Source: a virus
IMG/VR virus record: IMGVR_UViG_3300046692_000116
Location: 1-24,391 of that record
Length of the DNA stretch: 24,391 nucleotides
Strand: one strand, 5' to 3'
Shown here: positions 1 through 24,391 of the stretch, one piece after another
Layout: each line of letters opens with the position of its first letter
Numbering within the stretch: position 1 is the stretch's first letter
The notes under the pieces: generated by a model
The model's database searches: none
The model's input: only the letters and a program-made list of their open reading frames with translations
What the model was told of the DNA's origin: nothing
Program-made: the position numbers and the translations under genes

Positions 1-65
1 CTTTCATCGACGTTTCAACGCTTATTTTCAATTAAATCATCGATTTATTGATTTATTTTCACGTA

Positions 66-437
66 TCACATCAATTCAATCGGGTATCCATCGACGCCGT
101 AGGTCACGACCTTGTGGCCGTGGTCTATCATCTGCTTAGCGCTGTCATGGTGGTGTTTGCATAGCGACTGCAGGTTTGAAGGATCGAAGAATAGATCCAT
201 GTCGCCGTTGTGCTTGCGGATATGGTCGACGACCGTTGCGGCCGTGACTTCCTCGGTGATGAGGCAGAACCTGCACAGCGGCTCAATGCTCAACTGCGCA
301 TCACGCATGGTGCGCCATCGCTTGCCATTATAAAGGCGCCTATAGAGGCGCGCATCGGCACTGCGGTAGTCTGAACTGGTTGCGGGAGCTGGACTTGAAC
401 CAGCGACCTTCAGCTTATGAGGCTGACGAGCTACCAT
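66..437 (-). CDS. HNH endonuclease, start uncertain
   Basis: The C-terminal 90 residues form an HNH nuclease domain: a PLCRFC cysteine pair, VVDH (first His), a central NLQSLC (Asn) and CKHHHD (last His plus metal ligands). The order and spacing match the short phage HNH proteins that usually sit beside terminase genes and assist packaging-site cleavage, which suggests the packaging module lies just left of the window. The domain normally includes the preceding segment ARLYRRLYNGKRWR, so the internal ATG at 308 is probably too late. However, no ATG, GTG or TTG lies in frame between that segment and the end of the tRNA-Met gene. The only upstream ATG (437) is inside the tRNA. Either translation starts in the tRNA precursor, a non-canonical start is used, or the gene lost its start. 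The domain call is firm; the 5' end is not. Confidence 0.75.
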   Translation of the reverse strand: MVARQPHKLKVAGSSPAPATSSDYRSADARLYRRLYNGKRWRTMRDAQLSIEPLCRFCLITEEVTAATVVDHIRKHNGDMDLFFDPSNLQSLCKHHHDSAKQMIDHGHKVVTYGVDGYPIELM

Positions 438-453
438 GCTGCTCTATCCCGCA
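377..453 (-). tRNA. tRNA-Met or tRNA-Ile2 (anticodon CAU)
   Basis: A full cloverleaf can be folded on the minus strand: acceptor UGCGGGA/UCCCGCA, D-stem GAGC/GCUC, anticodon stem UCAGC/GCUGA with loop CUCAUAA, T-stem GCUGG/CCAGC with loop UUCAAGU, then discriminator A and an encoded CCA. It lacks the three G-C anticodon-stem pairs of initiator tRNA, so it is an elongator Met or a lysidine-modified Ile tRNA. Confidence 0.95.
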
Positions 454-456
454 AAT

Positions 457-534
457 TGGTCTGTGTGGTTGGATTTGAACCAACGACTCCCGCAGTCCAA
501 GTGCGGTACTCTGGCCAGGCTGAGCTACACACAG
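457..534 (-). tRNA. tRNA-Pro (anticodon UGG)
   Basis: Acceptor CUGUGUG/CACACAG, anticodon stem CCGCA/UGCGG with loop CUUGGAC (anticodon UGG), T-stem GUUGG/CCAAC and encoded ACCA. It reads CCA and, by wobble, other Pro codons. It is separated from the previous tRNA gene by 3 bases, so the two are very likely processed from one transcript. Confidence 0.95.
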
Positions 535-538
535 GTAT

Positions 539-614
539 TGGAGCCGACAGCAGGAATCGAACCCGCGACATCCGAATTACAAAGACGGCGCTCTTCCTTC
601 TGAGCTATGTCGGC
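539..614 (-). tRNA. tRNA-Thr (anticodon UGU), weak anticodon stem
   Basis: Acceptor GCCGACA/UGUCGGC, D-stem GCUC/GAGC, T-stem GCGGG/CCUGC with loop UUCGAUU, discriminator U and encoded CCA. The anticodon loop UUUGUAA gives UGU (Thr, ACA). The anticodon stem CCGUC/UUCGG pairs only at the three outer positions; the two pairs next to the loop are U-U and C-U mismatches, which is unusual for a functional tRNA. Confidence 0.88.
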
Positions 615-619
615 TGAAT

Positions 620-705
620 TGGCGGAAGGCTGAGGAGTCGAACCCCTGACCTTGCGGTCCCCTCGGTTTTCAAGACCGATTGCCAGCCACTCAGCGGCGC
701 CTTCC
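620..705 (-). tRNA. tRNA-Ser (anticodon UGA)
   Basis: Acceptor GGAAGGC/GCCUUCC, anticodon stem UCGGU/ACCGA with loop CUUGAAA (anticodon UGA), the long variable arm expected of a class II Ser tRNA, a T-arm with UUCGACU loop, discriminator G and encoded CCA. It reads UCA. Confidence 0.95.
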
Positions 706-708
706 AAA

Positions 709-794
709 TGGCGGATAGTGATGGGGTCGAACCATCGGAACCTTTCGGTTCTACAGTTTAGCAAACTGCTGCATTGCCACTCTGCCAACTATCC
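709..794 (-). tRNA. tRNA-Ser (anticodon GCU)
   Basis: Acceptor GGAUAGU/ACUAUCC, anticodon arm CAGU/ACUG with loop UUGCUAA (anticodon GCU), a long variable arm with GAACC/GGUUC pairing, T-loop UUCGACC, discriminator G and encoded CCA. It reads AGC/AGU. It is the first tRNA of the five-gene array in the direction of transcription. Confidence 0.95.
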
Positions 795-796
795 AT

Positions 797-852
797 AAAA
801 CCAAAAGCGGCGAGGAGGCACCCGGTTTATCTTCCGGACCTCAACTCGCCGC
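797..852 (-). terminator. Strong compound hairpin with U-tract
   Basis: On the minus strand, GCGGCGAG (852-845) pairs with CTCGCCGC (814-807). Inside that, GAGG pairs with CCTC and CCGG with CCGG around an A-rich loop. The hairpin is followed directly by TTTTGGTTTT. This has the form of an intrinsic terminator and lies 3 bases before the first tRNA gene, so it would end any transcript arriving from the gene-free region upstream. Confidence 0.65.
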
Positions 853-1380
853 ACGATCGCCAGTCGCCGGAGGAGGCAGCGCCAGGCAATGGGGAATGAT
901 GTGGTGGACAAGCAAGGTGGCAACGATTACCAACTAAATGCTGGCATGGCATCGACTTACGTCTTGGAGTATCCACCATTGACGGCGCAACCCGTCACTA
1001 CAACGTGCTTTTCTAGATGCGGAGCTACACGCATAACCGCTTTAGTATCGTGGTGCGCATAAAGGCCGCAGCCAACATGCTTCGATCCTTTCGATCTCCT
1101 GCCACATAATGGTCAGTCAAACGATCGCCTGCCCCATACCATGGACCCCTGAGCAGGTAGGCGGTGCGTTTATAGTCCGCCGACACACCACGAATAAGTT
1201 TGATGTGGGCATATCGCCGATCGGCAGCAGTTCGCGCTACAGCCGCAACACATCAAATAGTTACCCGCTCGTTCAGCGGCTGCACCGAATGCAGCATGAC
1301 GGCGGGGCGGTCGCAACCGCAACTCTTTGCGGGATGTTTCCATCCCTCTCATAAGAGTACGCAGCAACGACGCACGATAA
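797..1380 (-). ncRNA. Candidate large structured noncoding RNA
   Basis: These 584 bases hold no convincing gene, yet the minus strand is packed with local and long-range helices: GGGATG/CATCCC closing a GAAA loop (1331-1346); GCAA/TTGC (1319-1330); GCTGCA/TGCAGC (1279-1295); CCGCT/AGCGG (1265-1279); a perfect 9-bp TTTGATGTG/CACATCAAA (1199-1257) enclosing the palindrome GCCGATCGGC; GGCGG/CCGCC (1160-1181); GACGG/CCGTC (981-996); and TGGTGGA/TCCACCA (902-978) enclosing a GAC/GTC stem with a GUAA loop. It ends in the terminator at 797-852. Two GNRA loops exist only in the minus-strand reading, the same strand as the adjacent tRNAs. GOLLD and ROOL RNAs are large ornate phage RNAs often found beside tRNA arrays; size and context fit, but I cannot align this sequence to either. 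The 5' end is not resolved. Confidence 0.5.
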
Positions 1381-2310
1381 TTAAGCCGCTCGTAAGTTTT
1401 TTCTATTCCTGATGGATGAAAGGATTTCGGCGATTCCTATAAGGGCACTCTTACCGGCCGCTATGGCCGAACCTTCATCATGGCCAAGCAACAGGCCAAT
1501 CGACTTGAGCGTGCCACGAGCCGCAACCTCCTCGATTACGACGGTTGCATTGCTTGTGGGTGCGTCTGGCTGATCCCACATCAGGGCTCCGCTAGATGAG
1601 TTTCCGGATGGGTTAGACACACCACCAAGAAAGATCGCGCCATCAGCAACGACCGTTGGGCACAGCGTCACACCATAGGGCAACTGGCTGGCCTTGACGC
1701 CGCCGTCGACGCCTAGAAAGCTAAGTACGGCTCTTGCCGCCTCCACACCCGGCAATGGGTCGTACATGGACGCAAGTACTGGCTGGCCAGATAGTGGCCG
1801 GTGATAGTGTTCAGCAGCCATGGGTGACGGCGTGGTAGCTTTTGTGGCAAGGTAGAAGAGCGGCGAGCGCGTCTTGTTCTCTTTGCTTTCCGTGCTGCGT
1901 GGTCTGTCTGTCGGCTTGAGCTTCTTGCCCTTCCTGGTCATTCCCCACTCGATGAGGCGTCCGCTGAGGAAACGCAATGCGCCAATCGATACACGGCGCT
2001 CTGTTTCGTAGATTGGTGAAAGCTGATTTCCATCCTCATCATGCGAAGCCTTCATCAGCTCGCCGATGGTGGGGCGGATTTCCTGCCGTGTTGGCTCGAC
2101 ATCGACAAACCAATCAGTGGAGCGCCGTGGCAGCGCGTCGGCGAACGCTTGCGCTAGGTCTGGATGATTGTCCCACAGCCAGCGCAGGGCCGGCAGCGTG
2201 CCACGGTAATGCGGCTCGCGTGGCTTGCGCTGTGGAATGTTATCGTTGGCGGCGACTGGCCGCTGTTTGATGGCGACTAGTTGCTCGGCAATCGACCCGT
2301 GTCTGGCCAT
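1381..2310 (-). CDS. Hypothetical protein, 309 aa
   Basis: I do not recognise a family. I place the start at the ATG at 2310 because it overlaps the upstream stop as TGATG and has GGAG about 11 bases upstream; a longer reading to 2367 would run 57 bases back into the neighbour. The protein is soluble-looking, has an early PVAANDN motif (see the NDN finding), a basic segment (KGKKLKPTDR) near residue 150, and a Gly/Ser-rich C-terminal half with no membrane segments. It is the last protein gene before the gene-free region and tRNAs, and it is translationally coupled to the 2310-2645 gene. Confidence 0.75.
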   Translation of the reverse strand: MARHGSIAEQLVAIKQRPVAANDNIPQRKPREPHYRGTLPALRWLWDNHPDLAQAFADALPRRSTDWFVDVEPTRQEIRPTIGELMKASHDEDGNQLSPIYETERRVSIGALRFLSGRLIEWGMTRKGKKLKPTDRPRSTESKENKTRSPLFYLATKATTPSPMAAEHYHRPLSGQPVLASMYDPLPGVEAARAVLSFLGVDGGVKASQLPYGVTLCPTVVADGAIFLGGVSNPSGNSSSGALMWDQPDAPTSNATVVIEEVAARGTLKSIGLLLGHDEGSAIAAGKSALIGIAEILSSIRNRKNLRAA

Positions 2311-2645
2311 CAGATACCAAGCTCCGCTTTTCGACGACGAATTAACGCCTCTTCTTTTTTGATCCACTCAAGCGCCGCTTGCCGTTCAGTTCGTTCCCGC
2401 ACCTCGGCCTCTTCATGAGTCTCCATGCGGCTATACGTGATGCCGACACGGTCGTAAGTTTCCCCGTGCTCCCAATACGGAGAGAAATCCACCTCTGCGG
2501 ATGCTCGATACTCACTTGGGATTTCCATCAGCGCTTCCTGAAGGATGGCGATTGCTTCGGTAAGATTGCGTGGTGGGCTACTCACGGAGTGATAATCGTA
2601 TCCGTAGGTTCTTAGGGTAACCGTCTTCTCAACCGGCGTTGCCAT
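2310..2645 (-). CDS. Hypothetical protein, 111 aa
   Basis: No family recognised. The N-terminal two thirds are mixed (a TLRTYGYDYHS segment, then an acidic region). The C-terminal 40 residues are highly charged and likely form one long helix (EEAEVRERTERQAALEWIKK). The gene is first in its transcription unit: a consensus-like promoter overlapping a 16-bp operator lies 40-65 bases upstream, and its leader carries CACCAC followed by GAGGAGA before the ATG. The downstream gene starts on its stop codon (TGATG). Confidence 0.8.
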   Translation of the reverse strand: MATPVEKTVTLRTYGYDYHSVSSPPRNLTEAIAILQEALMEIPSEYRASAEVDFSPYWEHGETYDRVGITYSRMETHEEAEVRERTERQAALEWIKKEEALIRRRKAELGI

Positions 2646-2683
2646 AACATCTCCTCGTGTGTGGTGGTATTGCGGTGATGCTA

Positions 2684-2712
2684 AACTTATGCTATTTTGA
2701 CAAATTTGTCAA
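2684..2712 (-). promoter_or_regulatory. Leftward promoter with operator palindrome (copy 3)
   Basis: The perfect palindrome TTGACAAATTTGTCAA occupies 2697-2712. Read leftward, its first six bases are a consensus -35 (TTGACA), followed after 17 bases by TAAGTT as the -10. The same geometry is seen at 10635-10663 and 20956-20984. The palindrome lies inside the 3' end of the 2687-3244 coding region, so it also encodes residues near that protein's C-terminus. Confidence 0.75.
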
Positions 2713-3244
2713 GATTGTCGTTGGCGGCCGCAGCAAGCCAACCGCGGACTAGTGCGACAGTACGCGCTGCGGCTTCCGCCTCGGTGCACACGCGCAACGT
2801 GACGACAGGATGCCCCAGCGCTGCCAACAAGGGGTGGCGCACCTTCTGGCTATCCGTAAGCACACCTTCTGCGTTCTTGTACTCGATGAGGCGCAACTCT
2901 CCGCCAGGCAGATAGACGCGAAGATCTGGGTCGCCTGCCGCAATGCCGGTTGCCTTGGCTTTCATGCTCTCGTTGCGACTACGGCGACCTGCGTTCATGT
3001 CGCCGGCAATGGTGAATGACTTGCGGCCAATCTTGTCGTGGTCAGCTACGGCTTCAGCGTTGGCCGCATATTCCGGCATGGCGCGAAGAGCGCGCACCGC
3101 CGACGCCTGGAGCACCCATTCTTCGACGGGGGCGCTGGTTACCTTGACGCTCGTGCCGCCGGCCGATATCGTCGTTACGATCCTGACGCGCTTGCCTGCG
3201 ATGCGAGTCGTTTGGGTGGTGGTTTTTGCTTTGGACTTTTTCAT
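2687..3244 (-). CDS. VRR-NUC-type nuclease
   Basis: The 185-residue protein carries the VRR-NUC signature of the PD-(D/E)XK superfamily in its second half: GDPDLRVYL (catalytic Asp), LRLIEYKNAEG (the E-x-K pair), then LTDSQK and a following LLAALGHPVVTLRV strand. Members act as structure-specific or Holliday-junction-type nucleases and are common in phage replication modules. The N-terminal 80 residues are basic and low in recognisable motifs. I chose the ATG at 3244 because it is preceded by GGAGG at good spacing; the longer reading adds 11 residues without a ribosome site. The tail reads AAAANDN then a Lys-rich end encoded by the operator palindrome. It follows the iteron array and the Prim-Pol gene, which fits a role in processing replication intermediates. 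Confidence 0.8.
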   Translation of the reverse strand: MKKSKAKTTTQTTRIAGKRVRIVTTISAGGTSVKVTSAPVEEWVLQASAVRALRAMPEYAANAEAVADHDKIGRKSFTIAGDMNAGRRSRNESMKAKATGIAAGDPDLRVYLPGGELRLIEYKNAEGVLTDSQKVRHPLLAALGHPVVTLRVCTEAEAAARTVALVRGWLAAAANDNLDKFVKIA

Positions 3245-3264
3245 TTCAAAATCCCTCCAAGCAC

Positions 3265-3408
3265 CCATACAAACCATACACCCTAAAGGGTGTGTATGGA
3301 ATGTATGGCTAGATGCTCACTGATTTGTATGGTTTGTATGGCTGTCTGTATGGTTTGTATGGATGCCATACATTCCATACATGTATGGATTTTGTCTGGT
3401 TTGTATGG
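3265..3408. repeat. Iteron-like array of TGTATGG, candidate replication origin
   Basis: Twelve copies of the heptamer TGTATGG or its complement CCATACA lie in 144 bases. They start at 3265, 3274, 3293, 3302, 3326, 3335, 3347, 3356, 3366, 3375, 3382 and 3402. Most occur as pairs spaced exactly 9 bases apart, and both orientations occur. Near one end is the dyad ACACCC/GGGTGT around TAAA (3278-3294). The array lies directly after the Prim-Pol/helicase gene in an otherwise tightly packed operon. Clustered short direct repeats beside a replication initiator are typical of iteron origins; multiple binding sites for a regulator are the alternative. Confidence 0.65.
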
Positions 3409-3409
3409 C

Positions 3410-5548
3410 CTATAGCGGCCACACCAAATTGCCATTTTCGGCCACAAGTTCACGCTTTATGAGGGCCTTTTTTATCCGCATGAAGTTGGTCTGTTTCGTC
3501 CCCTGCGGCGTGCCTGGCTTCGTCAAATCGTAACGATCATAGACAGCTTCACGCCAGTCATTTTCTCGTACGACCATGATGTCGTCTGGGTATCTTGGCC
3601 CCGGTGGGCTATCCACACCGACGGTATGCTGCAACTCGCGAAGGATCTCCAGCGCCTCGGCTTCCTTCTTCCCTGCCTTGGCAACCAGATGCTCGCCGGC
3701 CGTTGGTTCTGCCGCGACGACCACGGGCGCCGTGGTGGGCTCTCCGTCCTCATCTACACCGATCTGTACCGACTTCATGGTGAAGGCTAGCACGTCGCCT
3801 TCCTCGCCATCGTTGGTGCCATCGCAGACAAGCCTATGCCTGCCGCCATCTTTTTTGACCATGAAGGACGCGTCCACAGCACCATCTAGATCGATAGCGC
3901 CCTTCCCTCGCTCGCCGCTCCACGAGCTGTGGTGGATCGCTGTGACGTGCGCTTTTGTCTCGGTAAGAATGTGGTCGCACGACCTGACAAACTTCACCAT
4001 GTCCTTGGATGCGTTCTGGTCGCCAGCACCGAAGACGCGCGTCAGTGTGTCGACGATCACCCAGACACATTTGTGGCCGGTGATGGTCTCTGCGTCCCTG
4101 ATGATCTTGATGACCTCTTCTGCGTCCTTTTGGTCGCGGGTGAAGTCAAGCATACCGCCCATGACAAGCAACGGCACGTCTTTGACGCCATGGTGCTTTC
4201 GGAACGCCATCATGCGTCGCTCAGTGAGCTTCTTACGCTCCGCCGCGACATAGACCACCAAGCCCTGCTGAACCTTGATACCGTGCCAATCCATGCCTGC
4301 TGCTATGTGGCACGCCAGATCGGTAGCAACGACGCTCTTGCCGGTTCCTGGCAGCCCTGAGATGGTGGTGAACTCACCAACACCTAGCCATCCTTTGAGG
4401 ATCGTCTCTTTGGGCTTTCCTTCCTCGATCTCATCGAACCACGTCAGATCGAATCGTTCACGCTTTTTTGGCGTGGTGGTCTCGGTGGCTGGTTGGGCTG
4501 CAGGTTGGGCTGCAGGTTGGGCAGATGCAGCCGCCTCCTTGGCCTTGGCGCGCTCTACGAATGCCGCTACGTCGGCGGGGTCTGAACCGTTGTCGTTGTC
4601 GTGCGACCGATCTGGTATTTGCCGCGGAGAATTGGCCGTCTTGTCCAGGCCTCGTTTAATCTTGTCAACGCACTTGCGCTCACCATCGGTGGCAATGAGT
4701 CCATTTGCGCTTGCCGCATCGATAAGACCAGCCTCAGCCTCGCTTCGACTTAGGTGGCCAGCGGCCACGAGCTCGCCTATGGAACACGCGCTGGCGAATA
4801 GTTGCTGGCCACGCTGGCCTTTTGGCGCTGTCGATAGCTTGGTGAGTTCCATGTCCATGGCTTTGGCCGCATAGCGTGCTGCACCTGTGTCTTCTGGCTG
4901 GTATGTGTATTCTCTCGGTTTGGATTCGGCGATAGGTGCCGACTTAGTGATGACCATATCAATAAGCCATGCTGGCGCATCTGCGAATTCGGGCATACCG
5001 TCGTCATCGTGGTTGATCCACTCATATCGTCGGCCGTCCGCCATGACGCTGCCAGGACCGACGATATAGCCGCCGTCCCCTCGAGTATCGACGCCAGGCG
5101 CGATAGCAGCACGATTGCGCACGCCGTCAACATGCTTGAACATGATGTGTGTGCCGCCGTTTGCCGTGGTGGCTCTGGCTGTTGGCGGCAATGGGCCATG
5201 CCTGGCTTCCATCTCGGCAAGCCATTTGTGGCCGTCACGATCGCCATGGCGATCTAAGTCAAGAACCCACACGCCTAGCGGGCTGCCTGTTGGCAAGCCT
5301 ATTAGCGCTGATGGATGGCGTTCGTTGAACCATATATCAATGATGCGGCTGGACCGCGTTGCATCATTTAGGCCAAATGAAGTATATGGAGCTTTTTCGA
5401 GGAACTCGATGATTTCGCCTGTGGCGTGGTCGATACCCTCGCTTGCTTGTTCACGGCAGGGGAAAACAGCAATGCCCGCAGCAATATAGCTACGGGCAAC
5501 GTCGAGAGGTGTGCGTGTGTTGGCGGGTAGTTTGAATGGTTGTGGCAT
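3410..5548 (-). CDS. Prim-Pol and RepA-like helicase fusion
   Basis: The 712-residue protein joins two replication enzymes. Residues about 15-200 match bifunctional primase-polymerase (Prim-Pol): a VLDLD catalytic Asp pair at 97 and 99, TANGGTH at 128-134 and a VDTRGDGGYIVGPGS stretch near 153. Residues about 385-600 are a RecA-fold ATPase of the AAA_25/RepA-helicase kind, with Walker A GLPGTGKS (398-405), Walker B VWVIVD (Asp 500), and a later AIHHSSW segment. An Ala/Gln/Pro linker with tandem repeats joins them, and a winged-helix-like C-terminus (residues 640-712) follows. It would prime and unwind phage DNA. The ATG at 5548 has GGGAGG just upstream. An iteron-like array begins two bases past the stop, so it may also be the origin-binding initiator. 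Confidence 0.9.
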   Translation of the reverse strand: MPQPFKLPANTRTPLDVARSYIAAGIAVFPCREQASEGIDHATGEIIEFLEKAPYTSFGLNDATRSSRIIDIWFNERHPSALIGLPTGSPLGVWVLDLDRHGDRDGHKWLAEMEARHGPLPPTARATTANGGTHIMFKHVDGVRNRAAIAPGVDTRGDGGYIVGPGSVMADGRRYEWINHDDDGMPEFADAPAWLIDMVITKSAPIAESKPREYTYQPEDTGAARYAAKAMDMELTKLSTAPKGQRGQQLFASACSIGELVAAGHLSRSEAEAGLIDAASANGLIATDGERKCVDKIKRGLDKTANSPRQIPDRSHDNDNGSDPADVAAFVERAKAKEAAASAQPAAQPAAQPATETTTPKKRERFDLTWFDEIEEGKPKETILKGWLGVGEFTTISGLPGTGKSVVATDLACHIAAGMDWHGIKVQQGLVVYVAAERKKLTERRMMAFRKHHGVKDVPLLVMGGMLDFTRDQKDAEEVIKIIRDAETITGHKCVWVIVDTLTRVFGAGDQNASKDMVKFVRSCDHILTETKAHVTAIHHSSWSGERGKGAIDLDGAVDASFMVKKDGGRHRLVCDGTNDGEEGDVLAFTMKSVQIGVDEDGEPTTAPVVVAAEPTAGEHLVAKAGKKEAEALEILRELQHTVGVDSPPGPRYPDDIMVVRENDWREAVYDRYDLTKPGTPQGTKQTNFMRIKKALIKRELVAENGNLVWPL
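4491..4522. repeat. 12-bp tandem repeat encoding the AQPA linker
   Basis: GGTTGGGCTGCA is repeated two and two-thirds times in a row. It encodes the flexible Ala-Gln-Pro linker between the primase and helicase halves of the 3410-5548 protein, so copy-number change would alter linker length in frame. Confidence 0.9.
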
Positions 5549-5569
5549 TAGTTCCTCCCAAAATAACGT

Positions 5570-5598
5570 TTGACAACTAGGTCATTATGTCCTAACTT
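5570..5598 (+). promoter_or_regulatory. Rightward promoter for the 5627-6045 island
   Basis: A consensus -35 TTGACA (5570-5575), a 17-base spacer and TAACTT (5593-5598) stand about 30 bases before the ATG at 5627. The -35 sits in TTTGACAA, similar to a half-site of the TTGACAAATTTGTCAA operator, so the same regulator might contact it weakly. Confidence 0.55.
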
Positions 5599-5626
5599 GA
5601 TCTCACCAACCAAGGAGACCACCACA

Positions 5627-5848
5627 ATGACTACTCCCGCTCTTGTCGCTGAAATGCTTGCTCGCCCGCTCACCCACAAGGTTGTAACGACGTGGTCTGA
5701 CGGGTCGACAAACGAATTGGCCGTGCGATCCTTGGCTCAGGCTAAAAATCATAAGATCACCATGTCTCACATGGCTGGCCGTGATCTCATTAGTCGCGAA
5801 ACTGGCGCAACGGTTAGGGTGACCTCCATAGAGATTGTTGCTCTTTGA
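5627..5848 (+). CDS. Hypothetical protein, 73 aa
   Basis: No family recognised. The start is set at the ATG at 5627, which follows AAGGAGACCACCAC, a rearranged form of the leader shared by other genes here; an upstream in-frame ATG at 5570 falls in the promoter. The protein is small and soluble-looking, with a TTWSDGSTNELAVRS segment. It is one of only two plus-strand genes inside the long leftward block and divergent from the Prim-Pol gene, so it probably has its own control. Confidence 0.7.
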   Translation: MTTPALVAEMLARPLTHKVVTTWSDGSTNELAVRSLAQAKNHKITMSHMAGRDLISRETGATVRVTSIEIVAL

Positions 5849-5850
5849 GT

Positions 5851-6045
5851 ATGACTCCCACCGAACTTGAGATGCGATGCCGCACATTGTTCGGCGCGAA
5901 CTGGCAAACGGCTTTCGCGCGCCACAGTGGAGTGGACGCGAGAACCGTTCGTAGATGGAAGGCTGGCACGACTGACGTGCCACCATGGGTTCCTGTGCTG
6001 CTTCACGCATGGGAGACGCTGCGGGCGCTTGGCAAGGACTGGTAG
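5851..6045 (+). CDS. Small HTH DNA-binding protein
   Basis: The 64-residue protein consists almost entirely of a helix-turn-helix: WQTAFARHSGVDARTVRRWKAGTTDVPPWV has the pattern of Cro/XRE-like phage and rhizobial regulators, with the recognition helix around RTVRRWK. The ATG at 5851 lies 2 bases after the upstream stop; a TTG at 5845 overlapping that stop is an alternative. The last 43 bases overlap, tail to tail, the end of the methyltransferase gene on the other strand. It probably regulates a nearby promoter, perhaps its own at 5570-5598. Confidence 0.7.
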   Translation: MTPTELEMRCRTLFGANWQTAFARHSGVDARTVRRWKAGTTDVPPWVPVLLHAWETLRALGKDW

Positions 6046-7598
6046 TTGTCGTTGGCAACAGTAGCAAGCGGCATGAGCGCAGCTATGCGCCGACCCAGCC
6101 ACGTAAACTTAGGCACGGCCCAACTATTGCCAAGTGCCTTGTAGCGTGGTCCATCGGCTGCCATGAGCCACCATTGCCCGTCGATCTTCTCCCACATGTC
6201 TTCCGGTCTGGTGCGCGTGATGCGGCGCGCCTTGTAACTGCGCATGGGGATGCGCGTATAGTTGTCGTCAAATCCTTGAAGGCGCTCACACTCCATAGGC
6301 GTAAGACGACGGACTGCTGAAGTGAGGACGTGTGGCTTATCACCACCGCCTTGGCTAGCTCGCAATGCTGTTGCGCCACCCATGAGGCGTACTTCATCAC
6401 GGCTGTTTTGAACAAAAGCGACAGCCGGCTGCATTGTTGTTTTTAGTGGCGGCGAAAACTCGTTGATCGGCATCCCCTGGGATGCCGATGCGTACCAATC
6501 AAATGCGACTATCGGGGCGCCGCGCCCCGATCCGTCTTCACTGGCATCATGGCCTTCGGCAGTAAGTGCGTGAGATATTTCGCCGGTTACGCAGACGGCA
6601 TTAGGACCTTTAGCCTTTATGGTCTGCGTGATTTCTTCTAAAACACCAAGGCCAGAACGTTCTCCTGGCGTGCCGTTTGCGCCTTCTCCAGATCTATCCA
6701 ATGCATCGCGGGCAATTGAATATGCTGTTCCTACAGCCACCATTGTCGTGGTTTCGTAGTCTTGCGAAGAGCCTTCGCGCGTTGCGTCGCAACGCGCGAT
6801 CTCAGGTGCATACACGGCCAGCGACTCGTGACTGTCCTGCTCACGCGCTCGAAGCGGGCCTATTCCTTCTCTCCAGTATCCATCGCCGCTACTTGCAAAG
6901 CCTTTTGCAGTTGCTCCGGCAACGTCTTTCCCCGCTTCTCGGCTCGGCGGAGGATGCCGGAACACGCTTTCGGGCTCAAAAAGAACCGCTGCGGGATCGG
7001 CCCCGTTTCCAAAATCTGCGACAACGAGCACACGCCTGCGTCGTTGGGCCACTCCGAAAAATTGGGCGTCCTTGACAGCCCACGCCGCCCGTCCTTTTGG
7101 TCCAGAGACCATACCGTGACGCGGCCATTTTCCTCTTGCCGGTGGTTCGATGGCGGCATCTGCGCCCACAAGTCCGGCGATGAAGCAGCCGAAGGCGTTG
7201 TCTTTGGTGCTGAGAACTCCGACGACGTTTTCCCAGACGACGTTCCGAAGTCCATTGCCATCTGCAAGCTCATGGGCCAGCCTCACGAATTCGAGTGAAA
7301 GATTGCCGCGCGCGTCGGCAAGTGATTGGCGAAGGCCGGCCACGCTGAACGCCTGGCAAGGCGTTCCACCGCATAGTATGTCGACGCGCCCTAATGTACG
7401 AACGTTGATCTTGGTGAAGTCGCCAAGGTTCGGTACGTCGGGATAGTGGTATGCCAGAACGGCTGATGGAAACTTTTCGATTTCCGAGAAGGCCACTGCC
7501 TGCCAGTTTAGTTCGCGCCAAGCGGCAGAAGCCGCTTCGATGCCGCTGCAAACCGAGAGGAAGCGCAGGCCAGGTTGGTTATCATTCGCGTGTTCCAT
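6003..7598 (-). CDS. C5 cytosine DNA methyltransferase
   Basis: All key motifs of C5-methyltransferases are present in the 531-residue protein: motif I FLSVCSGIEAAS (SAM binding, residues 13-24), motif IV GGTPCQAFS with catalytic Cys81, motif VI ENV (123-125), motif VIII QRRRR (185-189), a long target-recognition region of about 250 residues, motif IX RRLTPMECERLQGF, and motif X ALGNSWAVP. It would methylate cytosine in phage or host DNA; the target sequence cannot be read from sequence. I use the ATG at 7598, which overlaps the upstream stop (TGATG) and leads with MEHANDN; the longer form adds 18 residues inside the neighbouring gene. The C-terminal tail has a second NDN motif. No restriction enzyme lies nearby, so protection of phage DNA from host restriction is the likely role. 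Confidence 0.93.
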   Translation of the reverse strand: MEHANDNQPGLRFLSVCSGIEAASAAWRELNWQAVAFSEIEKFPSAVLAYHYPDVPNLGDFTKINVRTLGRVDILCGGTPCQAFSVAGLRQSLADARGNLSLEFVRLAHELADGNGLRNVVWENVVGVLSTKDNAFGCFIAGLVGADAAIEPPARGKWPRHGMVSGPKGRAAWAVKDAQFFGVAQRRRRVLVVADFGNGADPAAVLFEPESVFRHPPPSREAGKDVAGATAKGFASSGDGYWREGIGPLRAREQDSHESLAVYAPEIARCDATREGSSQDYETTTMVAVGTAYSIARDALDRSGEGANGTPGERSGLGVLEEITQTIKAKGPNAVCVTGEISHALTAEGHDASEDGSGRGAPIVAFDWYASASQGMPINEFSPPLKTTMQPAVAFVQNSRDEVRLMGGATALRASQGGGDKPHVLTSAVRRLTPMECERLQGFDDNYTRIPMRSYKARRITRTRPEDMWEKIDGQWWLMAADGPRYKALGNSWAVPKFTWLGRRIAALMPLATVANDNYQSLPSARSVSHA

Positions 7599-7981
7599 CA
7601 AAACGGCGCTTCCCTCAAAGCTTCCCGCACACCCTCTGCGCACCCTTGCCACGCCGCCTTGACCAGCATCAACTGCATGAGTTCGTCGAAATGCGCCAGT
7701 TCAGTCAGGCCGCCATTGGCTGCGATGAACTCGCCAACTCTCTCGACGCCCTTCTCGAGCGCCTTGACCTCATACAAACTAATCCTGTCCAACTTGGTTA
7801 GGTCTCCTGTTGCGACGATGCACGGTTTGCAGAGGTAGCCGGGGTCTTTATCTCCGGGTGTGCTGCGGCCAATGCCGAATGCTAGACACCCGCACGCCTT
7901 GCAAACAGTGGGGTTATGTTTCTCATCCACGGTCGGCGAGAATGGAATGATTGGCTTGCCTGTTGGTGGGAGCTTGGTCAT
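7598..7981 (-). CDS. Zinc-ribbon protein, DUF6511-like
   Basis: The 127-residue protein has a CKACGC pair and a YLCKPC pair about 25 residues apart, forming a probable zinc ribbon, followed by a helical half (YEVKALEKGVERVGEFI, then MLVKAAWQGCAEGVREALREAPF). The C-terminal pattern resembles the DUF6511 phage family, whose role is unknown. It overlaps its upstream neighbour by ATGA and its downstream neighbour by TGATG, so it is translated as part of the three-methyltransferase group and may assist or modulate them. Confidence 0.7.
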   Translation of the reverse strand: MTKLPPTGKPIIPFSPTVDEKHNPTVCKACGCLAFGIGRSTPGDKDPGYLCKPCIVATGDLTKLDRISLYEVKALEKGVERVGEFIAANGGLTELAHFDELMQLMLVKAAWQGCAEGVREALREAPF

Positions 7982-8811
7982 GCTGCATCACCAAAAAGCG
8001 AGAGTTGCGGCTGGCGGTTATCGTTTGCGGGAGCGGACACGGTTATTGCTGGCGCAACTATTGGTGTAGCCACGCACGCCTCTGTAAAGTCGACGCAGAC
8101 GATCTCGCACATCGGCGAAACACCTTTCCATGCATCTAGATAAAAAGATGTATCAACACCACAACCGGAATCGAAATGCAGGCCGGTTAGCTTTTGGAAC
8201 TTAACGGCTCTGCCTTCCTTCTGACGCTCGTAGTTCTGTCGGCCGCTATAGTTGAAGCCCGCAGACCCTTGCGGCACGATAAACGCGCCATAGTCAGCTA
8301 GGTGTGCGGCGATATCGATGACGTGAAACTCAAAATCCTTGCCGGTATAGCGCGGACTGTTGCGATCACGTCTGATGTTGCCAAATGGCGGATTGCTGAT
8401 CGCAGAATCGAAATGCCCCAGCCCCATCTCCAAAACGTCGAAAACATCGGCACAGATCCACTCTGCCTCTGGAAGCAGCTTTTGACCCACGGCCAAATAG
8501 TCTGGATTGCGCTCGATGCAGGTGATCTTGGGGCCGCCAGCCTTAAACCTGCTGCGCTGCCAAATGGCATATGATAGCATGCCAATACCGGCACACAGGT
8601 CGATGACGCGTCCTCCGCCGGCATCGATAGCGAAATCGAACGCCATATCGAACGGTGTGAAGAATGCGCCGGCTGCGCTGTTGATGTGCGTCGCGCCTTC
8701 ATGCCAGTTGCGATAGACGAACTCCTTGTCTTCCTCGGTTAGTGTTGGTTTGGTAAGGATGTCTAGCGCTTGGTTGTGGGCTCGCAGTTCTGGCTTCGTG
8801 AGTTTGGCCAT
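7978..8811 (-). CDS. N6-adenine-type DNA methyltransferase with clamp-binding tail
   Basis: The 277-residue protein has a SAM-binding motif I (IDLCAGIGMLS, residues 70-80), an acidic motif II (CIERNP) and the catalytic NPPF tetrapeptide (140-143) of amino-methyltransferases, most likely adenine-N6. The last residues are RQPQLSLFGDAA; QLSLF (269-273) matches the canonical bacterial beta-clamp-binding pentapeptide QL(S/D)LF. It is preceded by a flexible PANDN linker, so the tail is exposed and could tether the enzyme to replicating DNA. The window also encodes a beta clamp (14756-15814). It starts on the stop of the MT-A70 gene (TGATG). Confidence 0.88.
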   Translation of the reverse strand: MAKLTKPELRAHNQALDILTKPTLTEEDKEFVYRNWHEGATHINSAAGAFFTPFDMAFDFAIDAGGGRVIDLCAGIGMLSYAIWQRSRFKAGGPKITCIERNPDYLAVGQKLLPEAEWICADVFDVLEMGLGHFDSAISNPPFGNIRRDRNSPRYTGKDFEFHVIDIAAHLADYGAFIVPQGSAGFNYSGRQNYERQKEGRAVKFQKLTGLHFDSGCGVDTSFYLDAWKGVSPMCEIVCVDFTEACVATPIVAPAITVSAPANDNRQPQLSLFGDAA

Positions 8812-9383
8812 CAGGCAGCCCTCTCAAGTTGTAGCTGATTGTCATTGACCACCTGAAACTTGCCGACCTGATTGCCCCACGCAGACCATCCGGCCCACGC
8901 CTGACGCGCGAACAACTCGAGATACGGGCCACCTACCAGCTGCTCGATACGTCCATACTGTTCGTCTGGCTTGCGACTGTGTTCTCTCCTCGGCGCACGG
9001 ATAACTTGGCGTACGCCTTTCGACAGGCGCGGTGGTTTACCGCGCTTGAACAGGTGGCAGATCTCGACTTCTTGGCGGGTCCAATAGCCCATGCCCATGC
9101 GGCCCTTGTCCCAGACAAAGGCGATCGACACTGGCTTAAAACCCCACGCAGCCGCAACCTCGAATGCCGGCTGTTGGAGGTGGGAAACCGTCCACATGAA
9201 GAGCAAGCAGTCACGAGCTGCCACGTCTGCCACTGGCAGCGCCTTGATATCATTGAGTGACATGACGGCGTAAGGCTGGGCACCGCGTGCTGGAGCGACG
9301 TTCTGTTTGGAATAGGTGCGGAAGGACCACGGCGGATCTGCGAGAATCACGCCATATCTCCCCGCAGGTAGCGGCTCGGTCAT
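8811..9383 (-). CDS. MT-A70 family adenine methyltransferase
   Basis: The 190-residue protein has the MT-A70 hallmarks: ADPPWSF with the catalytic DPPW at residues 16-19, followed by LLFMWTV, a WGFKPVSIAFVWDK strand-helix and a C-terminal ELFARQAWAGWSAWGNQVG, the usual end of phage MT-A70 enzymes. These methylate adenine N6 in DNA. It is the first gene of the methyltransferase cluster; its leader carries CACCAC, then GAGGAGAC 3 bases before the ATG, and a 7-bp hairpin upstream. The short tail VVNDNQLQLERAA has the NDN motif but only a degenerate clamp-like peptide. Confidence 0.92.
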   Translation of the reverse strand: MTEPLPAGRYGVILADPPWSFRTYSKQNVAPARGAQPYAVMSLNDIKALPVADVAARDCLLFMWTVSHLQQPAFEVAAAWGFKPVSIAFVWDKGRMGMGYWTRQEVEICHLFKRGKPPRLSKGVRQVIRAPRREHSRKPDEQYGRIEQLVGGPYLELFARQAWAGWSAWGNQVGKFQVVNDNQLQLERAA

Positions 9384-9431
9384 CTTGTCTCCTCAGACTG
9401 TGGTGGTGTCCCGCGCGTTGGTGGCGCGCGG
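9384..9431 (-). promoter_or_regulatory. Start-associated leader with hairpin (CCACCAA loop)
   Basis: Read leftward, stem CCGCGCG/CGCGCGG closes the 7-base loop CCACCAA (9411-9431), followed by CACCACCAC and GAGGAGAC before the MT-A70 start. No U-tract follows, so it is not a standard terminator. The same loop tops hairpins at 19080-19104 and, with one change, 15840-15864. Confidence 0.65.
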
Positions 9432-9445
9432 TTATACGTGGATAG

Positions 9446-9607
9446 CTAGGCTATGAGGCAAACAGCCGCGAAGATAAGGGCAGTCAATATAACCGCCAGT
9501 GCATATGTAAGCAGGGCGCCCAAGATTCCGATTTTGAAGGCGGTCAAGGCGAAGGAAAACGACACGACTGCGACAAGAATAGCGTACCCGAGGATGCGTT
9601 TAGCCAT
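9446..9607 (-). CDS. Small membrane protein, 53 aa
   Basis: A 53-residue hydrophobic protein with two predicted membrane helices, roughly residues 5-23 (a LGYAILVAVVSFSFALTAF stretch) and 29-52, joined by a short turn. The ATG at 9607 overlaps the upstream stop as TGATG and has GGGGAGG at good spacing, which supports real translation. The function cannot be inferred. Similar coupled two-helix mini-proteins occur at 16333-16494 and, with one helix, 23701-23826. Confidence 0.75.
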   Translation of the reverse strand: MAKRILGYAILVAVVSFSFALTAFKIGILGALLTYALAVILTALIFAAVCLIA

Positions 9608-10356
9608 CAACCCGCCCTCCCCGCACTAGCAACCTTGTCTTCCCACACCCTGAACCCCGGCACGGTATGCACGCCAGAACGGACAACTTCATCGGCCATC
9701 TGCTGAACCAACGCCTTGAACCGGTCAGGATCGCGGCCATATGCCCAGTCCAACGCAAGTTCGGCATCCGTGAGCGTCGCCACCCACACAGTCCGCAACC
9801 CCGTACCAGTGCTTGCCGCCTTCCACGTGCGAGCCGCCGTCTTCTCTAGTTTTTTGGCTTCGGACAGCTGCTCCTCAGCCTCCTCACGCGCAGCAAGGTT
9901 GCCGCTGGACTGCTGGATGGCGAGATCTGCCAAGCGTTTAGCCTCGACCGCCGCCGCCGCAATGCGGTCAGCCTCGGCCTTCTTGTCGGCCGCTACCTTC
10001 GTGCGCCACGGCGTGAGCAGCTTCGCAAGTTCCTGTTTTCCGAGCGTGACCTTGCCTTTGACTGACTTGTTGTCGGCGATCAGCGGAGCGAAGCGTGCTT
10101 GGATCTCAGCAATCTTGACGTCAAAAGGTTCTTTCTCAGTGATGCGCAGAGCATCAGCCTTGGCGCCAGCTGCATGCAAGCCGTCGTATAGGCGCTCGAT
10201 GGCATCATGGGTGGCTTGGTCGGCGATGGGTTCGCCGTCAGCGAAGTTTGTCGCCTCCATGAAGAGGTCTTCGATCTCAGTTTTGATGATGTCGAATGGA
10301 GACTGGTTGTGTGTTTTGGGAACGCCGGCTATGACTGTGGGGTCTAAGTTGGTCAT
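9607..10356 (-). CDS. Coiled-coil phage protein of unknown function
   Basis: The 249-residue protein has an N-terminal part with FMEATNFADGEPIADQATHDAIERL, a long Ala/Lys/Glu-rich central helix (about residues 70-165, strong coiled-coil character), and a conserved-looking C-terminus GLRTVWVATLTDAELALDWAYGRDPDRFKAL ending in PGFRVWED. I recall this overall pattern from alphaproteobacterial phage proteins near recombination genes, but know no assigned function. The ATG at 10356 overlaps, as ATGA, the stop that would end the 10398-10598 gene if its internal TAA were read through. Confidence 0.8.
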   Translation of the reverse strand: MTNLDPTVIAGVPKTHNQSPFDIIKTEIEDLFMEATNFADGEPIADQATHDAIERLYDGLHAAGAKADALRITEKEPFDVKIAEIQARFAPLIADNKSVKGKVTLGKQELAKLLTPWRTKVAADKKAEADRIAAAAVEAKRLADLAIQQSSGNLAAREEAEEQLSEAKKLEKTAARTWKAASTGTGLRTVWVATLTDAELALDWAYGRDPDRFKALVQQMADEVVRSGVHTVPGFRVWEDKVASAGRAG

Positions 10357-10397
10357 GCGGAGACCACACGGTAGGCGATGATGTCACCTTCGCAATG

Positions 10398-10598
10398 TTA
10401 ATATGGGTAGATAGACCAGTCGTATGCAAAACCGACTGCGTCATCGTCACCATCTGGGCTGGCATCCAAGACACCAGAGGGCTGACCCAAGTGCTCAGCG
10501 CCGTCACGATGCCGTACATCAACCAGGGCGCCATTGGCCACGGGCATCTCGCCGCCCGCCCATTCAATCCAGCCGTCTTCGTCTCTTCTATCGCCCAT
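10398..10598 (-). CDS. Small phage protein cut short by an in-frame TAA
   Basis: The 66-residue reading frame has the pattern of a common small phage domain: WIEWAGGEMPV then VDVRHRDG, a Gly/Asp-rich middle and an aromatic YDWSIYPY. The stop TAA at 10398-10400 is followed in the same frame by 14 codons reading HCEGDIIAYRVVSA and then a TGA at 10353 that overlaps the next start as ATGA. GDIIAYRVV is the usual ending of this domain, so the gene was probably 10353-10598 and is now nonsense-interrupted, or the TAA is a sequence error or is read through. It is the first gene after an operator-promoter and has a leader with CACCAC and GAGGAGAC. Confidence 0.7.
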   Translation of the reverse strand: MGDRRDEDGWIEWAGGEMPVANGALVDVRHRDGAEHLGQPSGVLDASPDGDDDAVGFAYDWSIYPY

Positions 10599-10634
10599 AA
10601 TCGTCTCCTCAGTCGTGGTGAATTTGGTACGGTC

Positions 10635-10663
10635 ACACTAGTCAATTTTGACAAATTTGTCAA
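10635..10663 (-). promoter_or_regulatory. Leftward promoter with operator palindrome (copy 2)
   Basis: TTGACAAATTTGTCAA occupies 10648-10663. Leftward, TTGACA is the -35 and TAGTGT, 17 bases on, the -10. It follows the helicase stop after an 8-base G run, and drives the 10398-10598 gene and those beyond. Confidence 0.75.
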
Positions 10664-10674
10664 GCCGCCCCCCC

Positions 10675-12432
10675 CTAGAATGGTATGTCGTCATCCATCT
10701 GGCGTTCCCAATCGGCCATGCCTTTGCGATTGTCGTTTGCTGCTGGTGGTGTGTTGTCGTTGGGGGCGCCAACGCGGTGAGCCGCAATGTCAGGATATTT
10801 TGGGTTTCTCGAATAGTCTAATTGCACCTCTTCCGTGCTGAACAACTCATGTTGCCGCTCAAGCCACTCGATTGGCGATTTTGGGAATGGCCGCTTGCCC
10901 CCGTGCGCCAACCACCAGCGATCAGCTTTTGATTTTGGATAGCCGGTATGCGCACAGCAATGCCACTCACTGACCGACTTCATGCCGACAAGGTATGTGC
11001 ATTTCACTGAATCTGGCTTTCCGTCCTTGCCTGGATGATGGTAGAACGTCCTGCTCTTGACCTCATGCCAAGGCTTCTCTGTAGACAGTACCGGCGCGTC
11101 GGCGGCCTGCGCCGTGATCTTCTCTTCCTCATTAGGCGGGAAGACATAGCCGCAGCACTGGCATTTCATGATGGATATGGCGATCATCTCGCCGCACCCA
11201 TAGTTTCCGTTGACGTCCTTTGTTGCGCCAGTTGTTCCCTCTTGCGGGCATAGCTTTTTGGGTTGCTCTCCTAAACCGCTACCGGGCTCTTTCGGGCGAA
11301 TCTGATCGATAGGCCCATGATACGCCAGGTTCTTGCCGTGGTCGGCAACGAGGCAATCAGTCTTGCCTGCGCAGTTGCGCGTACCGCGTCCCAAGATCTG
11401 CACTAACTTGCCGGGTGACTTCGTCGATAGGATCAACGAAATAAAATCGACGAACGGAAAGTTTGTGCCGGTGGTGATCATCGATACAGACGAAATCGCC
11501 CAATACTTGCCAGATCTGAAGCCCTCGAAAATCTCTTTTGTCTGGTGCGAATTGTCGCTGGTAAGGACGGCGCACGTCCTTCCGTGCCGACGGATAGCCT
11601 CTGCAACATGGTTGGCGTTGTCTTTGCTAGTGCTGAAGAATAGACCGGCCTTGCGTCCTTCTGAGAGAACCATGTCCTCAGCTACGGCCGCCTCAATGAT
11701 GCGCTCCGCAGCTTCCGATACCTGGCCAGGAATGTATTCTCCGCCACGAGTGCCAATGCCCTTAAGGTCTATCTTGCTGGTGGTGCGCTGGCTGGTGAGG
11801 TTGGTGAGGTAGCCTTTCTCGATCAACTCGCCAAGGCCGATTTCATAGACGACATCGTCGAACAACTTGAACTTCTGCGGAACGCCAATCTCAACCAGTT
11901 CTGGTGGCGTGTCGTCATCGTCGAGAGCATCGGTCAGCCTACCAGAATCCATGCGGTAGTCGGTGGCGGTCGTGCCGCAAGTCCGGCTATCTGGGTTTTT
12001 CTCGCGAACCTCTTTGAAGAATTTGCCGTATTGCGTATTCGTGTTTCTCGATATGGCGTGAGCTTCGTCGACAATGACAAGGTCGATTTCGCCGATCAAA
12101 TCGACCTTGTTCCACACCGATTGAATGCCGCAGAACAAGACCTGCGCATTGGCGTCCCGTCGGTTCAGACCGGCCGAATAGATGCCTGCCGGCGCGAATG
12201 GCAACAGGCCGATGAACTCTTTGAAATTTTGCTCCACGAGGGGTGCACTGTGAGTGACATTGAGGATGCGCATTTCCGGATAGTCGGCAAGCAACTCCTC
12301 GATAAGTTTGGCGATAACCAGAGCCTTGCCCGCTCCGGTCGGGAGGACGATAAGGCCGTTGCCGCCGCCGTTGCGCCAATATTCATACAGCGCGTCAAGA
12401 GATTCGCGCTGATAATATCGTAGCTCAAGCAT
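10675..12432 (-). CDS. SF2 DEAH-box helicase with SSB-like C-terminal tail
   Basis: The 585-residue protein carries SF2 helicase motifs: Q-like ELRYYQ at the start, Walker A LPTGAGK (30-36), DEAH (122-125), the TAT motif in GTTATDYR, and QILGRGTRN (motif VI). A cysteine-rich segment (CPQE, CGEM, CQCCGYVF) after the helicase core probably binds zinc. The last residues are RQMDDDIPF, identical to the acidic tip by which bacterial SSB recruits partner proteins, preceded by a flexible linker with two NDN motifs. It likely remodels DNA at phage forks or recombination sites. The ATG at 12432 overlaps the upstream stop (TGATG); a TTG one codon earlier is possible. Confidence 0.9.
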   Translation of the reverse strand: MLELRYYQRESLDALYEYWRNGGGNGLIVLPTGAGKALVIAKLIEELLADYPEMRILNVTHSAPLVEQNFKEFIGLLPFAPAGIYSAGLNRRDANAQVLFCGIQSVWNKVDLIGEIDLVIVDEAHAISRNTNTQYGKFFKEVREKNPDSRTCGTTATDYRMDSGRLTDALDDDDTPPELVEIGVPQKFKLFDDVVYEIGLGELIEKGYLTNLTSQRTTSKIDLKGIGTRGGEYIPGQVSEAAERIIEAAVAEDMVLSEGRKAGLFFSTSKDNANHVAEAIRRHGRTCAVLTSDNSHQTKEIFEGFRSGKYWAISSVSMITTGTNFPFVDFISLILSTKSPGKLVQILGRGTRNCAGKTDCLVADHGKNLAYHGPIDQIRPKEPGSGLGEQPKKLCPQEGTTGATKDVNGNYGCGEMIAISIMKCQCCGYVFPPNEEEKITAQAADAPVLSTEKPWHEVKSRTFYHHPGKDGKPDSVKCTYLVGMKSVSEWHCCAHTGYPKSKADRWWLAHGGKRPFPKSPIEWLERQHELFSTEEVQLDYSRNPKYPDIAAHRVGAPNDNTPPAANDNRKGMADWERQMDDDIPF

Positions 12433-12605
12433 CAAGCCGCCTCGCTGCGTGCCTGAGTGGCCGCATCGATCTGCGCCAATCTAATCGCGTTCTCGCGCAC
12501 GACGATCCAGCCAGCAGCGCGCAGTGCGGCTAGCTGCTCGACGGTGATGATGTCGCGCGGGTGTTTGGCGCCGGTGGCGACAACGGCCCGTACAGCCACA
12601 CTCAT
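12432..12605 (-). CDS. Hypothetical protein, 57 aa
   Basis: A 57-residue reading frame fills the gap between the sigma-like and helicase genes exactly, with ATGA overlap at its start and TGATG overlap at its end. This tight coupling is the main evidence that it is real. The sequence has an Ala/Val-rich start and a TVEQLAALRAAGWIVV segment that could form a small helix-turn-helix or other helical fold. I recognise no family. Confidence 0.7.
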   Translation of the reverse strand: MSVAVRAVVATGAKHPRDIITVEQLAALRAAGWIVVRENAIRLAQIDAATQARSEAA

Positions 12606-13093
12606 GCCGCAGCCCTCAACCGCAACCGCTCCTTCTCGGTGATCTGCCGCGCACGCTCACGGCCAACGCCAATTCTCGCGCCGATCTGCTCTAGTGTGTC
12701 GCCCATGGCGCGCCGCAACAACGCACGGCCGCCACGGCCAGACATGTCAGCAAGTGTCGACGACAGTTCTGCACACTTTTCCTGCTCTGGCTGCACGGCG
12801 CAGTTAAGCATGGCGCGCTCGTCGGATACGGTTGGCATGTAGCTTGAGCGCAATTGCGCCTTGCGCCGGCAGTTCTGTGCGACATGCCGCATGCATAGGG
12901 TGATCCAGTTATAAAAGCCGCCATCGGGACGGAACGACGTCCAATGGCTAAGGACATATGCAATGGTGTCCTGCATCAGGTCTTCCTGCTCCGTCCTGCT
13001 GTTCGTTAGCTTGTATGCGAGCCGGCGCAGATGCGGATAATAGCTCATCAGGCGCGCGTCGAATTCGGGCGGACGTTGTGCGGTGGTGGTCAT
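12602..13093 (-). CDS. Sigma-70-family (ECF-like) sigma factor
   Basis: The 163-residue protein has the two domains of a small sigma factor. Region 2 spans about residues 15-80, with LRRLAYKLTNSRTEQEDLMQDT matching the core-binding 2.1-2.2 helices, and WITLCMRHVAQNCRRK fitting 2.4. Region 4 spans about 115-160: LEQIGARIGVGRERARQITEK is a clear region 4.2 helix-turn-helix that would contact a -35 element. Phage sigma factors redirect host polymerase to later promoters. I cannot see a matching promoter family in this window. It leads a transcription unit: its leader has CACCAC, GAGGAGAC and an upstream hairpin. No anti-sigma gene is adjacent. Confidence 0.82.
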   Translation of the reverse strand: MTTTAQRPPEFDARLMSYYPHLRRLAYKLTNSRTEQEDLMQDTIAYVLSHWTSFRPDGGFYNWITLCMRHVAQNCRRKAQLRSSYMPTVSDERAMLNCAVQPEQEKCAELSSTLADMSGRGGRALLRRAMGDTLEQIGARIGVGRERARQITEKERLRLRAAA

Positions 13094-13146
13094 TGTCGTC
13101 TCCTCTTGTGGTGAAACCTCGGACTTTGGTGCTTAGTGCAGAGGTT
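13094..13146 (-). promoter_or_regulatory. Start-associated leader with hairpin
   Basis: Leftward, stem AACCTC/GAGGTT (13115-13146) closes a larger loop containing CACCAA, followed directly by CACCAC and GAGGAGAC before the sigma-like gene start. It is less regular than the hairpins at 9411, 15840 and 19080 but has the same order of parts. Confidence 0.5.
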
Positions 13147-13151
13147 TTGTA

Positions 13152-13517
13152 TCAATTGGCGTTGGTGGCGCCGTCTTGGTTGCGACCGTCAATAACGGCC
13201 CATATCTTGCGGACAGCAGCCGGCACTAGGGCAGCCCGCTCCTGCGGCATGTGCATCATGTGGCAATCGCTCTCTGGCCACCCCGTTGCCCACGATAAAG
13301 CTCGGTATGCCTCGCCGCGTTGCAGGTGACCCGATTGCCATAGTTGGTCGAATGCGCGGTGAGCAGCACTACGGGCGGCGTGCGTCTCTGCATCGGCAAG
13401 TGGCTTATTGCCCCAAGACCACAGACCGCAATGGTCGTGTCGTTTACCGAAACGTGTTTCTGAGCGAACTGCACGCTCTCCGCATATCGGGCATATCGGG
13501 CGCGGCTTCTTCGTCAT
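13152..13517 (-). CDS. Zinc-finger protein, DUF3268-like
   Basis: The 121-residue protein opens with CPICG and has a HDHCGLWSWGNKPLADAET stretch, the layout of the zinc-finger DUF3268 family. The remainder, AHRAFDQLWQSG, EAYRALSWATG and ESDCHMMHM, matches that family's helical half. The function is unknown. I use the ATG at 13517, which overlaps the upstream stop as ATGA and has GAGGAGG 5-6 bases before it; a reading to 13550 is inside the neighbour. It lies next to the PD-(D/E)XK nuclease, a pairing consistent with a recombination or repair role. Confidence 0.78.
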   Translation of the reverse strand: MTKKPRPICPICGERAVRSETRFGKRHDHCGLWSWGNKPLADAETHAARSAAHRAFDQLWQSGHLQRGEAYRALSWATGWPESDCHMMHMPQERAALVPAAVRKIWAVIDGRNQDGATNAN

Positions 13518-14455
13518 GCCGCCTCCTCTCGGCTCGCGCCGTCGGTCCATGTTGTGCCATCGGGCATGCGGTAGGTGATTGTCTCAGCCTCTTCGTCGAC
13601 CTCAAGAAGCTCCATGCCAGCCAGCATCTTCGGTACGAATAAGTGGGCTGGACAGCCAGCATCTTGCTCCGCAAGTGACAACGGCTTGCTATGGCGCGCA
13701 CAATCCCAACCTGCATTGCCATCCATCAATGGTGTGGCGTGAAGGCACGAACGACAATGCGCTCGAGGCATTTCCTCGCCCCAGCACACCGCAGCCTGCC
13801 GACAGAACATGCCCCTGAAATCGTCACGCTTGGTGCACAGGCGCGATGGCGGTTCCGGCATGTTGATGATGCGCTCGATACGCGCTTCCGCCCTGATGGC
13901 CGCCTCCATGTCAAGGCGCACCCGTTCTAGGTAAATGTCTTCATCGTCTTTGTTGGTGCACATGTATTGGCATCGATCGAGACCGCGCTTGTACATATAG
14001 AATTGCATGGTGGAATAGTGGAGCGGCATGGCTTTCTGCACGCCGTCCTTCACTAACTTGCGGAACTTCTCTGCCTTGCTGGACTTGCATTCGACGACAT
14101 GCATTTTGCCAGGAGCTTCCGGTAAGCCGATTGCCTGTCCGTCGATTTTGCCACGCAAATGGCCACCAGCGCCGCGAACGCGAGCCTGCTGTTCGCTGAC
14201 TTCGCAACCGATAAGGCGAAGCAGATCAAGCAGGCGCTCTTCCTCCAGGTTCCCTCGCTCGAAGATGCGCCGCTTCTGCCATGTGATGACTTCCGGCACA
14301 GAGGCGCGCCGAAATGCCAGCCAGATGGCGCGGTCGCATTCCACACCGATGTCGCCGGCAGGAACGCCGATGGATTCCCAATCGTCACCTTGGGATTCTA
14401 GTGCGTCTTGGATGGCGAGGAGCGTGGATGGTGTTGGGCGCGGGATTGGTGCCAT
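13514..14455 (-). CDS. PD-(D/E)XK exonuclease-like protein
   Basis: The 313-residue protein has the RecB/Cas4-like nuclease core: an early ECDRAIWLAFR segment, the catalytic Asp in GHLRGKIDG, and the E-x-K pair in MHVVECKSSKAEKFRKL, followed by a YSTMQFYMY helix typical of the fold. A C-terminal cysteine-rich part (MFCRQAAVCWG, HCRSCLH, GWDCARH) likely binds zinc or an iron-sulfur cluster. It probably supplies the 5'-3' exonuclease step for the phage recombination system that includes the Sak4-like and DUF669-like proteins. Its ATG overlaps the upstream TAA as TAATG. Confidence 0.82.
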   Translation of the reverse strand: MAPIPRPTPSTLLAIQDALESQGDDWESIGVPAGDIGVECDRAIWLAFRRASVPEVITWQKRRIFERGNLEEERLLDLLRLIGCEVSEQQARVRGAGGHLRGKIDGQAIGLPEAPGKMHVVECKSSKAEKFRKLVKDGVQKAMPLHYSTMQFYMYKRGLDRCQYMCTNKDDEDIYLERVRLDMEAAIRAEARIERIINMPEPPSRLCTKRDDFRGMFCRQAAVCWGEEMPRAHCRSCLHATPLMDGNAGWDCARHSKPLSLAEQDAGCPAHLFVPKMLAGMELLEVDEEAETITYRMPDGTTWTDGASREEAA

Positions 14456-14751
14456 TACATGGCAGACCCTTGTTGCACAACCGCGAACAAAAGCGCAGAT
14501 GCGAGCGCGGACTGGTGACCGCGAATGTCACCGTTCCGCACATAGGTAGTCCAGAGTTCACGGCCATCACGAGTGATGGGGTGCATCTCTTGGATGCTGA
14601 AGTCGACGTCATCGATGCTGTCGGCATCAATCTCAAAGTCGTCTTCATTGACTTCCGCATCGATGATCGCTTCTGCGGCCTCCATCGATTCCGCTTCGAT
14701 TGTGCGGCTGGCGCGCCCGTGGAATGTGTAGTCAACCATGAATTTTGGCAT
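14455..14751 (-). CDS. Hypothetical acidic protein, 98 aa
   Basis: The first 45 residues form a beta-alpha pattern, MVDYTFHGRASRTIEAESMEAAEAIIDAEV, of the kind seen in many small phage proteins; it is followed by a very acidic stretch (EDDFEIDADSIDDVDF) and a C-terminal part that becomes hydrophobic (SALASALLFAVV). No function recognised. It starts 4 bases after the dnaN stop, so it is probably co-transcribed with the clamp, and it is coupled to the nuclease gene that follows. Confidence 0.75.
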   Translation of the reverse strand: MPKFMVDYTFHGRASRTIEAESMEAAEAIIDAEVNEDDFEIDADSIDDVDFSIQEMHPITRDGRELWTTYVRNGDIRGHQSALASALLFAVVQQGSAM

Positions 14752-14755
14752 GGCC

Positions 14756-15814
14756 CTAGACTCGCATCGGCATCAACACAGCCAGCAACTCCGCCGCCTT
14801 ATCCGACGTGAATATGGCCGGCGATCCACCATCACCCAGCGCCAACCGAATATCGCCAGTAGGGAAGATGCCGATCAGTTCGTTCAGGTATGTCGCGTTG
14901 AAACCAATATCGATCGGCTCCCCGCCATAGGTGACAATGATTTCATCTGTAGCGCTGCCCTGATCGGGATTGTTAACCTCAAGCTTCGCTGCGCCATCAG
15001 CGAACGACAGTTTTACGGCGCGACCACGCTCAGATGAAACAACAGCAACACGGCCGGCGGCCTGGCGCATGTCATCGCTGCCAAAGACGATATTCTTGTC
15101 GTTCTGCGTGGGAATGACGCGCTGATAGTCTGGAAACGTGCCGTCAATCAGTTTGCTGGTTAGGGAGAAGTCGCCGGCATCGATGCGGATTTTCTGGCTG
15201 GAAACGGATACAGACACGGTGCCTTTCGGTAGAAGACCAACCGTCTTGCGCGGAACGATGACGCCCTCGAAAGCCGGTACTTCCGGTCCACGATTGCGCG
15301 CCAGACGGTGGCCGTCAGTAGCGACCGCCACGACGTTGCCATCGATGACGTGCAGGAAGATGCCGTTAAGATAGTAACGCGTCTCCTCCGTCGAGATCGC
15401 AAACGAAACAGGCGCAAACAGGCTGGAGAGGTCGATATCGAAGCTTGCCGTATACGACCCGCCGTCCAACGACGGAAAGTCATCAGCGGCTAGCGCGCCA
15501 AGCGCAAAGCGGCTGCGGCCAGATGTGACGATCAACTGTCCTTTGTCCGTGGACAGAGTGATTTCGCCGCCTGCCTTCTTGGCGATGTCGGCAAGCAGCT
15601 TGGCGTTGACACAGACTGCGCCAGGCTTTGAAACCGATGCGGCGACAGTGTCCGTGGCGACGATGTCCAAATCGGTGCCGGTGACGCGCAGGCCGTCGGC
15701 GCTTGCGGTCAGCAGGACGTTGGATAGGATGGGAATAGTATTGCGCGCCTCGACGACGCGGCCGACGTTGGTGATAACGCGCGCCAAGTCGACACGCTGA
15801 ATGGTGAGCTTCAT
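14756..15814 (-). CDS. dnaN: DNA polymerase III beta sliding clamp
   Basis: The 352-residue protein matches the full three-domain bacterial clamp: it begins MKLTIQRVDLARVI, contains PILSNVLLTA, VATDGHRLA (domain 2), FPDYQRVIP (domain 3 entry) and ends VLMPMRV, the conserved clamp C-terminus. It is close to the usual length (about 370), so it is likely functional as a ring. Phage-encoded clamps are not common; this one would let the phage run or hijack Pol III and recruit proteins with clamp-binding peptides such as the 7978-8811 methyltransferase. It heads a unit: a 9-bp hairpin, CACCAC and GAGGAGAC precede its ATG. Confidence 0.95.
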   Translation of the reverse strand: MKLTIQRVDLARVITNVGRVVEARNTIPILSNVLLTASADGLRVTGTDLDIVATDTVAASVSKPGAVCVNAKLLADIAKKAGGEITLSTDKGQLIVTSGRSRFALGALAADDFPSLDGGSYTASFDIDLSSLFAPVSFAISTEETRYYLNGIFLHVIDGNVVAVATDGHRLARNRGPEVPAFEGVIVPRKTVGLLPKGTVSVSVSSQKIRIDAGDFSLTSKLIDGTFPDYQRVIPTQNDKNIVFGSDDMRQAAGRVAVVSSERGRAVKLSFADGAAKLEVNNPDQGSATDEIIVTYGGEPIDIGFNATYLNELIGIFPTGDIRLALGDGGSPAIFTSDKAAELLAVLMPMRV

Positions 15815-15864
15815 GGTAGTCTCCTCTTGTGTGGTGGTAGCCGCACGGTTGGCGGCCGTGCGGC
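15815..15864 (-). promoter_or_regulatory. Start-associated leader with hairpin (CCGCCAA loop)
   Basis: Leftward, stem GCCGCACGG/CCGTGCGGC closes the loop CCGCCAA (15840-15864), then comes CACCAC and GAGGAGAC before the clamp start. The loop differs by one base from that at 9411-9431 and 19080-19104 while the stem sequence is different, as expected for a conserved loop on a variable stem. Confidence 0.65.
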
Positions 15865-15871
15865 GTGCTGA

Positions 15872-16276
15872 CTAGGCGGCGACCGCAACTGGTGTGATGG
15901 TCGCGCCGTTGCGTTGCGTGTGGAAGGTCCACGTCTTTCCAGGGTGCGCGGCAAGCCATGCAGCTACGGCTGTCTCGATAGCGTTGCCGAGAGAAAGGTG
16001 AGGTTTTTCGTATTCGGCCCAAGGATCGTCTGGGCCATCTTCACCGAAGCACTCGTCGTTGCGATCGATGATGTCTTCCATGATCCGTTCGGCGTAGGCT
16101 TCGCCATCGACGTATGAGGACATCACCGTCTTGTCGGCCTCGACAACGTAGAAAGGCTCACCCTCAAAGTCGCCTTCGCCGACCCGAATGGCTTCCTCAC
16201 GGCTATCGTATGGCCCTTGGAAGACCTCGGCATCTTCGGAGTCTGCTACCCACCATTTGAAATTCTTGTCGCCCAT
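15872..16276 (-). CDS. Hypothetical acidic protein, 134 aa
   Basis: No family recognised. The N-terminal half, FKWWVADSEDAEVFQGPYDSREEAIRVGE, has the pattern of small phage proteins in which a beta hairpin leads into a helix. The middle is acidic (DRNDECFGEDGPDD) and the C-terminus AAWLAAHPGKTWTFHTQRNGATI looks like a second small domain. It has its own leader: a hairpin, CACCAC and AGGAGA upstream of the ATG at 16276. Confidence 0.75.
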   Translation of the reverse strand: MGDKNFKWWVADSEDAEVFQGPYDSREEAIRVGEGDFEGEPFYVVEADKTVMSSYVDGEAYAERIMEDIIDRNDECFGEDGPDDPWAEYEKPHLSLGNAIETAVAAWLAAHPGKTWTFHTQRNGATITPVAVAA

Positions 16277-16326
16277 ATTTGCTTCTCCTGCGTGGTGAAT
16301 GGCGGCCCGCTGGTGACGAGCCGCCA
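16277..16326 (-). promoter_or_regulatory. Start-associated leader with hairpin
   Basis: Leftward, stem TGGCGGC/GCCGCCA, then a one-pair mismatch and two further pairs, close the 7-base loop TCACCAG (16300-16326). CACCAC and AGGAGA follow before the ATG at 16276. The loop keeps the CACCA core seen in the other leader hairpins. Confidence 0.5.
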
Positions 16327-16332
16327 GGTTGG

Positions 16333-16494
16333 TTATGCGAAGAAGCCGCCAGAATACAGCAGGCCCATCTCAATACCGACTGAAACGATAGCGCCCCAAA
16401 AGCTCCAGTTGCCTTTGGGCTCACCGTGCTTCACGCCAGCAATCGCCACAGATACGGCACTAAGCGCAATCAGGGTTACTTGCGGCCAACCCAT
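16333..16494 (-). CDS. Small membrane protein, 53 aa
   Basis: A 53-residue protein with two hydrophobic segments, about residues 5-20 (VTLIALSAVSVAIAG) and 32-53 (FWGAIVSVGIEMGLLYSG), separated by a polar GVKHGEPKGNW turn. The ATG overlaps the stop of the DUF669-like gene as TGATG. The function is unknown; as a coupled mini membrane protein it resembles the one at 9446-9607. Confidence 0.72.
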   Translation of the reverse strand: MGWPQVTLIALSAVSVAIAGVKHGEPKGNWSFWGAIVSVGIEMGLLYSGGFFA

Positions 16495-17108
16495 CACTTG
16501 CTACCCCAAGGCCGCCGGCCCGTAGCCGCAGTAGCCGCAGAAGCGGCCTGCCGTTGCGCTGGTGCGGGCTTGTTGTCATTGGCCGCAGCAGGCGCCTCAT
16601 TGCGCTTCTTGCCTTGCGTGCCGTCACCAATGATGCCTATTTCCGGAACAGGCTCCTTGGCAGCGTCGTCGGTGTAGAAGAACCGCTCGATCTGGTTTTT
16701 GTCCTTGTAGAACGTCCCATCCGGCTTCTTGTTGCCGATCTGAATGCCGACCTCGGCGACGAACGACTTGAACAGCAAATCGTCTGTGTCGGTGTCTGCG
16801 GTGATCTCCTCGCCGACGGCTCGACCGAATCTATCGAACATCGGCTTGCCGTATTTGTAGGCGCCGTGCTGGTAGCCATCGGAATGGATGATGGTCCAGT
16901 ATGCCCAGAACTTGCGGCCCTTGAGTTCTTCAGGCGCGATTACCTCGAACGTGATTTCAGCTTGGAAACCCTTGGTGTCTGTTGTTGCCGGAAGGTTGAT
17001 AGCCTCTGCCTGAAGCTGGGCATACATGTGTGGCAGGATACCGCCGCCACCGCCCTGCTTTTCGGTGTTCTCGAAATCCGCTTCGTAGTTATTCCCGATC
17101 TTAGCCAA
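16494..17108 (-). CDS. DUF669-like ssDNA-binding/recombination protein, TTG start
   Basis: The 204-residue protein resembles DUF669, a phage family that binds single-stranded DNA and works with Sak-type recombinases: ITFEVIAPEELKGRKFWAYWTI and FDRFGRAVGEEI match its GRK-type core, and the C-terminal 60 residues form an Ala/Lys-rich flexible tail with AAANDNKP. The start is a TTG: AAGGAGAC, preceded by CACCAC, stands 3 bases before TTG-GCT-AAG, and the frame to an upstream ATG (17171) would put 21 extra residues across the leader and into the neighbour's end. Unlike typical SSB, it lacks an acidic DDDIPF tip; that tip is on the helicase instead. Confidence 0.78.
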   Translation of the reverse strand: MAKIGNNYEADFENTEKQGGGGGILPHMYAQLQAEAINLPATTDTKGFQAEITFEVIAPEELKGRKFWAYWTIIHSDGYQHGAYKYGKPMFDRFGRAVGEEITADTDTDDLLFKSFVAEVGIQIGNKKPDGTFYKDKNQIERFFYTDDAAKEPVPEIGIIGDGTQGKKRNEAPAAANDNKPAPAQRQAASAATAATGRRPWGSK

Positions 17109-17130
17109 AATAGTCTCCTTAGTGTGGTGT

Positions 17131-17322
17131 TTATGCGGCCCGCGACAGGTCTTTCGCGCGGGCTGTGGCAAGCCGCTTGTCGGTAAACAAGAGTGGCTTG
17201 TTGTCGTTGGTGACGTGAGCCCAAAGATTGCGCTCTACTTTTGCTTCAATGCCGTACTGGCCGTTGTCCTCCGTGTAGACGCGGTGTTTGCGGCCTTTGA
17301 CTGGGTTGCAGAAGGCGATCAT
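17131..17322 (-). CDS. Hypothetical protein, 63 aa
   Basis: A small basic protein with a GRKHRVYTEDNGQYGIEAKVERN beta-rich core and a C-terminal Arg/Lys/Ala helix. It includes the VTNDNKP variant of the NDN motif. Its ATG overlaps the stop of the Sak4-like gene as ATGA, so it is translated with it. No family recognised; its position between the two recombination genes suggests an accessory role. Confidence 0.72.
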   Translation of the reverse strand: MIAFCNPVKGRKHRVYTEDNGQYGIEAKVERNLWAHVTNDNKPLLFTDKRLATARAKDLSRAA

Positions 17323-18140
17323 GCCGCTTCTGCCTCGGCCACGCCGTTGAACGGAGCCGGGAAGAACTTCGAAAGCTCTTTGTATCCTTGGCCCTTGCGG
17401 TAGGTGATGGCGTCCGGCATGGAATAGCGATTCTTCGCGACGAATCCGGCTCCTTCGGTCAAGTGGATCTGGCGCTCCTTGCCGCCCTCTGCGTGGGTTA
17501 CCTCCTTCTTGACGCCGACTTCCTTCGACTTCAGGGAAACCCGGTAATTCAAGAATCCAACGATGTCGCTGCGTTCGCGAATAAGCGCAGCTCCGCGCTT
17601 GCGAAGTTTCACTTGATACCGGTCGTATGGGTCAGTCACTGGGCTGTCGAAACGCTTGATCTCTGGGTGGGCCAGAATGACAACAGCAATGCCGCGTTCA
17701 TTGAGCGCTTCGCACGCACCCATGAATTCGCCCCATTCGACATCCCCCTGAACGTCGCCCTGCCCAAATGCGGCCGGCGACCCCTTGTCGTTTGAGCCGA
17801 TGGAATCTGCGCCGATACGAAGGCATGTTGCGGCATTGACGATTGGTTCAATGCCATCGGCGCTGTCGAATATCACGGTTTGGAAATCGTGATCTTCGGT
17901 GATCAACTCCCCGACGATCTCCTTCAGCGAATCCCAATCCTCGATGACTTCCGATGGGAGGTCCACATCGGCAGGCGGCTTCTCGCCGTGGGAGTGCAGA
18001 TAAATAGCGTTCGGGAACTCGGCAGCAAGACTGGTCTTGCCAACGCCATCGACGCCATACAGCAGAACGGTAGGTGGATTGGTTGATGTCTGTGTAGTTC
18101 GCTTTAATCGCGACAGTCTCGACTTGTAGCCTTCGGACAT
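17319..18140 (-). CDS. Sak4-like AAA ATPase (phage recombinase)
   Basis: The 273-residue RecA-fold ATPase has Walker A GVDGVGKTS (29-37), a VIFDSADG Walker B, and a sensor-like VVILAHPEIKRF. Its length and overall layout match the Sak4/AAA_24 phage family, which anneals or assists strand exchange together with DUF669/SSB partners and an exonuclease. All three kinds of partner occur downstream in this operon. The ATG at 18140 has AAGGAGAA at good spacing. Confidence 0.85.
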   Translation of the reverse strand: MSEGYKSRLSRLKRTTQTSTNPPTVLLYGVDGVGKTSLAAEFPNAIYLHSHGEKPPADVDLPSEVIEDWDSLKEIVGELITEDHDFQTVIFDSADGIEPIVNAATCLRIGADSIGSNDKGSPAAFGQGDVQGDVEWGEFMGACEALNERGIAVVILAHPEIKRFDSPVTDPYDRYQVKLRKRGAALIRERSDIVGFLNYRVSLKSKEVGVKKEVTHAEGGKERQIHLTEGAGFVAKNRYSMPDAITYRKGQGYKELSKFFPAPFNGVAEAEAA

Positions 18141-18152
18141 GCTTTCTCCTTC

Positions 18153-18530
18153 CTAATGAAAATAGATGATGGCTGCGATGAACGCCAAAGCCAGGATTGC
18201 CGGAACCCAGCTGAATGGATCAGGCCAGCCGCTTGCAGCCTTTGTACCCAGCGGCAACTCTATGGCGGCCGCCTCGCGCTCGTTGAGCCAGTCGCCCAAC
18301 TTGTTGCCGGCCCAGACGAAGCTGTACATCACCGCAAGTGCGACGGCACCAACACCGAGTGACGGAAAGAAGAAGACAGACACGAACGCCGCGGCAATGA
18401 GGCTTGCCGTGATGGCGCGGCGAATGACGGGCGCCGTGAAGGTAGTTTTGGCGGTGGCGCGAACTGGCGCGTCGATCGACACGTAGTCCAGCGGTGTGCC
18501 GGTGATTGGTGGTAGGACGCGGATGTTCAT
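18153..18530 (-). CDS. Membrane protein, 125 aa
   Basis: The 125-residue protein has a polar N-terminus of about 38 residues, then hydrophobic segments near 41-55 (SLIAAAFVSVFFFPS), 57-72 (GVGAVALAVMYSFVW) and 108-124 (VPAILALAFIAAIIYF), so about three membrane spans. No family recognised. It is coupled to the RNA ligase gene upstream (ATGA overlap). The role is unknown. Confidence 0.75.
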   Translation of the reverse strand: MNIRVLPPITGTPLDYVSIDAPVRATAKTTFTAPVIRRAITASLIAAAFVSVFFFPSLGVGAVALAVMYSFVWAGNKLGDWLNEREAAAIELPLGTKAASGWPDPFSWVPAILALAFIAAIIYFH

Positions 18531-19066
18531 GCTGCCACCCCTTTCGGTGTGTCGTCGTTCTCAGCCAGCACCTTGTAGAGATGGCTGGACGCGGTCATAA
18601 ACACGATGATGCCTTCGGGCTTCATGAAGCCAGGCGCAGCCTGTGAGCCGGTTTCCTTCAGGACGTCGAGCACCTGATCGACGGTGTCAGTTGCGAATTG
18701 GCCGACATAGAGAAGCGGCACGACATCACAACATGCAGGCCGTGTCGCGGGATCTGACCACCGGCCGGTATTGAAGAGCGAGAACCTCTTTTCATTGAGG
18801 CCGTAGTTGCGCTGAATGCCGTTGCCCCACCATTCGCCGAAGTGCTGACCGACGCCAAGCTTGAGCAACTCTTCTTTGTTGCGCTCAACCCAGCCAGCAA
18901 AACCGTAGTTGTCGGCATCCGGCGTGATCCAGCGATTGCGGCTGCCGGCGCGCACCGATCCATCTTCGCCGATGACGACCTGAGCGTTGGTGCCATCGAT
19001 CTTCTCGGTGATGATGCAGCCTCTCTTGAGGCGGGGAATTTTCGGAAATGCAATGAAGTCGGTCAT
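18527..19066 (-). CDS. Compact RNA ligase
   Basis: The 179-residue protein has the nucleotidyltransferase motifs of RNA ligases: motif I EKIDGTN with the adenylated Lys22, FGEWWGNGIQR (motif III region, Glu78), RFSLFNTG, motif IV EGIIVF (151-156) and motif V YKVL (Lys165). It would join RNA ends, for example in tRNA repair after host anticodon nuclease attack. It is small for the family, a bare catalytic core without a C-terminal domain. No polynucleotide kinase is visible in this window. A leader with a 9-bp CCACCAA-loop hairpin and GAGGAGAC precedes its ATG. Confidence 0.85.
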   Translation of the reverse strand: MTDFIAFPKIPRLKRGCIITEKIDGTNAQVVIGEDGSVRAGSRNRWITPDADNYGFAGWVERNKEELLKLGVGQHFGEWWGNGIQRNYGLNEKRFSLFNTGRWSDPATRPACCDVVPLLYVGQFATDTVDQVLDVLKETGSQAAPGFMKPEGIIVFMTASSHLYKVLAENDDTPKGVAA

Positions 19067-19117
19067 ATGTCTCCTCTCAGCCGTGCGCTTGGTGGGCGCA
19101 CGGCGTTGCTGTGGTGG
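19067..19117 (-). promoter_or_regulatory. Start-associated leader with hairpin (CCACCAA loop)
   Basis: Leftward, CCACCAC (19117-19111) is followed by stem GCCGTGCGC/GCGCACGGC with loop CCACCAA (19080-19104), then GAGGAGAC before the RNA ligase start. The loop is identical to that at 9411-9431. Here CACCAC comes before the hairpin rather than after it. Confidence 0.65.
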
Positions 19118-19132
19118 CTGGTTTGGTAGTGG

Positions 19133-19204
19133 TCAGTCGAGAAGGAAGGCCATAAACAGTAGCCATCCCCAACCATCATGGCCGCTTACGGTCGAAGCGG
19201 TCAT
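19133..19204 (-). CDS. Possible 23-aa coupled mini-protein
   Basis: A 24-codon frame begins with an ATG overlapping the upstream stop as ATGA and encodes a short polar start followed by a hydrophobic GWGWLLFMAFLL segment. Coupling and membrane-like composition support it, but at this length chance cannot be excluded. Confidence 0.42.
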   Translation of the reverse strand: MTASTVSGHDGWGWLLFMAFLLD

Positions 19205-20259
19205 GCTGCACGAAGAACTGAGCGTGTCACGGTCTCGGTGACGGTGTCAGCGATCTTACTATCCGCAAGAACGAAGACGCCGAACTCCTGGCCGGGATGC
19301 TTGAGCGCCAAGCGGCTAGCCTCGGCAGCTGCCGTTGCTTGGTCGATGTGAACGCATGGGCGCGTTGCTGGCTTGGGCTGGCCGTTCTCGATGAGGGCGA
19401 CGATGGCTGTGGGTTTTCGTTTGGGCAAGATTGTGGAGAAGAGCACAAGATCATCAGGCGACTCGGTACTAATGCCATTGTCGCCACCAAGATTAACTTG
19501 GATGCCCCAACTAAACACATTGATGACCGTCGCCCTCTTGCCTCGAGCCGAAGAGCCGTAGTCATCGCGAAACTTCACAATATCACCAACCTTGAACTTG
19601 GCCAGCGCAACGGCGGGCTCGTCGACCCATTCGGCGATGATGTCGTTGGCGAGTTCGGTTGTCTTATCTGTGCGCGACGATTGCCTGCCGTCGTTGGCCC
19701 AAACGGCGCTAGACCAGTTGTCGCTTGTTCCGAATGTCGCGACGTCTCCACCGATGAAAGCCGGCCCGACCTTGCGACCGTCGCGCGTCTTGTAGTAGCC
19801 GCCGGCGGTGATGGTGAGGGGTGCTGAAGTCGTGACAACGGCGGCGGCGACGGGTGCGGGCCGCAGATCTTCAGTCGAGATGAGCCAATGGTCGTTTCCT
19901 GTGTTGCCGTAGAGATTTACGCCATCGTGGCCTTTGCGCCATGTGTCGAACTTGACCATGGTCAATCCGCTATAATGGCTGACGCCATCCTCAACGACAG
20001 TACCGACTTCGCCGCGGGTGTCACCGTCGTCAGAAACAACACGATCGCCGACCTTCGGCTGCCAGACTGCCGGAGCGGCAGTCACGAGTTCCAGATAGCG
20101 AGCGAAGTTGAACTGATCGTCACCGCCCTTGTCGGGTTTTACGCGGCAGTCTCCTTCCGCATCAACCTCGGTAACCGTTCCGGTGTCGCCGATCTTCATT
20201 TCTTCGCTATTCAAATAGCGAATGCGCCGCACTCTATCGCCAACCTTAAACTTACCCAT
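19201..20259 (-). CDS. Multi-domain KOW/SH3-like protein
   Basis: The 352-residue protein is built from repeated small beta-barrel segments. Three begin with a KVGD phrase: FKVGDRVRRIRYLNSEE near residue 4, PKVGDRVVSDDGDTRGEVGTV near 70 and FKVGDIVKFRDDYG near 225. A further related segment, with RDGRKVGPAF, lies between the second and third. Each reads like a KOW or SH3-like barrel with a GTV/ATVI strand. A C-terminal alpha-beta part (TRPCVHIDQATAAAEASRLAL) follows. Such barrels bind nucleic acid or proteins; the actual partner is unknown. The ATG at 20259 overlaps the upstream stop (TGATG). Confidence 0.78.
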   Translation of the reverse strand: MGKFKVGDRVRRIRYLNSEEMKIGDTGTVTEVDAEGDCRVKPDKGGDDQFNFARYLELVTAAPAVWQPKVGDRVVSDDGDTRGEVGTVVEDGVSHYSGLTMVKFDTWRKGHDGVNLYGNTGNDHWLISTEDLRPAPVAAAVVTTSAPLTITAGGYYKTRDGRKVGPAFIGGDVATFGTSDNWSSAVWANDGRQSSRTDKTTELANDIIAEWVDEPAVALAKFKVGDIVKFRDDYGSSARGKRATVINVFSWGIQVNLGGDNGISTESPDDLVLFSTILPKRKPTAIVALIENGQPKPATRPCVHIDQATAAAEASRLALKHPGQEFGVFVLADSKIADTVTETVTRSVLRAA

Positions 20260-20552
20260 CACGCTGCTCCTTCCGTTGGTGTGCCCGGCGTAAAAATCCG
20301 ACGCTTGGTGAAATCGACTTGAACGACGTTGTCATCCACGGCCTGCTTGGTGGCGACGGGTGGCGTAGGCACGTCGTCGTCATCGACGAGGTCAAGCTCC
20401 CATTCGTGGAACTGCAGAACCTCCAACGTAGGCGCCACACGGACGAGAACGATGGTTCCCATGAAGCCGATGACTATGCCGAAAACATTGGTATTCATCT
20501 TGTGCTCGACGACGTCGCCGAGCTCGATGCAATCGCAATCAGGGCAACTCAT
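20259..20552 (-). CDS. Small protein with Cys motif and SH3-like core
   Basis: The 97-residue protein starts with CPDCDC, then ELGDVVEHKMNTNVFGIVIGFMGTIVLVRV, which has the strand pattern of the KOW/SH3-like repeats in the next gene, suggesting a common origin. An acidic Pro-rich linker and a basic FTKRRIF end follow. It is coupled at both ends (ATGA and TGATG). The function is unknown. Confidence 0.72.
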   Translation of the reverse strand: MSCPDCDCIELGDVVEHKMNTNVFGIVIGFMGTIVLVRVAPTLEVLQFHEWELDLVDDDDVPTPPVATKQAVDDNVVQVDFTKRRIFTPGTPTEGAA

Positions 20553-20893
20553 GCCGCCACCCGCAAGGCATATTCCGTCACAACGGCGCCAGCCCGCATA
20601 TCTTCGTCGACATGGTTGTCATTGGCAGCCACGCGCACCACGCTTACGGGCATTCGTCCGGATGTCGTCGAACAGCCGCCATTATGTGCGACCAAACGAG
20701 TAACGCGATCTGGATTGTTGTCGTTGGCCGCTCTGGGAGCGCCGCGCGGAATGCCCGCGCCGTATGATCTGTTCAGGCGCTTGTAGATCGCGGAAGGTTT
20801 CATGTTCCATAGTTTGGCGATCTGGGCGATACTCACCCCTTCCGCCTTCATGGCATACATATCGGCCGTAGCCGCATCACTTCTGAGCTGCAT
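20549..20893 (-). CDS. HTH protein, first gene of the leftward operon
   Basis: The 114-residue protein has a helix-turn-helix of resolvase/homeodomain-like type near residues 13-42: YAMKAEGVSIAQIAKLWNMKPSAIYKRLNR. The remainder is a flexible tail with two NDN motifs (RAANDNN, VAANDNH). As the first gene after the leftward promoter, it is well placed for a role in early regulation or replication control. The ATG at 20893 follows GAGGAGAC by 3 bases, with CACCAC further upstream. Confidence 0.75.
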   Translation of the reverse strand: MQLRSDAATADMYAMKAEGVSIAQIAKLWNMKPSAIYKRLNRSYGAGIPRGAPRAANDNNPDRVTRLVAHNGGCSTTSGRMPVSVVRVAANDNHVDEDMRAGAVVTEYALRVAA

Positions 20894-20942
20894 GGTGTCT
20901 CCTCATTTTAGGCGTGGTGTTGCCAACGAACGGTGACCGTTG
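20894..20942 (-). promoter_or_regulatory. Leader of the leftward operon, with dyads
   Basis: Leftward, CAACG/CGTTG (20924-20942) can form a hairpin; it also contains the dyad AACGGT-G-ACCGTT (20929-20941) that could be a protein site. CACCAC and GAGGAGAC follow before the 20893 start, the same order as in the other leaders. Confidence 0.55.
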
Positions 20943-20967
20943 ACAATTAGTCTGAATGCTATATCAA
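20940..20967 (+). promoter_or_regulatory. Rightward promoter for the 21003 regulator
   Basis: TTGACA (20940-20945), a 16-base spacer and TATCAA (20962-20967). The operator palindrome begins 2 bases after the -10, so a bound regulator would block the start site: autoregulation is likely. Confidence 0.6.
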
Positions 20968-20984
20968 TTTGACAAATTTGTCAA
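20956..20984 (-). promoter_or_regulatory. Main leftward promoter with operator palindrome (copy 1)
   Basis: TTGACAAATTTGTCAA occupies 20969-20984. Leftward, TTGACA is the -35 and TAGCAT, after 17 bases, the -10. It faces the rightward promoter at 20940-20967, so one operator covers both promoters, like a classical phage control region. Confidence 0.78.
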
Positions 20985-21002
20985 GATTTACGGAATTACT
21001 GC

Positions 21003-21581
21003 ATGTCTCGTTTCTCCCAGATGTTGATTGAAGAGATGAAAGCCAGAGAGGTAAGCGAAAGTGTCGTGGCCACTGAGTTCGGCTGGACCAAGCAGGCTTT
21101 CAATACTTGGAAGAATGGCGTTATGCCTAGAAAGCAATGGTTCGGCCCACTGTCTCGTTTTCTTCATATATCGATCGACGATGTCGAATCGATCACCAAC
21201 GAAGCGCGCAGGGGCATAGCATCTGGTCTTGTGGGTCGCGTGACAGACCGCAAAGACGGAAGGTTTCATTTCGATGGCATACCGTCCGACCGCTACGCGT
21301 TCTCGGTTGACACCAAGGTCATGGAGCCTGCGCTTGTGCTTGGCGCCAAGGCATGGGCTCAGCCTGGCGTCTGGCCGCAAATCGGCAATGAAGTTATAGC
21401 GCATGCGCGCGGTGGATCGGCGTGGATCGGCCGGCTTTCCGGTATGGAGAACGGCGCGGCGATATTGAATAGGCATGCTGCGCCGGAGATTACCGTCCGT
21501 GGCGTTCAGGCAGTCCATGTGATTGTCCTTTCTGAACGGCTGGCCGGTGGTGGCGTCAGTTATGGCGCCAAGGAGAAATAA
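21003..21581 (+). CDS. HTH regulator with catalytically dead S24-like domain
   Basis: The 192-residue protein has an N-terminal helix-turn-helix (about residues 16-40; VVATEFGWTKQAFNTWKNGV) and a C-terminal part with the outline of the LexA/CI S24 fold: YAFSVDTKVMEPALVLGAKAW, then GGSAWIGRLSG and VHVIVLSER. In S24 peptidases the first would read G-D-S-M-x-P and the second x-I-K-R-L. Here the Ser position is Val106 and the Lys position Gly143, so self-cleavage is not expected. The gene is bracketed by copies of TTGACAAATTTGTCAA, making it the best candidate to bind that operator. SOS-type induction would have to act through another route. Confidence 0.75.
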   Translation: MSRFSQMLIEEMKAREVSESVVATEFGWTKQAFNTWKNGVMPRKQWFGPLSRFLHISIDDVESITNEARRGIASGLVGRVTDRKDGRFHFDGIPSDRYAFSVDTKVMEPALVLGAKAWAQPGVWPQIGNEVIAHARGGSAWIGRLSGMENGAAILNRHAAPEITVRGVQAVHVIVLSERLAGGGVSYGAKEK

Positions 21582-21582
21582 C

Positions 21583-21599
21583 TTGACAAATTTGACAAA
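21583..21599 (+). promoter_or_regulatory. Variant operator and possible rightward promoter
   Basis: TTGACAAATTTGACAA (21583-21598) differs from the palindrome at one base, which turns it into a direct repeat of TTGACAAA with a 9-base period. TTGACA followed after 18 bases by TAATGG could be a rightward promoter reading into the structured gene-free region. Confidence 0.5.
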
Positions 21600-21773
21600 C
21601 CAGTGGTAATGGTTTGTCCGCACCTGTGGTGGGTGTATCGAAATCCGGGGTTAACGACATGGCCGCAGTCACGTCTCCTCCCCCGAGAAAGTAGGACTGT
21701 ATCCGCGAGCCGTTAAACGGGTGGTGCCGGCCTTCGGGTCGGCTTGCGAATGCAGCTTTCCCCCTCGTTGATC

Positions 21774-21817
21774 AAAGCAAAAACGCCGCCGAATGCATCA
21801 CTGCATCTGGCGGCGTT
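21774..21817 (-). terminator. Intrinsic terminator (leftward)
   Basis: AACGCCGCC/GGCGGCGTT (21782-21817) with an inner ATGCA/TGCAT pairing is followed, on the minus strand, by TTTTTGCTTT. It would stop leftward transcripts entering from the 22132 repressor side. Confidence 0.8.
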
Positions 21818-21883
21818 CTGGTGTGTCGACTTGTTGTTGATTTTGTTTCTCATTGTACCCCTCAATTTTATTGTGCTTCTACT

Positions 21884-21925
21884 AAAAAGGGAATGGCCGC
21901 CTATATGGCGGCCATTCTTCTTCTG
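21884..21925. terminator. Bidirectional terminator
   Basis: A perfect 11-bp stem GAATGGCCGCC/GGCGGCCATTC around TATAT (21891-21917) is followed by TTCTTCT rightward and by CCTTTTTAG leftward. It isolates the two regulator genes from each other's transcription. Confidence 0.8.
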
Positions 21926-22060
21926 GGAGGACCTGCGCCTTTCGGCGCGAAAACTCTTCTGACGGTTGGTTCCTTTTCGGTGTGCCGCATGCTTTTGATC
22001 CTTTCTTTCGCTCTTGTTTGGCGTGTCGGCTTCTGGTGGCCGCTTAATAATCACCCTTTT

Positions 22061-22096
22061 ACCGATTTAGTGATTCTATGTCAACACTAAACCGGT
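22061..22096. promoter_or_regulatory. Operator A (ACCG-type) before the 22132 repressor
   Basis: ACCGATTTAGTG (22061-22072) and CACTAAACCGGT (22085-22096) form an inverted repeat with one mismatch and a 12-base centre. The centre holds TGTCAA, which reads TTGACA leftward with TAAAAG 17 bases on, a possible leftward promoter. The right half abuts the weak -35 region of the repressor's own promoter. Confidence 0.65.
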
Positions 22097-22123
22097 TTTA
22101 TTTTTCCACAATTTCGGTATATG
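22096..22123 (+). promoter_or_regulatory. Probable repressor promoter, leaderless
   Basis: TATATG (22118-22123) is a fair -10; the -35 (TTTTAT, 16 bases upstream) is poor. The start site would fall within a few bases of the ATG at 22132, which lacks a Shine-Dalgarno sequence, so the message may be leaderless, as lambda cI is from PRM. A weak -35 next to an operator half-site suggests self-activation. Confidence 0.4.
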
Positions 22124-22131
22124 CAACGCGC

Positions 22132-22857
22132 ATGAAAACATTAGGCGAAATGATCAAGAAGTCTCGCAAGGACCTAAAGATGACCCAGACGGATCTGGCA
22201 ACTAAGGTTGGCCAGAGTCAAAAGACCGTGTCTGATTGGGAAAACGATAATGTCAGCCAGATTCGCGGATGGGAGAAAGTCGCGGATGTGCTTGGTATCG
22301 ATCGTGATCTTTTCATGGAGCTTATGAGTTCAGCCGTTTTAACAAATCCATCGACGAAAAGGGTTGCTCCTGCAGTCCGTGATTTTATCGAAAGCCAGAC
22401 GCCAAAGCGTACCACTCGAGATATTCCGACGATAGTTGCTGAACAAATATCGTCATTGGGTACGCGTGACGTGCCGGTATATGGCCGCGCCAAGGGCGGC
22501 GAAGACGGCCTGTATCAGTTCAACGGCGACGTTCTTGGTTGGGAGACGCGCCCGCCGATCCTGGCTGGTGTAAAAGAAGCATATGCGATCTACGTTGACG
22601 GAGAAAGTATGTTTCCGCGCTACAAGCCAGGCGAGACGGTTTGGATCAATCCGAACATTCCGCCGTCTCGTGGTGCTGACGTAATCGTGCAGCTGCACCC
22701 GTCAGACGAAGACGACCCGCCTCATGGTTTTATCAAGGAATTTATCGGATGGAGTCCGAATCACCTTCGCCTCCATCAATGGAATCCTGTCGGCGAAATC
22801 ACCTATCCTCGAGATAGGGTGAAGTCGGTTCATCCAATCGTTTATTCGCAACGATAG
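22132..22857 (+). CDS. LexA/CI-type repressor, XRE HTH plus S24 peptidase
   Basis: The 241-residue protein has an XRE helix-turn-helix (residues about 14-40: LKMTQTDLATKVGQSQKTVSDWEN) and a C-terminal S24 domain with the catalytic Ser159 in VDGESMFPRYKPGE and Lys202 in GFIKEFI. The hinge reads VPVYGRAKGGEDG, the place where such repressors self-cleave in response to RecA, though the usual Ala-Gly is Ala-Lys here. It is the likely lysogeny repressor. I chose the ATG at 22132 because it gives the family N-terminus; the ATG at 22078 lies inside operator A. The gene is bracketed by ACCG-type inverted repeats. Confidence 0.9.
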   Translation: MKTLGEMIKKSRKDLKMTQTDLATKVGQSQKTVSDWENDNVSQIRGWEKVADVLGIDRDLFMELMSSAVLTNPSTKRVAPAVRDFIESQTPKRTTRDIPTIVAEQISSLGTRDVPVYGRAKGGEDGLYQFNGDVLGWETRPPILAGVKEAYAIYVDGESMFPRYKPGETVWINPNIPPSRGADVIVQLHPSDEDDPPHGFIKEFIGWSPNHLRLHQWNPVGEITYPRDRVKSVHPIVYSQR

Positions 22858-22860
22858 AAT

Positions 22861-22902
22861 ACCGATTTAGTAGTTGACACTAATCCGGTAATCTACTATC
22901 AA
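22861..22902 (+). promoter_or_regulatory. Operator B and rightward promoter
   Basis: ACCGATTTAGT (22861-22871) and ACTAATCCGGT (22879-22889) form an inverted repeat with a 7-base centre. TTGACA (22874-22879), 17 bases, then TATCAA (22897-22902) make a strong promoter for the 22954 operon, with the -35 inside the operator. Confidence 0.75.
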
Positions 22903-22909
22903 TCTCCTC

Positions 22910-22953
22910 ACCGCCACACCTAACCAGGCGGTCACCACTGAGGAGACTGAGAG
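22910..22953 (+). promoter_or_regulatory. Start-associated leader with hairpin, plus strand
   Basis: Stem ACCGCC/GGCGGT with an 11-base loop (22910-22932) is followed directly by CACCAC (22933-22938) and GAGGAGAC before the ATG at 22954. It shows the same order of parts as the leftward leaders, so the arrangement is not tied to one strand. Confidence 0.6.
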
Positions 22954-23148
22954 ATGGACAGAAGATATACGCAGGAAGATGACTATTCGCCGGTAGCGTG
23001 CTGCGCCAGCAGCGTCGAGCCGATGCGTCGTGCTGATTACAAAGCCAAGAAGCATCCCCGCCCGCGCAATGCAGATTGCCGCGGTCGTTTTGCGTTGCGC
23101 CACAGCAAGCCGGGGCGTGTGTTGGCTGAGATCGGCGGTGCGGAATGA
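22954..23148 (+). CDS. Hypothetical basic protein, 64 aa
   Basis: A small Arg/Lys-rich protein with four cysteines (CCASS, NADCRG) and a DDYSPVACC start. It could bind nucleic acid, but no family is recognised. It is the first gene of the rightward operon, with a strong leader (GAGGAGAC), and overlaps the next start (ATGA). Confidence 0.72.
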   Translation: MDRRYTQEDDYSPVACCASSVEPMRRADYKAKKHPRPRNADCRGRFALRHSKPGRVLAEIGGAE

Positions 23149-23489
23149 GTACGCACCAAAAACCATGGGAACCGGCGACACCGTACGAGCTCGTCGAAGC
23201 TACCGAACACCACGGCCCTTACATCTGCACTTCGTGGGGGACGACGGTCTGCGACTTCTACGCGATGTCCAATCCATCGATGCCTTCTGTTCGCAACGGC
23301 GGCACGTCACGCCCGATTTCATTCACTGATGCGGCAGAGCATGCGGCGTTCATGGTGAAGGCGGCAAACGCACATGAAGAGTTGTTGGATGGCTTGCGCA
23401 AGGCAGAGAAGGCTCTTCGCGAAGAAGGCTTCGAAGACGATGCTGACCGCGCCTATCAGGTCCTCGCCAAGCATGGAGGCGCCCAATGA
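23145..23489 (+). CDS. Hypothetical protein, 114 aa
   Basis: It begins MSTHQKP and has PYELVEATEHHGPYICTSWGTTVCDFYAMSNPS, a pattern I associate with phage accessory proteins, and a helical C-terminus (AHEELLDGLRKAEKALREE) like those that end many of them. The function is unknown. It shares its first seven residues, except the third, with the next protein. Confidence 0.75.
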   Translation: MSTHQKPWEPATPYELVEATEHHGPYICTSWGTTVCDFYAMSNPSMPSVRNGGTSRPISFTDAAEHAAFMVKAANAHEELLDGLRKAEKALREEGFEDDADRAYQVLAKHGGAQ

Positions 23490-23701
23490 GCGCGCACCAG
23501 AAACCAGCCATCACCCTCAACGAACCAATTCTCGGTGACGGCTACACCATTTACGCTGACCGCACCTATGTGGCGGACGGCGAGGTAATCACCAGCGACT
23601 GGCACGGCATCACCGTTCGCGAACTCAAGATGCGGATCGGCGCCAAGGAGATTCGCCGTTGCGATCTTATTGGTAGATCGATGTTGGTGGAGTTCGTTTG
23701 A
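23486..23701 (+). CDS. Hypothetical protein, 71 aa
   Basis: It begins MSAHQKP. The rest, GYTIYADRTYVADGEVI, SDWHGITVRELK and IRRCDLIGR, has a compact alpha-beta look. No function recognised. It is coupled to both neighbours (ATGA upstream, TGATG downstream). Confidence 0.75.
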   Translation: MSAHQKPAITLNEPILGDGYTIYADRTYVADGEVITSDWHGITVRELKMRIGAKEIRRCDLIGRSMLVEFV

Positions 23702-23826
23702 TGACCATCCGCTATATTGGTGCCGCCGTCGAGCGCCTATGCGCCCCTCGCGCTAGCTACGTCGAATTCGCTCTGCTGGGCACGATTGTGTTCTGGCTTG
23801 GCTGCCAACTAGCGTTGGGGATTTGA
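23701..23826 (+). CDS. Small single-span membrane protein, 41 aa
   Basis: A 41-residue protein: a polar, partly basic N-terminus of about 20 residues followed by a hydrophobic segment (FALLGTIVFWLGCQLALGI) to the end. The ATG overlaps the upstream stop as TGATG. It could be a tail-anchored membrane peptide; the function is unknown. Confidence 0.65.
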   Translation: MTIRYIGAAVERLCAPRASYVEFALLGTIVFWLGCQLALGI

Positions 23827-23827
23827 G

Positions 23828-24019
23828 ATGAGTAGCTCCTCCAGAAAAGCAGAGAAGCGCGCCGAACGCGAGGCGTGGAGCGCAAGAGAAGACGAAGAGC
23901 GTCGGCGCATCAATAGTCTTCCGCTTTGGGAACGCATCGACGAAGCCGTAGCTGATGAAAGCCTCAAGGATGTTCTGCGCATCATCTGTGAGCGCGCAGG
24001 AATCGACATTTACCAGTAA
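23828..24019 (+). CDS. Hypothetical charged protein, 63 aa
   Basis: The first 30 residues are extremely charged (RKAEKRAEREAWSAREDEERRR) and likely a helix. The second half (LWERIDEAVADESLKDVLRIICERAG) looks like a small helical hairpin. No family recognised. It begins 1 base after the upstream stop. Confidence 0.7.
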   Translation: MSSSSRKAEKRAEREAWSAREDEERRRINSLPLWERIDEAVADESLKDVLRIICERAGIDIYQ

Positions 24020-24048
24020 CCACCACGCCACGAAGAGGAGACTGAAAC

Positions 24049-24391
24049 ATGGCCAAGAAAGCCACAAAAATCGATACGACTGCAGATGCGACGCTGATCA
24101 CCTACAAGGGATTCGGCGCCGACTGGAAATGCAATCCGGGTGGCGTGTCGTTTCAATACGAGATCGGCGCCACCTACAAGACCGACAAGCCAGTCATTCG
24201 CTGCGGCGCAGGTGCGTTCCACTCGGTACTGATGCCACTTGATGCCTGGAACTATTATGGCCCCGCAACAAGCAAGTTCGCGCTGACGAAGGCCAGTGGC
24301 AGTATCGTCGACGATCCGAATGGCGATAGCAAGATTGCGTCAGCCGAGATTACGATCAGCGCGGAACTTCGCTTTCCTGAATTCATTCGGG
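24049..24391 (+). CDS. DUF7666-like protein, cut by window end
   Basis: The visible 114 residues match the pattern of the DUF7666/phage family in which a short lead is followed by KGFGADWKC, a YEIGATYKTDKPVIRCGAGAFHSVLMPLDAWNYY core, and DSKIASAEITISAEL. The function is unknown; members often carry pentapeptide or coiled C-termini not visible here. Its leader has CACCAC and GAGGAGAC. The right end of the window truncates it. Confidence 0.65.
   Translation, partial: MAKKATKIDTTADATLITYKGFGADWKCNPGGVSFQYEIGATYKTDKPVIRCGAGAFHSVLMPLDAWNYYGPATSKFALTKASGSIVDDPNGDSKIASAEITISAELRFPEFIR

Follow-up and report, generated by a model that had tools for sequence, protein, structure and literature searches.

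We found that the 24,391-nt stretch of viral DNA analyzed here (IMG/VR record IMGVR_UViG_3300046692_000116, positions 1 to 24,391; hereafter the window) encodes a member of what is almost certainly a conserved family of structured RNAs, associated nearly always with phages and prophages of Rhizobiaceae. The family is undescribed: it is absent from Rfam 15, and no account of it was found in the open-licence literature searched. Its members consist of a conserved 5' and a conserved 3' domain, recognized by the covariance models R1 and R2, respectively, and a variable middle (Table 1). On the minus strand of the window, which itself is one of the sequences used to build both models, R1 matches positions 1359-1258 with 111 bits and R2 positions 898-797 with 86 bits. 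The preliminary description had reported the whole span 797-1380; the RNA fills 1359-797 and, given these bounds, the first ~20 bases of that span are probably a spacer after the upstream gene. Only short and overlapping ORFs occur at 797-1380, in agreement with the earlier view that the span holds no plausible gene. A conserved peptide, an outcome that would have spoken against an RNA, was also rejected: the 5' domain varies in length from 93 to 121 nt, with all three phases represented among the relatives, and ORF matches between loci fall on both strands and in several frames, so that no common reading frame is kept. Covariation among ~60 relatives strongly supports the large structured RNA that had been postulated next to the tRNA array.

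Table 1. Position and structure of the RNA and of its neighboring genes in the window.
Feature	Position	Strand	Description
Whole RNA	797..1359	minus	563 nt, 5' end at 1359; outer limits given by the two covariance models
Conserved 5' domain	1258..1359	minus	~100 nt, ends in GUAACUA; R1 match, covariation
P1	1358-1353/1327-1322	minus	encloses the P1a hairpin after a conserved UGA
P1a	1346-1341/1336-1331	minus	GAAA loop
P2	1320-1316/1311-1307	minus	helix of the 5' domain
P3	1306-1299/1272-1264	minus	internal motif AUGC...GCCGCUGA around P3a
P3a	1295-1290/1284-1279	minus	within P3
Tail UAACUA	1263-1258	minus	single-stranded
Module A	1199..1257	minus	three-way junction closed by a 9-bp helix, 1257-1249/1207-1199
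Module B	1044..1196	minus	outer helix UCGUGGUG/CACCACGA
Local domain	902..978	minus	closed by the 7-bp helix UGGUGGA/UCCACCA (902-908/972-978); in predicted folds
Conserved 3' domain	797..898	minus	~95 nt; R2 match, covariation
Hairpin AUUGCC/GGCGAU	890-885/861-856	minus	exposes CUCCUC at 875-870
Terminal stem	852-845/814-807	minus	UU bulge at 844-843, followed by an interrupted U run
Five tRNA genes (Ser-GCU, Ser-UGA, Thr-UGU, Pro-UGG, Met-CAU)	377..794	minus	ARAGORN and Rfam
HNH endonuclease gene	66..366	minus	PHROG HNH endonuclease, 7.5e-29; synteny
Upstream gene	1381..2367	minus	328 aa, C-terminal helix-turn-helix-like motif; synteny, alignment of relatives

Relatives of the RNA were gathered by searches with the upstream protein, by pattern scans for the first conserved patch in viral and genome contigs, and with models R1 and R2, which together yielded ~60 distinct sequences, including those of the named phages Sinorhizobium phage AP-16-3, NV1.1.1 and RHph_TM3_3_14B. 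When phages and plasmids were searched by BLAST, the region yielded short conserved patches only, and the tRNA-bearing form almost exclusively tRNA-Met genes. Among the relatives found through the upstream protein, one patch follows the upstream gene and another precedes the tRNAs, the middle being largely unrelated. Both domains lie on the same strand in all 57 loci compared (54 of them distinct), and the total length ranges from 141 to 730 nt with a median of 366 nt; the lowest value stems from a partial R2 match (L118), and the shortest RNA with a full-length R2 match has 219 nt. Matches to the 3' domain without an R1 match were obtained for L008, L010, L124 and several Rhizobiaceae genomes. 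On the Sinorhizobium americanum plasmid represented by L010, a second copy of the 3' domain (L010:483-577, 44 bits) was seen near apparent prophage remnants. In a genome search, R1 matched 14 of 395 genomes from the family of a Rhizobium, 2 of 397 from the order and 1 of 289 from the class, the order and class matches being genomes already found in the family sample; these counts are lower bounds, as strict filters lose weak matches.

The evidence for a selected RNA fold comes from covariation, which was found in both end domains. Among 53 distinct sequences of the 5' domain, both partners have changed in 28 of 31 pairs, the middle C-G to G-C change of the P3 core included, and the covariation score is 0.433, whereas shuffles reach 0.148 and slid partners no more than 0.113. 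Among 52 distinct sequences of the 3' domain, both partners have changed in 7 of 14 pairs, and the score is 0.219, with slid partners giving no more than 0.043. Both alignments depend on the models, and relatedness among the sequences raises the counts, a bias that is partly addressed by the slid controls and by an independent MAFFT alignment of 21 sequences of the 5' domain, in which the score is 0.276 versus at most 0.116. Reading the sequences also indicated that the CCC/GGG core of P3 is changed jointly to CGC/GCG in L122 and L123.

The preliminary description had placed the fold on the tRNA strand, which is supported by the pairs and not by the energy. Read on the minus strand, G-U pairs exceed A-C mismatches in P3 and P3a taken together (28 versus 1), in P1a (28 versus 5) and in the 3' domain (37 versus 12); no such excess was seen in P1 and P2, both of which are poorly aligned. 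This one-sided excess identifies the minus strand, i.e., that of the tRNA genes, as the RNA strand. It also disfavors a reading of the region as a DNA cruciform or packaging site. Folding energy, in turn, was rejected as a strand test. Compared with dinucleotide shuffles, the region folds with z = -2.90 on the minus and z = -3.38 on the plus strand; since both strands beat the shuffles, energy alone shows neither strand nor function.

Beyond its helices, the 5' domain is marked by the terminal GUAACUA, which is retained even in the variant domains of Rhizobium phage 16-3, RHph_X2_25 and the genome locus L145, where P3 is a plain hairpin. A switch in which the 5' strand of P2 pairs upstream of P1 instead was seen in the window and several groups and is missing elsewhere; we do not claim it as a conserved feature.

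The 3' domain is conserved beyond the needs of a terminator. The CUCCUC sequence is kept in all 60 distinct 3' domains listed, and the terminal stem of the relatives carries a two-base bulge, mostly UU. The bulged GUUGAG/CUCC helix exists in both orders: a script placed GUUGAG on the 5' side in 21 domains and on the 3' side in 18, and of the other 21, missed by the script, most read by eye as CCC...GGUUGAG, i.e., the second order. No consistent complement of CUCCUC was recognized by eye in the purine-rich strand of P1a, and a pairing between the two was dismissed. In the window, the terminal hairpin with its interrupted T runs (CGCCGC-TTTT-GG-TTTT) stops 3 bases before tRNA-Ser; because of its long loop, it was not found by a simple terminator scan. 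The hairpin thus lies where a strong terminator 3 bases from the tRNAs had been postulated, a claim that is only partly right, since the scan missed the hairpin and the U-run is gone in several relatives (e.g., L110, L111 and L116), in which the stem is still kept.

The middle of the RNA spans 8-506 nt between the domains and is a mosaic of modules, tRNA-Met or inserted genes with a fixed orientation. Of the BLAST matches between middles, 386 of 387 are on the same strand, while the order may differ, as in L003 and L004, which share two common modules in reversed order; orientation being kept while order changes suggests that the modules are structured RNAs of their own. The two long-range helices noted in the preliminary description both lie in this part: the 9-bp helix TTTGATGTG/CACATCAAA, which closes module A, is exact, and the 7-bp helix of the local domain is present in the sequence as well as in the predicted folds. 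Module A, which carries a conserved AGCGCGA loop and the GGCGAUAUGCC hairpin, is found again in L047, L067 and L095, where it likewise adjoins the 5' domain, and its 9-bp helix shows one clear compensatory change in L047 (A-U to G-C). Module B recurs with 76% identity in L074, immediately behind the 5' domain, and in L059, at a distance of 181 nt downstream from that domain. A tRNA-Met(CAU) gene forms the middle or lies within it in 17 of 56 distinct RNAs, the window not among them. In most of these tRNAs, C at position 1 faces A at position 72 and the CCA is encoded, which we take to be features of initiator tRNA. Short genes were recognized by sequence reading in a few middles (L095, L112 and L009/L048). 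The L095 middle contains, at approximately 395-597 (+), a short ORF in the sense direction that has a good ribosome site (MLSVKVITTENREFIIQTERVLVDKDNG...), that of L009/L048 an apparent opposite-strand ORF, and that of L112 another apparent opposite-strand ORF (1025-1500, -) which by eye reads like a GIY-YIG endonuclease.

We determined by tblastn that, in loci with enough sequence, the genetic context follows a constant one-strand order: upstream protein, RNA, sometimes tRNAs, HNH, TerS and TerL. The HNH gene is the downstream neighbor in nearly all of these relatives; in the window it probably starts at about 366 or further in, as the long ORF would otherwise extend into tRNA-Met. Within the 432 kb around the 56 distinct RNAs, all tRNAs are situated inside the RNA or at most 1 kb downstream of it and on the same strand, in part because many loci are short. 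The upstream proteins (230-440 aa) fall into two hardly related families, and diverged terminases also occur. Both families end in a helix-turn-helix-like motif and match each other only insignificantly, yet at this very motif; a member of the second, p107 of phage 16-3, shows a weak match to sigma-70 region 4 (E 0.0013). Structure models of the two families are poor (pLDDT 54 and 47), and a profile search of the PDB found no solved homolog. We infer that the upstream gene encodes a putative late regulator. In phage 16-3, p107 is followed by a homing endonuclease gene, the RNA and then the HNH gene, with the annotated cos ~340 bp beyond the RNA. The annotated gene p109 of this phage (L120:2417-2719), an ORF that overlaps with the RNA and matches no family, is probably spurious.

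Several further features of these genomes were recorded. The window encodes a sigma-70-like factor at 12602-13093 (-; Pfam Sigma70_r2, 1.5e-12), a candidate for recognition of phage-specific late promoters, and, upstream of the RNA, has tandem TGTATGGTTTGTATGG-like repeats in the interval between two genes (3270-3415). AANDN occurs near the C-terminus of many proteins encoded by these phages (e.g., KRALLAANDNLAAAIKKYAA), among them the product of window 2687-3277 (-) and the upstream-gene relatives L079:4836-5750 and L116:1641-2588. The motif resembles the alphaproteobacterial tmRNA tag and is possibly a built-in degradation or C-terminal signal.

With regard to known RNAs, the preliminary description had left open whether the RNA is a new member of the GOLLD or ROOL type or a new class. 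Around the RNA, searches with Rfam 15 at gathering and permissive thresholds identified only tRNAs and a low-scoring ar14 match; the covariance models of GOLLD and ROOL matched neither the window, nor the region at E up to 10, nor the loci of 12 relatives, and membership in these two families is not supported. A new class is thus the better of the two options, and the family appears to fall, by covariance models, outside GOLLD and ROOL among the large structured phage RNAs beside tRNAs. It resembles both in size, phage origin, tRNA neighborhood and the tRNA in the linker. GOLLD and ROOL are found near phage tRNAs, and GOLLD, a large phage and prophage RNA with one conserved end region and a variable remainder, can hold tRNAs in its linkers (PMC12286853). 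Similarly, the rhizobial RNA is of phage or prophage origin and lies beside tRNAs, five of them downstream in the window, and the tRNAs within relatives are all tRNA-Met(CAU). In contrast to GOLLD, the rhizobial RNA is conserved at both ends, with the CUCCUC hairpin and the UU-bulged terminal hairpin, is mostly shorter (median 366 nt versus over 800 for many GOLLD RNAs) and is restricted to Rhizobiaceae phages as far as searched. With ROOL it shares phage origin, tRNA islands and, in its long members, size (563 nt in the window, 659 nt for ROOL env-120), and differs in its modular middle of variable length.

The weak ar14 score (RF02344, window 793-894) amounts to 17 bits with E 0.81 and does not reach the gathering score of 58.8. 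The ar14/cuckoo sRNAs of Rhizobiales (SmelA075 and relatives) nevertheless share with the phage RNA a CCUCCUC hairpin loop with a terminal hairpin behind it, and for sRNAs of Rhizobiales CCUCCUCCC loops have been described as anti-Shine-Dalgarno sequences (PMC3927594). These sRNAs, however, have three or four such hairpins, whereas there is a single one in the phage family, attached to a large RNA. Another comparison is offered by lambdoid phages, whose late control region comprises Q, pR', the 6S leader RNA and tR'; Q is just upstream of pR', and its product lets polymerase read through the terminator (PMC6266700). Like this region, the rhizobial RNA lies between a putative regulator gene and late genes and ends in a terminator-like hairpin; unlike it, the RNA is far more elaborate and conserved, its upstream proteins are not recognizably related to Q, and packaging rather than lysis genes follow.

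As for function, we tentatively favor, at somewhat less than an even chance, a late, stand-alone structural RNA acting on translation over a cis-acting leader. A separate RNA would be made at the head of the late transcription unit, end at its own terminal hairpin, accumulate late in infection and act as a folded product, as is thought for GOLLD and ROOL. Its two end domains would form the core, and the middle modules, the initiator-type tRNA included, would be interchangeable additions. Since CUCCUC matches the anti-Shine-Dalgarno end of 16S rRNA, the hairpin is proposed to direct the RNA to the ribosome or to mRNA start sites, shifting translation in the late phase, while the bulged GUUGAG/CUCC helix, in either orientation, may be the docking site of a partner. 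This reading is favored by the fact that the CUCCUC hairpin and the bulge motif are conserved even though some members have lost the U-run, by the structured modules and by the tRNAs inside or downstream on the same strand. A precedent is GOLLD, which has been reported to bind ribosomes in pull-downs (PMC12286853). On the other hand, RNase P would be expected to excise a functional middle tRNA and thereby to separate the two domains in those 17 relatives, coding genes occur in some middles, some of them apparently on the opposite strand, and the constant place before the packaging genes exceeds the need of a trans-acting RNA. Nor was a promoter-like site recognized upstream by a scan whose scope does not extend to rhizobial or phage promoters; its single weak match lies inside the RNA and is near chance. 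A more specific version, a new class of modular phage RNA in which the end domains hold swappable modules, an initiator tRNA among them, and the tRNA and structural RNA form one functional particle that engages the host ribosome via the anti-Shine-Dalgarno hairpin, seems rather unlikely.

A leader of the late operon acting in cis, like lambda Q-pR'-6S RNA-tR' or the put RNAs of HK022, is a distinct possibility, almost as likely as the stand-alone RNA, and the two readings are not exclusive. The upstream protein or the 5' domain could modify RNA polymerase so that the terminal hairpin is read through; transcription might then reach the tRNAs, HNH, terminase and late genes, and the middle could be a tolerant spacer. 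A leader is favored by the invariable location and by a middle that tolerates change: the one-strand gene order is kept despite two upstream families and diverged terminases, the RNA of phage 16-3 is close to cos, p107 has its weak sigma-70 match, variable middles with tRNA and genes suit a spacer, and the lambdoid arrangement offers a precedent. Yet antitermination elements are small, which leaves the CUCCUC hairpin, the two-order bulge motif and the fixed-orientation modules unexplained, and some 3' domains are without the U-run. The upstream proteins, with poor models and no solved homolog, cannot be called Q-like, their two families match only insignificantly, though at the same C-terminal motif, and in phage 16-3 the homing endonuclease gene separates p107 from the RNA. 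It is improbable that the locus encodes two separate small RNAs, one formed by the 5' domain and the other, at the 3' end, an anti-Shine-Dalgarno sRNA like cuckoo/ar14, which happen to flank a hot spot where tRNAs and small genes recombine. An excised middle tRNA would indeed separate the halves, some 3' domains match without R1, and there is the weak similarity to ar14; however, a variant P1/P2/P3 is visible by eye or script where R1 fails (16-3, RHph_X2_25 and L145), the domains co-occur on one strand in every locus compared, and the ar14 score is far below its gathering score. Least probable by far is a packaging RNA like the pRNA of phi29, acting at the adjoining terminase: the location just upstream of the HNH and terminase genes and near cos is in line with it, but would be expected of any late-region element, there is no sequence link to phi29 pRNA by Rfam matches, and a packaging motor would hardly accommodate RNAs that vary so much in length and carry tRNA inserts.

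Few large structured RNAs of phages are known and their functions are poorly understood; the present family adds one in a different phage group. Its minimal form is simple, comprising the 5' domain, a tRNA and the 3' domain in ~267 nt, and the occurrence of a variant in 16-3, a classical laboratory phage of Sinorhizobium meliloti, makes its function testable. The relatives also provide natural experiments, with module order swapped, the tRNA in or out and the bulge motif in either orientation, and raise the testable alternative that such RNAs beside phage tRNAs are late-operon leaders. Other structured RNAs were detected in the collected loci as well, namely an int-alpA RNA (Rfam, 39.5 bits) at L057:4032-4099, ~1 kb downstream of the RNA, and an ar35 sRNA match (52 bits) in a phage contig at L006:2599-2739.

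Follow-up and report, generated by a model that had tools for sequence, protein, structure and literature searches.

The 16-bp palindrome TTGACAAATTTGTCAA is probably, judging from sequence comparison, an operator recognised by a second repressor of the phage, the product of the gene starting at 21003. It would be placed in the -35 element of host-type promoters, with the C repressor acting separately and with a linked RNA complementary to gene leaders. The window, meaning the whole stretch of DNA analysed here, is the 24,391-base virus record IMGVR_UViG_3300046692_000116, positions 1 to 24,391. Its early region resembles that of Rhizobium phage 16-3 and its relatives: the 21003 protein matches 16-3 p070 at 45% and the 22132 protein matches 16-3 C at about 40%. 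Among the leftward genes are those for an RNA-ligase-like protein, Sak4, a sliding clamp, a Cas4 exonuclease, a sigma-like factor, a helicase, an exonuclease, methyltransferases and a primase-polymerase, and a gene at the resolvase/VRR-NUC position.

Exact copies of TTGACAAATTTGTCAA lie at 2697–2712, 10648–10663 and 20969–20984, and a fourth copy, TTGACAAATTTGACAA, with one mismatch, lies at 21583–21598, which confirms the coordinates of the preliminary description. No other similar site was found in the window within three mismatches. The statement that none would be expected by chance also holds, as shuffled sequences gave an expectation of 0.07 when every site with three mismatches or fewer was counted, and none of 100 shuffles reached four. 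Each site has the half-site arrangement ACAA-N2-TTGT. An exact 16-bp search of IMG/VR alone returned mostly scattered single matches, partly due to chance, and such matches are informative only where one contig has several sites. One viral contig (L074) carries three exact copies (1760, 2144, 2913) inside 1.2 kb.

All three exact copies read leftward as TTGACA-N17-TAnnnT, just as had been described, with the palindrome supplying the -35, a 17-base spacer and a -10 starting with TA; the rightward reading of the same three sites has no TAnnnT at this spacing. Operator-promoter 1 (20956–20984, minus strand) combines the palindrome at 20969–20984 with the -35 TTGACA at 20984–20979 and the -10 TAGCAT at 20961–20956, and is predicted to serve the early genes from 20893 to about 10675. 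A sigma-factor-like gene (12602–13093) lies within this operon. Operator-promoter 2 (10635–10663, minus strand; palindrome 10648–10663, -35 TTGACA, -10 TAGTGT at 10640–10635) would drive the exonuclease, methyltransferase and primase-polymerase genes. Operator-promoter 3 (2684–2712, minus strand; palindrome 2697–2712, -35 TTGACA, -10 TAAGTT at 2689–2684) is predicted to serve the last leftward genes (P0005, 1381–2367 and the tRNA array). Its palindrome falls within the final codons of the leftward ORF that comes before it (2687–3277), and its -10 takes in the TAA of that ORF. Five tRNA genes (Met, Pro, Thr, Ser, Ser) are found at 377–794, at the end of the block behind this promoter. The leader CACCAC...GAGGAGA...ATG follows each of the three leftward promoters and thereby fixes the gene starts at 2645, 10598 and 20893.

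The core of the palindrome, ACAAATTTGT, is present in 7, 7, 8, 6 and 8 copies in phages 16-3, NV1.1.1, AP-16-3, RHph_TM3_3_14B and RHph_X2_25, respectively, against an expectation of about 0.03 per 16-3-type genome. The five genomes have 36 copies in total, whereas 159 other palindromes of similar composition occur 0.06 times on average. Among IMG/VR records, each of the 22 in which a p070 homologue is encoded carries 2–9 copies of ACAAATTTGT, and the reversed word used as a control occurred once in all of them together. In the relatives the sites are found at the three positions of the window, beside the regulator, after the helicase gene and after the VRR-NUC gene. The search for the same word upstream of the same genes, proposed earlier as a check, gave a positive answer. 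The -35/-10 geometry is the same in these five phages and in about 30 further phage or prophage loci. Of 108 oriented sites, 33 have TAnnnT at spacer 17, the next-best spacing giving at most 14. This sharing of word, gene positions and promoter geometry supports the earlier suggestion that a single regulator may act on three promoter-embedded operators. A literature search for the word returned unrelated papers only; an earlier description in subscription papers is possible.

Could the word be a promoter motif only, i.e. a strong -35 with its spacer, read by sigma70 of the host or by the sigma-like protein of the phage (12602–13093) with no repressor involved? The perfect TTGACA, the 17-bp spacer to TAnnnT and the presence of the sigma-like gene would fit. 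However, the palindrome exceeds the -35, reaching 16 bp in the clade of the window, and promoters need no such extension. In addition, the regulator gene is flanked by sites on both sides, and in 16-3, NV1.1.1, AP-16-3, TM3 and X2_25 the regulator-side site is kept though it has no TAnnnT at spacer 17. We therefore consider this explanation improbable. Still harder to credit are L5-style roadblocks (stoperators) or a maintenance or partition repeat in place of promoter operators. Either would agree with repeats that are scattered between genes and have a single cognate DNA-binding protein, but the sites are symmetric, the promoter geometry is strict and no oriented run of sites exists within the operons. 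TTGACAAATTTGTCAA is a perfect palindrome and so lacks the asymmetry of L5 stoperators; sites of that type were rejected because the sites here are symmetric and located at promoters.

Two proteins, those encoded at 21003 and 22132, had been put forward as candidate regulators, and the comparison favours the first. The gene at 22132..22857 (plus strand) codes for a C repressor homologue that retains both residues needed for cleavage, Ser and Lys. This protein has predicted operators of its own, ACTAAWYCGGT, at 22061–22071 and 22086–22096 (region 22056..22096) and at 22861–22871 and 22879–22889 (region 22861..22902). These four sites flank the C gene, with 0.02 expected. As read from the sequence, a leftward promoter (TTGACA 22084–22079, TAAAAG 22061–22056) lies among the former and a rightward one (TTGACA 22874–22879, TATCAA 22897–22902) at the latter. 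The ACTAAWYCGGT sites occupy the places of OR and OL of 16-3 and differ from them in sequence, indicating a different immunity type. Across the relatives, a C helix of the form QSQKT.SDWE pairs with ACTAAWYCGGT and a helix QQA.NNLF with ACAA-N4/N6-TTGT, and ACAAATTTGT is constant among phages whose C helix and C operators differ. The forms ACAA-N4-TTGT and ACAA-N6-TTGT, typical of 16-3 C operators, are absent from the window.

That the C repressor itself binds the palindrome, its ACAA-type recognition being stretched to a 2-bp spacing, appears about as improbable as a bare promoter motif, or slightly more so. C proteins are HTH repressors, and the C operators of 16-3 are likewise built of ACAA/TTGT half-sites (N4, N6). 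Against this, the C protein of the window has a different recognition helix and the four other predicted operators, and the C operators vary among relatives while ACAAATTTGT does not. Moreover, no ACAAATTTGT copies were found in two phages that have a C homologue and no detected p070 homologue, and the 16-bp form tracks the helix of the p070-type protein and not the type of C. C was consequently rejected as the binder of the palindrome, and the cleavable C repressor is best explained, from its sequence and sites, as a separate layer acting at its own operators.

Since C has its own operators, which vary between relatives while ACAAATTTGT remains constant, the 21003 protein (P0001; 21003..21581, plus strand), a repressor of the 16-3 p070 family with an HTH and an S24 fold and the proposed regulator of all four sites, is the likely binder. 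In the loci carrying a homologue of it (35–98% identity), a site lies 25–84 bp upstream of the start in 33 of 33 cases, one with a mismatch, and in 16 of them an exact ACAAATTTGT core lies 2–47 bp after the regulator stop. Where the 21003-type helix has Lys30, 16 of 19 sites show the full 16-bp form, against 0 of 65 where it does not. This correlation amounts to one event, as all members with Lys30 share one origin. Two phages whose C is of another type (L138, L142) also combine Lys30 with the 16-bp form, and this form is absent from a locus that has the window-type C but a Gln30 helix (L150). This co-occurrence and the Lys30 link speak for the 21003 protein; the 22132 protein, a C repressor with different operators, drops out.

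An N-terminal HTH is present in P0001 (AlphaFold helices 3–54; the profile matches the HTH of LexA and of the 434 repressor). The top Foldseek matches of its C-terminal S24 fold are LexA and lambda CI (mean pLDDT of the model 87), and profile comparison with the C family gave a probability of 99.5%. P0001 thus has the HTH and the S24 fold of self-cleaving repressors of the LexA/CI type but not their catalytic Ser and Lys. Val106 stands in place of the Ser (Val, Ile or Leu in the homologues), and the Lys is replaced by Gly143, which is invariant in 29. Because this pair has been lost, SOS self-cleavage should not inactivate the protein. From its sequence and model, we infer a repressor that controls its own gene and withstands SOS cleavage; an activator role would also be compatible with the sequence alone. 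Two points weigh against the repressor reading: no rightward promoter of its own is obvious for the gene in the window, and in 16-3 the site beside p070 has no clean -35/-10 toward p072.

The fourth operator copy, as judged from its sequence, is not a leftward promoter and reads rightward (21583..21612, plus strand; -35 at 21583–21588, spacer 18, -10-like TAATGG at 21607–21612) into a conserved structured RNA at 21617..21758 (plus strand). This copy is kept behind the regulator in nearly all of the 32 loci inspected, where, with one exception, 11–12 of the 12 positions of TTGACAAATTTG are matched, and a conserved non-coding element comes after it. The RNA is composed of three stem-loops with unpaired UGUGGUG, GUCUCCUC and GGUGGUG. 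In the alignment 88% of the cells are paired, compared with at most 49% for slid structures, and 17 pairs show two-sided changes, a value reached in none of 500 shuffles. Folded alone, the RNA of the window is not unusually stable (z −1.05), and the structure is visible from the alignment only.

A covariance model found exactly one copy of the RNA in each of the five phages, always behind p070, and none in two control phages; it also recovered three members left out of it (L154, L165, L166). The RNA was found in 9 of 297 Rhizobiaceae genomes, in five of the nine right behind a regulator homologue, and host genomes have one copy each, at the prophage locus. No Rfam family matched the element, with cut-offs of E = 10 for the window and E = 0.1 for five relatives. 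A host sRNA was rejected given the single copy per host genome in a prophage locus and the lack of an Rfam family, and a small leftward ORF at the element was rejected as neither its frame nor its length is conserved. Relatives of the RNA occur in more distant prophages (L188, L190, L191, L192) with no ACAAATTTGT core nearby, and by sequence the RNA family is wider than the ACAAATTTGT regulon. The interval separating the RNA element from C contains two strong, GC-rich hairpins (21782–21817 and 21891–21917), possible terminators for convergent transcripts.

The motif CACCAC-N0-14-GAGGAG occurs eight times in the window (0.03 expected), each time before a gene start. On the minus strand these leaders precede the starts at 20893 (P0003; 20899..20919), 15814 (sliding clamp; 15821..15836), 13093 (sigma-factor-like; 13100..13113), 10598 (10605..10620), 9383 (DNA methyltransferase; 9389..9408) and 2645 (P0005; 2651..2666). 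On the plus strand they precede those at 22954 (22933..22945), behind the predicted C-controlled promoter, and 24049 (24021..24040). In 18 genomes or loci, a start codon follows the leader in 138 of 138 instances, 95 of which read GAGGAGAC, the exact complement of the unpaired GUCUCCUC of the RNA; the GUGGUG loops are complementary to the CACCAC of the leader. The RNA thus has what is expected of a trans-acting anti-Shine-Dalgarno sRNA, an unpaired segment complementary to the ribosome-binding site of its targets. In three host genomes of 5–7 Mb, the leader was located on the prophage-carrying contig in 17 of 17 cases (two genomes) and in 2 of 3 (the third). Duplexes of the RNA with leaders are better than with other gene starts (Mann–Whitney p = 0.0003), single duplex energies being modest and only modestly better than those of shuffles. 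As the RNA carries complements of the CACCAC-GAGGAGAC-AUG leader, it probably represses the translation of leader-bearing early genes.

It is rather unlikely, though more plausible than the alternatives considered for the palindrome, that the element is instead a cis structure in the 3' region of the P0001 mRNA, or an opposite-strand decoy. It does lie directly downstream of the P0001 stop, and CACCAC and GAGGAGAC are present on the opposite strand. But the element has its own -35/-10 in the orientation of P0001, wobble pairs favour the strand of the regulator (67 GU vs 13 AC cells), and on that strand a U-run closes the last hairpin of several relatives. A trans-acting sRNA remains our preferred interpretation.

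Taken as observed are the sites, their geometry, conservation and co-occurrence, their separation from the C operators, the RNA covariation and the sequence complementarity; from these we infer binding, repression, timing and RNA action as follows. A dimer of the 21003 repressor on its operator would cover the -35 and exclude RNA polymerase, shutting the three leftward early operons at once. The repressor would also act on its own upstream region and block the promoter directly behind its gene, which would make a structured RNA of roughly 120–200 nt. Upon loss of the repressor, early mRNAs and the RNA would rise together, and the latter would limit translation of the former. Another possibility is that lysogens obtain the RNA by read-through from the repressor gene.

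A more general proposal, to which we give an even chance, is that 16-3-type phages have a two-storey early control outside C immunity. An SOS-insensitive repressor would use operators forming the -35 of all early promoters, and an sRNA from a promoter with the same operator would pair with CACCAC-GAGGAGAC-AUG leaders. As the operator is common to phages with different C specificities, this repressor–sRNA unit would cross-regulate heteroimmune relatives. If so, a second repressor, which should persist despite SOS cleavage and is conserved across C specificities, governs the early genes, which makes questions of induction (how is it relieved?) and of cross-immunity testable.

A dispersed promoter-operator regulon as such is, by analogy, of a known kind. 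Phages P1 (C1) and phiC31 (conserved inverted repeats) have dispersed promoter operators. As in these phages, several copies of one operator overlap separate predicted early promoters in the window; the repressors and sites are unrelated, and here a second repressor stands beside a C-type one together with a linked RNA. The comparison with L5 made in the preliminary description is valid as an idea, one repressor with genome-dispersed sites, but not in kind: in L5 a repressor monomer binds asymmetric 13-mers, which also stop elongation (PMC9283540), whereas the sites here are palindromes serving as -35 elements. Also close is the C repressor of 16-3 with OL/OR, from the same phage group, with the same gene order, an HTH/S24-type repressor and promoter-overlapping operators. 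Phage 16-3 is a long-studied repressor–operator model, and its GenBank record (NC_011103) annotates operators for C only, ACAA-N4/N6-TTGT sites around c. Unlike these, the ACAAATTTGT sites are unannotated there, are dispersed over the early genes and would be assigned, by sequence, to p070.

The RNA resembles P1 c4, an antisense RNA that targets the ant mRNA (PMC12197685), in that both are phage RNAs whose loops complement a ribosome-binding region; it differs in that it would match many leaders of one phage and in having no Rfam match. It shares with the alpha-r14/NfeR1 sRNAs a hairpin structure with an unpaired anti-Shine-Dalgarno motif. However, alpha-r14 has three CCUCCUCCC motifs (PMC10746234), whereas the RNA of the window has one GUCUCCUC and two GUGGUG, is prophage-borne and has no Rfam match. 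The start-associated sequences of cluster K mycobacteriophages, a phage-specific repeat just before start codons (PMC3203893), are like the CACCAC leader in kind and other in sequence. Here a candidate complementary RNA is present, a concrete candidate for what reads start-associated leaders, a question left open in other phages. What would be new in the 16-3-type system, compared with those above, is the coupling with an apparently non-cleavable second repressor, whose presumed sites stay constant where C specificities differ, and with a linked RNA.

Follow-up and report, generated by a model that had tools for sequence, protein, structure and literature searches.

In eukaryotes, a short linear motif tethers the DNA methyltransferase Dnmt1 to the sliding clamp PCNA, and newly made DNA is thereby methylated (PMC9690074). 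The accepted consensus for binding to the bacterial beta clamp is QL(S/D)LF, which is found at the C-terminus, on a flexible end, in the polymerases Pol II, Pol IV, and Pol III alpha, and E. coli Pol III alpha also has an internal motif, IGQADMFGV (PMC11139829). Methyltransferases have zero occurrences in that review of beta-clamp ligands. The C-termini of T4 gp43, gp55, and gp33 are interchangeable gp45-binding tails, and the linker of gp55 is variable (PMC2988020). Alphaproteobacterial phages carry small NPPF/Y adenine methyltransferases of the PhiLM21_p027 type, which are specific for GANTC and lie next to replication genes; imitation of host marks has been proposed for alphaproteobacterial phage methyltransferases (PMC5537653). 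Phage DNA methyltransferases of phrog_3820 are present in RB43, RB49, phiM12, KP15, and other phages. The enzyme family, the clamp motif, and a methyltransferase on a clamp in eukaryotes are already known separately. In the open literature searched, we found no link between a beta clamp and a methyltransferase in bacteria or phages, and neither the phage combination described here, nor its breadth, nor the apparent change of clamp type.

The DNA analyzed here (the window) is an entire virus record of 24,391 bases and is a phage replication region. It encodes a phrog_3820 enzyme, named the NPPF methyltransferase after its catalytic motif, within a close-packed gene cluster, and a beta sliding clamp. 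The genes of interest are as follows.

7978 to 8811, minus strand: NPPF SAM-dependent methyltransferase, 277 amino acids, ATG start, annotated by phrog_3820 as 'DNA methyltransferase'.
8811 to 9383, minus strand: MT-A70 family methyltransferase (PF05063, E 1e-22), directly upstream of the NPPF gene.
6003 to 7652, minus strand: C5 cytosine DNA methyltransferase (PF00145, E 2.3e-30), in the same cluster as the NPPF gene.
14756 to 15814, minus strand: phage beta sliding clamp, 352 amino acids (phrog_947, E 6e-92).

The stop codon of the MT-A70 gene and the start codon of the NPPF gene share one base (TGATG). Downstream of the NPPF gene is a small protein whose start lies inside the stop codon of the NPPF gene, followed by the C5 methyltransferase. 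The initial annotation had reported a full beta clamp in the window, and the clamp is indeed complete, with all three domains matched (PF00712, PF02767, and PF02768).

The window enzyme resembles Dnmt1 in combining a methyltransferase with a short clamp-binding motif, as proposed here from the sequence. However, Dnmt1 is an unrelated, large C5 enzyme with a maintenance role, and PCNA is an unrelated clamp. The polymerases named above have the same motif in the same kind of position, but are polymerases. The phrog_3820 enzymes share the core family of the window enzyme, but the profile match stops short of the tail, the family description does not include the clamp motif, and the T4-like members have other tails or none. 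The PhiLM21_p027 type is similar in size, motif IV, and genomic setting, but belongs to a different family; identity with that GANTC methyltransferase was rejected, since the shared stretch is motif IV only.

The features of the NPPF methyltransferase, all on the minus strand, are listed from the N-terminus.

8653 to 8670: GAFFTP, residues 48-53, motif-X-like; FFTP is invariant in 44 of 44 aligned members.
8581 to 8601: DLCAGIG, residues 71-77, SAM-binding motif I; invariant in the 44-member alignment.
8383 to 8394: NPPF, residues 140-143, catalytic motif IV; NP is invariant and PF is present in at least 90%.
7981 to 8085: C-terminal tail, residues 243-277, a variable linker plus the clamp motif; predicted to be disordered.
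8017 to 8028: ANDN, residues 262-265, within the linker; this peptide recurs in proteins of the clade and also starts the host tmRNA tag.
7993 to 8007: QLSLF, residues 269-273, a putative beta-clamp-binding motif, assigned from sequence and conservation.

The phrog_3820 profile matched the NPPF methyltransferase with an E value of 1.6e-102, covering residues 1-246 only, and the Pfam MTS match was weak and under the cut-off (E 2e-4). The protein has the gamma-class order, in which an FFTP element is followed by motif I (DxCxGxG) and motif IV (NPP[FYW]) on a Rossmann fold; we take GAFFTP to be the equivalent of motif X (compare the HsdM-type G-x-F-F-T-P). The AlphaFold2 model had pLDDT values above 90 over most of the core. 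A fold search with this model returned lmo1582 (Z 18.5), METTL5 (17.9), M.PacII (16.6), CamA (15.9), HsdM (15.8), and M.TaqI (15.3), as well as the rRNA enzyme KsgA, so that the matches were adenine-type amino-methyltransferases and their fold relatives, including both DNA and rRNA enzymes. In its predicted fold, the NPPF core resembles the gamma-class N6-adenine methyltransferases. Among the best family matches by sequence were PrmC and RsmC, which are protein and rRNA methyltransferases, although these matches were weak. The N6_Mtase profile (PF02384) matched 3 of 44 members, and an Alw26I-type profile matched some members; together with the position of FFTP before motif I, these matches favor DNA as the substrate. 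From family, fold, and motif, we infer methylation of DNA at adenine N6. M.TaqI aligned only at residues 21-213, its catalytic domain, and no target-recognition domain was seen within the 277-residue chain. A partner subunit, such as the adjacent MT-A70 protein, may be the source of target recognition.

Genes of the NPPF family adjoin other DNA methyltransferases in several phages, including MT-A70, N6_N4, Dam, C5, and GANTC-type enzymes, and the slot beside the gene holds differing DNA methyltransferases depending on the phage (L029, L069, L083, L017, L121, L027, L153, L032, and L033). In L029, L069, and L083 the neighbor is a homologue of GANTC-specific PhiLM21_p027. Motif IV of amino-methyltransferases was found in 9 of 114 neighbors of NPPF-family genes compared to 1.8% of other ORFs. 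In Dickeya phage JA13 (L262, 401-1549), the NPPF-family enzyme is fused to an N6_N4_Mtase domain; in the Dickeya jumbo phages, this fused domain replaces the tail.

The NPPF methyltransferase ends in ...PANDNRQPQLSLFGDAA, in which QLSLF is followed by GDAA and the stop codon. The initial annotation had placed QLSLF near the C-terminus on a flexible linker, and both points were borne out: the motif lies four residues from the end, and the last 30 or so residues had pLDDT values of 57-63 and no secondary structure in the AlphaFold2 model, from which we take the tail to be flexible.

Homologues were drawn from IMG/VR contigs, phage records, and one-per-species genomes, giving 145 distinct full-length proteins that were reduced to 84 by clustering at 80% identity. 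Absence of the motif from close homologues had been named by the initial annotation as the result that would refute its proposal. We looked for such absence and found the motif kept: 33 of the 84 homologues have a strict clamp motif among their last 22 residues, compared to 0.12 expected when each tail was shuffled. A relaxed motif was present in 45 of 84 (0.77 expected from tail shuffles). Within the same loci, 36 of 117 family members (31%) carried the strict motif within their 22 C-terminal residues compared to 6 of 3012 other proteins (0.2%), and at least 1 of those 6 was itself an N6_Mtase protein (L161). Chance origin of the motif was rejected by both the shuffles and the comparison with other proteins of the same loci.

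Linkers differed between homologues in sequence and in length, from very short to more than 40 residues, while Q-x-[S/D/A]-L-[F/L] was retained. The variants at the tail ends were QLSLF, QLDLF, QASLF, QADLF, QIDMF, QTDLF, QLTLF, and QLALL; QADLF, which many relatives have, closely resembles the internal motif of Pol III alpha. The codons of the motif change synonymously, with all six codons used for Leu4 and both for Phe5, indicating that selection acts on the peptide. Coding constraint from an overlapping gene was rejected, as the tail DNA and the next gene overlap by 4 bases only (7978-7981). QLSLF bears every sequence hallmark of a sliding-clamp-binding motif. The tail was absent from Firmicutes and Bacteroidetes members, phiM12, Ochrobactrum phage OC, AS-zj-like phages, and some others; the existence of tail-less members indicates that the core reaction can proceed without the tail. 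A clamp motif common to the methyltransferases of this phage was also considered and rejected, since the C5 enzyme and the MT-A70 protein lack one; the C-terminus of the MT-A70 protein, QLQLERAA, was not kept as a motif.

Several other C-termini were observed during this survey. A metagenomic subclade (L102, L103, and L106) has a conserved C-terminal LDFGDW, another candidate short binding motif. Clamp-like ends were seen in the N6_Mtase-domain protein of L161 (260-amino acid ORF, EQMTLF) and in an unassigned protein of L144 (249-amino acid ORF, EQFSLFAA). Several related metagenome contigs (L020-L024 and L028) share a common frameshift in the methyltransferase gene that leaves the tail in another frame.

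The presence of a clamp was determined by searching whole records and the DNA around the gene. In the close clade of the window, nearly all members had a beta clamp together with the methyltransferase. In contrast, the clamp search found none in the sister clade, which includes the complete circular Rhizobium phage N28_2, yet the sister clade retains QLSLF or QLDLF, and the N28_2 protein ends in QLSLFGDAA, exactly like the window protein. Likewise, no clamp was found near the motif-bearing gene in prophages of Rhizobium, Ensifer, Roseibium, Microvirga, Pelagibius, Pandoraea, Burkholderia, and Pseudomonas. In a 102-protein tree, there was no association between tail and clamp (median p = 1), although with three supported independent pairs this test has little power; the clamp-less sister clade is the stronger argument.

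The peptide pocket of the window clamp has canonical residues and was identical to that of the Rhizobium sp. ASV8 host clamp at 26 of 26 checked positions, which were chosen by reference to the known E. coli pocket. For this comparison, the clamps of L219 and L224 were taken as host dnaN on the basis of contig and length, and those of L207 and L208 are probably prophage copies. Given this identity, the tail should bind either clamp. Since the same tail occurs in clamp-less phages and prophages and the phage pocket is like that of the host, the tail most likely arose for binding the host clamp and can probably serve with host or phage clamp. The initial annotation had described a clamp-binding tail in a phage with its own clamp. 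The hallmarks of the motif support the first part of that description, but the idea that the phage clamp accounts for the tail was rejected by the clamp-less sister clade, and the independent-pairs test gave it no support. One difference did accompany the clamp: clamp-bearing relatives mostly have A or P at position 2 of the motif (QASLF or QADLF; for example, L001, L014, L052, and L068), whereas the clamp-less sister clade has L, M, or F there. This difference could reflect the phage clamp, but it is confounded with phylogeny.

The replisome clamp of T4-like phages is gp45, not a beta clamp. RB49-type members of the family end in SGTLSDLFDI, and that of KFS-EC ends in SVALSDLFDI. The RB49 polymerase gp43 ends in VASLTDLFDI, so that TLSDLFDI of the methyltransferase and SLTDLFDI of gp43 are identical at 6 of 8 positions; gp55 of RB49 has PSLDQF near its end. 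Among 114 ORFs in 26 kb of RB49, such an ending was found in the polymerase only, and the methyltransferase, encoded elsewhere, also has it. The RB49 relative thus ends like the gp45-binding tails of T4, while the window protein has a beta-type motif instead. By sequence, it looks like the beta-type tail has been replaced by a gp45-type tail in the RB49-like phages, which represent one phage genus only, and the type of tail may depend on which clamp serves in replication of the phage genome. The tails of RB43, KP15, Phynn, and POP12 showed no resemblance to the ends of RB43 gp43, gp55, or gp33, and a gp45-type assignment of the RB43 tails was rejected for this dissimilarity. Tails of the RB43 group end in NLFTFTIE, DLFTFTIE, NFTFRIE, or EFTFKIE, and RB43-type members (L037, L228-L232, L259, L263, L264, and L269) have a conserved C-terminus, xxFTFxIE, that fits neither clamp type.

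The linker of the window protein contains a second signal. The tmRNA tags of the hosts of its relatives are ANDNYAEARLAA and ANDNKAQGYALAA, both of which start with ANDN. We surveyed (A)NDN in the window and 16 related loci. NDN occurred 175 times in 384 clade proteins compared to 6.9 expected, and about one-third of clade proteins carry (A)NDN. The permutations NND and DNN were at expectation in the clade, and the codons for NDN vary. NDN was not clearly in excess in host proteins (4 occurrences, 3.9 expected) or in the clamp-less sister phages (4 occurrences, 2.0 expected). The window has 13 sites, which include 2239-2250, 2714-2725, 6045-6056, 7578-7589, 8017-8028, 10729-10761, 16572-16583, 20615-20626, and 20717-20728. 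Possible roles for (A)NDN are a degron mimic, an SspB decoy, or a phage-specific binding motif. A terminal AA was present in 12 of the 25 window proteins, 103 of 384 clade proteins (expected, 4.7), 35 of 243 sister-clade proteins (expected, 2.6), and 10 of 197 proteins from host stretches (expected, 2.6); the frequent AA ends are possibly ClpXP-type ends. Because ANDN is lacking from the sister-clade tails that have the clamp motif, the two are separate signals, and both the clamp motif and the ANDN/AA signal may act in the tail of the window clade.

Taken together, we think it fairly probable that the NPPF methyltransferase is a clamp-tethered DNA adenine methyltransferase that docks on the host or phage beta clamp and methylates nascent DNA. 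The enzyme would consist of a compact core of the N6-adenine type (residues 1 to approximately 242), a disordered linker of approximately 25 residues, and QLSLF. The tail would dock on a beta clamp, of host or phage, left on newly made duplex, occupying its hydrophobic peptide pocket, and this docking would hold the enzyme on DNA just behind the fork, where nascent DNA would be methylated. The tether would thereby supply the DNA targeting that M.TaqI-like relatives get from a separate recognition domain, and the benefit could lie in escaping restriction or in mimicking host methylation. Clamp binding, fork-coupled methylation, and an anti-restriction benefit are what we infer from the sequences. 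We propose more tentatively, and with some doubt, that a clamp tether replaces the target-recognition domain across phrog_3820, with the tail rewired to beta, of host or phage, in most proteobacterial phages and prophages and to gp45 in RB49-like phages.

Four other explanations were considered. The methyltransferase could compete with host partners for the host clamp as part of a takeover of replication, with any coupling of methylation being secondary. Phage proteins that bind host clamps are known, and in clamp-less phages with the tail the host clamp would be the sole target. However, a pure inhibitor would not need the methyltransferase core, which is intact with invariant SAM and catalytic motifs; moreover, the tail in RB49-like phages appears to be directed at the phage's own gp45 rather than at the host clamp, and the window-clade phage itself makes the same kind of clamp. 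We consider such interference unlikely. Similarly improbable, in our judgment, is a modified rRNA or a translation or replication protein as the product of the enzyme, with the tail vestigial or at the replisome for another reason. The weak PrmC and RsmC matches and the place of METTL5, the human rRNA m6A enzyme, among the top folds agree with a substrate other than DNA, but FFTP precedes motif I as in HsdM-type DNA enzymes, some members match PF02384 and Alw26I-type profiles, the family includes an N6_N4_Mtase fusion and adjoins DNA methyltransferases (including PhiLM21_p027 homologues), and the sliding-clamp tail itself points to DNA.

The tail could also be a degradation tag in which ANDN...AA imitates the ssrA tag for turnover by SspB/ClpXP and QLSLF is an incidental spacer. 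The likeness of PANDNRQPQLSLFGDAA to the host tmRNA tags, the ending LAANDNDLFSAVAA of one relative, and the strong enrichment of ANDN and terminal AA across the window phage clade all fit this explanation. Its chance of being correct nevertheless appears small to us, as the clamp-less sister clade has QLSLF without ANDN, beta- and gamma-proteobacterial members have QLSLF or QLDLF without ANDN and do not always have a terminal AA, ANDN in one-third of clade proteins is not specific to this tail, and a degron can coexist with a clamp signal. Finally, the tail and the phage clamp could be a dedicated pair that couples methylation exclusively to the phage's own fork. Co-occurrence of both genes in nearly the whole window clade and the A or P at position 2 in many clamp-bearing relatives, compared to L in clamp-less ones, would agree with a dedicated pair. 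We regard it as very improbable, however, given a sister clade that keeps the motif without a clamp, the identical pockets of phage and host clamps at the 26 positions, and the lack of a tail-clamp association on the tree (few pairs); the window protein, moreover, has the generic QLSLF, and the difference at position 2 follows phylogeny as well.

If a clamp-tethered adenine methyltransferase is the correct reading, it would account for how a phage could get its new DNA modified ahead of attack by host nucleases and explain how a small enzyme without a recognition domain finds DNA. It would also give a function to a common uncharacterized phage family with at least 275 phage records and many prophages, and RB49-type phages on laboratory E. 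coli should then need a gp45-type tail.

A C-terminal motif of another kind was observed in a second protein of the window. The DUF669/SSB-like protein of the window has no tip like that of bacterial SSB (DDDIPF), while its counterpart in L023 has VDDDIPF. The ResIII-type helicase of the window (10675-12435, minus strand) ends in MDDDIPF (10678-10698), and SSB-like tips following variable linkers were present in 33 of 41 helicase homologues compared to 3 of 3088 other proteins.

Follow-up and report, generated by a model that had tools for sequence, protein, structure and literature searches.

Why does a phage DNA helicase end in the docking peptide of bacterial single-stranded DNA-binding protein (SSB)? 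Bacterial genome maintenance relies on the SSB tip as its main docking signal, and the tip is also a drug target. In the window, which is the whole stretch of DNA analysed here, a virus fragment of 24,391 bases, this tip closes a helicase gene on the minus strand (Table 1). The virus infects soil bacteria.

Table 1 Features of the window and of compared loci, with positions and basis of assignment.
Feature	Position	Strand	Basis
RadD-like SF2 helicase gene	10675..12435	-	ResIII + Helicase_C; phrog_16; RadD matches
SSB-Ct type tip DDDIPF, extreme C-terminus	10678..10695	-	Sequence and conservation
Variable, predicted-disordered linker (..PNDNTPPAANDNRKGMADWERQM) with two NDN repeats	10696..10767	-	pLDDT 44-57; codon changes
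Cysteine cluster C396, C414, C425, C428	11152..11250	-	Invariant in 66-row alignment; position like RadD zinc region
DUF669-like putative SSB	16494..17171	-	phrog_2300; OB-fold structure matches
Sak4-like ssDNA annealing protein, adjoining the DUF669-like SSB gene	17319..18140	-	phrog_124, AAA_24
Sliding clamp (DnaN-like), ends LMPMRV; tipless here, tipped in other phages	14756..15814	-	
Cas4-domain exonuclease, same replication/recombination block	13514..14455	-	phrog_1990
Primase-polymerase/helicase, same block	3410..5548	-	Prim-Pol + AAA_25
DUF6511-like small protein, ends REAPF (weak resemblance, not counted as tip)	7598..7981	-	Profile matches in relatives
Five tRNA genes (Met, Pro, Thr, Ser, Ser), one end of fragment	377-794	-	
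Small cysteine-rich phrog_23504 proteins	L265:7658-7876, L266:7676-7927, L259:7745-7957		Ends DYDVPF, IGDIPF, QIDIPF

The C-terminal end of the helicase

The helicase ORF (12435-10675, minus strand) has 586 codons counted from a TTG, and the start of its relatives is the next codon, ATG at 12432. It reads ...MADWERQMDDDIPF-stop, and the final codons, GAT GAC GAC ATA CCA TTC TAG, were read from the sequence as DDDIPF-stop. The exact SSB tip that a sequence-only reading had reported within the terminal RQMDDDIPF (10678-10704, minus strand) is therefore real. It has the form of the SSB-Ct motif, [IV]-P-F after acidic residues at a free C-terminus. The SSBs of five out of five Rhizobiales host genomes end in DDDIPF, preceded by M or L, and the last seven residues of the helicase (MDDDIPF) are identical to such host SSB ends, so that the match reaches position -7. 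The SSB OB-fold domain (PF00436) is absent from the helicase, for which Pfam gives ResIII, Helicase_C and DEAD only.

A wider tip class was defined as two acids among positions -4 to -6 followed by [ILVM]-P-[FYW]. The window has 378 stop-to-stop frames of 40 aa or longer, and the helicase is the only one to end in this class. Local composition gives a chance per C-terminus of 7e-9 for the exact DDDIPF tip and of 1.7e-5 for the class, and four control C-terminal patterns gave 0, 0, 0 and 2 matches in the ORFs of the helicase loci. In the AlphaFold model, blocks of the tail (residues 561-586, the last 26) have mean pLDDT values of 44-57, which supports the predicted flexible linker ahead of the tip that the earlier reading had proposed.

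A search of the five Rhizobiales genomes for [DE][DE]x[ILVM]PF-stop gave 11 matches, 1-3 per genome of 4.8-6.6 Mb. The matches comprise six SSBs, two prophage helicases and three others (L284, no gene; L285, a K/A-rich protein that is presumably topoisomerase I-like; L288, a 195-aa protein). Two further prophage helicases end in variants missed by the pattern (EDIPF and ADDIPF), and one prophage helicase copy (L271) ends without the tip. A scan of 2.9 million viral contigs for genes ending in DDDIPF-TGA gave at least 120 stretches, and 116 ORFs were usable among the matches listed, four having been dropped as too short or lacking a start. Among the matches listed, most of the best-matched families were SSBs (phrog_44, 34; phrog_18154, 30; phrog_7364, 23, overlapping; Pfam SSB, 33, and ResIII, 5), and RadD-like helicases of phrog_16 accounted for 5 of the 116.

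Relationship to RadD

The earlier reading had not noticed what kind of motor bears the tip. PHROGs assigns the protein to phrog_16, ‘DNA helicase’, and a PDB sequence search found E. coli RadD as its best solved relative (E 3.2e-42, residues 1-369). RadD was also the top Foldseek match (E ~1e-34, ~600 columns) of the AlphaFold model, which has a mean pLDDT of 87.1 and a pTM of 0.66, while superposition of the whole chain on RadD gave a TM of just ~0.5. The window helicase is a phage relative of E. coli RadD, a more specific assignment than a generic helicase, and is built from an SF2 motor, a cysteine cluster and a RadD-type C-terminal domain (CTD). RadD has two four-Cys zinc fingers (384/387/411/425 and a second one) between motor and CTD (PMC9049331); the cysteine cluster of the window helicase is placed like this zinc region, and a role in zinc binding is putative.

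The two proteins share the SF2 core, a cysteine cluster in a like position and the C-terminal domain, but E. coli RadD reads the SSB tip and itself lacks one (it ends LAHELRG), whereas the phage relative bears the tip. SSB-Ct is a ligand of E. coli RadD and stimulates it; the binding site is placed in the RD1 pocket in the available text of PMC10238739 and, in disagreement, in the CTD in that of PMC9821108. We compared the RD1 reading pocket residues R21, R49 and R145. The window helicase keeps R21 and R151, and R49 is replaced by E54; as judged from these RD1 residues, the pocket is not intact. Arg49 is replaced by an acid in 42/55 tip helicases and in 52/59 tipless ones, Arg21 is retained in 14/55 and 3/59, and the position of Arg145 holds R or K in 53/55 and 59/59, respectively. 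Most RD1-pocket arginines of RadD are gone in the phage relatives, and since Arg49 has become D/E in most phage rows with or without the tip, there is no link between losing the reader site and gaining the tip.

A resemblance was also seen between the RadD C-terminal domain and the model of the DUF669-like OB protein (window 16497-17126), with VIA Z scores of 5.4-5.8 over ~100 residues. The helicase may thus consist of motor, OB-like domain, linker and tip, a weak suggestion given Z scores below the clear level.

Conservation and distribution of the tip among helicases

Close relatives of the helicase include those of Rhizobium phage 16-3 (75%) and RHph_X2_25 (79%), and prophages of Rhizobium and Agrobacterium (five prophage loci from a single-protein search). 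In a sample of 30 viral loci, the C-terminus was readable in 27 (L019, L026 and L030 were excluded), and 26 of these end in [IV]-P-[FY] after acidic residues; the sole exception, L018, has lost the tail. Pairwise comparison of codons among the 27 gave 354 identical, 547 synonymous and 152 amino-acid changing pairs at positions -1 to -3, and 366, 268 and 419, respectively, at -4 to -6. The corresponding values were 323, 177 and 1606 at -7 to -12, and 275, 290 and 2243 at linker positions -13 to -20, where the codons are unaligned and change is therefore overstated. The last codons are under purifying selection, as judged from these counts, next to a freely changing linker. Across 55 tip helicases, position -1 is F in 53 and Y in 2, -2 is P in all 55, -3 is I in 44 and V in 11, and -5 is D/E in 54.

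This selection makes it very improbable that the tail is a functionless relic, gained with an SSB gene by fusion and persisting by descent: a weakly supported OB-fold-like domain plus tail layout (Z 5.4-5.8) common to the DUF669 SSB and the helicase would fit such an origin, but the tip also recurs in distant branches with unrelated linkers.

A tail-blind sample was obtained by searching with the helicase core alone (alignment A3). The 80 loci comprised 19 with the tip, one with a tip-like end, 58 with none and two running off the contig end. The conservation expected by the earlier reading thus held among close relatives but not beyond them, where 19 of 78 readable homologues carry the tip and 58 of 78 end without it. 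The tip is optional among the more distant homologues, and its absence from these 58 indicates that the motor is able to work without it. Many tipless members end directly after the core, so tail and tip behave as an add-on; the L185 helicase ends AMYL. When 115 distinct cores were placed on a tree (55 with the tip, 60 without), the tip label needed 8 changes, compared with 38.4 for shuffled labels, and at least 7 changes are forced by supported branches. Five loci picked for DDDIPF (L080, L082, L105, L109 and L145) are in this tree; they are unfit for frequencies, and some of the 8 changes depend on them.

Carriers of the tip other than the helicase

Among 59 whole records, the exact-pattern tip occurred once in 31 and twice in none, and a reversed control pattern occurred in 0/59. 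The tip lies at the helicase stop in 30 of the 31 records (assigned by script in 25 of 26 viral records, by the same arithmetic in L200 and by annotation in four named phages). The remaining record is Pseudomonas phage phipa4, in which the carrier is the sliding clamp (phrog_947, E 2e-79). All three clamps examined in this group are tipped (L264:7851-8990, L343:160-1317 and L344:3830-5053); their ends are EDDIPF in the Pseudomonas phage, DDDIPF in the Burkholderia phage (KL1) and DDEIPF in the Rhodobacter phage (RcTitan). Neither phipa4 nor RcTitan has a tip on its helicase. A tip on the DUF669 protein was found in L216, L228, L240 and phage TP-778L.

A looser pattern gave 19 matches in the other 28 records, namely nine helicases, four DUF6511 proteins, three phrog_23504 proteins and three non-genes. 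The phrog_23504 matches are small cysteine proteins encoded beside a tipless helicase, whose gene end they overlap (L265, L266 and L259), in Salmonella phage BP63, Rhizobium phage RHEph04 and Vibrio phage 033B. Helicase ends missed by both patterns are EDDLPF (HD01), DPDYVPF (SA80RD) and DSIPY (L041). L244 may carry two tips.

In 105 loci, the tip was found on the helicase only in 54, on another carrier only in 11, on both in 1 and on neither in 39, these last having no tip on any ORF in the stretch covered. The raw Fisher p for carrier exclusivity is 0.0013, with L259 and L266 set by hand as ‘other tip’ (only -4 acidic), L263 as tip helicase (DPDYVPF), L258 counted for its DUF6511 protein and L254 for an other-frame tail; without these rows the contrast is weaker. 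Exclusivity is not significant on the tree, where five independent pairs on supported branches gave a median p of 0.5, and strict exclusivity was rejected on this value and on the one both-carrier locus. The earlier proposal that the docking signal had moved from the ssDNA binder to the motor is consequently borne out in part: seven phages have the tip on DUF669 or the clamp, and the helicase is tipless in all six that were read (KL1's is not among these), but exclusivity of the carriers does not survive correction for kinship. Relocation of the tip between carriers is suggestive.

DUF6511 was considered as a clean substitute carrier and rejected. The DUF6511 proteins of L191, L206, L227 and SynJY40 end in EVPF, but tails vary within the family (ECPF, DDPPF, GVPS and APF), and the window's own DUF6511-like protein ends EAPF although the helicase has the tip. 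As a separate observation, the DUF6511 gene overlaps the end of tipless helicases in L215, L222-L227, L206 and L191, starting 4 bases ahead of the helicase stop or farther upstream in a different frame, and its tails are often PF. In Streptococcus phage PY1 (L254), an SSB-tip-like tail lies in another frame directly after the annotated SSB stop.

The putative DUF669-like SSB and its PW tail

The earlier reading was right that the phage's own DUF669-like protein lacks the acidic tip; it ends RRPWGSK, with PWGSK at 16497-16511 (minus strand), and the conservation of this PW tail had gone unremarked. The best solved match of its model is the OB-fold protein PrgE (VIA Z 9.4, rmsd 5.3, 119 aligned); many further OB-fold matches have Z of 4-6 and perhaps reflect only a common arrangement. 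In a viral structure library the model matched DUF669 structures (E 1e-9), DUF669 being the name of many named matches, while Pfam DUF669 was reached neither by the window protein nor by that of phage 16-3. From these models, the protein is an OB-fold SSB candidate adjoining Sak4, with putative ssDNA binding.

A profile of DUF669-type neighbours of Sak4 was run over the locus set and gave 126 matches, some records occurring twice. With a PW-type tail defined as [PSAKR]W within the last 14 residues, 117 have this tail, six an acidic tip and three neither. For the 89 with a labelled helicase, the counts are 48 PW and no acidic tip beside tip helicases, and 36 PW, three acidic and two other beside tipless ones (PW/acidic, Fisher 0.086). 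P206 and W207 are two of the four columns that are at least 90% conserved, beside two invariant ones, among 28 DUF669-like sequences with 16 to 96% identity to the window protein. PW is also repeated in DUF669 linkers (five times in PaMx25, four in HD01 and four in SA80RD).

In phage HK620, the DUF669 protein is a proven SSB that binds ssDNA, and its tail NDYPPF is needed for binding and recruitment of Sak4 (available text of PMC5928155). By analogy, the PW tail of DUF669-type phage SSBs is a candidate second docking signal, perhaps for Sak4. The HK620 pair resembles that of the window in the DUF669 SSB-Sak4 gene arrangement and in the requirement of a C-terminal tail for partner binding, but its docking tail sits on the SSB (PMC5928155); in the window it is the helicase that bears the acidic tip, and the SSB ends in a PW tail instead.

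A probable docking peptide on the motor

The helicase C-terminus is most likely a true docking peptide of the SSB-Ct type that has been moved to the motor, to judge from its sequence, its conservation and its predicted disorder. It resembles the bacterial SSB-Ct in its six last residues (seven with Rhizobiales hosts), a free C-terminal Phe and a predicted-disordered tether, and differs in standing on an ATP-driven motor, whereas the bacterial one stands on an ssDNA coat protein. Its sequence, conservation, predicted disorder and distribution come directly from the analysis; the partner, the effect and the division of labour with the PW tail are inferred. On balance we consider it probable that the tethered tip docks host SSB-interacting proteins, while the DUF669 SSB would coat ssDNA and act through its separate PW tail. 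In the infected cell, phage ssDNA would probably be coated by the tipless DUF669-type OB-fold SSB, whose PW tail likely serves a partner of its own, such as the adjacent Sak4 (as HK620 suggests). The DDDIPF tail would put the motor into the pockets for the host SSB tip on PriA, RecO, RecQ, RecG, DnaG, chi and the like, and the motor might thereby bring these proteins to intermediates of phage replication and recombination or hold them away. Two tasks that one SSB tail performs would thus be divided between two phage proteins. In other phages the tip sits on the clamp, on the SSB or on a small protein encoded next to the helicase. Since Arg49 of RD1 is lost regardless of the tip and the RadD site is disputed, docking in trans to host SSB-interacting proteins is favoured, with a phage partner and self-docking as rivals.

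An unlikely alternative is that the tip docks a phage-coded partner (Sak4, the Cas4 exonuclease, the primase or a phage polymerase), its likeness to host SSB being shared chemistry and no mimicry. The helicase shares its block with Sak4, DUF669, Cas4 and the clamp, and there is precedent in Sak4 of HK620, which reads NDYPPF (PMC5928155), and in the acidic tails of T7 gp4, which bind gp5 (PMC12593628). Sak4, DUF669 and Cas4 are nevertheless present also where the helicase is tipless, and Sak4 in particular occurs with tipped and tipless helicases, so the tip does not track it. The agreement with host SSBs out to -7 (M/L) is also closer than an acidic-aromatic tail requires.

It appears improbable that the helicase is the target of its own tip, which would then act as a pseudo-SSB ligand within one molecule or from copy to copy and make the motor constitutively active or self-inhibited. 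Such self-docking would fit the binding of SSB-Ct by RadD, in either proposed site, and the position of the tip directly after the CTD, but the tail is low in confidence in the model and the RD1 arginines are mostly gone, and on these grounds it ranks below the leading reading. It stays as a rival because PMC9821108, in its available text, places the SSB site in the RadD CTD.

A broader proposal, plausible but somewhat short of probable, goes beyond the preferred reading of host-protein docking by the helicase tip. Phages with a block of Sak4, DUF669 SSB, Cas4 and RadD-like helicase would usually have at most one host-SSB-type tip per genome, borne by varying replication proteins (helicase, sliding clamp, SSB or the small cysteine protein encoded next to the helicase); the SSB would address phage partners through its PW tail. 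The docking of host factors would then belong to the genome as a whole and be independent of ssDNA binding, and in the RadD family a reader of the tip would have turned into its bearer.

Comparison with known systems

In Rhizobium phage 16-3, the helicase p088 (75% identical) ends DDEVPF and is annotated as a DEAD/DEAH helicase, with its tail unmentioned; the p078/p077 block, with a DUF669-like protein ending NPWSK and Sak4, shows no substantive difference from the window. The tail of the T7 gp4 helicase-primase is not known to have the sequence DDDIPF. A precedent for a phage helicase with an acidic docking tail is T7 gp4, which likewise docks a partner by its acidic C-terminal tail but belongs to another helicase family and has the phage polymerase as its known partner (available text of PMC12593628). 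What PMC13381803 presents in its available text is a gp2.5-like SSB, with no bearing on the tip. Among the open-licence papers listed in literature searches, none describes in its title or abstract a RadD-like phage helicase or a phage clamp that bears an SSB-type tip, or a DUF669 protein with a PW tail; the conserved PW tail of DUF669 phage SSBs is apparently undescribed.

Widespread phages with the SSB signal on a motor or clamp provide a natural separation of binding ssDNA from recruiting partners. Phages with the tip also offer a test of which host factors are needed for phage replication, and are a source of ready-made tip peptides.

An ANDN tetrapeptide near C-termini

A side observation concerns the tetrapeptide ANDN, which is strongly enriched near the C-termini of Rhizobiales phage proteins. 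In the window it occurs in the helicase linker (10705-10767, minus strand) and in the C-terminal parts of ORFs 7978-8811, 2687-3277, 16494-17171 and 20549-20893. In 55.7 kaa of phage loci it was counted 67 times, against 13 for its 11 other permutations combined, and it lies within 50 aa of the C-terminus in 38/47 proteins. Non-alpha phages had 0 in 43 kaa, and host chromosome stretches had 4 in 114 kaa (60 kb round the prophage omitted) and 3 in 54 kaa. The host tmRNA tags start with ANDN (ANDNYAEARLAA and ANDNNAKEYALAA), and the half of the ssrA tag bound by SspB begins in a similar way. As a lead, ANDN might be mimicry of an adaptor or protease signal.
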